Below are positions 1-64,000 of a stretch of DNA of 64,000 nt, one piece after another (within the stretch, counting starts at the first letter, position 1; the number at the start of each line of letters is the position of its first letter). Position numbers and translations under genes: made by a program. This DNA comes from Fragilariopsis cylindrus CCMP1102 (taxonomy: Eukaryota > Bacillariophyta > Bacillariophyceae > Bacillariales > Bacillariaceae), in assembly GCA_900095095.1 (NCBI GenBank), contig FMBT01000386.1, forward strand, positions 107,171 to 171,170, given 5' to 3'. The notes beneath the pieces are model-generated. The model did no database searches. It saw only the letters and a list, made by a program, of their open reading frames with translations, and was not told the DNA's origin.

Positions 1-1595
1 ATTTTTTTCATTTCCATCTGAACAACATCCCACAGAGACTTATTCCGCCACTCTAATCCTCTTGTTTTTTGTTGTGCCGGTGTCCCATCTGTTGAAGTGA
101 CCATTGAGTAATGAGAGGTGGCTCGTCGGACAGGATCTCTCATCATAACAAAAAACTTCATTTTCCAATCGAAGACACGTTTTAGACGTGGAATGACACG
201 ACGACTATCTAAGAGATAACTGGGTGAAGAATCACCCGTTTGACAAGAACCCGATTCTTAACATGATCAGTGAAAAAGAATTTTGACAGTATTCCAATTG
301 TTTACTTTTTGTTTTGATTTTTTCATCCCATCTCCAATCGAGACAATGTGTTTCACGTCGTCGTGCCTTAATGACCCATGGATGTTCATTAATGTAATGA
401 TATAGACTAGTCGTACCGGCTTTTTGTGCACCCAAAATGATATACGATGGTGTAGGACGTGATACCATATCTTTAAGCCGATCAACAGATCGTCTCGTTT
501 GGACTAATTTCTCTTTCGGTTCCAAAACGATTGGAATGAGCGGTGATGAAACTTCTGATGGTGATGATGATGATGATGATTTCCCGGCTGTATTATTATT
601 ATTATCATTGTTATTCCTATCATTATCATTATCTTGCACGATGTAATCTAAAATCAAATGAACTCGATGGTCGTTGTCACAATTACTAACGGCATGTTTG
701 GCTTGATTGTTAATTTCAAATAGTACTCCCGGTTCACAATTTATTCTTTGTAGTAAATGTGTTGCTGGACCGCATTGGAAACTATCTTTGATGGGTCTTG
801 TACTAAAACAGGAACATGAACCCGGTGTGTCGTCTTCACCCATTCACCAGTATCATGATGGACAGGAATAGTCGAACCTGGTGGAAGACTTGCTAACAAG
901 GCACGGACCAACAATCCCTTTGAATTACTTCCGGGTGGAGGAAAAATTACATCCACTATAGGTTGTATCGCATCTTCAAATTCTTTCCACCATGGAAATT
1001 GATATACCTTGGTTAGAAAATCATCAGAGAAAATTAATACGATCTTTCCTATCCCCCATGCGTCGTGTGAGGGTCGTGATAGTGTACATTGGTATTGGCA
1101 GCATTCCGTGGATCCCAATAATTTGTCGGTGACAATACCGGCATAGTATTATTATTTCATCATCGTTACTATTATCATTATGATTTTCGTCGTCGTGTCG
1201 GCTTTATAATTCATATAGTTCAAATCATATCCCTCACGGACCATATTTTGTAATTTTGATATATCTACATTTTGACCTCGTGTCGACCAACATATTGGTT
1301 GAGCAATGATGGTTGGGACTTCATCGGTTGTTGTGATTCTGAATCAGAATCAGAATCTGTCGACTCTCTTTCTATCTTTTTTTCATCGTTTCCGTTATCA
1401 TTATTATCATATCATTATCGTTATCGTTATTATAGAAAGAAAATGGATAGGTAGGTTGAGTTTTATCTTGCAATGAAATTTCACCCAACTGATTATGCGG
1501 GGCACAAGGCTTCAGTGGAAAGCCATCATAGCCTTCAATTATTTGATGGCTACTTGGTGTTGGCGGTCGATTTCTTCTTTCGACGTAGGTGCCAT
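1..1595 (-). CDS. Asp/Asn beta-hydroxylase-sulfotransferase fusion protein (3' end outside window, frame-broken)
   Basis: Read leftwards, the best start is ATGGCACCT at 1595-1593. A low-complexity N-terminal part is followed by an aspartyl/asparaginyl beta-hydroxylase fold (about 1130-640): PGSTIPVHHDTGEW, THRVHVPV, FEINNQAKHAVSN and HRVHLILDY carry the expected HxD and distal His of an Fe(II)/2-oxoglutarate enzyme. After an Asn/Ser linker comes a PAPS-dependent sulfotransferase: the 5'-phosphosulfate loop ILGAQKAGTTSLYHY (about 440-395), GDSSPSYLL (about 230-205), and the 3'-phosphate motif RDPVRRATSHY (about 130-95). The gene runs off the left edge. It is split into several frames; each break (near 1542, 1055, 787, 275, 245) fits one missing base, so I treat it as one gene rather than several. 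Seen: both domains in one collinear reading. Inferred: one bifunctional polypeptide. The substrate is unknown. A true pseudogene remains possible. Confidence 0.75.
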
Positions 1596-1898
1596 CTTGA
1601 TTTGCCGGGTTTTCGATATTACTTGTCTGGAGTTAGCTTATTAAGAAGTAAAATGGACAGTCAAAGGGGAAAGAGGAGAACAAACAACAACATGAACAGA
1701 AAGACAAGACGAGTGAATTGTGAGACAAAAAAATGAAAAATAAATGGAAGAAATTTAGTCACGGATTGATGAACAAGGACTGAAACTGCCACCGCCATTC
1801 CTTCCTATTATATTTTAAAAATACATGATTTTTAAAATTCATTAATTTTGATCATCGTTTGTTGTCAAGAACAAAAAGATTAAGCGCCAAGCTTGTTA
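1596..1898. promoter_or_regulatory. Divergent intergenic promoter region
   Basis: This AT-rich spacer lies between the leftward hydroxylase-sulfotransferase and the rightward ZNHIT3-like gene, so both 5' regions must lie here. I see no recognisable factor site beyond A/T runs around 1810-1850. Confidence 0.4.
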
Positions 1899-3224
1899 AT
1901 GATGATGGAAAATGGCATCAATCAAACCACCAGTGCTACTACGTGTACTACTGCTATGAATCCACTGTCGTCATCGTCATTGCCATTGCCATTGCCATCG
2001 CCATCATCAATAACGGCACCATCACGATCCGAGCAACATAACTCGAACTCGAACTCGAACTCGAACTTGAACTTGAATTTGAACTCTCAAAATGGAGAAA
2101 GCAGTCAGAAGAATGATTCCGAGCGAGAAAAAGTAGCAAAACAGGATGAAGATCACGCTGATTGTAACACTAAAACCGGTATTAATAATAATGACATTAA
2201 TATTAAAGATGATGAAAACAACAGCAGCAAAGGTCCACCTAATCCACACGGATCTCGTCATCAAAACAATAGCAACAACAACAAGCGTCGACGAGGACGG
2301 AAGCAACCAACATCTGTCAAGGTGATAACGCCGGTAGAAGGATGCAGTGTATGCAAGATTGTTCAAGAAGATAATGGACCTCCCAAATACAAGTGTCCTA
2401 AATGTCGTGCATCCTACTGTAGTGTAGTCTGTTGTCGACAACATAAGACTGTCTGTCCAGGGAAAGGTGGCGGACAGACAGCTGCAGCAACAACGACGGC
2501 AACAATACTGGGTGCAACCACAGTAGCAGCTAACAATAGTAATTATACAATAGTCAACAACAACACCATCAAGCATGGTAACGATAACGACGATAGCGAT
2601 TCAGAAGAAGAAGAAGATGATGATGATGATGATGATGGTGATTCCTTAGAAGAAGGGTTTAAGATAACGGAAGACATGAAGAACGCATTACGAAAATCGA
2701 CTTGGTTACGAAATGAATTACAAGATGGTGGCCTTCGAGATATGATTTCATCTGTAGTTCGGTCTGGAAAGAAATTTAAAAAATCACAAAACAATAATAA
2801 TAAGAGGAAAAAGAATCATAAATTTAGTAACAATCATCGAAAACAACAACAACAACAACATCGTCCTCACCCACACGACGAGCTTGCGGCTAAACGACAA
2901 GACAATCAAAATTTTGATGTCTTTGTTGATAAGTTATTAGTATTAGGAGATGTTTTAGAACGACGTCAAGGAGATATAATAATAAGAGAAGATGGTAGTA
3001 CCGGTGGTGTTGGTGGTGGTGGTGGTATTAAAGGAACAGATATTCCTCCTCGTAGAAATGAAGAAGAATTAGAAGAATGGTTAAAACGAAAATGGGTTCA
3101 TGGTGATCCACCACAAGACTTAACGTTAAAGCCCAGACCACGAAAGTTGAAAGTTATCCCTAAATTTGAACCAGTTGATGTATCATCATCATCAGAAGAA
3201 GAAGACGAAGATATGAATGAATGA
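1899..3224 (+). CDS. ZNHIT3: ZNHIT3-like HIT-type zinc finger protein
   Basis: Single uninterrupted ORF of about 441 codons; the first ATG of an ATGATGATG run at 1899 is taken as start. The N-terminal 140 residues are low-complexity Ser/Asn. The HIT zinc finger lies near residues 149-188: CSVC, YKCPKC, YCSVVC and HKTVC give the paired CxxC ligands and the His/Cys end. After an acidic stretch, a segment (KNALRKSTWLRNEL, then LRDMISSVV) and a later FVDKLL helix match the C-terminal domain of ZNHIT3/Hit1, which stabilises NUFIP/Rsa1 during box C/D snoRNP assembly in the nucleus. The protein is much longer than the roughly 155-residue animal form because of inserted Asn, Lys/Asn, Gln and Asp/Glu tracts. 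The stop lies in a tandem AATG repeat; a slip there would open an acidic extension to about 3345. The family call is firm; the snoRNP role is inferred from family. Confidence 0.8.
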   Translation: MMMENGINQTTSATTCTTAMNPLSSSSLPLPLPSPSSITAPSRSEQHNSNSNSNSNLNLNLNSQNGESSQKNDSEREKVAKQDEDHADCNTKTGINNNDINIKDDENNSSKGPPNPHGSRHQNNSNNNKRRRGRKQPTSVKVITPVEGCSVCKIVQEDNGPPKYKCPKCRASYCSVVCCRQHKTVCPGKGGGQTAAATTTATILGATTVAANNSNYTIVNNNTIKHGNDNDDSDSEEEEDDDDDDDGDSLEEGFKITEDMKNALRKSTWLRNELQDGGLRDMISSVVRSGKKFKKSQNNNNKRKKNHKFSNNHRKQQQQQHRPHPHDELAAKRQDNQNFDVFVDKLLVLGDVLERRQGDIIIREDGSTGGVGGGGGIKGTDIPPRRNEEELEEWLKRKWVHGDPPQDLTLKPRPRKLKVIPKFEPVDVSSSSEEEDEDMNE

Positions 3225-4168
3225 ATCACAGGACCTGAAAGATGATGATGATGATGATGATGACGACATTGATAATAAGAGTAACAACGATGATGATGAT
3301 GATGATGATGAAGAAAAATTGTCGTCAGAATGTGATGATAGCTAGTGAATGAAGATTACTTTTACGAAAAATAAACTCTTGTCATCCTGGATAGATAATA
3401 TGTTACTACCATAATAATGCTTTACTACTTTATGTAATCTTAGTTTTCATATACAAGTATAGTAAAGAATGTGAAATATTCCTCAATAGTGAGAAAACAA
3501 AAACAATTATTCAATATTCCATATTCACAACGTTAGTTAGTCGCCGTATCAAGGTAAATAAGCAGTAAAACGTACATTTATTTCAATCCATCCCATCTTC
3601 TAATATTTCCATGCTCAACTTGAATGAATCATATCGCTGTATTGTGATTTTGTTAATACTACTAGTACCGTAGTAGAACATTTTATATATTACTGTATTA
3701 CGTAGTATCATACTATATCACCCCTAGGATAGTAGCTAGGTACAGTATGTTACGCTGTAGTTAGTTTCGCGCAATAAAACAATTGCTCGTGCAAAGGTCG
3801 CGAAGAATTCTGACACCCTTCTCGCAGTTTACCTACTACCGGTACATAAGGAGGATACATTGAATTTTATTTTCGCAAGAACAATATACGAAGATGTACG
3901 TACTTATACGGTCCTCATTGAGATTGCAATCGATCTGTCAATATTCTCATCATGGAATACCGGCATTTCGATACAGGCAGTACCAGAAGATAATGCTTTT
4001 TTCTTAAGCATTCGAATGCTTCTTGATGATTCATTCGATTGATTGATTCACTTTCTTCTTTGGCGACGAACTCTTTCTTTATCATAATAATATATCATCT
4101 TTGTTTTAAGTTGTTTCTACATCGCTCGATTAATTGGACTTGTATCATAAATCATAACAACATACATC
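3225..4168. other. Intergenic: acidic-repeat tail and AT-rich spacer
   Basis: The first 120 bases hold two GAT/GAC trinucleotide tracts (about 3241-3270 and 3290-3312) that stay open in the +1 frame relative to the ZNHIT3 stop and end at TAG near 3345. The remainder, with several short GTA/TAC-rich runs (3640-3770), shows no convincing coding sequence. It should contain the 3' end of the ZNHIT3-like gene and the 5' region of the next one. Confidence 0.4.
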
Positions 4169-4546
4169 ATGACACATTGCGGAATCAATCGAATGATGAT
4201 GAAGCGTTGCTTAGCAATGCAAACTACGAGGAGTTTCTCTAGCACTGGAACGGCAGCTACCTCTCCCTTCAAGGCGGCCGTAGCGAATGCGGCCGCAGCG
4301 AATTCGGATATAAATGTGAATACGAAGTCAACGCTGGCTGGTCGAATAGGATCGGATCTGATATCATTATCAGAATCTGATGGTGTTGGACAGCATCAGC
4401 AAACGGATTACTACCAGGAAGGGATGTCCTCCTTTGAAAGTTCATTAAATCAAGTCCTTCGTTTAGAACTTGATTCTCCTACAGTTACACATACAAGTCA
4501 TCATCATTCATTGGAAACTTGTGTAAGAGATTTCTTTCGAGTTTAA
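4169..4546 (+). CDS. Small hypothetical protein with mitochondrial-type leader
   Basis: Short ORF of 125 codons. The N-terminus is basic and Ser/Thr-rich with few acidic residues (MMMKRCLAMQTTRSFSSTGT), which resembles a mitochondrial presequence; in-frame Met codons at 4169 and about 4193-4199 are alternative starts. The rest is Ala/Asn-rich and then Ser/Thr/His-rich, with one predicted helix around SFESSLNQVLRLEL. I recognise no domain. It lies alone between the ZNHIT3-like gene and the 3' end of the convergent ubiquitin-like gene. Mitochondrial location is inferred from composition only. It could also be the first exon of a larger gene, or not a gene at all. Confidence 0.4.
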   Translation: MTHCGINRMMMKRCLAMQTTRSFSSTGTAATSPFKAAVANAAAANSDINVNTKSTLAGRIGSDLISLSESDGVGQHQQTDYYQEGMSSFESSLNQVLRLELDSPTVTHTSHHHSLETCVRDFFRV

Positions 4547-4977
4547 ATTATACTATACGCATAGCACGCTACGCTACGCCTGCAGCAAGTTCCAAATCCG
4601 ACAAAGTTCCACTACATATACTATATACTCTACCCATCCATTTTTACATTTTTGATCCACACATGCATACGCATATACAACAATTTATAATCCCCCATAC
4701 ATTCATAATAATGCTCCATTTCATAATTATTATATAATATCCTAATTTTCCGTGCATTCTTTCTTTCTTCAATCTTGCATTTAGTACTTACAAGAATAGA
4801 ATAAATCATTTCGCCCATTAGCCGACATAATTTCAATCGCAACATTTAACATTTCCTTTTTCAAGGAGACTAGGAAAAACAGTTTTCAGTATGCGGGTAG
4901 TAGTAATATGGCGTCTATTTTAAAGTTGAGCTAATTTGGTATTACATAATAAAGTAATGATTAAGCTAACTTGTCAT
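4547..4977. other. Convergent intergenic spacer
   Basis: AT-rich 430-bp region between two converging genes, presumably their 3' UTRs and polyadenylation signals. I see no gene in it. Confidence 0.4.
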
Positions 4978-6720
4978 TCATTCATCCTCATCATAGTCAT
5001 CTTCGTCGTCATACTCATCTTCTACGTCAGTCATATCATCGTCGCTGTCTACGTCCGTTTCTTCGTCTGATGATTCCTCTTCTTCCTCGGTTATCGTTGA
5101 TGTTGTTCTCTTCGTCGATTTTTCAACCAAACCTAGATTCTTTAAGATACTGTTAGCTCCATCCTCACCGTATAATGCAACACACGAGTTTCTGAAATTT
5201 ACACTCAGTATTGCCTGCTGTGGTGCCGGTAGAAAACTTAACAGGATCGATGGTGGATTGGATAACATGTAAAAAATAACTTTAAACCACATTTTAACTG
5301 GTCGTGCCTGTAGGGCGAAAGAAAGTGGTGCAAACCACATAAGACTACCACTATTTTTACCACCAAAATAACCAAAAAATAAACATACCATAAAATTCTT
5401 TATGGCATCATTCCAATTCTTTTTTGTTTTAGGGGCGAGGCGTTTGAGTTGGTAGTTTGTGGGATTTGGAGAACACAAAAGAAGAAAAAACGATAGGGTA
5501 AGATTGTTTAGATAAATAATAGTATTCTCAAAATCGACTGTTAGATTATGGATTATCCTTCAACCAGAGAGGAGAGACAGAGAGAGGACGAAATATGGAG
5601 GTACGTACCACATTTAAATTAGTTTGAAGAGTCGTCCTAAACTGAGTCGTAACACCTCCCTTACCACTACGGTAACGTTCTCCTCGCCATTCATCCTTAT
5701 TATCATTAAGACTTTTTTGAGTTCGAACTTCCATAAGTTTCTCCCACAAATCTGTTGGTGTTTGAGCGTTTAGTTGATCTCGTAGTTCCTTCGCCTGTGC
5801 TACTAACTCTAATCGTGTATATGGAGATAATGGTGTATTCGGATCGGCTAATAGATGCGCATTCCGTGACATCGCTACTTGATTTAGATAATAGGCATCA
5901 ACTAACTCGGTTGTTGATAACGAGTCGGCGTCGGCTGCCGCAGAATTTGTCATAAAGTTATTACCATCATCAACGTCGTCACTGTAAAACATAAGTTTAG
6001 GTCCTAGCTCCGTCATGAATTTCGGATCGACAGGTGGGACGATATTAAGGGTCAATTTACGGTTAGGTTCATTGGTCTCATCATCGTCATCGTCATCATC
6101 ATCGTCATCATCCTTCATCTTCATCCTCAAATAATTCTTCCACTAGTGTTTCATCATCCAGAAGACGACCCTCGTATACGAGTCCCATTGACAGAATAGG
6201 AGGTCGTCCAGGAAGTTGTTTGGACAGTGACTTCTTAAGATCTGCGATTGTTTTAGTACGTTTAGATTTCAAATCGACTGAATGATCTATAACAGAATTT
6301 CCCCAATTGGTTGAAATAAATAACTGAACAGGTCCCATTGATGCGATAGAGGGTGGATTATTTTCTGATGTTGTCGTCGCCGTCGTTGACTCTTCGTCTT
6401 TGTCATTGTTAGAATCTAACTCTCCCTCCCCCTCGTCATCATCGTCCTCGTCATCTTCTTCTTCTCCTATTCCTCTACTGTTGTGCTACCCCCTCTTAGA
6501 GAAGTGAGTACCATATTTTTGCTTCTATGTTGTAAAAATCTAGTGAATGCATATCAGATATCCTCTTTCCAAAGACAGTTGTCGTCGTCGTCGTTGTTGT
6601 TGTCGTACGAGGTGACCAAAACGGCGCCGCCGCCATGCTCCCCCCAACGATGAATGATGATATTGATATTGCTATCAGGCATACAGGTAAATATGAAACA
6701 ACCATCGTCGCTATAGTCAT
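4978..6720 (-). CDS. Ubiquitin-like-domain membrane protein (one intron, frame-broken)
   Basis: Start ATG at 6720. The N-terminus has a hydrophobic signal/anchor (MVVSYLPVCLIAISISSFIV) and then a Thr-rich linker and a long Asp/Glu tract. A ubiquitin-like fold follows (about 6340-6120): VQLFIST, KTIADLKKSL, YEGRLLDDETLVEEL. A helical middle follows, then a C-terminal part with hydrophobic helices (FMVCLFFGYFGG; WFKVIFYMLSN) and a final acidic tail. The intron is 5608-5419, from a GTACGT donor to an AAAAAAG acceptor. Exons total 1553 nt; adding four missing bases (about 6497, 6470 and two near 6120) gives 519 codons exactly. The layout (ubiquitin-like domain plus membrane segments) recalls ER proteins such as HERP or TMUB, but I cannot assign orthology. 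Membrane location is inferred from hydrophobicity. Confidence 0.6.
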
Positions 6721-7485
6721 TTTCGGTCTCTCTTTACTTTCACAATCTCTGGCGGGTTCTATTGTGTTGGTGATGTTAATGTCAATGTCGTCGTGTTGCT
6801 CAATGTTGCTTTCTAGACGTTTTGAATTTTGATGTCGTTGCTACATTACTGTTGTTGTTGCGCTTTTTAGATTTTCTCTTTCTTTATTGCTTTTAAATTC
6901 TCAAAATTTAGCACGTTCCACTTGGAGCTACTTGACGGTTCGCGAACAGTCCGCAAAATACAAGTTTGAAGCGCCCTTATCGGAGGAAAACACGTGACAA
7001 AATCAACTTTTTCGTCGAGACAACTTTGTGCGCGGAGTATCACAAATCGAAATCAGTCCACCTAATCGCTTCTCTTCGCGATTTGGTTTCCCTTTGACTT
7101 TTCGCCGTTGGACCCGTGGTATTTATACGGTATTTTAGTGAAACTTCATCCGCCGTGCGAATTTGTTCTTTCACCCGGGCCGTACGTTTTCAAATGCAGT
7201 ACGCGTAGTAAATAATACACGTGGTAAAATGAAAATGTCTGGATCGGAGCGAAAACCGCCTGCTAAAACTCTAAGAAGGATTAATAAGGTGATAGGTAGT
7301 GTGACAACTTCTAGATCTTCGCCTGTTCCGCACTGCCGAAAATCTAAGATCTTAACTTGTAACTTTTTTCTTGAAGTACTGTAGACACCGGTCCTCTTGT
7401 CAACTCTCACATAAAATAATATTACAAGAAATATTACAAGAAGAAGAAAAGCAATCACTGCATCTACCGATTTAATCTACAAAAG
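6721..7485. promoter_or_regulatory. Divergent promoter region of the UBL-protein and H+-ATPase genes
   Basis: 765-bp spacer between two divergent genes. It contains a GC-richer patch (about 6930-7120) and a short leftward-open frame (7171-7458) that looks fortuitous. The 5' leaders of both genes must lie here; I cannot identify specific factor sites. Confidence 0.4.
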
Positions 7486-10400
7486 ATGACGGACGCCGTT
7501 GCAGTTGAAGAGTCTGCCGTTCTAGCAACCAACATCGATGTTGGATTGACGGCAAGCGAGGTTGAATCGCTACGTGAAAAATGGGGATGGAATGAGATTC
7601 CTACACCCACAATTCCGACCTACATTCTCTTCCTACGTCAGTTCACAGGATTCTTATCAATCATCATCATGATTGCTGCTATTGTAGCAATTGCCGTCGT
7701 TGATTATCCGGATTTTATTGTCATTGTCTGCATGCTTATCGTTAATGGTACGTACCGTATAATATATATTATATTATAATATATATAATATAATATCGTC
7801 GATGAGTCAATTTACCGTGCGAACGTCGTTATCGTCTTTCGTGATTATTCTACTTTATTGATCACTATTATTAATTAACTTACGCACACAATTCATTGCT
7901 TCTATTGTTTATAGCCTCTCTTGGTTTTCACGAAGATTACAAGTGCAAGAAGAGTTTGGATGAACTCAGCGCCTCTTTAGAGAGCGAAATCGCTATTCGT
8001 CGCGAAGGTAAAACGGAAGCACTCCCAACAAAGGAATGTTTACCAGGTGATATCGTTCTATTGGTTGGTGGAACTATTCTCCCTGCTGATATCAAATGGG
8101 TCAGGGGTGACAAAATGTCTATCGATACTGCTGCCCTGACTGGCGAGCCCATCCCCCGAAAGTATCCAGGTGAACACGGCGATGTCATGTTGTCCGGTTG
8201 TACCGTTCAATCTGGAGAGTGCTATGGAATGGTCGTAAATACCGGTATCAACACGGAAATTGGTCAAGCTCAGGCTGATGTGTTGGCCGATAAATCTACC
8301 AATACTATTTCCGTCTTCGAATATAAGATTCTAACCATCGTGAAGATTTTTGTCGCAGCCAGTCTCTCATTGGTTCTTGCTGTTCTTTTGGTGAAGGGTT
8401 TCGTCTTTGGTGGTTTTCACCCAACGCCAGGATCTGCTGGTGCAGAGATGCAACCAGGCTCTTATTTGACAAAATCAGTTCAGAATACGATTCTTGCGGC
8501 TCTCTCTATTTTAATTGCCTCTATCCCAATTGCATTACCACTCGTCTTGCAGGTGAATCTTGCTTTGGGAGCCGCTTTCTTGGCAAAGGAACACAGTGCT
8601 ATTGTTACCAGTATTCCTGCCCTTCAGGATATTGCCAGTATGAGTATGCTTTGTAGTGACAAGACAGGAACGTTAACAACGGCCAAAATGACCGTGATCA
8701 ATGATCGTTGTGTACCTATTGGTGATTTTACTTCTGACGATGTCATTCGTTATGCAATGCTTTGTTCGAATGCTGACAAGAAGGATGATCCTATCGACAA
8801 GGCTGTTTTGGAGGCCTACAGTAGATCTGAGACGTCCAAATCGGATGGAGGATACAAGCAAACTGAAATTATTGGTTTCAACCCAACAGTGAAACGTGTT
8901 GTTGCCTTCGTTGACTTCAAGGGCAAAGTCATAACTGTTGCCAAGGGATTGCCCGCCAAGATCATCGACACAGCAGCTGGTAGTGTGGACGACCATGAAT
9001 GTCAATGGAAAGTAGTAGGAGCTGATGATCCGAAATTTGTTGAACATATCACTTCAGAAGACTTTGAATTATCCTCAGCTGGTTACAAGACTATTGCCAT
9101 CGCTATGTGTGAAGGAGATGGCCGCAAATCTGATCATGGTGAATGGAATTTGTCGGTCTTATGCCTATGCTCGACCCACCTCGTGAAGATACTCCAGCTA
9201 CCATTGCGTCTTTGCATCATGCAAATATCTCCGTGAAAATGATTACAGGTGATCACGTCAACGTTGGTAAAGAAACTTGCCGTTTGATTGGTCTCGGAAC
9301 CGACCTTCATGCTGGTGAGGAAATCCGTAATGCCGAAAACCCTGAGGCCAGGAATGAAATGATCTGGGCTGCTGACGGTTTTGGTGCGGTTTTGCCTAGT
9401 GATAAGCGTGAAGTTGTCTTGACACTCAGAAACGTGTTTGGTTTGGTAACTGGAATGACCGGAGATGGTGTCAACGATGCCCCTGCCCTTTCTGCTGCCC
9501 AAGTCGGTATTGCCGTAGAGGGAGCCACAGATGCCGCACGTAATGCTGCCGATCTCATCCTTACTGAACCTGGTCTACGACCTATCTATGGTGCAGTTCT
9601 CGAGTCTCGCCGTATTTTTGCCCGTATCAAGTCCTATGTGGTGTACAGGATGGCAGCATCTGCTATTCTGGTATTGGTCCTGTCCATTATTTGTTTCGCT
9701 GGTCAAGGTTGTACTGTTGAATCCATCCTGGTCATTATATTGGCTCTCCTCAACGACATTTCTATGCTTCCCGTTGCCTACGATAATGCCGATGCCACTG
9801 CGAAACCTCAGCTTCCCAATACGACCAAGCTGATTCTTGTATCACTATACTATGGACTTATTCATTCCGTTTTGGCTTTGATTTTCCTCTTTCTAATCGG
9901 TAATAGTCCAACAAATAATGGTCTCACGAGTAATGTTGATTTTGCTGCATGCGCTGAAGGCGACCGAAAAACAAGTGGATTTATTTGGTTGCATCTTGTA
10001 ATTGTAACGGAATTGGCTATCTTTTCGGTTCGTGCTCCGTCTTTCTTCTTCTTGTCGATGCCAAATCTCATGTTAGTAGTCTCTGTCTTCGCAACTTGCA
10101 TTGGAGCTAGTATCTATGCGGTCTTCGGGAGTGGCATTACTGGATGGGCTGTTCTATGGATCTGGGTTTTTAACCTTGTTTCTTTCGTTGTTGTCGACGC
10201 GGGCAAGATTTATTTCCGCAGAATTATTGGTGATGCCCCCGGTGACATCATTGTAAGCGATGAGCTTATTGAAGTTCAAAAGAAGAATGAAGTTGAACTC
10301 CACCAAGAGAAAAAGGAGCGTTACAGTATCCATAGAGAAGCCGTCATGGATCCTGCCGATTTCGAACGTCCTGTGGTTGAAGTTGGTGGCTTATTCAACG

Positions 10401-10519
10401 TTCGCAACTATGACGGAGGTATCAGGAGTACACAGCCTGGTGCCAGGATGTCGTCCATGCGTGGAGCATCAACACCACGTCGTTACAAGACCGTTTCAGC
10501 TCCTGAATTGAATTGGTAA
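7486..10519 (+). CDS. P-type plasma-membrane H+-ATPase (P3A-like), one intron, one frame break
   Basis: Exon 1 is 7486-7747 and exon 2 is 7915-10519; the intron 7748-7914 has a GTACGT donor and TTTATAG acceptor. Adding one base gives 956 codons, a normal size for an H+-ATPase. Seen: N-terminal cation-ATPase region, first membrane helices (ILFLRQFTGFLSIIIMIAAI), actuator loop LTGEPIPRKYPGE, phosphorylation motif CSDKTGTLT (about 8655), hinge MTGDGVNDAPALS (about 9460), and M6 segment ALLNDISMLPVAYDN with the Asp expected for proton coupling. The gene pumps H+ out of the cell (or into a vacuole) using ATP. The actuator has TGEP where plant and yeast pumps have TGES. The C-terminus lacks an obvious plant-type autoinhibitory tail. 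The frame breaks near 9145, where EWEFVGL would be read if GG were GGG. The family call is firm; ion specificity is inferred. Confidence 0.9.
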
Positions 10520-11320
10520 AACAATTTGAACTACGTTCTCATCGTCGTGTTATGAGAACTGGTCCCCTAAAAAAATATGTGTGCATCAAAAAAAAAATTG
10601 TAATGGTAGTGACAAGAGCTATTTATTAGTTACAAAATATTGTATCTAAAAATAGATAAATAAGATCTTCCATTTAGTGTTGAAATTCATAACTTACCTT
10701 TGATCAACTATTTTCTATCTTATATAGAGAATACTCTCAAACTGTTAGGAAGCATGCAAACTTAAAAATGTCTTCCAATTTCGTGTGTATTGAGTATCAT
10801 TTTCTACTCCAACAAAAGATACAGAGGATGAAAATTGTCACATGATGATTATAATATGATGAATAGGATCTTTTCTATATTACATGATAAAATGCAGGAC
10901 AAATAATGGCCATGGTCAACTACAGCATCATACAGTAGGCACTACCAATACTAGAGACAGATAACAGTGTTATATTAAGAAGAAAAAACAAAATAGCGGA
11001 TAAAAGAAACTTTATTTTTGGTACACCAATCTTGCAATCGGGGGAGCGAGATAGGATTTTTATTTTATTTTATTTTCCCCTCCATTAATTGAATCTGTTC
11101 ATCACTTTCCTCTGATTCGATAATTTCTTCGTCATTCACACAAGAACGATGATGACGATGATGACGACGATGATGACGATGGTGGTTTCATACTTCTGTA
11201 GTACTGTACGTAACATTGCTTAACATCGAGCCATCGTATAACGAATGGGAACATTATCCAGATAGTCCTACAGCATCAACGCGACAAACCCACAACCAGA
11301 TCAGAACATATCTTGAAACC
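10520..11320. other. Intergenic region between H+-ATPase and SDR genes
   Basis: AT-rich, with homopolymers near 10568-10600, a TTTTA repeat at about 11060-11080 and a GATGACGAT-type tract at 11150-11185. No coding sequence is recognised. It holds the ATPase 3' UTR and the SDR promoter/leader. Confidence 0.4.
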
Positions 11321-12522
11321 ATGAAAAGTCTTCTCATTTGCATGCTGGTCAGCATTTTTGCTTTTAAGAAAGTAGAGAGTTTGTCGCCTTCAAAACCTCC
11401 ATCACCTGTCAAGAAAGTAAATAATGAAATTGGTAGAAAATCTTTTCTTATTGGGGCAGCAGCATCGGGGCTTGTCTTAGGGACAACATCAACATCTGCT
11501 GGAGCGGCGGTTGCTGCAATCGACCGAACAACAAGCAAGAATAATGGTGTTGGTGGAAAGAATCAACCGTATGAACCACTCAGAGGTTCATTAACCGATA
11601 ATGTTATTCTCATCACAGGAGGTTCTACGGGCCTCGGACTTGAATCGGCCAAACGATTGGCAGTTGCCGGTGCGACTATCGTTGTCACTAGTCGGAATGA
11701 GGCTAAAGGGGAGAAATCAGTTGAAGCGATTCAATCGTACTTAAAAGAAAGAGGAATCATCAACGATGTTCCTAAAATTTACAGTCTCGTCCTTGACCTT
11801 GATGATTTAGATTCGGTGAAGGCATTTCCAAAATTATACAAACAATTGGGTATTGGAGACATCAATATCTTAATGAACAATGCAGGCGTCATGGCAATTC
11901 CAGATCGACAATTGACAAAGATGGAACGAACGAACATTTCAATCAAATCATCTCGGGCACTTCGTGCTAACAGCTGGTCTATTTCCTTATCTATCACGAA
12001 AAAAGGCTACTGTTATCAACGTGTCGTCGAGGCATATCAATTCACAGGTGGAAAGTTTGATATTGATAATCTTAATGCAGAAAAGGAGTATGGTGCTGGT
12101 CATCATACGGTTTGTCAAAATTAGCAAATATATTGTTCACAAATGAATTGCAACGACGAGCGGATGAAACAGGAAATTCTTTTCTAACTACCGTAACGCT
12201 TCATCCAGGAGCAGTATCAACAGATCTAGGAAGGAATCTAATAGGCGAGGAGAAATGGAATGAACTCAAAACAAAGGGACCATCACCTCTCGAATCAGTC
12301 GCGATAAATGCTCTCTCTAAATTTACTAAGACGGTACCTGAGGGTGCATCAACTCAGATATTTTTAGCTGCTGCAGGAGCGGATAAAACTCTTGTTCCAG
12401 GAGCATTTTATGAGAATGAAAAGGTAAAGAAACTACCGCCATTCGCTACTGATGCAACAAGTGCAAAGGAGCTATGGGAAAAGAGCGAAATACTTGGCGG
12501 AGTAATATTTGATCTAAAATAA
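11321..12522 (+). CDS. Short-chain dehydrogenase/reductase with plastid/thylakoid-type leader (frame-broken)
   Basis: I choose ATG 11321 over upstream codons because it begins a clean signal peptide (MKSLLICMLVSIFAFKKVES). A second leader follows, GRKSFLIGAAASGLVLGTTS, with a basic pair before a hydrophobic core, as in thylakoid targeting. The Rossmann fold starts at LITGGSTGLGLESA (GxxxGxG NAD(P) motif), then NILMNNAGVM, VINVSSRHIN, and the catalytic YGLSKLA (YxxxK) readable near 12107-12125. These features fit the retinol-dehydrogenase/protochlorophyllide-reductase-like SDR group; substrate unknown. The 1202 nt become 402 codons after adding four bases: two at 11920-11926, one near 12043 and one near 12104. 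Plastid location is inferred. A genuine pseudogene cannot be excluded from sequence alone. Confidence 0.75.
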
Positions 12523-12687
12523 ATATAACAAATACAACAATGTGATGACAGCATCATGACTAGTAGTTAAATATGCTAATTTTATTACCTTTATTCAGAA
12601 TATATTTTTACAGTTATTAAGATGTGAAATTGATATTTTTATCCGTAATGCGAGCAGTATAAACGATCACACGAATCTAATCTAAAA

Positions 12688-15255
12688 CTAGGTTTCGCGT
12701 TTCGATATCTCTAAAATTCTCTCTAACTCGGCCTCCTCTTGCTCCTCCATGCTAGGAGCTGATTGAATGGATCGAGGGCTGTCAGAACTATTAGACATTC
12801 CATTTGAGAATCTACTGCTGGAAACTCTTCTCGAGTTACTACCAGTACTATTACTTAGTAATTGTGACCTACGAGAAGGAGTATGATGCACGGGGGTGAT
12901 ACTATTTCGGGAGTATACATACCTGATCCTCCTTCGTAGTCGACACCGGATGTTGCCTTGTATAATGCCGCCATCCAACGATGGTAATCATCCTCATTCG
13001 CGGCAGCCGCACGAATAACAGGTGCTGTTGATGAGGTGGGATCCAAGTGAACTACGAAAGACAATGGATAGTTCGGGTGGTATGCAACCGTCGAAATTCC
13101 AAATCGTATCGGAAATGACTTCTTATCACCGATCTCCCATTGGTACCCTTCCCCTCGTAAATAAATCTTGGATGGCTTCGTTTTCCACTTCCGCAACATA
13201 CTATTGCTCTCAACGATGAGAGGTCCAGATATCAATTGCAGCTGCTGCTGTTGTTGCTGTCGCTGTTGAGGTTGAGGTTCTCCTATTCCGGATTGCATAC
13301 TTCGTGTGGAAGATGGCTGATCTTGATACTGACCTGGAGGAAAAAGGAGCTCCCACGTCGAGGGTGTTCTCTCTGTCGAGGGTGTTCTCTCGGGTGATGG
13401 ATGAAAAGCTCGAGCACTTGCGTAGGTAGTCGGAGTCTCGTATCCATAACTATTGTCGTTCGTATTACTTGTCAGATCATTTGAGTCGTTAGCATATCCC
13501 CTGTTGGCGGTGTTTGGTGTCGATGGAGAGACCGGGGCCATCATGACCGTGTTGAGTGTGCTATTATCTGCCATACCGGAAGAAGCGTTGATAAATCTAG
13601 GGACCGACTGAATGGAGGAGTTGCTTCCGAAAGCATCTACATTGGTAGCATTATTGGTACTGTCTTCGCCTGGTGTCGGTGGAAATCCATGGTTGTGTTG
13701 TTGCTGCTGACGTCCATTGCTGTTATCTTTTTCCATCTTGCTCGTTTGACGCGCAATTTCAGCGTCTGCGTCATTGAGATTACTTAGAGATGTGATATGT
13801 TTATCATTTTCGGAATCGAATTCTTCCTGCAGCAACGTAAAGGCCGTGTATAAGGAGTCTAATTGTTGTCCCATATCTACGATACGTTCGTCCTGAACAG
13901 CGAATCTAGCCTTGTATTGCGCCAATCGAAGACCACTTTGACCATCGACGTCCTCAAGCTCCTTGACGGTGAGTGCAAGCTTGTCCATTTCGACCTTCAT
14001 CTCCATTTGAACCTTTCCAGCACGTTCTTCTGCTTCTTTCAGTTTTTCTGCCCGCCTTATCTCGTCGGCGTGTAACTTAGCTCGAGCACCTCGAAGTTGT
14101 CCATCCTTATCCTTCAGAAGTTGGACCATTTGCTCGTATTCGGCGGCCATTTCTGGAGAAATTATACGAGATCGGTTACCCATCCGCGCTGGACGACGAC
14201 GACGACGACGAATCATTTCCAACGCTATTTAGCTTGTCACCACGAGAAGATCGTTCAGCTTCCTCGTGCATTCTCTTGGATTGGTCATGTTTCAACTGTT
14301 GCATTTGATTTTGAAATTGCTTTTCGAGATGTGCTGCTCGCGCTGTTTCATTTTTTAGTCGAGTGATCATATTTTGTAATGCATTCTTCAGCTGTTGATT
14401 TTCAGATTCAATACGTGTCATTTTTGCCCGTTCTTGACGAAGTTCTGTATACAAATCTTCAACCTTCCTTCTGCTAGCCTCCTCGACCTCTTCCAATTCA
14501 CCCACACGTAATTCGAGATTGGCGATGAAAGGTGCAGCTGCATCTTTTCGTAGCTCAGCTCGTTTTGCCAATGTCGCCGCCTCCAACTCGAATTTGAGTT
14601 TCGATACACGATTCTGGAGTTCACCGAAGGCCTCACTGGCACATGCGTCCTCGAGGGCCCTTCTTAAGTCGCTGACAGAGATCCCTTGAAGGTCTGCGAG
14701 AATACGAAGCTGACGTTCTAGACGGTTGATATCTTGTGACTGCGATTCATTTTTGGCTTGAAGGATCCGTAATTGTTTCGACAATTCACTCAAACCTGTC
14801 GAATTTGCGGCTTTGGCGCGAATTTTCGAAGGAGTCAAAAGAACGGTTGCATCCCTATCATTAACTACATCGTTATTTCTTCTGGATTGCACGGGTGAAT
14901 AAGGAGGTATCTTATTTACAGGACTACTTTCGGTAGCACGATACAAAGGAAGTGGTGGAGGTGCAGTGGTAGAATCTACATCCTCTTCGTCGTCTTCCAT
15001 AACAACCTCAAGAATTTCCTCTTCTTCATACGTGTATGCGTCATCATCATCGTCATCTTGAACCGTTTCGACGATAAGAACATTGTTAACTTTAACTTCT
15101 TCCTGCCGCTTTTTTGGCTGATATTGTTGTTGCATGTCGTCTTCGTCGTTCTTTTTCTCGTCAACCATGTTATAGTCGTAACTCTCGAAGGTGTAGTCGT
15201 CGTCGTCACTTTCGTTATTGATGAGCATATGCATCTGTTCGAGAGACGATGTCAT
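12688..15255 (-). CDS. Coiled-coil protein with C-terminal PH-like domain (frame-broken)
   Basis: Start ATG at 15255. An acidic, Asp-rich N-terminus (residues 1-90) leads into long heptad-rich coiled coils (about 14820-14230 and 14160-13770). A Ser/Gln-rich linker follows with a small internal duplication (ERTPST twice, near 13370-13400). A PH-like domain lies at about 13210-12925: LRKWKTKPSKIYLRGEGY, FGISTVAYHPNYP, and the closing helix DDYHRWMAALYKA with the typical conserved Trp. A short acidic helix ends the protein. Two breaks occur: one in the (TCG)n run near 14190-14215, the other at the G run 12892-12896. Three added bases restore 857 codons. Probably a membrane- or cytoskeleton-linked scaffold; function unknown. 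Confidence 0.65.
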
Positions 15256-16125
15256 CTTTGATTAGCAATTCGAAGGGTGAAAAAATCACAAAAATCAAAA
15301 GCAATTTGAGGGATTTATAGTCGAGGACACGAACAAATTTATGGCGAAATTCTGAAGTTATGAAAGATACGCAAATTTCTGCCAGTTTTGAGAACCACGA
15401 CTTAATATACTCGCACCTCTACCTTATTATACAGCTTCCTCGCTAATCGCGCTTTGAAAATTAATTATTTTTTATTACGACTCGATCTTCCGCGGAAGGA
15501 GGTTCATTCGCGGGTCGTGGTTGACTTCTAAATTGATTGCGGCTTGTACTAAATTAAATATATAGTAAGTTTTATCTTCAATTAGGTGATGGAATCAACT
15601 TAATATCCTTATACTACTATATTTGCATTACTTTCGTCTGATTGTATTCTTTTCTGGTATTATTACTCCACCCAGCTAACGAGAAGTTATGGAAAGTGTT
15701 ACGTTATGTAGGCATCATTTCATACCAGGAAAAAAGTGTGTCAAATATGGTTTGTAACAGTGATGTCCCATCCATTATTTGTCGCTGCTTCTGCGATATT
15801 GCTTTTGCCAACAATAATGTTTTAGATGCTCATCTTTAATTTCAAACGCATATAAGATCTACTAACAATGTATTCAATACTGCTTATTTTCTTAAATCTA
15901 GTACAAACAAAAGATATAACGTGCTGTTCCCTAGTTTCTCTACAGTACCAAATATCTCATGCATATTATGCAGTATCAAAAGTATCATTAAAGATAGTGT
16001 CATCCCAATTTCGTTAGTATATATCATTTAAATTAATGTATTATCGTTATAGTCTGTATATACAGTAATGTATTGATTATAACCCCACCCCCACCCCATC
16101 ATATTTCATGGAGGAGGTTTCAAAA
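15256..16125. other. Intergenic upstream of coiled-coil/PH gene
   Basis: 870 bp. The left part (15256-15550) is the likely promoter and leader of the leftward coiled-coil/PH gene; the right part ends in a C-rich run (CCCCACCCCCACCCC near 16082) beside the 3' end of the SGNH gene. A 65-codon rightward frame at 15642 has no recognisable domain and is not called. Confidence 0.4.
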
Positions 16126-17198
16126 CTAAGACGACAACGACGACGAAGTAAATTGTAAGATTGTAGTTTCTATTATATCTTTCCATATATCATATCCACT
16201 ATCACTCAAATGCAATTGATCGGAACAAAAATAATACGGTTCTGCCTTGGCACGTCCACAAAATCTAGCACCTGGTAGATTGGTTGTTTCCTCATCACAA
16301 AACATTGTCAAACAATCTATATAGTGTATACGTCGTCGTGATGAGAAATCAGTACTATTATTTTCATCATCATCTTCGTTGTCATTATCATTGTCATTCT
16401 TGTTGTTGTTGCTATATTGTTGTAAGCAACGTTGAAAGGCTCGTGTCATTGAATTGTATTTTTTCTTATAGGAAATATTATCATGATGATTATCCTGCCA
16501 AGGTTCAAATTTTGGTCCTAAGAAAATTAAAAAACGATGATCATCGTCATCATTATTATTTCTGTTGTTGTTACTATTATTATTATTACTATTATATTAC
16601 TATTGTCGTCGTTGTTGTCGTTGCCGTCGTCGTCAAGAAATATCAAATCTAAGAATTCTCGTAATTGTTCGATACTTCGTTCCAAAGAAAGTCCTTGACT
16701 GATATCATTTTCTCCAGCACAGGCTACAATAAATGTTGTTGTTTTTCCTGCTGCTGCTGCTGCTGCTGCTGCTGTTGTTGTTGTTGTTTCTCCGCTGTCA
16801 CAATTTTGATTGATTCTACTTGATTTATATCGTTTTTGTCGTCGTTATTATCATCATCATCGTCATTGTCATTACCATTATTATCATTACTGCTCCTACT
16901 ACTACTACTACTACCACTTAGGATTGATCGAAGATGTGGTAGAATACCCGCCAATGTCGCACCTGAATGACCACTCACTGTAACTGAAACTTTACTGGAT
17001 CGTGCAATTTGTTTTAGTTTTTGTTGTTGTCGTTTATGTTTATGTTTATTATTATTATTATTCCCGTTTTTATTGTCTAAAAATACCTCGTCGTCACAGT
17101 CGTCTACAATCGGTATAATAACAGAAGGAAGAATTTTTTTGGCCAATATGCGATGTCCGAATCACCTACTAGAATCAGCCGTTGTCGTCGTTTCCCAT
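16126..17198 (-). CDS. SGNH/GDSL-family hydrolase (frame-broken)
   Basis: Start is inferred at ATG 17198, in an ACCATGG context. Seen in order: block I LILVGDSDIAYWP with nucleophile Ser (about 17165-17140); VSGHSGATLAG with the oxyanion Gly; block III-like FIVACAGEND (about 16745-16715); FLGPKFEPWQD; and block V SDQLHLSDSGYDIW with the catalytic Asp-x-x-His (about 16220-16180). This is a lipase/acyl-esterase fold; the substrate is unknown. Poly-Gln, Asn and Asp tracts are inserted between blocks. The 1073 nt become 359 codons after adding four bases: near the start codon, in the A7 run 17134-17140, before the FIVACAG block, and in the Asn/Asp tract. The next gene to the left is the coiled-coil/PH gene on the same strand, 870 bp away. 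Confidence 0.65.
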
Positions 17199-18905
17199 GG
17201 TGGGAACAGGAAGTACACACAACAAAAAGACGTGTTTATATCAGCAACAACTCTTAAACTGGACTGTACTTCATAATAAATCGAATGAAAAGCAAGAAAT
17301 ATTAGGTATTGTAGGATTGATTCTACGTAATATGAATATTACCTCTAAGATTCGAAGAAAACAGAGAGAAGCAACGACCTTCCCGTCTGCTCAAGCGAAG
17401 TTAAGAATAATCTGATGACATCTTCTACTTCCCTTTTTGTCATGATCATGGAACTCAAAAAAGCTTTCTTTGTGCAAAACAAGCGGGGCTATTTTAGTCC
17501 AACAGTTTTTTCTAATGCACCTGAGAATTTCATTCAGGTGGTAAACAAAAAACAGAAGGCCAACCAAAAAATATCCTGAAAAAACAATGTTGGCATATGT
17601 ACCATATTTTTGTGGGGTTTATGTGCTTGCCAATCAGCCAATATTATCTATCTACTATATCACATTATTATTATACATCGTGACTCTGGATTTATGATGC
17701 TACTAATTACCTTATTTATTGCTTACATTTCTTTATATAACTTATTATTTAAAAGCTGCCGCTTTGCTCCTCTAGGTCTTAGAAAGACAGAGAGTCAACG
17801 GTCGACCCGCCAAATTAATCTACATTACTTAGTACTACATTGGTTCATCTCCAAATCTGTCATCAATCATTTGTGGCTCTACTTCCAATACAGTTTTTGA
17901 TGATATCATGTGATTGTTTTTATATTTGGCTTTCATTACTGGTATACTCTGCTTGATGATCTCTTCTTCTTTAAGCTGATGTACACGTTTGTCAATGGGT
18001 TGTTGGAATATTTCTTTGTTTTCATTTGCTGTGGTAGTTTCCTCATACTTTAGTCTTTGCCGGCCTGTTTGTAGTGAAGTTTTTCCATATCGGTTTGCTG
18101 TTCTCTTTTGCTAATTCCTTCATTCTTTTCATGCTATGATCTATGACCCTCTCCATCTAGTTAACCACTTTTTCAGTTGTTGGTTTGTATCTTCCAATCT
18201 TGATTTGATTGGTTCATCATATATATGCTTACATTTCTTGTTATCTCTTATGGGATTGTTCTATTGATTTTTAGAGACAAGACTCAGTCAGCAAAAGTGT
18301 ATAAAAATGAAAATAATACTGAATGTACCTTCTCTCTCTTTATCTCCAAGGAATATTTAAATTGATGGTGGAATCCAATTTTTGTGTTGACATCGACTGC
18401 ACTTTGTCATTCAGTTAGACATAACACAACCAATTGGAGGTTTGCTACCATGTAGCTATAAAACTGTGTCTCTTCCCGGATGCACTGCTGTCAATAGACG
18501 AAGCAATGCTTAATCTCTCAGAATTTTTTAGGTTTTGTTAAGTCACATTAATCTGTATTTTTATGCTATATAAACTGAGGAATAAGGGATGTTCAATCTC
18601 TTACTGTATCCACAGAGAATTGCAAGTAGTTACCAATCCTCTCTGAATGCATTCCTTCAAAATGAATGGGATTTTTGGCCTTAGTTTGTAATTGAAATTC
18701 AAGAGAAAGAATAATCCTAGATCGAGTGAAATATTGAATTCGTGGTATATAATAATGATGTACAGGCTACTAAATTTTTAATTTTTCTTCTTACCAAATT
18801 ATAGAGTTTTTATCCTCGCTACTGTATTAATATATATAGAGTAGTTTTTAAACAACTCACAGAAAAGTAATTAAATGTCTGATAAATATAGATAATATGC
18901 ATCCT
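17199..18905. other. Gene-poor AT-rich region
   Basis: 1.7 kb between two leftward genes. It should contain the SGNH promoter (left) and the eIF3g 3' UTR (right). Short open frames (for example 17610-17900) have no domain and unremarkable composition. Old transposon debris is possible around 17950-18300 but I cannot support it. Confidence 0.4.
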
Positions 18906-19892
18906 CTACCTCGTACCCTTGGTAAGATTTGATGCGTATGATACTTTTTCGGTTGTATCTTGCGCCAAAGCTTTTCCGTATCCTGAACGAAATTCGGTTG
19001 CAGCGGAAGGATCCTTGGGTGCATTGGGTCGAGCCCATTCCAGTTTAAGAATCAAATGATCATAACCGAATCCTTGTAATTTTTCCATAGCCTTAGCGGC
19101 ATCGTCCTTGTTAACGAAGGAAACAAATGCAAATCCACGAGATTGTAATGTTTCTTTATCCTTGGCAAGGTAGACACGAGAAATACGTCCAAAGGGTTTG
19201 AAAAGATCTTGTAAATCTGCCTCGGTGGTATTTTCGGAAATATTCGTAACACGGATAGTATTCAAATCATCCGTGCGACGTTCTGGTAGCTTAGCACCTG
19301 ATGCCATTGCCGCTCTCGCCGAAGGTGGGATATATTTACCACCCAATGCACCACCGGTTGCGCCTCCTGCACCGACAACATTCCACCCGTCACCAGCGCC
19401 TTCTTCTTTTCCTTCACCAACACCGTACTTGCGTTCTAGTTGACGTTTTTGCTGCTTAGCCCAGAATTCGTTCAAGTTACCCGAAAGGTCCTTAGCGGCA
19501 TCTTCTTCTTGTAGATCATTGTCAGCGTTAGGATCTTCTATGAAAATATCATCCTTGGAAATAATTGTAGAACGCGTTGCACCGTCGGAACCGTCCTTGA
19601 CAGCATTACCAAACTTTTTCCATTTACGACGTTGCTCTACAGCCTTTGATTCTCGAACTTTTTCTGTATTAACTTTAACTTTTGTAATCGTCTTGAGTAG
19701 TTGACTTGCGTTGGCCGGATGTTGACGATACGAGGTAACGATCTGAATACCCTTTGAGTCAATACGTGATTTATGAGTGGGTGGGATGACTAAACCACCG
19801 CTAGCAGATGTGGTGTGTGTCGGTTGACTTGTCTGAATCATATCTTCCTCGTCGGAATCATCGTCTAAAACGTCTCCCCATCGTTGTGCCAT
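18906..19892 (-). CDS. EIF3G: Translation initiation factor eIF3 subunit g
   Basis: Intact 328-codon ORF, close to the roughly 320 residues of animal eIF3g. It starts MAQRWGDVLDDDSDEED, the acidic N-terminus typical of the subunit. A conserved helical region follows (KVKVNTEKVRESKAVEQRRK), then GKYIPPSARAA, then a C-terminal RRM (about residues 214-295): TIRVTNISE is RNP2 and SRGFAFVSF is RNP1. eIF3g sits on the 40S subunit near the mRNA entry channel with eIF3i/b and helps scanning. The central Cys/His zinc knuckle of animal and yeast proteins is absent; only one such loss is visible, so it may be lineage-specific. No frame break is present, unlike neighbouring loci. Confidence 0.92.
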   Translation of the reverse strand: MAQRWGDVLDDDSDEEDMIQTSQPTHTTSASGGLVIPPTHKSRIDSKGIQIVTSYRQHPANASQLLKTITKVKVNTEKVRESKAVEQRRKWKKFGNAVKDGSDGATRSTIISKDDIFIEDPNADNDLQEEDAAKDLSGNLNEFWAKQQKRQLERKYGVGEGKEEGAGDGWNVVGAGGATGGALGGKYIPPSARAAMASGAKLPERRTDDLNTIRVTNISENTTEADLQDLFKPFGRISRVYLAKDKETLQSRGFAFVSFVNKDDAAKAMEKLQGFGYDHLILKLEWARPNAPKDPSAATEFRSGYGKALAQDTTEKVSYASNLTKGTR

Positions 19893-20228
19893 GATTATCT
19901 ATGTTGTGTTGTGTTGTGTTGTTGTATTAAACAATTACTTAACTTATTGTTTGTAACGTCTTCAATATTACTTGTGATATCGTCTTTGTTTTGTTGTTGT
20001 TACTGTTACTGTTGTTCTTGCTGTTTTCTGGACGTCCTCGTTGCTCGCGTAGAAAGAGTTTTTTTTGGAGGGACGAGAAAAGAAATCAAATAATAATGCA
20101 CCTGTTTCAACACGCACAACAGACGAACGCGCAAATTAAGGTTGAAGTTATAAGAAAAAATCCTGTCTGTTGTACGTTTGTGATCTGTCGTCACGAGCAG
20201 ATACAACATATTACACTATACGCAACAC
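19893..20228. promoter_or_regulatory. eIF3g upstream region
   Basis: Region 5' of the leftward eIF3g gene: a GTTGT-repeat and T-rich leader (19900-20030) followed by AT-rich sequence. It must hold the promoter. No gene is seen. Confidence 0.4.
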
Positions 20229-20328
20229 TAATGAGCAACTAAGCTCACACTTCTAATAAACACTATTTACATACGATAGTTTAGGAAGACTTCAGTCCAG
20301 TGAGCCTAGGTAGCTAGATGCATTTACA
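20229..20328 (+). repeat. Degenerate solo-LTR relic
   Basis: This stretch matches the 3' half of the complete element's LTR: it shares CTTCTAATAAACACTATTT, then ACATACG, and finally TAGGTAGCTAGAT.CATTTACA, with several substitutions and small gaps. The right end is at 20328 (TTTACA). The 5' half is not recognisable, so the left limit is approximate. It is an older copy of the same LTR family, about 850 bp left of the intact element. Confidence 0.75.
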
Positions 20329-20479
20329 TATGGTGTACAATAACTACAATAGCATAGCAATATGCAAATGAGTCCCATTTTGAATATTGAATCTCGGACG
20401 CCTGTCTGCCATCCAATACAACTCTTGAAATATACTGATATATGGACAGTACTATTACTGAAAAGCTCTTCTATAGTAT

Positions 20480-20870
20480 TTAAATAGTTATAGTATATTC
20501 TTCTTTTATGATCTCACCAAGACCAGCAACTGCCACAAGTTCACTTCCATTGCTATGTTCCAACTTGAGCATTGGTGGGAAGTTGTCTTCAGGAGCATAT
20601 TCAAACTTCCATGCAGTACCACCACCAGGTAGCATCATACCACCCTTACCAAATAATCCATGGATGAAATTATGGACATGTTTACCAACATCACCTGAAC
20701 ATTCCATATGTCTGAATTCAGCTAAAAGTTGATAATCTTCATCAAATCCCGCATGACTCAAAAAAGCATATTCATGGTCCACAGATTCAGAAGATAATGA
20801 ATCAAGAATATGGAAGCCCCAAAAGGAATAGGATACAAAGTCTAATACTGTAGCTGGGGGAAATAATGAT
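20480..20870 (-). CDS. Hypothetical protein, C-terminal exon only
   Basis: The frame is open leftwards from about 20889 to the stop at 20480. The only Met start inside it (20782) would give 100 residues, but the frame stays protein-like further upstream (FPPATVLDFVSYSFWGF), so this is probably a last exon beginning at an AG near 20865. The translated part is rich in Gly and aromatic residues (HVHNFIHGLFGKGGMMLPGG) and does not match a family I know. No upstream exon is visible before the retrotransposon, which begins 300 bp away. It may be a gene remnant. Confidence 0.35.
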
Positions 20871-21174
20871 GCATTGCATACAGTGTAGTACTAGCTAGGG
20901 GTGTAGGTGCAGTGAGGCATATTCCAACTGGATGTTGGATTTTCCAGGCATGCACATCCCAAAGAGGATTATACAATAATTGAAGCTTGATGGAGAAATT
21001 TTTACTATTTTACCTTAGATTGTTGTATCACTTTATGTCCTATATATTTACTACACCTTGTCGTTGTGTAAAAAAACCCTGTGGTTCCCTGCATTAGGGA
21101 TGATGTGATCCATATTATAGTGAATAGATCCCTCTAAGGCTACAATGTGTTAGTTCACTGCTCGAAGGTACATA
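20871..21174. other. Spacer left of the retrotransposon
   Basis: 304 bp with no recognised gene. It ends in ACATA (21170-21174), the left copy of the target-site duplication; the right copy is 30717-30721. Confidence 0.6.
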
Positions 21175-21392
21175 TGTAGGCGTAAGGCGAGTGTCACTAT
21201 GGAATGACCGACCAGGACAGACCATATGAGTGGTATGACCGACCAGGGTCAGACCACACATACACCGTACGAGTAGATATAGCCAATCATAGAGAGCTAC
21301 TAAGCTCACTCTTCTAATAAACACTATTTACATACGTTAATAGCATAGAAGGTCTTCATTCTAGTGAACTTAGGTAGCTAGATACATTTACA
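21175..21392 (+). repeat. 5' LTR
   Basis: Starts TGTAGGCGTAAGG and ends ACATTTACA. It contains a direct repeat (ATGACCGACCAGG at 21204 and 21235, spacing 31) and an AATAAA at about 21322 that could serve as a polyadenylation signal. Identical to the 3' LTR. Confidence 0.95.
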
Positions 21393-21404
21393 GGTTATGA
21401 GAAC
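21393..21404 (+). other. Candidate primer-binding site (half-tRNA type)
   Basis: GGTTATGAG directly follows the LTR. It is complementary to CTCATAACC, the anticodon loop and stem start of plant-type initiator tRNA-Met. Copia-type elements are known to prime from an internal fragment of that tRNA, so this fits a half-tRNA primer. The match is only nine bases plus one, so it is inference. Confidence 0.5.
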
Positions 21405-21655
21405 AAATATCTTTTATCACTGTTAAAAGATAATATAATAAAGTTAAACAGGGTTTCGTTATCGATCATCATAGATCAACAACGACGTACATCGAAAGTT
21501 TAAAGGCTGTCGGTGATAGATTCTTACGAAACAAGTTTCGTGCACGTAAAAACTGTACCAAAAGCATACAAAACAGCGCGTGCGTTGAATTAAAATTGCA
21601 AAAAATCGCTTAAATAATAAATAAAAGCACAACAAATTTCTACAACACTTGTACC

Positions 21656-24600
21656 ATGGCGAAGAAGAACTCAAGAAAGTCAGGTAAGATGCAGACAAGT
21701 ACATTGGACACAATGCCAATGTCACCACCGAGGGGTGGTAGGACAATACCTACAGATTTCATCCCCTATGATGGAATCAAAGAGGAGGAGATCGAAGCGC
21801 TGAAGCTAGTTTTTCCTCTGAACGACAGCAATCCCTACAAGGATGACCCATACAAGATAAAACCCTTCATGCCAATGACAAGGTATGAAGAATCGGATCA
21901 CCATGCACACCTTGTCACATTACATGATGAAGAGATGGACGTAGACCAAAAGTACATCGCCATCGAAAACTTGATAAAGCACATGTTTAGCACACAACAT
22001 GCATGGACCCCACCGACATGGACGCCAAGAAGCAGATACCACTACGCCCAACCACTTCATACTATCCTACATCAATCGGAGCCACAGTATGAGAGAAGAG
22101 GTAAAGCACCTCGAATCGTTGAATCACCACCACAGATACAACTTTTGAAGGAATTAGCAGAGGAAACTGAACTTGACTCCAGCGACACCGGAAGTGCATG
22201 GACAGTGAAGCAAGCCAAGCAGAGAGCCAAGCGAGCAAGAGAAAGAGATGGAAGAAACACCTCTCGATACAAAGCAAAGCAGCGCCTGGCAAATTCTAAG
22301 TCACCACAGAAACTTCCAAAAGAAGTGCAAAACATATCATCACTATTTGATTCGGAAGCAGAAGAATCAGAAGTAGAAAAGGAAGAGGAATTAGATGATG
22401 ATACAGTAAAGGAAGAAATGGAAGATACAAAGGAAGAAATGGATGCTACAATCGATAGATTAGAACAACAGGAAGAGGTATACTTACGAGAACAAGAAGA
22501 GACCAAAAGCGAGGTACTCAATGATAGTAACCACACTCCCAGCGTACTTGGAACGGATAGCAACAATGATAGTAGTAGACTTGGATCTCGAAGTAGCATA
22601 GACTTAGAGGATATGATCGATAAGAGGATGGAAGAAATGATGAATAGAAAGATGGAAGTGAGATACAAGGAAATGGAAGTAAGAAACACCCAAGAACACC
22701 TTGATTCCATCACCCGAATGATGCGAATGGAAGAGAGTGCGGGTAATCAAATGAGAATAACAAAAATGATGTTACAAGATGCTGAATCAAAACTTATGGA
22801 ACTCACCTCAAAGATAGATGAAGTCACAAACCGAATCGATGAAGCAACCACAACAATTGCAGAAGTGGATACGGCCACATCAGTTCTGGCAGATCATCTG
22901 GAAGCAGCACAAGTAGCCATGCAACTCATAACAACATCCAGACAACTAACGGCAGGAGAAGCAGTAGCCATGCAACTGGGTGCAAAGAAACTAGCACAGA
23001 AGTTAACTGACCACACGGATGCACTAGTACAAGATCTCCAAAACCACAAGGATGCCTTAGCACAAGATCTCCAATGGTCCCCAGAGGAACTAGATCCAAC
23101 GAGAATCAAAACAGCACTGAAAGATGCCATAGCACAAATCAAATCAGCGAGGGATAGCACCACCCTTGGATTGAGTGACATGGCACAGTCGATCAATAGG
23201 GAAAGTCGGAAGAATATCATTGTGGAAAATCGAACACAGTCCTTAGCAACCAAGACAGAACTATCGAAGTTCACCAAGAAGGCAACGGACGACATGCTTA
23301 TTACATTAGCAATGATAGAAGACCAATCAAAGGCAGCAATAACATCTCTAGTAGACGGACCAGATTTCCGACAGATAATCCAAGATCAAATCAAAGCCTA
23401 CATCAAGACATTTCCACAGGAAATGTCCGACTCATTGATGCAGTTCGCATTAGATTTCTTCAAGGATAATGATACAATCGACCATCATATCAGGGAAGTA
23501 GCATCCTCAGCAACAGACATAGAACATATCACGAACCAACTTGAGAGAGAAATCGATGGAATCGCGACGAAGTGGATGAACACCAACGTAGGAGATATCA
23601 CCAACAATCTTGGAAAAGAAGTGGATCGAATCGCAACAGAATGGATGCATACCAACGTAGACAAGGCAACAGACTGGACGCGAACCAACTTGAACAGAAC
23701 ACCAAGCACAACCGGAACGGACCCAACTACAGAGGAAGAGAAATCGTACAATGAGACAATGGGTGAGGATGATATTGGTACAGGAGATACAGGTACTGGA
23801 GATACAGGAAAATATAGAGGTCTATTTCCAGAGGCAAACAGAAGTTTTCAACAAGAACAAGCAGCACGAAAAGCCCGACAGGCAGAGGAAGCAGCACTGG
23901 CAGAGACTAAGAGATTGGGACACATCTCGAAATCAATCACAAGGTTTGGCACCATGCAAATGCACAAACATTGTATTCCAGCAAAGACAATGGTAACGAT
24001 GGACCAAGCAAAACAACTGTACAACGAGATGTATGATGACTGCCTCATAGAGACATACCCACTCACCAAACTAAAGCACCTATCACCGACAGGGTCATGC
24101 CTACCACCAATGCACAACGAAACAGATAACACCATCTCCACCATCAGCCATGCAATCATGAGACGCCTTAAGGTCATTATACCAATCACCAACTTGGCGA
24201 TGCTTGACATACTCAGCCCATTCGATGAGGAACGCAACGGGTATGGAGCACTATATGCCATCATGAGAAGGACATGTGCGTTCATGAAACCAACCACTCA
24301 AGGATGGGGACCAACCTGGACCAAGACAATGACCCCAAGTGCATATGTAGTAGAACTACAGGCATCAGTAGCAACCCATGAAATGAGACACAACACCACA
24401 TACTCGGAGGTTCAACAATCACAAGAAATGCTCCATCAAGCACTTCAATCGTATAATACATCAATTGCAACGAAACTGAGTGGAGACTTCAATCAATGGA
24501 TCCTCACACATCCAAAGAAACCCCTCCCCAACACTTGGAAGACAACAGGTCTGGCAGACTTATTTGCAGATTACCCCAACACATCCAATAACAAGATCAA

Positions 24601-24946
24601 CACCTTGTCGATCAACGCATTCGATGGAAAACCAAAAGAGAATGGATATTCGAGGGAAGGGAGCCAAAAATACTCCCTACGTAACAAGAAACAATGTGCA
24701 TGTTGTAAGATGGCAGGACATAGTATAGGTGATCAGATATGCAGAATCGGAGCTCAAATATCACACGCAACAAAATTCGCAACAACAAATAAGGAAACTT
24801 ACGATACCAATGCAGATAAGTACTACAAATCAAACCGTCCAGTAATGATCAACAGGGTCATGAGATCACTCCCAACCTATGCATCAGACGAAACAATAAG
24901 AGAAGAGTGTGAGGAATGGACCAAGGACGACGATGAGGAAGAGTGA
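21656..24946 (+). CDS. gag: Gag polyprotein of the copia element
   Basis: Intact 1096-codon ORF starting ATG 21656, unusually long for a copia Gag (commonly about 300-500 residues). The N-terminal third is charged. Long heptad-rich coiled coils lie between about residues 200 and 690, with internal near-repeats (GIATKWMNTNVGDITNNL / RIATEWMHTNV, about residues 630-680). A capsid-like helical region follows (about residues 770-980). A CX2CX4HX6C zinc-knuckle-like motif, CACCKMAGHSIGDQIC, is near residue 1010. The ORF ends in an Asp/Glu tail and TGA. The frame after that TGA remains open into the pol region, so readthrough could make Gag-Pol. No base loss is visible in this 3.3-kb stretch although pol carries about ten. 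Confidence 0.9.
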   Translation: MAKKNSRKSGKMQTSTLDTMPMSPPRGGRTIPTDFIPYDGIKEEEIEALKLVFPLNDSNPYKDDPYKIKPFMPMTRYEESDHHAHLVTLHDEEMDVDQKYIAIENLIKHMFSTQHAWTPPTWTPRSRYHYAQPLHTILHQSEPQYERRGKAPRIVESPPQIQLLKELAEETELDSSDTGSAWTVKQAKQRAKRARERDGRNTSRYKAKQRLANSKSPQKLPKEVQNISSLFDSEAEESEVEKEEELDDDTVKEEMEDTKEEMDATIDRLEQQEEVYLREQEETKSEVLNDSNHTPSVLGTDSNNDSSRLGSRSSIDLEDMIDKRMEEMMNRKMEVRYKEMEVRNTQEHLDSITRMMRMEESAGNQMRITKMMLQDAESKLMELTSKIDEVTNRIDEATTTIAEVDTATSVLADHLEAAQVAMQLITTSRQLTAGEAVAMQLGAKKLAQKLTDHTDALVQDLQNHKDALAQDLQWSPEELDPTRIKTALKDAIAQIKSARDSTTLGLSDMAQSINRESRKNIIVENRTQSLATKTELSKFTKKATDDMLITLAMIEDQSKAAITSLVDGPDFRQIIQDQIKAYIKTFPQEMSDSLMQFALDFFKDNDTIDHHIREVASSATDIEHITNQLEREIDGIATKWMNTNVGDITNNLGKEVDRIATEWMHTNVDKATDWTRTNLNRTPSTTGTDPTTEEEKSYNETMGEDDIGTGDTGTGDTGKYRGLFPEANRSFQQEQAARKARQAEEAALAETKRLGHISKSITRFGTMQMHKHCIPAKTMVTMDQAKQLYNEMYDDCLIETYPLTKLKHLSPTGSCLPPMHNETDNTISTISHAIMRRLKVIIPITNLAMLDILSPFDEERNGYGALYAIMRRTCAFMKPTTQGWGPTWTKTMTPSAYVVELQASVATHEMRHNTTYSEVQQSQEMLHQALQSYNTSIATKLSGDFNQWILTHPKKPLPNTWKTTGLADLFADYPNTSNNKINTLSINAFDGKPKENGYSREGSQKYSLRNKKQCACCKMAGHSIGDQICRIGAQISHATKFATTNKETYDTNADKYYKSNRPVMINRVMRSLPTYASDETIREECEEWTKDDDEEE

Positions 24947-27900
24947 CAAACATGCTGTCCTGAGAGATCGGTACAGCCTGCACGAAAGAAAACACCACAT
25001 ATACCATCGTCACCATCACAATCAGATAAAATAAAAAAGGGGAATATAATCATTAACAAAATATCAAAACAACAACAAAGACAAATGATATCAAATGACG
25101 TACCACACCACATCAGCCATAACAACCATAATTACTGCTTTGTTGAAGCCCATATGAAGGATTTACAGGAACAACAAGCAGCAAACAATACCATCGTCCA
25201 GTTGAATAAAGAAAGGATGGCCATTGTCAATCGATTCAATCAATTATTATCTGAAACAGAGTGTAACGATAATATTCGTAAAGAAAAGATAACTTGTAAT
25301 GAATTCAATAATATGGAAATGAAAAGTGAATATCTGGAAAAGAAAAATGAATATCTGGAAAAACCAACAATCCTACCAACAGCACGTAGAACTCTACAGG
25401 AAAAACAGAAAATTCAGAGCGTGGAAAATCTGGAGACACAATCACGGGAATCACGGGAATCAGTTAAGACAACTCCAACGAATACGATTGAAAAATTACC
25501 AAATTCCGAGTCGGAGATGAAGACACATGTTTGTAAAGTATCGACGAATCCCCAATGCGGACAAGAACCAACAAACACGATTGAAGATTCCTTAACAAAA
25601 ACACGTGGGAACGAAAATAAACAGAACAGTAATACACAACAAATACTTAACAATCATGAATCGGGAAACGAACAGAAAATTGATACACGTCTCATAATTA
25701 ACGCTAAGAGTACACGAACTGTAAAAGACTTCACGAACATCATCCGCGAATACAATACATATGGAGGAAGAACAATGCATGAGACAGGAGCATATATCAT
25801 CAACGCAATTGAATATCGATACAACACGTGCAAGGCATATCAAAGCATGGTTAGCGCGACTAAAGCAAAATCAAATTTTTCAATCACGTCAGCAGACCTC
25901 ACTCCCGCGTACACGCCAGCCGACAGTCTAGGTTCAACACACGGACAACCATACAATATCAATGCCGTTAAACTACAGTCAACCTCAAATCGAAAATCAG
26001 TACGAGTAAAATTTAGAATCAAAAAGCTAAATAAGAGAGCCAATACAAACAATGAGATGGGAATGAAATATTCAGTAGAATGAACGAGCACAATATACCA
26101 CGGAAATCAACGCACAAGGCGATACTGGAGCTAACTGCTCAGCAACTGACACGATTGATATCATACACAACTATGAAGAATTCGCAATCCCACAAGCCGT
26201 TGGAGTCTTCTCCGACGATGAGACAAGTACAACTCTCCAAGCGTTGGGTGAAGGCGTGATTAAAATTTTGTCGGATCAAGGCTCTATTATGGAGTGGCCC
26301 GTGTTGTATACACCACTATCGAGTGGTACAGTACTATCACCAGATAACTATCACTTCACTCATAAATTGAAATATTACGCGTTCTATCACCTTGGAACGT
26401 CTAATAGTACTGGAAAAATTGGATTTTTAGATTACAATCAAAATGAACTAGAATCAATCCAAATGAAACGCACTAACAATGGCGAATGGTTGACATCTAA
26501 TCAGGTCCTACTACCACACTCATTGAACAACAAACACATCATACGAGCAGTAACACGAAGATCGGATCGAATTCGGGACCTACAGATGGAGAGAAATGAC
26601 AATATGCAAGCAAAGGAAGATAGAATAATAATTGATCAGCAAATCAATGAATCTTGGGCTACTGATATTGGAGCCCATCACTTCGAACAGATGAAGGAAG
26701 AAGCACACCCAATATTCACCGACGTCAAGCTAAAGACAATGGACACACCACACCAATTATACACTCAGAAGATGAAGGAACTGGAACTATGGCATCAACG
26801 GATGGGTCATTGCTCAACAAGAACATTGAATGAGACAAGAAAATGTGTAGAAGGAATCCCCGATTTACCAACCAATACACCATTTTTCAAATGCCCATTC
26901 TGTGAAAGAGGCAAGATGGTCAAGAAGGGAGGCAAGAAAACAACAGATAAGGACAACTTCATACCGGGACAAGCGTACCATATGGACCTAGCTTTCGTAA
27001 GTGGACCATCGAATCTAGAAATAGATGCAGGAAAGAATAGTGAAGCAAGACCAATCATCACCAAGAGCCGAGACGGATACATCGGATTCCTTACTATCAT
27101 TGATGTATCATCACGGAAACTATGGACTCATCCAATCAAGAACAAAGATCCACCAATCGAATATATCAACAAATTCCTCAAACGACATGGTATTAGAACA
27201 ACAAACCCTTCAAAAGCGATCATCACAACAAGTGGTACTGGATATTTGGCCAAGTCAAGAGCGTTCGACGAAGCGGTGACAGCACAACAGTATATCATTC
27301 AACCAACAGATGATGATATCGACTTCTTTGGAGATCTGCTACCGGACCATGTTGGAGCGACGATCACTACAGATGGAGGAGGTGAACTATCCAAGTCACA
27401 CGAGCTCACAAAGCTATGTAACTCTCATGGGTATGAAGTCAATTCAACAGCCGCGGACGCATCTTCACAAAATGGAATAGTGGAAAGACCACACAGGACG
27501 TTGAAGGAACGAATGAGATGTATGATGTACTCAGCAAGACTAGGAACAGAGTTTTGGGCCGATGCACTACTACATGCAACATGGCTGTACAATCGTACAT
27601 ATCACAGTAAGATCAAAATGACACCACTGCAAGCATTTTCAGGTCAAATACCAGCACTCGACAGCTTGATTACCTTTGGAGCCAAGATAACAGCAAAGAA
27701 CCGGGTAGTAGACCGACAACGTTGAACCCATGGTCATATGATGGTATCTTTCTTGGGTATCAAATACTATGCACAACATCAAGTACTGGGAATCAATACC
27801 GGAGCAATCAAAACAGCTAAGCACGATTCAAAGGATGAGATACAGTATGGAGACAGACCAACGAATCGATCACCAGCATCAAAACATCTAATGGAAGTAT

Positions 27901-30531
27901 TCATGGAAGCGCCGACCACACTACTTACATGAACCCTGAAAAGTAGATCTACATCTAAAAGATAAACTTTCACCATCAGCAACAGATATATTGGAAAGCA
28001 ACCTACTGAATTCACCACTACCATACACAGTAGCAGCAGCAGCAACAATGAACAGGAGACAACAACGATGGACGGACAGGAGGGTGAACAAACTAAAAAG
28101 AGCATTTCGACGACCAGAAATAGGAGATTTACAACATGAACTTGCAACATTAGATATATCAACAAACAAATATGTACACACCACATCACATACGATTCCA
28201 TTAAACGAAAAATCGTATCATCCAACATTGGGAATGATAGTAGCGACACACCCTGATATGAAGCATGCAATGGAATTAGTGGAATTTCAAGTTGGAACTT
28301 CAACCCATCGACATATTCGATCATGGAAGAGAAGGTTAAGAGGGACAATAATATCAACAGTGAATAATAAACCAATTAGGACGGAGCAAGACATCATCAA
28401 CGCCATTCATCAAGCAAGAATTAACAATCAATCATCAATCAAATTAGAATTTGGATCATTAGTAGGCTTTGCAATGAGTGGAGAAGGAGTACCAACGTTA
28501 CAATCAGATCAACTAAATGTAATCGCACATCATCTCAACAGCATCAACAATGAAGAAGATATCTGGGTAGACAAAACAAAATGGCCACAACAAATCGATT
28601 CAGGTGATTCAATTAGAGAAAAAGTAAGAATAAACCTAATGAAACGTAATAAACTCATGCTTACACCAGAATGGGATGATTTCCTGAAATCAGAATGGAA
28701 ACAATTGGACCGATATGAAAAGGTTGGCATGTTTGGAGAGCCAGTTAAATCAGATCAATGGATGACAGTACTGCCATGGGTATGGTCTTATGTTAACAAG
28801 GAAGACCCACTCACCGGGGATACGATACGAAAATCAAGAGGTACTTGCAATGGAGGACCTCGATACGGAGCAGCAATCACACTTGCAGAAACTTACGCAG
28901 CGTGTGTGGAACAGCCAGTCCACCGTTTAACATGGGCAATCTCAGCAGCAATGAACCTGATATGTAAAGGATACGATGTAGGAAACGCGTTTGCAGAAGC
29001 ACCAGCACCAACATCTCCATTCTTTATGCGACCAGATGCCCAGTTTAAACAGTGGTGGGAGGAACACCTTGGAAAGGAGCCAATACCGGATGGATATGTG
29101 ATACCAGTTAGAAAGGCACTACAGGGACACCTGGAATCACCGAGACTATGGGACAAATACATCTCCAAGATGATCATTGACGAATTGGGCTTTACAGCAA
29201 CAGTACATGAACCCTGCCTCTACTACAAAAGAGATGACCAAGACAACTTGACCCTCATCCTACGTCAAGTCGATGACTTTCTAGTAGCTAACAGCGACTC
29301 ATCAGAGTGCGACCGAATAGGAAAACAAATACAGGACCGAATGACAAACCCACTAAATCAATTAGGCACAATTAGAAATTCAATGGAGTCAATGTGGAAC
29401 AAACAAGATACTACAACCATGTTCATTGCGCAACGTATATCGATAAGATTGTATCACATCATGGATGGAGTAATTTAAAAATTAGATCACCACCAACACC
29501 AATGAAAAGTGATTCGAAATATCAAGCTGATATACAATCAAGTAGAGGACCGGAATCAATTAAAGAACAAAAGGAATTAGAAAAACGCATGGGTTTTAGT
29601 TACAGACAAACAATTGGTGAATTAATTTATGCACTAACAGTATGTCGAGTGGATATATCATAGCAGTAATAACATTAAGTCAACACTCGCATCACCCGGC
29701 TCAAATACATTATGAGGCAGTCAAACAAGTATTTGGATACCTCCATGCAACAAGAATGGATGGCCTCACCTACTGGAGACCAAACCGAGAATGGACCTTC
29801 CCAATACGACCAGATCCATCACCATATCAGCACCATCTCAACTACACAAATTCGATGAACAATGGAATGCTTTAGAAATCACTGGATCTTGCGACACTAC
29901 ATGGGCATCAGACAGAACTGAAAGAAGATCGATGGGAGGTATCATTATGATGTTAGCAGGAGCAGCAGTTTATTATCGAACAAGATTACAACCAACAATA
30001 GCACAAAGCTCAACAGAAGCTGAATTCACGAATATGGCAGACGCTGGAAAAGCAGCTTTATACTTAAGATGGATATTAGAAGAAATTGGTATTATTATGG
30101 ACGCACCAACACCAATTTTAGCAGATAATCAAGGGGCAGTTCGATTAGCGAACGCACAACAACCAACAAGAAGAACAAGACATGTAGAAATGAAACACTT
30201 TATTATATTACAATGGACAGACGACAAGTTCATTGACTTTGTCGATACATCGACAGATGAAAATTACAGTGATTCTCTGAGCAAGCCAACAGGGAGGACA
30301 AAATTTTACGAGCACACGGACGTCTTTATGGGAAGACGCAAACCGGCATATACTACCTATATTGATCATTCTAATGACAAAGCACACATAATCAATTATG
30401 TGTCCGTCTCCACTTACAGATCTAACCCACTTATATCACTATTACAGTCTGCATCACAGTACAATTCAGATGCTCTAGATTCTGTAAGTGTGGGGAAGTG
30501 TAGGCGTAAGGCGAGTGTCACTATGGAATGA
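24947..30531 (+). CDS. pol: Pol region of the copia element: protease, integrase, reverse transcriptase, RNase H (frame-broken)
   Basis: After the gag TGA the same frame is open for about 378 codons (to 26083) with no known domain. Then come: aspartic protease QGDTGANCSATD (about 26125); the integrase zinc region WHQRMGHCS...FKCPFC (about 26790-26900) and core with D at HMDLAFVSG, D at TTDGGGE (about 27370) and E at NGIVERPHRTL; reverse transcriptase with CNGGPRYGAA, YDVGNAFAEAP and the VDD motif RQVDDFLVA (about 29265-29290); RNase H with GSCDTTWASD, SSTEAEF, ADNQGAVRLA (about 29880-30150). The stop is inside the 3' LTR. Inferred one-base losses: two at 26078-26096, then 27700, 27763, 27791, about 27921, 27940, 29390, 29661 and 29790. 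All key catalytic residues are present. Confidence 0.88.
30490..30498 (+). other. Polypurine tract
   Basis: GTGGGGAAG lies directly before the 3' LTR, the expected place for the plus-strand primer. Confidence 0.75.
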
Positions 30532-30716
30532 CCGACCAGGACAGACCATATGAGTGGTATGACCGACCAGGGTCAGACCACACATACACCGTACGAGTAG
30601 ATATAGCCAATCATAGAGAGCTACTAAGCTCACTCTTCTAATAAACACTATTTACATACGTTAATAGCATAGAAGGTCTTCATTCTAGTGAACTTAGGTA
30701 GCTAGATACATTTACA
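30499..30716 (+). repeat. 3' LTR
   Basis: Identical to 21175-21392; followed by ACATA, the right target-site duplication. The pol stop codon lies at 30529-30531 inside it. Confidence 0.95.
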
Positions 30717-30816
30717 ACATATGCAATAGTGGTAATGAATTATTTGACTATTACTCCTTGACAATCGATAATGCATTTATTTTGTGTTTATTGACCTCTC
30801 GAAATGCTCACTCACG

Positions 30817-31353
30817 TCAACTTTTTCGGTATTTGGATTTGGACTTTTTGGTCGTTGCTATTTTTTTACCCATGAGTTGTTGGACCAATCTTTCTACGCT
30901 TTTTGATTCTTGTAGTGCAGCTTCCATGTCCAGATTCATTATAGGCGAGGGGTTTGCAGGTTTTGATGTTGTGTCATCACTTTCATTCTCGGTGTTTGTC
31001 GTCGAGGTTCCTGGTGACGATATTGTACCACTTCCACCGGTTGCGATGCCTTCAGAAGATAGAATTTCGTCCATCGCTGCGAAAGGATCGATCTCGGCGG
31101 ATATCGCAGGTGATGTAACTGCCCCACTTCCTACAACTATCATAAGCTGCAGCATTGATCGTCTGGTGTTATTACTTGTACTCGTAGTAGGCTCTTCGTG
31201 TGGGTCAAATGACGTGTGACACGACAATTCTGTGCGTCTCGAGATGTGGGACGGACGCGACGAAGAAAGCAATAATAGTGGTGATACTGAATCCACTATA
31301 ACAATAACCGCAAGAAAAGAGCAGATAATACGTTGTCTAGTAATCATCTTCAT
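30817..31353 (-). CDS. Small probable thylakoid-lumen protein
   Basis: I start at ATG 31353 (MKMITRQRIICSFLAV...), which begins a signal peptide; ATG 31377 is an alternative. After a Ser/Thr-rich transit region comes NTRRSMLQLMIVVGSGAVTS ending PAISA, a twin-arginine (Tat)-type thylakoid signal with an AxA cleavage site. The mature part is only about 105 residues: acidic start IDPFAAMDEIL, a Gly/Ser/Thr-rich middle, and a C-terminal helix ending in a Lys/Arg tail. I recognise no family. The ORF is intact. It sits 100 bp from the retrotransposon's right end and about 300 bp from the GCN1 stop, on the same strand as GCN1. Location is inferred from the leader. Confidence 0.65.
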   Translation of the reverse strand: MKMITRQRIICSFLAVIVIVDSVSPLLLLSSSRPSHISRRTELSCHTSFDPHEEPTTSTSNNTRRSMLQLMIVVGSGAVTSPAISAEIDPFAAMDEILSSEGIATGGSGTISSPGTSTTNTENESDDTTSKPANPSPIMNLDMEAALQESKSVERLVQQLMGKKIATTKKSKSKYRKS

Positions 31354-31658
31354 CGTCGTATCATCGCCGATTTCCATAGGAGAAGACGAGAAGAAATTTG
31401 CGAAGATTGTATCGGTAGAGAATTCACTGTGCTTTGGATGCACATCACATGAGAAAAGGCGATAAATGAGTATGAAGATACAATTTCGTGAATGGTATGC
31501 GGGACTGGACTGAAAATATGACAAACATAGATCTATCTATGAACCTGCAGGGTTTTTTTGAATACATAGTATAGAGAGAGAATAACTACATTTGTTAATG
31601 TAAACTCTAAAGAGCAACTAGTAGTTCATAGTATTAGTGTACATATATCACTATTGAC

Positions 31659-34600
31659 TTAATCAGTAATTGTTACCTTTTTGATTTTCAATAGGACCTT
31701 TGAATAAAGACTCTTCATCTGGCGAGCATCCTCAAACATAGCTATTGAAGAAAATTCATCCAAACCAGCTTGGCCTTCGGTAACATCTAATGCAAGCCAT
31801 AGCACATCATTGAAGGCAAATTGAACCCTTTGTGAACCACTCATTGCAAGCTTGATACAAGCTTTTAGAAGGTTCAAACCAAAGAAAGAAATCCGACTCT
31901 CAACCTGAGCCAATTGCAAGCAAAGGCATAGTCCACGGGCAACAGCTTGGTGCGTCTCGAGCCGATGTTTGAGGTCTCTATCCATAAATGACATAAATTC
32001 TGATTCTACGCTGCGAAGACTGGATTCTGGGTCTTTCGAACGACCGACGACCGCTCCGAGCGCCGCAATTCCTGATTCCTTAACAGCTAATTTCTCATCG
32101 TTCACGTATTTAATAGCAAGGCCAAGTATGTCAGCCGAAATCGATTCATTTAGATCTTTAGCGACTTCAGCGGTAAAAATCCTTCGTATAGCAGAAGCTT
32201 TCCCCTGACGAATATCACCGGAGTCGTCATCATTGCTGTCGAGGATTTCACTTTGGATCATAACTTCAGTTTTCTCTGGACCCAAAATGTCGCATGCAGC
32301 TCCTGTCACTTTCGCTGCTGCCTCCCGTACTGTTTCATCCGAGTGACGAATCAAGGATGCACTTGCTTCCAACGCAGAAGGGATGCTATCAGGTAATTTT
32401 GATTTCTTCCCTCCTCTCTGTAACACAACGGCGAGTGCTTCAAGTGTAGCTGTTTGTACAGCAACGACACCGACAGCTCCGTCATCTCCGACGCCTCCCT
32501 TACCAAGAGATCCTGCAACGAGTTCCTTAATGAGTGGATCGACTCTTGTAGATAATGGCATGAGAAGCCCAAGTGCGTTGATTGCCTCTAATCTGACTTG
32601 GCGAGAGGGATCAGAGAGTGCCTTAACGAACGTTGTCTGGAACTGAGGAACGAAAGCTCGAAGCGCAGGACCACCTTTCACGAGAATAAGTCCTAATGTT
32701 TTCAAGATAGCGATCTTGACGTTTGCTGGATTTCGATCACCTACGATTCGAAGTAATGGTCCTGTCATCTTAATAATGAGTGGACCAGCAAGATACTTGT
32801 CTGCAGTTAAATTAATCACTTCGCCTAGCCCAGCAGCTGACGCTTCTCGAATATTTGGTGTGCCGTAAAGGATACCTCGCTGATAAATTGGGAGGAGTGG
32901 CTCAAGACCTGTAAGATAACAGAAAAAACAGTGTCAGTAATAGTCGGAAGTGGTTTCATAAATTGAGACACACGATATGCAATCAGAAAGACTAATCGTT
33001 GACATCCCATGTTTAAAGTCGAGATCATGTTTAAAAACATTATTTCCTCATATTGCAAAATTTACAACAAAAAACACGAAATGATGCACCCACCTTTTGG
33101 AATGTTAAATCCAGGAAGAAGAAATTCTCCATCTCCAACACCACCTTTCCTTCTCCTAGCATCACTGACCATACTTGCAATAAGATTCCTCATGTACTCA
33201 ATGTCGTTCACAAGCTCTTCCGCGGGCACGTTTTTCGATAAGGCAGCAAATGCCTTATTTGCAGCCTTGACGACGTCCTTGTTTTCGTCGTTAAATCTAT
33301 GAATGAGTTCCCTGATGATGATACTATTGAGGTCGTAGAAGTCTTTTGCGTCTTTGCCTGAAGGGGATAGAGAGATAAATAGAGAAAGTAACGTTAAAAA
33401 GTTATTCATTCAGAAGAAATTCAGACATCAACCATGACGTCGGAAATTGCGGATTATTATCTTTCATCTGTCAGACAGAAATCTCATGAAAGAACTCTCA
33501 TATGATTATAAATCTTATAGAGCTTTACATTGGTGTCGTCATTCAGATTAAGATAACATCATACGATAGTGGCAACAAGTAACGATATTCTACAATATCT
33601 ACAATCATTAACTTACGTGCTTCAACGACAGTTCCTAACATCCAACAACTCTCCTTTCTAAACTCTGCTTTATCACTTGCGCAATCTTTGCTAACCTCAC
33701 CGATAAGTCTATTCACACCTGCTTCGTCAGCATTTCCAAAAACAGATCGGGCGCAATCTCGAACAGCTTCGACGTGCGATTTGTCATCTGTGGCTCCGGT
33801 TGCGAGATCGTTAAGCAAAGCAGGAATTATGGAATTGAAGTGGAAGTACAACGTAGTGCTTGTCACAGTGGCTATGCTTGATAAAGCCTTCGCGTGACTT
33901 ATCGTAATAGGTTGCTGTACCAGCCTCGGAATGATATAAGGAAGAAGTTCCTTACTACGAATACTCAATATTCCGGTTAGTCCATTAAGAGCCCGTCCGC
34001 TTCGATCATCGTCGTCTGTGTCTTCAAGTGCCACCATGAGTGCAGGTACAACTTCGTCCATCGCCCTGGTACCAACCAAGTTATATAGATTTTGGAAGCT
34101 CGAAGCTGCCATCTCTCGGACGCTCTCATTATCATCGCATATTGCATCTTGTACGACCTTAACAATTATGTCAAGGAATCGAAGTATTTGGTCCTTCGTA
34201 GAAGAACTTATGACCTCTGATAGACCTACACAAACACCACGTCTTGTATTATGATCTCCATCGTATAGCGAGTTTCGTAAAACAGGAATTACTTCGGGAA
34301 GAACGGAATCACCAAGCTTACTAACAATATCTCCAGACATTTTCCAGCCATTTCAGTTTTCTCTGGATCACCACTTGCCAAGTCACTTACTACCCTACTG
34401 ACAAGTACCTGTAGAATTTGTTTTAGAGTTCGAGCTGTTACGCTAACGACGGTCTTCCATACTTGCACTGCGGCGTGACGAACAGCACCTGCGTTGTCAC
34501 TTCGAGCTAGATAGACATCACTAAGTACACGGTTCCTTGTTGTGATTCCGAGGGTAAGAGTTATTTGAGCCTGTGCTCTTTCTGCTCTTCTGATGTCATC

Positions 34601-37600
34601 TTGGGTATCTCCATCTGTTCGAAGGACGGTGGTACCTCCGATCATACTTAGTAAATCACCAAGCAGCATGAGCGATGATAAACGGATTCGGTGGTCCTCA
34701 TCGGCCATACCGGATTGTAATATTGGTAGAATCTTGTCAAAGTGAACCTTGCCGTGACTCTTAATCAATACGCGACCAGCTCTCATGGCTACTTCACGTA
34801 CTTGTTCATTATCGTCAGATAGACCATTGATGAGAGCTGGAAGACTGGCATCTAACATAACAGTAAATCCTTGCCCCAATGCTGGAGGGAGAAAGCAAAG
34901 GACCCACAAGACACCTTCACGGGTACTTGCGATGGGTGACTTGCTAGTGGCAATATATCATCCATCATCTGAGACTCAACAACTGCACCACCAGAAGCAA
35001 TCAAGACCTCGGTCAAACCCTGAGCAGCACCACTTCGTTCCGCAGAAGAAAACCATCCAACCTTAGTTGCTCAATCAACCACGGACGAAGATCGGGTAGG
35101 CGTCTTCACCAAGACCTCTAGTAAGAGATCCCAATGCTTTTGCTGCATACTTCTTACGTCGGGAATAGGGTCAAGAAGGCTACTTTTGAGATCCGGCATC
35201 AAAGTGGGAATATAAGGAAGGAAATCTCGTGAATCGTTGATCATAGTACAAATATTCCCAGTAATGAGGCACCATACCGTTTCGTTGTGGCAGCCCTATC
35301 TCGTAAACCACGATGCAGAATCGGTACTATCAGCGCAAGACTTGGGGCATCGATTGCATGTAAAAATTCAGTTTCAATCAAAGCTTCCAAAGCTGCTAAG
35401 GTTTTGCTAGCAGGATCTGTTAGCGCCTTGAGCAATGCAGGGCTAATTTCGCGGATTTCTGGGTTGCGAATCACACTGCTAATCTCATCTAGGGCCGCTT
35501 CCGCACTAGCCTTAACTTTTGGATGAGTGTCAGTGAAGGCTTCGGTTAGCTTCGGAACGACCTTTGGCAATGCTGAGGCGAGTTGTTTCGGTGCAAGGTG
35601 ACTCATCGAACCAAGCATGTTGATAGAAGCTTCCTTTGTTCTCCATGAGCTATCATTGAAAGCTGTGAGAACAGTAGGTAAACTAACTTCACACCATGTG
35701 CAGAAAGCTTACTCATGATCACACCTACGGCTTTAGATGCAGCTTTTCGTACACTTTCACTTCCGTCGCCGAATGATTTCAACAGCGACGGTAACAATAC
35801 GATGATATATGGCTCGAAAAGAAGACCAAGCCTGGTGCATAACAACTGGATCGCAAAAAGTGAGCCTTCTTTATTGTCCGAAGACCCTTCGGCACACGCT
35901 TCTTCAAGCCGTATCACGATACCAAACTTTTTAAGAGTGGCAATACCACTACCCTTCACCGCAGAAGCAATCCCATATGCAGCCCCGTGCCTAATCGCTG
36001 TTGAGTCACCTTCCAAGCAATCATTGACAAGCTGATCCAGAATTACTTCAATTCTAGACTGTGTATTTCCCTTCTTCATGAGTTTGGCCAGGGCATCGGC
36101 TATACTCGACTGAACATCTTCATTCGGTGTTTTTAGGGAACTTAACAACATATCGACCGAATTATCAATTTTAGTTGCGTTCTCGGGACCTTTGAGGTGG
36201 AGAGCTACAGATCCCAAGGCCACCACTGCTCCCTCTTTTCTTCGATTAGATGCATCTGTGTCCTGTAGGATTTTAGTTTTGGGTAAGTCGTCAAGTGAAC
36301 TTGAGTCTGCGACGCCATTCTTTAAAATATCGTCCAAATGCGGTAATAGGAATGCAATTGCATCATCAGATGCTCCGTAGGTGACAATTGCATCCCGTAA
36401 AGCGTTACGAGAAGTATTTTTAACGCCTTCGTCGCCATCCGCGATACCATAAGCCATAAGAAAACTTGTGAGCAATATAAGAGTATCATTGTCCATCTCT
36501 AGTTCAGCTGATGGAATTGCTGCAAGTACTCGAAGTACCCCATTTCTGATGATAATCTTCTCGGGTGAATCCTTTTCCGCGGGGGTTATCTTCGGGCCAG
36601 TCTTGAATTGGCTTTCAAGTGCAGTTTGATCTAAAGTCCTCTCCTTTTTCGGTTTCAACAGAGCCGAAGTCATTGCGCTTTTCTTTTTTGACGTTTTTTT
36701 CGGCTGACCAATACCTGCTACCTGAAGTGCAGATTTCTTTACAGTTTTCTTTTTTAAGCTTGCAGGGATAAGTGGCTTCTTCTTTGCGGGTGCTGGAGCG
36801 GCCTTTGGTATTGGAAAGCCAAATCCGGACGATCCTTTAGATGCATCGTTATCGTCGCCGCCTGGTTGAGGGCACGAATCAATGTAAGCGTTGCAAAGTT
36901 TCTTGATGTTACGATTGACAGTTTTGGGATGAGCTTTCATGCCAAAAGCGAATGCCTTCGCAGCTGATGCTGCTATTGTGGGATCGCTACTGTGTAGTAA
37001 AGGCAGAAGTGGAATTGCATACATCGCAGAAGGTGGTGGAAGCGATTCGTCTGATTCATCCTGGTCGTGAACTATATTCCATGTTCGCCTCGCCTCTTTA
37101 CGTATGGATTCATTTTCCTCAAAACAATTCAGCCAAATCCGATTCTCTATAAGCGGGTTATTCTTGACGATCTTTTTGTGATTTTTAGCGACTGATCCCA
37201 AAGCGATCATCGATGCCACACGGCAGTTTTTCCCGCCTAACGCACCTCGCTCGTCCAATAACGGTGCAAGTTCTGCGGTGGATAAAGCTGGACCAGATGG
37301 TTTTTCTTCATTTTCATCAGTGTGATAGCACGAGACTATCGTATCATAGGGATCAGGATCAACAAATGCCTTTGCACGGTCATATTTGAGCAGCTCAAGT
37401 ACGCTTGTTACCATTTCAGCTCGTAATGGTTTGACATTTTCGTCGACGTTCTCTCCAGCTAGCAGCACTGTATGTCTATCCAATACACGGAGAACGCCTT
37501 CGCAACCTGGGACTGTCCGTGGACCCATCAACACAGCACGAATAATCGGGAAGAGGAAAGCAAACGAAGGACCAGACAACTCTTCTTGGAACTCGTCCAT

Positions 37601-40398
37601 TTCAAAAACTGCGTTGGCTGCTGGCTCGCATGGTGAAGGGAGGGGGTAAACCTGGAAGCATTTGGAAAGATCAGTAGATTTGTTGGAAACGCCGGTCTCA
37701 TCCATTTTCTTTGACTTTTTGCAACTGATTGTAAGAGCAAGCGCAATCATGGGAGCATATTCCTCTTCTATTTCATACACACATGTCGCCAGAGAAGTCA
37801 ATGTTTGGGAAGCCTTCTCTTTGGTAGCAGTCACAGCATCCATAGCCGGACAATCAAGAATCGACAATTGCAGGACACCGGGTGATAGAACAGGCAAGCA
37901 TGAATTCCCAATTTCAATATCCGATCCTACCAATGATTCGATCGAGGTCAATAGACGATGGTATTTCACCTCGATCAACACAGCAATATTGCGCCGTTGT
38001 TCGTCTTGAGCTTCGATTGATTTCGTTTCTTCTGCCGAAGGCGCTGCATGTTTCCCGAGGCAGCTGATCTCTTCTTTTCCAGCTCCTTCTTGATTTGAAG
38101 TTCCCATTCTTCGTCTTCGGTTCTTCTACCTTTCGCCTCCTTAGTAGCATGAATTTTGTTCTTTCCGTTCAGATCATCTTCAACATAAAGACTTCCCATG
38201 GCGCTATTGTAGATTCCAATATCTTTGGCTGAAAGTGCTTCGAAATCATCGGTGATGTAAACCAAATCTTCGGCGAGTCGCAAAGATATTCCTTTGTCAA
38301 CAAATTCATGGCGAAAACAAAAGGTTTCATTTCATCGTCTTCTGGATCGTCAGCCAAGGGACTAAAATTGCAAGCAACATTACCAAGAGAGACGATGAGG
38401 CTCTGCGAAGCTAAGTGGATATTCTCACTAATCTGGAAGTACTATCTTTGCCGTTGTCAGATGCCGCTTGTTCAGCGACGATTCGGGCGATGGATTCATG
38501 ATATTCATCTTTTTTGTCTCCCACATTCTCTGTCAAGGACTGAAGTGAATTCGTAGTGCTCTCTACAAGAGCATCGCGTTCTTCATCATCTAATTGTTGA
38601 GAAGTACCGACATGCATCAAAATCAAAGCCTTGGCCATGGAAGTCGCAGAAAGATTCCGAGAAGAAAGCATCGCAGCAATTTGACGTACGGTTTGGACAC
38701 AAATACCGCTATCACTACCAGATTCCACAAACTGATCATTCACACACAAAAAGAGAGCTTCTGATAATGCGTCTGCGATGGGTTGATAGTCCGAAACAGT
38801 ACGAATAGTTGATTCAATCGAGTCGCTAGGGCTTTGATTTCCCCTCGCTGCAGGATGAGTCGTACAGAAGGCCAAGGCACGTATACTGGCAGAAGTTGAC
38901 TTTACCTTCCCCAGTTTAATATCCAAGTTGGACGAAATCTTTGTGAACATGGCAATGATTTGAGGTAAAATCTGACCTACAACTTCGTTTGATGATACTG
39001 CATTGGTAACAGCATTTCCATAAACGAAAGATGACTTCGCGACAGAAGATGATCCCGTTGACAAAGCATTCTCTATCAAAGGTGATAATTTGGAAGACGA
39101 TGACACAGTATTATGTATCAAATTCAAGTATATTGCCAACAATCCATCAATGGGTGCTATAGACGACGACGATGCATGCTTTTTATTGGCCTGTTCGACC
39201 AATGCTTCCAATCCCTTGACAAACTTGGGTTCTTTCCATAGATCTAAAACAATATTCTCCATAGTATCTGGATTTATTTCCTGGACCATAGCTCCAAATG
39301 TTGTAACCGTATCTGGTCCATTCTTTGCAATAACTGGTTTACGAATAAAATCTAAGGCTGAATCGTATCCTTTGTCACCATCCCCACAACCGTTTCTTCT
39401 TGCGATGACTATCCACGATAGTAAAGCAGCCAGTCCTTGTTCTTTATTTTCCGTTGCCAATTTTGCCTCCTTCGCCAATGGAACACAAATTTCAGATAGA
39501 ACATAGCACGAGGTATTTTTGTCTACCGCTGCTGTTCCTTGTACTATATTGATACCAATCTTATACAGTGTATGGTAGACGATTTGCCTCTGATGTGGTT
39601 GTGTCAAACCTTTGTTGTCAGCTATACTCTGAACTAGCTTAGACAGTTCATTGGCACCGTTAGAATCAGCTGTTGCTTGTGCTAAATATTGTAGGATCAA
39701 TGATGATGATTCCCTAACATGCTTTTTGGGACTTTTTAGAAACTTGCACAATACAGGTAAATATTCTTCGAACACAATTTTAGACGATGCAACCGCAACG
39801 GGATTAACGAATCTCATAAAACCCTCGACCATTGGAAGTAAACTCTCGGGCTTAGCTTTTAATTTCAGTAGAAGGGAAGGACCGATAATATCCTCCCAAG
39901 CAGATGATGTCATCTTTTCCAAAATGGATCTACACAACTTCATATCACCAATCGTAGCTACAGGATCCATATTCAACGCAATTTCAACAAATAGTTCCCA
40001 GTCGGTTGTAGATGCAAAAACTAGACTCGGTATACCTAAGGATGACTCATTGTTTTTTGCAATATCTGCGAAGATTCTTATCATTGCATCATCACCATTA
40101 CTATTCAAATAGACTTTTTGTTCATCTACAAGTTTTCCGTTCGACGTCCTTTTCAACAAGGAACACAGACCAGAACATAGTTTTTTTAGAACAACGGCAT
40201 CATTTTTTTCAGCGAGAATAGCGTCGCAATACAGTCGAGCTATTCGTTGGTTGGCAAATTTGGATGAACACTTGAGATCTGGTCGAATCAAAAAGGAGAG
40301 AAAGTGAGGAAAAAATGAACGAATATTGTTAGATTTAACTGATTTTTTTGTTTGCTTGTATCTTTATTTTGTTGACTGATTATTTGGATAAACAATTT

Positions 40399-40439
<41 letters not shown>

Positions 40440-40612
40440 TTGTGATCAGCGAAGCTTTGACGATTAGCTCCATCTTCAGATAGTAAGTTAGTTACATTCT
40501 CGACGAGTTCGTTCCGTGCATCTTCGGTGATTGTATCGGGACGTGCTGATGCTAAATCATCGATCAGATCGACGAATGGGGATGTACTGCTGTTAATGTC
40601 GTCTTCCCCCAT
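31659..40612 (-). CDS. GCN1: GCN1, ribosome-bound HEAT-repeat activator of Gcn2 (four exons, frame-broken)
   Basis: Exons 40612-40438, 40278-33617, 33357-33094 and 32908-31659; donors GGTGTG, GTAAGT and GTGGGT, acceptors all CAG. The exons total 8351 nt; adding ten bases gives 2787 codons, matching the roughly 2600-2700 residues of yeast and animal GCN1. HEAT repeats run throughout. Diagnostic stretches are the LSDDPED-type block (LADDPEDDEMKPFVFA, about 38350), the eEF3-like central region (APKQLASALPKVVPKLTEAF, about 35580; LSLIVPILHRGLRDR), and the Gcn2-binding region around ESCWMLGTVVEAR and IIIRELIHRF. GCN1 senses stalled or collided ribosomes with GCN20 and activates Gcn2 to phosphorylate eIF2alpha. 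Inferred lost bases: 38413, 38289, 38055, 35681, 35255, 35149, 35092, 35050, 34927 and 34341. Confidence 0.92.
40402..40437 (-). repeat. (CA/GT)n microsatellite forming the GCN1 intron-1 donor
   Basis: About 18 CA repeats on the + strand. On the gene strand the intron begins GGTGTGTG directly after exon 1 (AAAG), so the 5' splice site lies at the edge of the GT repeat. The match CAAAG to GATCTCAAG across the acceptor at 40279 supports the junction. Confidence 0.85.
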
Positions 40613-43536
40613 ACTGCCTTCACTAAAGTAGCGATCGTTGAAACCAAATAGAGTGGGCGAGTTTACGGTACAGTTTGTGTATTATGTAATGAAACAAGAA
40701 GTGCTTCTTGCCAAAGGTAACGACGACGACGACGACAACAGGAATACAAAGTAGCAAGTTTGGATCGAAAGATCGAAAAATGATTGTGTCGTCGTTCGAC
40801 GTCGTTATGATTTAATTTGTGAGATAAGAACTCATGCTATGGTGGCATCACAAAATGCTCATAACCTATTCTCGATTGCAAATTATAATGTATTTTAACT
40901 TTTGACTGCTCTCTTGGTGAAATAAAATAGATCCAATCCAAAGTCTGATATTAATTATTACTCCTATTGGGATAAGATAGGATAGTCCACCTACAAACTT
41001 TGAAACTGTTCTATCCAATTTTCTACAATTGTGTCTTTCCAAGTCTTGTGTGCAATTTGTTGTATAACTTATAATTTGCTTGGAGGGTCAAGAATTAAGA
41101 AGTGCCGTATTTTCACATATTATGCACCTGCTGTAGCAGCAACATCATTTGTTTTACAGACAGCAGAGAAGAAGCAATAGTAAGGACTATATCAAGTCAT
41201 GCAGCTCAGATCAGACCACATCAGACTGGATAATATATTTCATCAGTACCACTTGAGGGGGGATTGGTGGCAGAAGATCTGGTCAACTGCACGTAGACTA
41301 TACTAGTTAGTGATAGCAATTGCAGTCAGTGCTTCAATACACAAAAGTGATAGCAATTACAGTCAGTGCTTTGATACGCAAACAGATCTGACTACTTCTT
41401 GTGAATTAAAAATACCCAGAATGACAGATATTGAGAATAATGGCTGGCCAGGTAAATATAACATAACCGTACATCCACTCTTGCTAAATAGAGTTTTACC
41501 ATAGCATTCCTCTTCTTCATCACAACAACAACGCAACCATCCATCCATCTATTCATTTATCAGCAATTCAATAGATATCCCATGTGCATTTTACATTGAT
41601 TCATGGTAGTAATGGTGTTTATTACATTACGCTTCAGTCACCACCTGTCACTTTTTTAATAGCAGAGGAGAATTAGTTGTTGTTGTCTAGTTGTTCCAGT
41701 TAAAATCCAACCAAACAGTTGTTAGACAAGATAATAATAGAATGTAAGAGGTGGCTACTGTACTGTTTGTAAATAATTGTAAGAGAGAGAGAGGAATAAG
41801 AACTAAAATAAATAATGCTTTCCCAAGATAAAAATAAAGACAAAAGAGAACAACACCTGGGATTCCAACGTGGTCCCCCAACGTAGTACTTAGTACTACC
41901 CAGGCCCAAACATGCTTAATCCTCAAACGCTACTTTTACAACTTGGGAAGCAATCTTAACTACTCATACTGATCCCAGCATGTAGTATCCTTGCAATTTC
42001 TGGCAATTTTAACTACTATATATGCTGAACAATAATAAATAACAACAAAAACAAAACCACTAAGTGAAAGGGGTCAGCACTTGCAATTCACTACCTGTGA
42101 TCCTAGCATATGTAGCAAGAAAATCAAGAACAAGTCTACCGTGGCAGCAACATCCCAACACAATATTTCTGTTCCCTATTTGGTGGAGCGGATGAAACAA
42201 TATAGTATGGATAAAATTTACATGATGGAGAAAATAAGACAGGAGGAAATGATACAACAATGAAAAGGTGCAAGACTCTAGCACCAGTGGATGCTGTTAC
42301 TACAATTAATTGCATCACTTTGTTCATTCTGTTCCAATTGTGATCAAATCATATTATTTCTTGATTGACTTTGTCATTTTGACTGACTCAAGATATTATT
42401 TTGATCAAATTTGTGCCCCAATCTGATGCATCAATTAGTGCATCATTGAATGAAAATGTCATGTCAAATGCTATCTAATCCAAATTTGTTTATACCTGTT
42501 TACTTCTAATGCTGTCTTACTATTGTGTGTCTTATGATATTATTATACTGGCTGGCCATTATCCTTATGACTGCCATGTTATATTTTTACCACTGCCTAC
42601 CACAACTAACTGGACCTCCATTGTCACGTGATGTTTTGATATTTCAAATCCCCTTTTCCTGGATGCTGCTTCTCACTTGCTTACCACCAATTTGTTAAGA
42701 AATCTGGTATGTTTATGTGATTGCAGCATATTATGATGATACATAATATTATTATTATATAATATTATTGTCAGTAAATTGGTACACTACTTTCACACAA
42801 TGCTTACGCTTTGCTAAAGCATGTGGGGGGTTCAAATTTTGTAGTGCACAACCATCCCACACTGCATCATACCAACTATACTGATATATCTTGTGACGGA
42901 GAGGGAAATTGTTTGTGTTCTTGATGACCTTCTGCATGCATGATATAAATACTAATACTGTAGTACCTTTTTCTTGCCAATCAAAATCTTTTTCATTCCA
43001 AAACACAATCAAAATACTAGAGTTACCGGTAGCCTACTCAAAGGGCCTCCATTATGAAATTTTACTGTTTTTAGTGGCGTTTTGTACGTCACACGTTGGT
43101 GTGACTCACACCACAATTAAATACCGTAAGTGAAAAGTTCATTAATTAAGTTCTCGGCGATGGGCGGGCGGCGATTAATTTGAAAAAATAGATAATTGCT
43201 ACTTTGAACTAACACGCGATGACAAAAGAGAACTCAAACTGTGACAAAATGACAGTAAATGCCTCGTCACGAATGAAAGTGGACGCGAATGAATGATGCA
43301 TATACCTGTATGTACCGTACTTCGCCGAAGTGAATACGTAGCTCAAATCGTGCTAAATAAAAATTTGTAATCACTGCACATCCTCAAATCGTGCTAAACA
43401 TAAACTATCATTTCACATGTACAGTACTGTATCATAAAATACTATCATCGACGCTCTGTGCAAGCACAACAGTATCATCGATTGATTTTGATTTGTTCTT
43501 CTTAACAAAAAAAATCATAAATAAATAGTAATCAAG
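40613..43536. other. Large intergenic region between divergent GCN1 and ABC transporter genes
   Basis: 2.9 kb without a recognisable gene. The left 250 bp contain a GACGAC tract and should be the GCN1 promoter; the last few hundred bases should be the ABC transporter promoter. Inside are a 37-bp tandem duplication (41311-41384), a 16-bp direct repeat CTCAAATCGTGCTAAA at 43342 and 43383, and a short hairpin GTCACAC/GTGTGAC (43088-43105). Open frames here are short and lack domains. Confidence 0.5.
41311..41384. repeat. 37-bp tandem duplication, two copies
   Basis: TGATAGCAATT.CAGTCAGTG occurs at 41311 and again at 41348, and the similarity continues through the 37-bp unit with about six differences. 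No coding function is apparent. Confidence 0.8.
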
Positions 43537-46500
43537 ATGATCGGTTCTCGTGCATGGCGAGCATTGATGCGTCGTGATTTGATCTACCGACGTAGGAATA
43601 TCATTGGTACAATATTTGAATTATGTTTACCTATTTTATTTGTGGGTATACTAGTTTTGATCAAGGGTGCAGTAGAGAATACAGCAAATTTTTCACCAGA
43701 AGAAATACCACCAAATTTTCCAACAAATAATGATGCATTGAAGATTTTTTCATTTACTGATTACGTAACAACACTCCAGGCTGAGCGTAAATGTGTTATG
43801 GAGGATACCGGACTTGGTTTTCCTATTCCGTCGTTCCGACGAAGATTACAACAACAAGAAGAAGAAGAATCTACAGAAATAAATATTGGCGTTCTTATGG
43901 GTAGTTGTTCTTATAACAATCAATTTGCAGGTGAATCTTGTACGGAATTTAATGGTGAAGGATGGACTGTTGAAAAAATGGAAGAACGTTGTTCGACAGA
44001 ATCGGAAAGTGTATTCACTGAGAAGGAACCATGTCAAATATCTTCATCGTCGGAATTATTTGCAGGTTGGTGCATTTTTGCTGCATTACAAACAGCTGAG
44101 GATGCAGATCCTGCTTTTGAATCATTGGCGATGATGATTACTGATACTAGTGATTGTTCTGGTAATCAAAGGATATGTGAAACTTTCGTTGGTGGTGATT
44201 TTGATCCCTCATCGAATTGTGTTGATAAAATTTCTTCTTCTACTACTAACACTACTACTTCGGAACAAGATGGACCATCTGCATTCGGCAGTGGTGGCAT
44301 GAGTATTACCGGGATTTATAACCAGGGAAATAACTGGCAAGTACCATTTGTGAAATGTAACAGTAAATTTTGTGAAGAGGATGGACAAGATGCACTTCCA
44401 TTTTGTGAATTTTTAGCGTTAGGTGTAGCACCATCGACTGCTGATGATACCATTGGGTTGCAACAAGCTGAAGCCTTTCAAGACTACGTGAACAAACGAT
44501 ATCCTGTTTTGTTAGATGGGATATTGCCATTCAATTTTGATTTTATTCAAATGTTTGAAAGTAATGATCAAGTTGAAGATTATGTTACATCAACGGAATA
44601 CGGTGGAGATATTCCAAAATTAGCACTGGCTATTATTTTTGATGGTAAAACTGATCCAATAATTAATTACAACTATGCGATTCGTGTCAATTCAACTGGA
44701 TTTAATTCACCAGAAAACGAAGCCCGACCTGTAGCGATGACATCCCCACCTACAAATAAAGTATTTGAAACGTATGCACGAGCCGATGATGAATCTTGTC
44801 CTGATACAGTTGGTGGTGCACCGGAATTAGGTCCCTATTCTAGTAGCTGTACTGGCCGATATGCATATAATGGTTTACTTACAGTTCAAAGATTAATCCA
44901 TGATTTTATCATTGATGATTCAGGTGCTGCATCTAATGGATATTCTGTATCTGAAAATGGCGTCCAATTTGTTTCTTTCCCATCTAAAAGTTATACCGTA
45001 AATGGTAAGAGACTTAACATAAAACCGGAGATGATATTCGATGATGACGATGATGATGATGATGGTGGTGGTGATGAATGGGGAATACCTTGAAAATTTC
45101 TATTGTGTCCTCATTTTCCCGTTCTTTCTTGATCTTTGTTATTGTATCCAGGTTTCTATGCTACCATAGCTGCATTTGCACCTTTATTGATTACTCTTGG
45201 TCTATTGTACCCCGTTGCTGCGATGGTCAGGTACATAGTCCTTGAGAAGGAACTCCGACAGAAAGAATTGATGAAGATGATGAGTGTCAAAGAGTCGGAC
45301 ATAGGATGGTCGTGGTTCGTCTTTTTCTTCGTCTTCCACTTCGTGACTGCATTAGGAACAGCCGCAGTTAGTACGCAACTTTTTGAATCTTCGGCTGCGC
45401 TCCTACTTTTTGTCTTCTGGGAATTCACCTTCGTCGCGATAATCACCTTTTGCTTCTTTCTGGCATCGTTGTTTGACAAGGCAACACGGGCGACTCTTGT
45501 CAGTCTCTTGGTTTTTTTCGTTGGTTATTTTTTAACGCTGGTTGTCGATTATCAAAGCAGCAATCAAGGCCTTATCTTCATGGTTTCCTTGCATCCTGTA
45601 GGAGCGTTTGCTTTTGGATTACAAGAAATTGGACGACTTGAAGATTCCGGTATAGGCCTTCAAGTAAGCTCGATGGTCGAGACGGACTCTCCATCTGGAT
45701 ATACTTTCGCCAATACTCTGTCGAATTTACTCTTTGATATGGTGTTTTGGGGCGTTCTCAGCTGGTACTCGAATAGAGTCATTCGAGGAGATTATGGACA
45801 ATCGTTACGATGGTACTTTCCCTTCACATTGTCGTATTGGTGCCCCAGTAGTGTGGCTGCTCCGACCCGCGATGATACCGAAATCGAATATCCACCAGAC
45901 GTTCCCATCGAACCAGTCTCGACATCCTTGAAAGAACAGGGGTCTAAGGGGAAGGGTATTGAGGTCCGAAATCTTGTACGTATGGATTTTACAACTATGA
46001 ATCAGAAGCGATTGAATGATATCTCGCTTGGTCACAAAAAAAAATCAGATTTCTCATCAACTAGTGAATGATCACTTTTTTCCTTTTTAATTTCTGCTGT
46101 GGCAACCTAAATATAGTCCAAGGTTTTTGGAGAGAAAACTGCTGTCGACGAATTACAGATGAACTTGTATTCGGGCCAAATCACTGCATTGTTAGGTCAC
46201 AACGGAGCTGGTGAGCATTATCCTCCTCTACCTTTTTCGTTTTTATGATTTATATACTTGACGTCTTTTACTCACTATTGCTCTTGCTCTTGCTATTGTT
46301 ATTGTTATTGTTTTGTTATTGCTGCTTTCTATCTTTAGGAAAAACTACTACAATATCCATGCTTACTGGAATGCTGGAACCAACTTCAGGTTATGCGACT
46401 ATTGCAGGAAAGGACATTAGATCTGACATGGATGGAATCCGCCAAGGAATTGGAATCTGTTTACAACACGATTGTCTATTCCCAGAATTAACTGTGCGTG

Positions 46501-49500
46501 AGCATGTCGCCTTTTTTGCAAGAATCAAGGGAATGTACGGAAAAATGTCACGTGATGAAGCAGAGCAAAAGATTGATGCTAGTATCGAAGATGTTGCACT
46601 TAGCGAAAAGCGGAACACGCTTTCTAAAAATCTTTCAGGAGGGATGAAGAGGAAATTATCTGTGGCAATTGCATTCTGTGGGGATAGGTAAGGATCGAAT
46701 TAATGATTGGAACCTGATTTCTCATACTATAAACTGGTCACTCATATCATTCCCCTCTTTTTTCTCTTTTTCCCCCTCTGTTTTTTTCTATAGCGAAACC
46801 GTCCTGCTTGACGAGCCTACAAGTGGCATGGTGAGTATCTTGTTTAACTAGTTGTAGAATAGCCAACTGGATTTGTGATAACTGTGTTTCATTGCTATGT
46901 ATTGATTCTCAATTATTTTACGTCCTTGTTTTTTATTCTTCCGTAGGACCCGTTCTCGAGGAGATTTACTTGGGACGTTATTCGAAAATATAGACAAAAT
47001 AGGTGCATCATTCTGACGACACATTTCATGGATGAAGGTAAGAATATTCTCCGGAAGGTTGACAAAGAGTATCTAAAAGCAACTATGCAGTAAAGTGTAT
47101 TACTCACACAAATTCTTTATCAGCTGATATTCTTGGAGATCGTATTGCTATCATGGCAGAAGGTCGGTTAAGATGTATCGGAAGTTCTCTCTTTCTCAAA
47201 AAGCACTATGGCGTTGGCTATCAGGTATGTTGTTTGTGTAGCGATTACTACAAAATCTGACCACATATATATAATCTTCCTTTATTTTTGTTTCCCCCTT
47301 TTTTGTGACTTACCGTATATTGATTTTTTTTTGTGCTTCCTCTACGCTCAAATTTAACAGTTGACAATTGAAAAGAAACCATTCTCTACGATAAAGAGTA
47401 TTGCTGACGTTGCCGAGGAAAAGAAGGATGGCGTCGAGGATGAAGATGAAGAAGATATAGTTATTGCAAGCATCGACAAAAGAATCGAGAACATCGTTGT
47501 TGGCGCTGTTGAAGACGCCACCTCATTGACAAATGTTGGAACTGAAATGAGTTTTCAACTCCCCCTAAGGGCCTCTTCTAAATTCTCTCCCATTTTTGAT
47601 CAGCTCGAGGAGCTGGTTACCAATAATGAAATTGTTACTTATGGTGTTGGAATCACGACCCTCGACGAGGTATTTCTATTGGTTGCACGTGGTGTTACCC
47701 CTGATGATAAAACTCACCTCAAGTCAGCGGAAAGCAGCAATGATCAGATTTCAATGAAAGCTGACAATGATAGATCTTACAGGTCTAATTTAGAATTAGA
47801 AAATGATGGACTGTTCTCTCGTCACGTCTCTGCTCTATTTAAAAAACGAGCAATGAATTTTAAGAGAGATAAGAAGGCTTGGTGCTGTACAACGATCTTG
47901 CCCAGTGTCTTCGTCCTAATTGGTTTTTTGCTAGGTACATTCGTTACAACGCCACGTGATTTGGATGCCATCGTCATGAATCTTGACGACTACAACGGAG
48001 AGGTTCCATCAGGTCAGAATAATCCAATTGCCTTCAATTCTGGCACAAAGTTCTCCTGTGACACAGGAAGATGCATATACGACATTCCTGTTGTAGCCTC
48101 AGACTCTACAAATGAACTTTATTACTTTTGTGGTACACAGAGCTACATTGGCAATGGAACTGTTTGCTCGCTCACCCCGTACGAAGACACAATTTCGCAA
48201 CTCACACAAGCCGGTGCCCAGCCTAATGGAGTATCGGTGATGGATGTGAATGAATCATCACGCATCATATCGGAAACTGCGTATGATTATGCAGCCAGTC
48301 AGTATGGTGGGATATTTTACCAACACGATTCGACTAGTACAATTTTAGATGACCAAAATTCGTCTACTATCTATGACCTTTATGCTGTTGGGTCTCCATT
48401 GGATGGGATTGACATGGAGACTATTGGTCCATTGCTGGAGGGTTTTGGCGTAGATATTTCGAATATGAATATAACTGAGATCATAAGTGGTATGGGATTG
48501 GAGTTGGACTTTCTTAAGGACCTATTACCAGCACCAGACAACGTCGTTGGAATGAATTATTCAGAAGCAGCTATATCGAGGTGTCTTCAACAGGATGGCA
48601 ACTATACGACCGAAGCGGATTGTCTTGCTTATGATGGTATAGGTTATGTGATACAATATAATTATACAGCGATTCATGCTGGACCTCTTTACCAGATGCT
48701 TGCCGACGAGGCAATTGTCAGGGAGGCAATCGGTGACAGTGGGTTCAAAATACAAACGGTAATTCACCCGCTACCGATTACAGAGATTGAGAACAACTTT
48801 AGCGAATCAGAAGATTCATTCACAGCTTGGTTCCTCATTATTTTGAGTTTTCCATTTATCAGTGGAGCATTTGCCACATTTGTTGTGGAAGAAAGACAAT
48901 CCAAAGCGAAGCATCTTCAAACTGTTGCGGGAGTTAAACCTCTTGCATATTGGCTTTCTACTTGGCTATGGGATATTGCGAATTATTCAATCCCATGTTT
49001 GATTGTTATCATTCTTATGTTTGCATTCGATGTTTCTAATTTTACGTCTACGGAGGATGGGGTATTGGGTGCAGTGATTGCTCTTCTAGTTTTGTTTGGA
49101 CCAGCAAGTGCCTCATTTTCCTATTGTTTCTCATTTATGTTCAGTAGTCCCAGTATCTGCAATCTTATCATCATTATAAGTGGATTTCTTATTGGATTTG
49201 GAGGAACAATTGCTTGTTTTATTCTTCGTCTGCTCGGTGCTGATCCTACTGATCCTAAAGAGAATCTTGTCTTGGCTGCTACCATCGTTGAGTGGGTCCT
49301 GAGAATATTTCCCGCGTTCAATTTATCACGTGGTCTCTACTCGGCTAGTAAGTTTAAGATCGAATAAGGATAATTTTCTGCCGTCGCCAATTTGTATATA
49401 TTGGAGATGATGCGGGACGGTAGTTTGTTTCATTCGATCTTCTCCTAACTCTTTTTCTTCTTTTACTAACCTGCTTTCTGTCTGATGAACCGAAATCATT

Positions 49501-51058
49501 TATTGCCATTACAGTTAATCTACAAACGATTTCATTTGTCGAGGGAGAAACAGTTAATGCTTGGAGTCCTGCAGCATGTCTATGGGAAGTTATATTCTTA
49601 GCTTGTCAAAGTGTTGTGTATCTTCTACTGGCGATGAAAATTGACGAATGGTCGAATAATCCACGAGCTGTGATGATCTGGAGAAAGATTTTCTGTTGTG
49701 ATTTTGGTTCAAGGAGTGGTGACGAAAATGAAACTCAAACCGATGACGACGTGGCAGCCGAGGAACAGCGCGTGCTTACAGGTGCAGCCAATGATGATCT
49801 CATTGTGCTTAGTCAATTAGGGAAGACTTATAGCAATGGGAAGGTAGCGGTTGACTCCTTGTCCCTTGGAATTCCTCCAGGGCAATGTTTTGGCCTGCTG
49901 GGAATTAACGGTGCAGGAAAAACCACAACTATGGGTATGTTGACAGCTGAATTCCCTCCTTCGAGTGGGGATGCCACTCTAGCTGGTTATTCAGTCGCAA
50001 ATGAACCGGAGAAGACTCGCCGTCGGGTTGGTTACTGTCCACAATTTGACGCTCACTTTACGAATCTCACGGGTCGAGAACATGTTGAGCTATACGCTTC
50101 TATCAAGGGAATCCCTCTTTCGGTACTTAAGGAGGCTTCTGCATCAAAGTTAGCTCAAGTCGGTCTCTGTGAAGCAGATTGCGATAGACTTGCCGCAGGT
50201 TATAGTGGGGGAATGAAACGACGTCTCAGTCTTGCTATTGCAACCATCGGTAATCCGCAAATTGTTTTCCTGGATGAATGCAGTACTGGGGTTGATCCTG
50301 TTGCTCGTCGAGAGATTTGGGAGATGGTTTCCAATATGGTCTCGGATAGTAACGTTCCTCCAGAGGAGAGGACTAGTGTCATTTTGACAACACACTCCAT
50401 GGAAGAATGCGAGGCCCTGTGCCCTCGTATTGGAATCATGGCCGCTGGAAATTTACGATGTGTGGGTTCCGCCCAGCAATTGAAAAGCAAATTTGGACAA
50501 GGTTATCAAGTTGAAATGAAAATCAAGAATGTTGAGACGTCTGATAAGGATTATCTTGAAATTTTGGCAGGGCTTGCAAAGATTGCCGACGTTTCCGAAG
50601 AAGTAGCCATCGAGAAAGGTGGTGAAATTTTCTTAGATCTGGAAAAGACGAAACAAGCCTTGAACCAAATAACAAGTGATGGATACTTGCCAAATATGCT
50701 GGACGAGAATGATCCAAATGGACCTGGGTTTATGGTGTTGAAAGAAGCAAAATCACCAGCCGGGATTGATCTTGACGAAATTGCCGAATTCGCTTGTACG
50801 GAAATACGCATGCGTCTTTTGTACGACTTTATGAATACTACCTATCCTGACAATATTTTGAGAGAGCGGCAAGATACAAAGACACGTTATGAGGTGAGCT
50901 CGAAAGGCGTGCGTATTGGAGAGATCTTTGCCGCGATCGAAGATAACAAGGACCGTTTGATGGTTTATGAGTACGGTGTTAGTCAGACATCTCTCGAACA
51001 GGTATTTAACATGCACGCCGCTGAGGCAGAAAAATCAAAGCAAGGTACAACGGATTGA
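43537..51058 (+). CDS. ABCA-subfamily full ABC transporter (nine exons)
   Basis: Exons 43537-45004, 45152-45975, 46117-46210, 46339-46687, 46794-46830, 46947-47037, 47124-47224, 47361-49347 and 49515-51058. They total 6495 nt, exactly 2165 codons, with no indel needed, which supports the model. Order: N-terminal helix and a large Cys-containing extracytoplasmic loop, six-helix TMD1 (exon 2), NBD1 with [19 protein letters not shown] and [11 protein letters not shown], a second TMD with a large loop, then NBD2 with [38 protein letters not shown] and [12 protein letters not shown] proteins move lipids across membranes; the substrate here is unknown. NBD1 is assembled from six exons including a 37-nt micro-exon, while NBD2 lies in a single exon. 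NBD2 has Cys where Walker B usually has Pro (DEC for DEP). Confidence 0.93.
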
Positions 51059-51561
51059 TAAATGGAGCTCAAACAAAATGAATCGTTATCGGTCCATTTC
51101 ACTATACATAATACTGGATAAAAAATTATATATTAAAAGATAGCATCTAGGTCCTACAATATCTATTTTAACTGTTGTAATACCAGTTTAGACTGGTATA
51201 GATATTTGTATACAGTTATGGGTCTCCAAGCTTGCAACGAATATAATTCATTACTAGCGTATATAATAATTGAAGACATCACCAATATACCATCTATTAA
51301 TCGTGCGCTACAGCATATAAAGGAGACTTGGCAACGATGTCGAACGCGACTCTCTTTGTTACTAAAAATACTACAGTTTATCAGTTTCAATTCCTATTTG
51401 CATTTTAAATTAAACTTTCAATTTATTAATGACGAGGGTGATTACGTCGGTATCTAATTATGTAACTTAATTATGAGGTTAAGTATTTCATATTATATGT
51501 TTTCAATATAAGCCTTTATAGGAGTTGGAGAAATAATCACGGTAACAAGCTATCCGTTGGT
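51059..51561. other. Convergent intergenic spacer
   Basis: AT-rich 503 bp between the converging ABC transporter and SET-domain genes. It should hold both 3' UTRs. No gene is recognised. Confidence 0.45.
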
Positions 51562-53058
51562 TTACTCTATGTTGATGTTTGTAATTGCCTTTTCCTCAGA
51601 TTCTAAGGCTACACGTAGTGCCTCGAAGAAAGGATTCCATTCCGAGTATACTCCAAGATCATTTCGTTCAGCCTGTTGTGTCTTCAGTTTACTTTGGCAG
51701 TCCTTTAATTCGTCTAATCTACGTCGCTTGAGTTCCTCCAATACATCTTTGGCCAATGAACTGCCGTCATCTTCTTCGGGATGACCTAACTGTGCCGCCA
51801 AACTGTTTAGCATCGTTAATCCGTTGGATAGAGATTCTCGTGGAGTATTCGACTGTGCGTCATAGGAAAAAGTAGCACGATCTTCTGACACTATCGTGTA
51901 TGCCTTTAACCCCGGATGATCTAACAATTGTCGACAAGCGTATTCGCCAAATGTATTAGGACGGACTTTGTTGGCTGCATCCAATAAATCTTGCCAAGTC
52001 CAAAACACAACCGAGTTTGGATTGTTCGGAATAGTAAAGCCATATGTTAATAAAAGTTTCCAGTTGTCCTTGTCATCACCGTATGACAAAAAAACTTCAT
52101 CACCTGCTTTTATATCAGAAGAGGAGGTTATAACCCACATTGATGGTTTCGATTCCGATTTCGGTACAAGTTGTAATTGCGTACCAGAACCAAAACCATG
52201 GTTAAGTAAATCTAATCCAGGAATTAATGCCAACGGTACTCGACTATTTCCATCATCCTCATCATCCTCATCATTAGGATCATCATTTAGTAGTTCGGGA
52301 ACCGCTACCGATCGTGTTCTAACATTAGAAAAAGCCCAAAGTGCGTCATCAACGGTATATGTATCTTTCTTTGATATCCGTGTAACGAAGTTGTTAACTT
52401 TCTGTCGTGTCGCATCAAAAGTTTCAGAATAACATCTCGGTAATATCTTTGAGGTTTCTTTCCATAAATCGACGGGTAAAGTCCAAATCGTAAAATGAGT
52501 TGTAGGAAGGACGTTCACAACGTACGGATCTACTCCTGTAAACATATCGATTTCTTCATAACGCAATTGGAGCAAAGCAAGACCTAATGCTTCCTCGTCA
52601 TCAAACTTTATTCCGTCCAAATCATCATCATCATCATTAATGCAATCATCTACATCATTATTTTTGCAATTCTCGTTGTTCTTTCCGTCGTTATTTTTAT
52701 TTTGCAGACCTCGTCGTCGACGACGTATTTGTTCTACCGTTATTGTATCTTCTAGCGGTATTTCTAACAAAATATCACCCACCGATCGGTCCACTAGAGT
52801 ACGAACGAATCGTTCATCCTTATTACCACCGCCATCTGTTGTTGTTTTTGTAAGTTTTAATGCATATGGTTCTAAATATCGTGTTTCTGTGGCCGCTGCT
52901 ATTACCGCGCTATTGTCGTTATCGTTACTACTGTTCTTGATAAAACTATTATTGTTTTTCCGCTGATGCGATGAATGTGATGACTGATTGAAGCACGTAA
53001 CCAACGAAGGCAGTAGTAGGACGGGGAAGAATAGTTTTAATAAGCGCATCGGATCCAT
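51562..53058 (-). CDS. SET-domain protein lysine methyltransferase (Rubisco LSMT/SETD3 class)
   Basis: Intact 498-codon ORF from ATG 53058. It starts with a signal peptide (LLKLFFPVLLLPSLVTCFN); a Phe follows the likely cleavage site, as in many diatom plastid leaders. The SET domain is split by an insert, as in Rubisco large-subunit methyltransferases: LPTTHFTIWTLP, then IPGLDLLNHG (the NH of the cofactor pocket), then SSSDIKAGDEVFLSYG and LLLTYGF. A C-terminal helical substrate-binding domain follows and ends in charged coiled coil. It transfers methyl groups from S-adenosylmethionine to lysine (or His, in SETD3) of a target protein. A plastid target is likely from the leader but unproven. 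Poly-Asn/Asp inserts lie in the N-terminal part. Confidence 0.85.
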   Translation of the reverse strand: MDPMRLLKLFFPVLLLPSLVTCFNQSSHSSHQRKNNNSFIKNSSNDNDNSAVIAAATETRYLEPYALKLTKTTTDGGGNKDERFVRTLVDRSVGDILLEIPLEDTITVEQIRRRRRGLQNKNNDGKNNENCKNNDVDDCINDDDDDLDGIKFDDEEALGLALLQLRYEEIDMFTGVDPYVVNVLPTTHFTIWTLPVDLWKETSKILPRCYSETFDATRQKVNNFVTRISKKDTYTVDDALWAFSNVRTRSVAVPELLNDDPNDEDDEDDGNSRVPLALIPGLDLLNHGFGSGTQLQLVPKSESKPSMWVITSSSDIKAGDEVFLSYGDDKDNWKLLLTYGFTIPNNPNSVVFWTWQDLLDAANKVRPNTFGEYACRQLLDHPGLKAYTIVSEDRATFSYDAQSNTPRESLSNGLTMLNSLAAQLGHPEEDDGSSLAKDVLEELKRRRLDELKDCQSKLKTQQAERNDLGVYSEWNPFFEALRVALESEEKAITNINIE

Positions 53059-53736
53059 CGTTATGTACCCGAATGAGAGCTTTATATGTCCTCTCTCTCT
53101 CTCTCTTCTTGTTGCCTAGTTATTGCCTATATAGTGGAAACGAAGAGTAAAGTGCTTGTGTTTTAGGTTGTGTGTGTTGGATGCAATTATTATAAATGGG
53201 AAATTAGATTTTATTCGTGGATTGTGATAGGAAGGAAGTATTGTGATGCATCGTTTTTCGATTGAGTTGTGATCGGAATAAAGTGATTCATTCATCCAAT
53301 TTTTGATTTTTTTTTAAATTTTATGGACTACGGTAGTGGACCCAGGGGTAGATTATTACCCCTGAGTGGACCTCACTCTAGCACCTCGTCAGAGGGGCAA
53401 TAGTCTTTTAAAAAAAGATAAATATTTTCTATTAAGTAATGTCGTTAAGAAAATGTTTGAAGATGAAAATCAATTAGATCACGTAGAAAACATTGATATG
53501 AGTACGAGGACCGATTTATGTTTGTGAATCCTACTGTATCCAGCAGACACAAAACCTTAAAATCTTGCCTTTAATTTTAAATTTTTTTCATAATTTTTAA
53601 ATTATTTTAATCCATCATCAATATCACAAATCGATCGACGTCACTAAACAGTTTCGATTACAAATCGTTTGCCGCTCTCTCACTTCACATTTCCGCACTT
53701 TTCTAGCACTACGAAACGTAACAGACCAACTGAGGT
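53059..53736. promoter_or_regulatory. Divergent promoter region with an 8-bp-stem hairpin
   Basis: 678 bp between the leftward SET gene and the rightward WD40-like gene. It has a CT repeat beside the SET start (53090-53107) and a perfect inverted repeat CAGGGGTA/TACCCCTG at 53343-53350 and 53357-53364 with a 6-base loop. No gene is seen. Confidence 0.5.
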
Positions 53737-56472
53737 ATGGAAAAAGATGATCCACCCAAAGTTGATTCTTTTGTATGGACCGACAATAGCAGCTGCTGCG
53801 ATGACGACGATAGGAAGCAAAACAGGAAATCATCATCATCATCATCTTCGTCGTGGAGGATCGACTCGATACGGTCTTCGAAAATATATGACAGTGATCC
53901 GCATTCGTTGAAAGAACCAAATTCACATGTTGCTTGGAAGAATGAACTAAAACTTACCAGGTTTGCTAATCAAGAATTACCGGAAGCATTATGGGGATCC
54001 AATTGTTTAATTTTAACACATTTAAATACGGGTGTTCAGATATCCTTTTGTGCCTTAGAGGCATTACGAATATGGACGTTGATGGATGATGAACCGATTA
54101 TTCCACACTTATCAGGACGGATACCAGATGCTTGGGATTATACATACACGACGAATTATTCTGGTTCCATTGAAAAAACGACGACGACGACGACAGTGGA
54201 ATCAGCAGCATCAGCAGTAGCAGCATTAGCAGCGATGGCTAGTACAGTTGCTGCCAAACAGCCCAATGGAACGACTCAATACGCGATACGAACGTCAACG
54301 ACGGCAACGACAACGACTGGACCAATAATGCCATTAGTTGAGCTTCGACCACCAATGTGTAAATGTATTGGTGGAAGAATGATTTGTGCAGGAGTTGCGA
54401 AGAGTATAACAACCACAATGAAGACGACAACGAAATTGAAAATTCAACAACAAGTACCTCAGCTACTGTCTTCGACAACGCCACCGAAACCATCTCCCAA
54501 GTGGATACCTTGTGATGAAGATGACGGACCTTTCGATATGGAAGGTCTGCTAAATGCACAGAGATTACCACCTTTGTATTATACAAATCAAATTCCGTTA
54601 TGGAACCAAAACCTTGATCCACATAGTTATTCTTTTTTGACCGTTACATCGCTGGTGTGTAGTGACAACAATAACAACGATAAGAAATTGGGTAGTGGTT
54701 TCATTGCAATTCTGTTGCGATGTTTTGTTCGAGTTAACGGTGTGAGAGTACGTCTCATCGATACAAAGTATATTATTCGAAAAAGAAAACAAAAACGACG
54801 ACGACGACGAGACACAGATGACGACAGAATTGACTACGACGACAACGATAATAGTATAGATGATGATTTCGAAACAGCAACAGTCATATTACGTGAACAA
54901 TCTTGGAAGGAAGGATCCTGGAACGAATTCTTGACTGGAAATAAAGATTTATCTAAAAAAACCAACAATAATGATTACGATGATAATAAAGATGCAATCA
55001 AATTAATTAACTTGGGGACCGATCTAGAGCAAGGACGGCGTGCTTCAAAGAATCTTCAACACAAATTTCCTCCAATTTTCGAAAAAATTATTCTCTACGA
55101 TGACGACGATGATGATGATGATGATGATGATGACGACAACAACCTAAATTCACCGATAATATCAAGGATGACGACTACCACTTTCAGAAATCGACCAGCT
55201 ACTCCTATTCCACGTCGTACTACAATGATATCAGAGTGGATCCTACGGAATGAAAGCGGCGATTGTGTCATAACACGTTGCTCGAGTGCGTCTGGAGTTG
55301 TTATATCGGTAGTCGATAGCAATAGAATAATGGTATTTGATTATCAGTCAGGAAAATTACGTTGGGAACGAAAGCAGATATCACCCGAGTATTGCGATGC
55401 TTTGTTGTCTGTGGCGGTGCAGCAATCGCTCAAAGATAAAAATGGCGAAGACTGCGATGTCAATTTGCAGCAACAGCAACAAAGAATCGTGGTGGGAGAC
55501 GATAAAGGAGGTGTTCATATTATCCGCTGTTCTCCTACTGGTGACACACAATCCTTCTTCTTCTCGGCCAATGTCGATCGGAACAAAAATAGCAGTAGTA
55601 AGAATAACATGGTCAGTCGAGAGAAGGTACAGAGATCGTCAGGTTGGGTAGAAAAGGCTACTTGGAGTGAAGATGGACGATACTTTGCCGCAGCGGCTGG
55701 AAAGAAAGTTATGATCAATGGTGAAATTGTTCAGATGGAAGGGACTGTTTACGATCTGACCTTTCTTAGAAGTAACAATACAAATAAGAAAGATCATCAT
55801 CAATTACTGGCTGTTGCTGTTTACGGTGGACTGACAATAGTCAACGCGGATACAATGACAATACGGCACCGCAGATTCACCGTTGGATCATCCGCTGTGT
55901 TGTCGTGTGCTGCTTCGCAGGACGGTCGTTCGATTGGAATAGGTTGTCTAGATAAGCGTCTTCGGATCTTCGAAAAACGCTCGTCCAATAATGAAGACAA
56001 TGATGACGACAGTAACAATGACGACGACGATGACGATGACGAAAGTAATGAAAAACATTGGTCGGCTCGCGATTGGATCGGCTTCGATGGCGGTGTGTCC
56101 TGTATAAGCTACAGTAAAGATAACCAAAGATTGGCAGCTATCGGGGGAACCATTTTGCTGGTTATCGATCGTTACTCGAAATTGGGCGAAGCGCCTGTTA
56201 TTTGCTCCTGTTGGCCGCCGATCACGGGTAAACTAAAAAGAAGTGACAAATTCAAATCGTTCGCATGGACCACAAAAAACATCCTGGTGGCTTCGACAGA
56301 ACATTTCGTACACGTCTTTGATGTTTTGGAAGTTGTAGATACAGTACCAAAACGATGTTATCCTATAGAATCGATACCGATTGAGAAGAAAGATGGGTAT
56401 CTTGTAACAGACATTGAAGGTGAATTTTTGGTGTGGAAAGGATCAAAGATAAGAAAAATCAAAGTATCATAA
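53737..56472 (+). CDS. WD40/beta-propeller-like protein of unknown function
   Basis: Intact 911-codon ORF. The N-terminal half (about residues 60-360) holds a conserved-looking block with CALEALRIWTLMDDEPIIPH and HSYSFLTVTSLVC, interrupted by Thr-rich inserts; I cannot name it. The second half reads as propeller blades: GVVISVVDSNRIMVFDYQSGKL, RIVVGDDKGGVHIIRC, VEKATWSEDGRYFAAAAG, LSCAASQDGRSIGIGCLDKR, CISYSKDNQRLAAIGG and FAWTTKNILVASTEHFVHVF. These are the D-G-R-blade patterns of WD40 repeats, spaced irregularly by acidic tracts. It is probably a scaffold in the cytosol or nucleus, with no signal or membrane segment. It is convergent with the UBA-UIM-PUB gene, 250 bp away. Confidence 0.65.
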   Translation: MEKDDPPKVDSFVWTDNSSCCDDDDRKQNRKSSSSSSSSWRIDSIRSSKIYDSDPHSLKEPNSHVAWKNELKLTRFANQELPEALWGSNCLILTHLNTGVQISFCALEALRIWTLMDDEPIIPHLSGRIPDAWDYTYTTNYSGSIEKTTTTTTVESAASAVAALAAMASTVAAKQPNGTTQYAIRTSTTATTTTGPIMPLVELRPPMCKCIGGRMICAGVAKSITTTMKTTTKLKIQQQVPQLLSSTTPPKPSPKWIPCDEDDGPFDMEGLLNAQRLPPLYYTNQIPLWNQNLDPHSYSFLTVTSLVCSDNNNNDKKLGSGFIAILLRCFVRVNGVRVRLIDTKYIIRKRKQKRRRRRDTDDDRIDYDDNDNSIDDDFETATVILREQSWKEGSWNEFLTGNKDLSKKTNNNDYDDNKDAIKLINLGTDLEQGRRASKNLQHKFPPIFEKIILYDDDDDDDDDDDDDNNLNSPIISRMTTTTFRNRPATPIPRRTTMISEWILRNESGDCVITRCSSASGVVISVVDSNRIMVFDYQSGKLRWERKQISPEYCDALLSVAVQQSLKDKNGEDCDVNLQQQQQRIVVGDDKGGVHIIRCSPTGDTQSFFFSANVDRNKNSSSKNNMVSREKVQRSSGWVEKATWSEDGRYFAAAAGKKVMINGEIVQMEGTVYDLTFLRSNNTNKKDHHQLLAVAVYGGLTIVNADTMTIRHRRFTVGSSAVLSCAASQDGRSIGIGCLDKRLRIFEKRSSNNEDNDDDSNNDDDDDDDESNEKHWSARDWIGFDGGVSCISYSKDNQRLAAIGGTILLVIDRYSKLGEAPVICSCWPPITGKLKRSDKFKSFAWTTKNILVASTEHFVHVFDVLEVVDTVPKRCYPIESIPIEKKDGYLVTDIEGEFLVWKGSKIRKIKVS

Positions 56473-56720
56473 AATCAAAGCTGTTCTTTCACCCTATAAA
56501 CAAGATAATGTCATGTATTAGAATAAGTCTCGGGATTTACTTGGGACGAATATATATATATATAATTAGACTTTAGACTAACAATATTTTAAATTAGATT
56601 CTATTCTCATCGTTCATTTACCTTCATAATATACTTATATGATGATAATTCTTCATCAATGAGGGACATTAATATAACATACAGTACGTAATGTTAAACA
56701 ATGTCGAGTAAGTGCTCCTA

Positions 56721-58274
56721 TTAATCTATTTCAATGGCATGATCAGCGTCACATCCATTCTCATTCTCATTATTATTATTTTGCTGTATCCCAACACGTG
56801 AAGAAGCTGAAGCTGAAGCGGAATATATAGCAGCAGAGTTACTATTAATTATGTTGAAGGGACGAGCTGAAACGGGTAATAACTGTTGTTGTTGTTGGGC
56901 TACCGCCGCAGGACGTAGACGTGTCTTCTTATAAAAGTTCTGTAAGCTAGGAACTATTGCTATCCGTCCGGATGGCCAACAACCGATATAGTGAAGAGTT
57001 TTATTGGATAATTCCGACACATCCAGACGATGGTAATTATAATCTTCTTCGGAACCATGTGTATTACGATCCACAAGACTCCATTCACCTGTCTCTAATT
57101 TACTCGGTATCATACTGGCTTGACTACCTAACCAATTTATTACATCCTCCAGAATATCATCATGATCAAATCCTCTTGATATTTTCATCAATTGTTGGAT
57201 GTTATTGTCGTTACTATTACTATTATTATCTGCATTGTTGTTGTTGTTGTTATTACTTATATTAATTCCGAATTCGACAGTGATTTGAGAACCTTGACCT
57301 CCCGTGATAGGTTCGGATGGAAGTTTCGATAGGTATCTCTTTCTTGCCGATGCTTCCTCCTTATTATCATTATCATTATCATCTATCTTCAAATTCAAAG
57401 CCGGTGCTAATTCTTTTTGGAATAATCGAAGTGCCTTATGTCGAGCATATTCCGGTGATGTTTGTTGTATTTGTTCTAATGCTGATATTCCTAAATAAAA
57501 AGCTGCAGCATCATAATGTGATAACGTCAAAATAATTTGATTATTATTATTTTCAAAGTTGGTGGTGTTTGTTGGTGAATGATGAGGATGAAAATTAAGA
57601 GCTTTTAATAAATCTAAGACACCCGGTGCAGTTAATGATCGTTGAAAGGTAACAGTAGAGGTATTCACCGTATGGAATTTACGATTGCTGGGATTGGATT
57701 GAATGGTCTTCAATGATCGTAATAAAGTATCCACACTGAATGAATAGGGTGCCACACGATTCACACATCGTAATATAACATCTTCTTGATCATGTTGTGA
57801 TAATCGTTTCGGCATTTGTACTTTTGGATGGGTTGTAGTTAGTCCGTTCTTTTTCATCTTCGTTACTATCTGAACAACTTCAGGAGCGGTAGACGTTGTT
57901 GTTGTACGTGTCGCAGCTGCTGCTCGACCAGCATTTTTATGAGTGTTGTTATTATTGCCTACCATTAGACTTGCTTGAATTGCATGTTGTAATTCACTAT
58001 CATCCTCATCTGTTGTTGTTGTCATCATCGTTGATGATACTGGTGTTCCATGTTGTAATAACCATTCAGTGGCTCGAGTCCAATCTCCATTTGCTTCACG
58101 AAGGGCGTGTCTCGCTTCTGCTGGTCTAAATCCCATAGCCGATAGTTCCTCAACACGTCTATCGGTAGTGGTGGTTGTACCCGTAATACCTGTCGTCATA
58201 GTCGTCACCGATGATAGTGACGATGCTGCGTTCGAAACGGCATCGTTCACTTTATCTCTGAATCGACGGAACAT
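56721..58274 (-). CDS. UBA-UIM-PUB protein, probable Cdc48/p97 cofactor
   Basis: Intact 517-codon ORF. Domains in order: N-terminal helix; UBA (about residues 39-75: VEELSAMGFRPAEARHALRE, then WLLQHG); a UIM (about 90-103: DDSELQHAIQASL); PUB domain (about 160-260: CVNRVAPYSFSVDTLLRSLK, then NPSNRKFHTVN, and LLKALNFH); and a C-terminal helical and Asn/Gln-rich part. UBA and UIM bind ubiquitin, and PUB binds the C-terminal tail of Cdc48/p97, so it probably links ubiquitylated clients to the AAA ATPase in the cytosol or nucleus. The combination recalls UBXN6/PUB-domain cofactors but lacks a UBX domain. The role is inferred from domains. Confidence 0.75.
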   Translation of the reverse strand: MFRRFRDKVNDAVSNAASSLSSVTTMTTGITGTTTTTDRRVEELSAMGFRPAEARHALREANGDWTRATEWLLQHGTPVSSTMMTTTTDEDDSELQHAIQASLMVGNNNNTHKNAGRAAAATRTTTTSTAPEVVQIVTKMKKNGLTTTHPKVQMPKRLSQHDQEDVILRCVNRVAPYSFSVDTLLRSLKTIQSNPSNRKFHTVNTSTVTFQRSLTAPGVLDLLKALNFHPHHSPTNTTNFENNNNQIILTLSHYDAAAFYLGISALEQIQQTSPEYARHKALRLFQKELAPALNLKIDDNDNDNKEEASARKRYLSKLPSEPITGGQGSQITVEFGINISNNNNNNNADNNSNSNDNNIQQLMKISRGFDHDDILEDVINWLGSQASMIPSKLETGEWSLVDRNTHGSEEDYNYHRLDVSELSNKTLHYIGCWPSGRIAIVPSLQNFYKKTRLRPAAVAQQQQQLLPVSARPFNIINSNSAAIYSASASASSRVGIQQNNNNENENGCDADHAIEID

Positions 58275-58731
58275 TATTTATATTATTACGAAATATGAAT
58301 ATATAGAGTAGTTATTGTTTTTTTTTCGAACAAATTGAAAAGTAAGGATGCTGATGATTTGTTTGAAACCGAATTTTATGGGAGATATATATCTACACTT
58401 TGTTGCTTTTGTTGGCAACACAATAATAGCAGCCTCAACAACCACACTTGCTTTCTCTTCTTATCCGACAACTAAAGAATTAAAGTCTTTTCTCTTGACA
58501 TCGATCTCCTTCGAAAATTAACACGACTGCTGTGGGACTCAATCGGTCCAGTCATGAATCGACTGGCTCGACTATCTAATGAAAGCAAAACACTGAGAGG
58601 AATGTCAAATGCCAAGGAAATTTAAAATAAATTAATTACTATCATCACAGCATTACAACATTACAAACATTACAACACAAAATAGCTACAGAGTATAGAG
58701 TACAACAACAACAACAACAACAACAACAGCA
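58275..58731. promoter_or_regulatory. Divergent promoter region with (CAA)n leader
   Basis: 457 bp between divergent genes. The last 30 bases before ATG 58732 are a CAA repeat (about 58703-58729), which would form an unstructured 5' leader of the flavodoxin-like mRNA. Confidence 0.55.
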
Positions 58732-59847
58732 ATGGCGTCTACCTCCTCTTCCGATGAGGATGCCACTACTACTAGTATTCGTACAGAACCTATATTTGTG
58801 TTGTACGGATCACAAACTGGAAACAGTGAACAAGCAGCAGAAGATTTCTGTCAGGTGATGAAGGAAAAATATACACCCTCCTACTTTCGTACTTTAAATT
58901 TACTACCCATTACGGTTCAACCAACCTGTCTCCAACTGGATGATTTTTTAGATTATCAACATGCCGCCTATACTAAAACTATCGTGATTTTTGTGTCCAG
59001 TTATGGTGTGGGACAAGCACCCATCGGATCGTATAAATTCCGATCCTTTGCAGAGGAATTATTGTCATTGGTCGACAATGAAATCACCACAACAAAAAAT
59101 AATAGTACAGGAGGAGGAGGAGGAGACAACAACAACAACAACAACAGCAACAACAAATATGCGACACTTCTCAAGGGACTTCGTTATGCTATCTGTGGAC
59201 TCGGTACGTTTTGTGTCTGTGTTTATGTATTTGTACTTGTATAATCACTTTTCGCTTTGAGTTTTCATCAAAAATAAATCTTTCGTATATACTGTAGCGT
59301 AAAATATGATGTTGCTGAATATAATACTATTGTTCATTTTCTAATCCATATTTCTTCTTCTTCTTCTTCTTCTTCTTCTTCTTCTTCTTCTTCTTTTCAA
59401 ATAACATATGACGTATAAACAGGAGATTCTAATTATACAACATATCTAGTCAATCCAACCACAATAGATAAAGGTTTAACGGCTGCAGGTGCTACACGGA
59501 TTGGTGATATGGGTAAGGCTGATGCAAATGCAAAGAAACAACTTGGAAATGATGCTCAAGATAAGGTTATTGCTAGATGGAAAGAAGAATTGTACATTCC
59601 GTTGGCAAAGGCCTTATCATCATCATCATCATCAACTGATGCTGTAGTAAAGGATGTAAAGGAAATGCAAGCTGATACCATCCCAATTCTAATGAAATTA
59701 GATAAGGATTATACTCCTCCAAAAGAATTCAGGAAAGGAATGTCAATTACTGCTGCTGTTGGAGGTATACCGATCATCTACTTAATATTGGGTATAATTG
59801 TCGCACTGGTCGCTGCTGCCTACCTTCACTTATTACCTGTTCAATAA
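58732..59847 (+). CDS. Flavodoxin-like protein with C-terminal membrane anchor (two exons)
   Basis: Exons 58732-59203 and 59423-59847 (GGTACG donor, AACAG acceptor) give exactly 299 codons with no frame break. The FMN phosphate loop is LYGSQTGNSEQAA (about residues 24-36). VIFVSSYGVGQAP (about 84-96) and GLRYAICGLGDSNYTTY (spanning the intron) match the isoalloxazine-binding loops of the FMN domain of diflavin reductases. After an Asn insert and a helical region (KADANAKKQL...IARWKEEL) a single hydrophobic segment, GIPIIYLILGIIVALVAAAY, ends the protein. It is therefore a free-standing flavodoxin fold, tail-anchored with the flavin domain in the cytosol. No FAD/NADPH domain is attached, so a partner reductase would be needed. 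Electron-transfer role is inferred. Confidence 0.8.
59352..59395. repeat. (TTC)n microsatellite in the flavodoxin-gene intron
   Basis: About 14 TTC units within the single intron, 27 bases before its acceptor, where they form part of the polypyrimidine tract. Confidence 0.85.
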
Positions 59848-59848
59848 T

Positions 59849-59868
59849 GATTCGATTCGAATCGAATC
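59849..59868. terminator. 20-bp perfect palindrome just after the flavodoxin-gene stop
   Basis: GATTCGATTC followed by its exact reverse complement GAATCGAATC starts one base after the TAA. It could fold in mRNA, but it may be incidental; no U-tract follows, so terminator function is only a suggestion. Confidence 0.35.
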
Positions 59869-60217
59869 CCATTCGTAGACGATGTTATCTATCTAGAGTA
59901 CTTCGTAGCAACGAAAACAAATAAGACGAATATACAACTTTTGTACTACTCTGTCTATTAAAAATTGTAGAATATGATTGTTTAATATGCATTTAATACT
60001 AATATTATATTATAATAAGGGTTGCCGTCATGTGCATTCATCTATCGAAATCCAACATGTTCAGTAACATATTTCTGTTTTATAGAACTATCATGTTTTT
60101 AGATAAATAATTTTGATTTGGTTGTCAGTCAGTCCAACGATTTTTCTCTTGGTAATCGACATACTTCTTCTTCTTCTTCTTCTTCTTTGCTGTACAAAAA
60201 TGTCAAGTACGATCTTT
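59869..60217. other. Convergent intergenic spacer
   Basis: AT-rich spacer between the converging flavodoxin-like and HSF-type genes. It includes a short (TTC)n run near 60164-60187. No gene is seen. Confidence 0.5.
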
Positions 60218-63200
60218 CTACCAGCTCACTTTTGGGTTACCAACGTACTTTTTCTTCAAGAATTCAACAAACTGATTATTATTAGCATTAATTTCATTGT
60301 TTGTTGGGAGGTCACGGATGCTTGTCGATGGAGCATACCCTAACTGATTCCGTAGAAGATCGTCGCGATCTTTCAATAATTTCTCCATACTGGCGTTTCC
60401 AGTAGAAGTATTCGACGATGGCGTGTCAGCGATTGGAGGTTGTCGAGCATACGGAAGACGACCAGCAAGACCAAAGGAACCATCCCGCTCTTGCCGTGCA
60501 ACCTCAATTAACATCTTCACTTGTTCGTCCGTATCTGCCCTTAATCGTTTCTCGTAGACATCTGGGGGAAGATGATCACTGTTTTCTAGTGGTCGTTTTC
60601 CTCCCGCCAAAGATCTATTCGCCAAGTATGCTGACTGAGTCGCCGCTTGCGATGACAACATACCATTGTTACTGCTTGACCTAATTGAATTCAACAATGC
60701 CGCATCACCTTGTAGCATCCTAGATCCCAACTGAGATTCAAGAAGAGCAGCGTTACTTCCAACTCGATTATGCCGCACCGAAGCAGCAGCGTTGTTACTA
60801 GCCATAAGCGATTGAATCTTCTTCTCTTCTGCACAGAAAGCGGTAAAGATAACGTCCTGAGCCTCCGTGTCAGATAAACAGTACAAATCATCATCAGTGT
60901 CAGTCTCCTTCAACTTGAGAAAAAATCGAGATCCTCGCTTACTCATTCTATCCAGAATTGCTCGACACTTAATACGTTTCATTTCAAACGAATCAACTTG
61001 CTGTCCCACATTTGCTTGGATCATTGTAATTAGATACGTATTTCCCTCTTTCTCGCTCGATGGACCTCCCCTCAATACTACATCTTTATCGCTCGGTGGG
61101 TACTGTATACGTCTTCGAGTATCAGAGCTTGTGCCAACAATACTGTCCGAATTTATATTCCCCGGAATGGATAGATCTGGCTTTAAACCAACAACAGCTG
61201 ATCCTATCATGCTATTAGGAATGCTACCAACGGAGAGATCTGATTTAATAGTCGTGGGTGCTGGAGCTTCTAACTCGAAACAACTTATTACCTTAAGATT
61301 AATTTCTTCTTCATTGCATTCCATCCAATTCCGTCCATCTTCAGTTAGCTTCAGAAACCTCGAACCACCCTTTTGAATTCTACTTGATATTTCATTAACG
61401 ATCATCGCCTTAACGGATTCATTTGCTGATATAAAATGACTTGTAATTTTTTGTGGCAATGGAAGATAATTTTTTATTCCCCTGAAATTGTTCTACGTTA
61501 GGCACATCAACGCATAATACATCTTGCGGATCAGGATTGATAATCGTAATACTTTGCTTCGTCGTTGCCATAGCAGCAGCAGCAGCAGCAGCATCATATG
61601 TACCAGGCGTCATCGTCATCATGTTCTGATGATTAGGATAGGGATGTTGTTGCTGCCGTTCGTGCAACTGCTGTTGGTGTAGTTGCTGCTGCGATTGCAT
61701 TCCATTCTTCATGGGTCCCTCGTGTAAATACAAATGCCGTTGATGATGCGCCGTTGAGACGGGATAATGATGCATTGAATAACGTGTTGGTTGCTGTTGT
61801 CCTTGCCCAAGATGTTGAGGGATTGATGATGTTGGGTTGAAGAATAGGTCTGGACATTACTGTTACCACTGTTGCTACCACTATACATCATCCCGGCACC
61901 CGTAGGAGCCGCATTTTTGACGTGATTGATAGCTAGTGGTTGTCGTTTTCTCCTATTCGTGATCGGAATACCCCTATGGTTTCTTGCCACGGTATCTTTA
62001 GCGGCAGACTTGGCAGCAATACCAGTAGCAGCAGCACCAGTAGCGATGGTGCTAGTAGAAGCAGAAGCTTGACCAACCTTTGCTTGTTGTGCTGGCTGTT
62101 CTCCCCTTGGTACAACACGTTTACGTTTCATGAGAGTACAAGCAGATCTACGTCCTCGTAAGAACATTGGATGAGAAACAACACCCTGATCTTTCCCTCT
62201 TGTTATCCGCTTAAAATCATATCCCTGTAGCTGACGAAGAAAAGATTTGAATTTACTTTGCCGGAAATATTTTTGTAACACATTAATCAATTGTTTCGGT
62301 AGATGAATTTTGAAGCTTTCCCCGCCTGGACTCCACGAAACAATATGTGAATGACCCGTACGTTCCGCATCGTCTAACATGTTATGCAGACGAAATGGGA
62401 ATTGTGATGATCGCTGAAGGTCGTTGTTTGATGCTGTAACGTTGTTCCGATACGTTGTCTCGATGATGACCTGCTGGGTTAGTTTTTTTGTAGCATCAGT
62501 AGAAGCGGCACCACGACCAGCAGTAGCGGGGGCAACACTAGGAGCAGGAGCGGGAGCAGCAGCTTTTTTCTTGGATGATGGTAACGGTTTCAACTTTCTT
62601 TTTTCTTTAACTGTTGTAGCAGTAGCAGTAGCAGTAGCAGTAGCAGTAGCAGCAGGATCAATATGTACATCATCGTCGCGTCTCTTGCTGTAAATGATTC
62701 TTTGTTTTCTACTAGCCCCGATGGCTTCCCATATTATCACGACCATCCTCTTGGTCATGATCTTCTTCTTCTTTAGTAGCAATAGTAGACCTGTCGTCGA
62801 CGGTGTTTTCAGCTGTAATCTCAGCATCGTCATCATCACCATTTTTCTCATCTTTGTTTACCTTCGATGCACCCGTCTCGTTTTCTTCATCGTCGCAGTA
62901 GTAGCTGTAGTAGTAGTGTCGGTGGACTTACTACTGCTGTATTTATTGCGACTACCATTCTCGATAGGAGTGGAATGGAGAAAATGAACAAGATCAGACG
63001 CTGCATCATTGGATAATTTGCTATCAGAAGTAGTTGTTCCTGGTCCTGTATTTTTCTCATCTGATGTAGCTGATGATATCCTTTCTTCTCATCGTTATCC
63101 TTATTATCAGCTTTCACTTTCTCGTTATCATTTTTCGAGGATTCAGCGTCATCATTTGAATTCTTCGTTGACATGACAATATCATCATCATCCGTATCGC

Positions 63201-64000
63201 TATTGTTTTCTTCGTCCTGCTTTTTCTTCCCCTCAACAGCAGAAATAGCATCACCATTCGTCTTCTTTGACATGAACAACATCATCATCATTCGTATTGC
63301 TCTTGTTTTCTTCATCTTCTTTTTCTTCCCCTCAACAGCAAGAATAGCATTATCATTCGTCTTTTTTGACATGACAACATTATCTTCCGTATCGCTATTA
63401 TTACTGTTTTCTTCGTCCTTCTTTTTCTTCCCCTCAACATCAGCAGCAGGAATTGCATCGTCCTTCGTATTCTTTGACGTGACAACATCCTCATCCGTAT
63501 TGCTCTTGGTTTCTTCGTCCTTATTTTTCTTCCCCTCAATATCAGCAGAAATATTATCATATGTCTTCTTTGACGTGACAACACCCTCATCTGTATTGCT
63601 CTTGATTTCTTCGTCCTTCTTTGACGTGACATCATCGTCGTCCGCATTGCTCTTTTTCTTCGTCCTTCTCCTCAACATCAGTAGATTCGTTGTCAGCGTC
63701 AGCGTCAGCAGGGATAGCATCATTATTCGTCTTCTTTGACACGACAACGCCATCCGTCGTATTGCTCTTGCCGTCGTCGTCGGTTTTGTCATTCTTCTTA
63801 CAACGTTCTACTGATTCTCGTCCCGAATCGGTGGTGGTTATTTCTGATGCTGATGCTGATGCCGATTTCGATTTATTCAATTTCCTTGAAGACTTTTTAA
63901 GAGACTTTGACTTTTGAAATTGCTTTTTCCTGTTGGGCTTCTTGATGTCGCTGTGTTCTGCTAGATCATCCGACGATTCACCAGACGAATCATTGATATC
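60218..64000 (-). CDS. HSF-type transcription factor with two DUF6824-like domains (5' end outside window, frame-broken)
   Basis: A long leftward gene whose start lies beyond the right edge. From N to C: a Lys/Asp-rich repetitive region (about 63750-63100); acidic and basic linkers; an HSF DNA-binding domain at about 62430-62120 (FPFRLHNMLDDAE, HIVSWSPGGESFKIHLP, the recognition helix region FKSFLRQLQGYDFKRI); a Gln/His-rich stretch; then a DUF6824-like domain (DPQDVLCV, GNKKL, GGSRFLKLTEDGRNW) at about 61530-61290, and a second (KDVVLRGG, EGNTYL, GSRFFLKL) at about 61090-60830. It ends with helical charged tail. Breaks near 62717, 61775 and 61450 each fit lost bases in C, T or A runs. The heptad oligomerisation region normal for HSFs is not visible. 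Nuclear DNA-binding role is inferred. Confidence 0.75.
63130..63720 (-). repeat. Coding minisatellite, about 100-bp unit, five or more copies
   Basis: On the + strand CCCCTCAA recurs at about 63229, 63328, 63430 and 63531, each followed by a match to TTCTTTGAC(A/G)TGACAAC. The copies are degenerate and spaced 99-102 bp. In the gene they encode variants of VVTSKKTNDDAI...VEGKKKKDEE, a Lys/Asp/Glu-rich repeat of about 33 residues. Confidence 0.75.

What the first reader, a model, noticed from the sequence alone, without database searches (positions are those of the whole stretch)
1..64000. Nine loci are broken by about 40 single-base losses, while others are untouched
In the hydroxylase/sulfotransferase, UBL protein, ATPase, SDR, PH protein, SGNH hydrolase, copia pol, GCN1 and HSF, protein similarity jumps frame at many points. 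Almost every jump is explained by one missing base, mostly in runs of 2-7 identical bases (for example GG for GGG at 9145, A7 for A8 at 17134-17140, five A for six at 273-277). Bases added back make lengths divisible by three: ATPase 1, UBL 4, SDR 4, SGNH 4, GCN1 10, copia gag-pol 10. Single insertions are not needed. About 18 kb of other coding sequence, including 6.5 kb of ABC transporter exons, needs none. Deletion-biased long-read error that was only patchily polished is the simplest cause. Unknown translational frameshifting or RNA editing would look the same and should be excluded.
Basis: partly seen in the sequence, partly recalled or inferred. Interest (0 to 1): 0.75.

Follow-up and report, generated by a model that had tools for sequence, protein, structure and literature searches.

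The report
Assembly errors broke these algal genes
The broken genes in this stretch of a diatom-like genome are most likely sequencing-assembly mistakes, mostly dropped letters, because second copies of several of them in the same assembly read through whole; no new biology is needed.

Summary
The frame breaks are in the given letters, and the evidence says they are consensus errors. The same assembly holds two allelic contigs. C107 matches most of window 10,881-21,175 and 30,717-39,674; C246 matches 55,636-64,000. Three of three broken genes in the first C107 stretch are single open frames there: SDR 437 aa, PH protein 801 aa, SGNH hydrolase 381 aa. In most of GCN1 the contigs differ by one substitution and five single-base indels in both directions, so each breaks where the other is open. 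A repeat copy on contig C458 shows 13 losses and no gains against each of two relatives. An HMM calls no break in 39,675-55,635. Corrections: at C107-verified coding sites losses are mostly lone bases (9 of 11), and the PH break is a net gain of four. Eight of ten GCN1 breaks lie in both contigs and are unresolved. ATPase, UBL and sulfotransferase have no allelic contig. The copia count was not tested. Recoding or editing is very unlikely.

The parts
   Evidence: HMM calls at 254, 773, 1144, 1410; no long match on another contig for window 1-10880; no Pfam family at E 0.001 for ORF 232-843
   Evidence: ORFs of 193 and 198 aa overlap; HMM call at 6114; no Pfam family at E 0.001
7875..10519 (+). 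P-type (plasma-membrane H+-ATPase-like) ATPase in two overlapping frames; one break near 9143
11177..12503 (+). short-chain dehydrogenase, four single-base losses in its coding part against C107
   Evidence: C107 frame of 437 aa, adh_short profile 1-190 of 195 at 100.4 bits; window ORF 315 aa, profile 1-93 at 53.2 bits
12855..15261 (-).
   Evidence: one 801-aa frame in C107; no Pfam family at E 0.01
16126..17230 (-). SGNH/GDSL-like hydrolase, four single-base losses in its coding part against C107
   Evidence: 381-aa frame in C107; weak GDSL match of 19.3 bits, below the 32.9 cut-off
   Evidence: observed only, frames not mended
31659..40648 (-). GCN1 with introns; 10 frame breaks by eye, 2 of them open in C107, which has 3 losses of its own
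39675..55635 (.). stretch with no allelic contig found and no frame-break call; holds the ABC transporter exons
60218..63807 (-). HSF locus, broken in the window; C246 joins the HSF domain and the downstream 424-aa ORF in one 758-aa open frame
10881..39674 (.). span of allelic contig C107 (19,569 bases; lacks the copia element, and 15409-15899 is divergent or unmatched)
55636..64000 (.). span of allelic contig C246 (12385-20702, minus strand)

Best explanation
The breaks are consensus errors of a diploid assembly, chiefly single bases dropped at scattered places, with some added. Shown: allelic contigs of the same assembly keep frames open where the window breaks, and also break where the window is open; in the heterozygous part losses in the window exceed gains; one-sided loss also occurs on another contig; a 16-kb stretch of the window shows no break. 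Inferred: the raw data were error-prone long reads with thin or incomplete polishing; the eight GCN1 breaks shared by both contigs arose because the contigs share reads or the same error in an almost identical tract; the ATPase, UBL, sulfotransferase and remaining HSF breaks have the same cause.
For: C107 holds single open frames for SDR (437 aa), PH (801 aa) and SGNH (381 aa), all broken in the window. SDR's adh_short match rises from 53.2 to 100.4 bits. In the heterozygous part the window is the shorter one at 22 of 28 single-base indels (11 of 13 in predicted coding, 11 of 15 outside; indels of other sizes not counted); sign test p = 0.004. In the GCN1 tract there are 5 single-base indels (window short 2, C107 short 3) and 1 substitution in about 8.1 kb; the window's 840-aa ORF is split into 410 and 497 aa in C107. 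C246 carries the HSF domain and the next ORF in one 758-aa frame. On C458 a repeat copy has 13 single-base losses and 0 gains against each of two relatives, which differ from each other by 36 substitutions and no indel over 2,036 bases. The HMM makes 24 calls in 39.0 kb of predicted coding, none in the 10.3 kb of 39,675-55,635; it found 89 of 120 simulated losses and called nothing in three unmodified test segments.
Against: Eight of ten GCN1 breaks are the same in both contigs, so the allele does not resolve them. Window 1-10,880 has breaks but no allelic contig, so thin coverage after phasing cannot be the whole story. Eleven of 24 HMM calls are gains, against pure deletion bias, and in one other contig trio the HMM call is a gain in the two longer copies (L006, L007 against L008). 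The fetched genome sample also has 0.35 calls per kb against 0.62 in the window, so the window stands out only about twofold. C246 seems frame-broken upstream of the HSF domain. No reads were seen, and the platform is unknown.
Confidence: 0.94

Rival explanations
1. One haplotype really carries decayed (null) alleles while the other is intact.
For: SDR, PH and SGNH are broken only in the window contig; a copia insertion found only in the window contig lies nearby.
Against: In GCN1 each contig has its own breaks with one substitution in about 8.1 kb. The window lacks bases outside predicted coding too (11 short, 4 long). Several nulls per gene in neighbouring genes at once is unlikely (inference). 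C458 shows one-sided loss at another locus.
Confidence: 0.04
2. Programmed ribosomal frameshifting or insertional RNA editing restores the proteins from a truly shorter genome.
For: Eight GCN1 breaks are common to both allelic contigs. Frame evidence alone cannot exclude recoding.
Against: At the four SDR, four SGNH and two GCN1 sites the base is in the DNA of the other contig, so no recoding is needed there. GCN1 breaks differ between contigs. No break was called in about 10 kb of other coding. A paper search gave 154 papers, of which 12 were listed; none of the 12 holds the frameshifting term, and one title reports RNA editing in the diatom Phaeodactylum tricornutum (PMC11857586, listing only; kind of editing not checked).
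Confidence: 0.015
3. Mis-called introns produce false frame breaks.
For: GCN1 has introns with GT-AG ends between several ORFs, read by eye, and the HMM skips 35,111-35,250 as an intron.
Against: The SDR, PH and SGNH breaks vanish in C107 without splicing; overlapping ORFs leave little room for an intron.
Confidence: 0.005

Closest known systems
Indel errors in long-read assemblies that break predicted proteins (Watson and Warr 2019, seen only as a reference-list entry in PMC8147415, content recalled; PMC8147415 seen as passages)
   Same: indels cause spurious stops and frame changes in coding sequence; accurate short reads are used to correct them
   Different: here the test is the other allele in the same assembly; lone bases dominate the C107-verified coding losses; the platform is unknown
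Euplotes ribosomal frameshifting (recalled, not looked up)
   Same: frame changes in many genes
   Different: some sites here differ between allelic contigs of one gene; no site motif was tested
Insertional RNA editing of kinetoplastid and Physarum mitochondria (recalled, not looked up)
   Same: genome lacks bases that the protein frame needs
   Different: genes here have introns, and at ten tested sites the base is in the DNA of the other allelic contig

Membership tests
Assembly consensus error | another copy of the same locus in the assembly has the open frame | tested here: met
   SDR, PH, SGNH: 3 of 3; HSF: longer joined frame; GCN1: only 2 of 10 sites
Assembly consensus error | single-base indels in coding beyond what polymorphism allows, with a one-sided direction | tested here: met
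   11 short against 2 long in heterozygous coding with 24 substitutions; in the GCN1 tract 5 indels to 1 substitution but not one-sided, 2 to 3; C458 13 to 0
Assembly consensus error | accurate reads disagree with the assembled letters | not testable with these tools
   no reads available
Homopolymer-type (nanopore-like) error | losses concentrate in homopolymers | tested here: inconclusive
   9 of 11 C107-verified coding losses are lone bases; C458 6 of 13 lone; background 54.5% lone; but some other pairs differ only in runs, for example 2 of 2 in runs of 3 and 7 and 2 of 2 in runs of 3 and 4
Programmed frameshifting | same site in both alleles of the gene | tested here: not met
   not met for SDR, SGNH, PH and for 2 window plus 3 C107 sites in GCN1; met for 8 GCN1 sites (by eye)
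Programmed frameshifting | common slippery motif at the sites | not tested
   contexts were only read by eye
Insertional RNA editing | RNA carries bases that the DNA lacks | not testable with these tools
   no RNA data
Pseudogene or null allele | frame-breaking changes confined to one haplotype and to genes under relaxed constraint | tested here: inconclusive
   SDR, PH and SGNH are broken in one contig only, but losses also occur outside coding and GCN1 is broken in both contigs

The most novel reading that the evidence does not exclude
The eight GCN1 frame breaks shared by both allelic contigs are true genomic states, and this alga makes GCN1 by frequent ribosomal frameshifting or by insertional editing of a nuclear mRNA.
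Probability: 0.015. Interest if true: 0.85.

Novelty: not a real feature. Interest (0 to 1): 0.1.

Why it matters
Gene calls from this contig (SDR, PH, SGNH, HSF, GCN1, ATPase) should not be read as pseudogenes or recoded genes. The allelic contigs of such a diploid assembly give a quick internal control for apparent recoding before any claim of new biology.

Tried and rejected
Rfam (gathering) and ARAGORN found no RNA gene in the window. Relatives of the ATPase were sought as an outside test of the 9,143 break: several keep long open frames (for example 997 and 1,134 aa) but are distant, and two closer ones on C464 and C117 are themselves interrupted by stops, so they do not decide. That sample includes near-duplicate and repeat loci and is not a clean background rate. 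HMM calls shift with settings: 24, 18, 20 and 14 window calls over four settings, always 0 in 39,675-55,635, and 0, 0, 1 and 0 in the 5' half of C107. The window call at 3,222 sits at the end of an ORF and is probably false. One C107-window alignment piece of about 200 bases (window 15,485-15,687, 92% alike) was left out of the counts. Two of the 11 verified coding losses (17,944 and 18,042) lie in a dispersed repeat and one (17,216) upstream of the SGNH ATG, so their coding label is doubtful. In one search, 16 pair comparisons were asked: one (L033 with L035) failed, one (L011 with L012) gave no row, 14 gave rows. The idea that phasing alone sets error density was not kept, since 1-10,880 has breaks but no allelic contig. 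Paper searches were seen as listings only; one search found no paper with all five terms.

Full report
Setting. The window is the last 64,000 bases of contig C40 (171,170 bases) in a 67.9-Mb, 818-contig assembly. The gene set (GCN1, HSF, ABCA-type transporter, P-type ATPase, introns) looks like a diatom; that label is my judgement and comes from no call. Many kinase matches come in equal-scoring pairs on two contigs, so the assembly seems to keep both haplotypes in places.

The observation. ORFs and a frameshift HMM trained on long ORFs of this genome show frame breaks in the named host loci. The HMM is imperfect: it found 89 of 120 simulated single losses and 84 of 120 single gains, labelled each found one with the right kind, and made no call on three unmodified test segments. 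It made 24 window calls outside the copia element, 13 losses and 11 gains; other settings and training without the window give 18, 20 and 14. No setting calls a break in 39,675-55,635. With the first setting the outside rate is 24 in 28.7 kb of predicted coding, which would give about 8.6 in the 10.3 kb of the clean stretch; the stretch was chosen after the fact.

The internal control. Contig C107 (19,569 bases) matches window 10,881-15,408, 15,900-21,175 and 30,717-39,674 at about 99-99.7%, with a poorer 200-base piece between the first two. In it the SDR is one frame of 437 aa, the PH protein one of 801 aa and the SGNH hydrolase one of 381 aa; the window has 315, 361 plus 457, and 156 aa. 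The SDR profile match goes from positions 1-93 (53.2 bits) to 1-190 of 195 (100.4 bits). At PH the window is four bases longer, so this break is not a loss.

Direction and context. In the heterozygous part the window is the shorter contig at 22 of 28 single-base indels: 11 of 13 in C107-predicted coding and 11 of 15 outside it (sign test p = 0.004 for all and 0.02 for coding). The same 6.8 kb of coding holds 24 substitutions. Nine of the 11 coding losses are lone bases and two lie in runs of two, against 54.5% lone bases in the host part. This does not support a homopolymer account for these sites. Other contig pairs do differ in runs of 2 to 7, and the shared GCN1 breaks can by eye be placed in short runs, so the question is open for the assembly as a whole.

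GCN1. The tract 31,590-39,674 has one substitution and five single-base indels between the contigs, two with the window short and three with C107 short. The window's 840-aa ORF is two ORFs of 410 and 497 aa in C107, and the window's 222-aa ORF is 260 aa there. Each contig thus breaks where the other is open. Reading by eye gives ten breaks in the window; two are open in C107 and eight are the same in both. The likely reason is shared reads or shared error in a nearly identical tract, which is inference.

HSF. Contig C246 (12,385-20,702, minus) matches window 55,636-64,000. Protein searches place the HSF domain part (residues 137-353) and the downstream 424-aa ORF in open frames of the same length, 758 aa; from the first to the last matched base is 2,241 bases, a multiple of three. 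In the window stops lie between the two ORFs. Upstream of the domain C246 itself changes frame against the window, so neither copy is clean.

Elsewhere in the genome. Among repeat copies already fetched, the one on C458 has 13 single-base losses and no gains against each of two relatives, which differ from one another by 36 substitutions and no indel in 2,036 bases. Some other near-identical pairs differ by single-base indels with few or no substitutions, for example two indels and none (C64 and C476), or not at all (C230 and C360); others carry many substitutions as well. In the C64/C476 pair the HMM places its one call, a gain, in the longer copy. Single-base consensus error is therefore not special to the window: the fetched sample has 41 calls in 118.1 kb of predicted coding against 24 in 39.0 kb here.

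Copia. The element spans 21,175-30,716 with two identical 218-base LTRs; C107 has the empty site. Its ORFs are listed. I did not test the ten losses claimed for it.

What remains open. Sulfotransferase, UBL and ATPase have no allelic contig. The eight shared GCN1 breaks rest on analogy. Platform, depth and polishing are unknown. [quoted passage not shown] Watson and Warr 2019 was seen only as a reference entry there. A search for diatom with programmed frameshifting or RNA editing was seen as a listing of 12 of 154 papers, one of which reports RNA editing in a diatom by its title; this is too shallow to claim that recoding by added bases is unknown in diatoms.

Noticed in passing
window 21175-30716: Copia-type element is absent from C107 (empty site), with identical 218-base LTRs and a 5-base target duplication read by eye; a young insertion.
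   Followed up: partly
window 41845-41957 (minus), similarity from about 41500: Decayed 5S rRNA relic (21.1 bits, below the cut-off of 38). Related loci carry 5S genes scattered over many contigs: 9 of 11 loci scanned score over the cut-off.
   Followed up: partly
window 17734-18224: Part of a dispersed repeat with at least 30 matches, mostly 74-84% alike to the window; some fetched copies share about 2 kb at 95-99%. Nature unknown.
   Followed up: partly
G000:C464:544880-546159 and C117:124369-125460: Relatives of the window's P-type ATPase whose matches are interrupted by stops or lie in short frames; pseudogenes, introns or assembly error.
   Followed up: no
window 53734-56472: One 912-aa ORF matches the TIP41-like family in two stretches and has weak WD40 matches further on, below the cut-off; possibly a fusion.
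   Followed up: no
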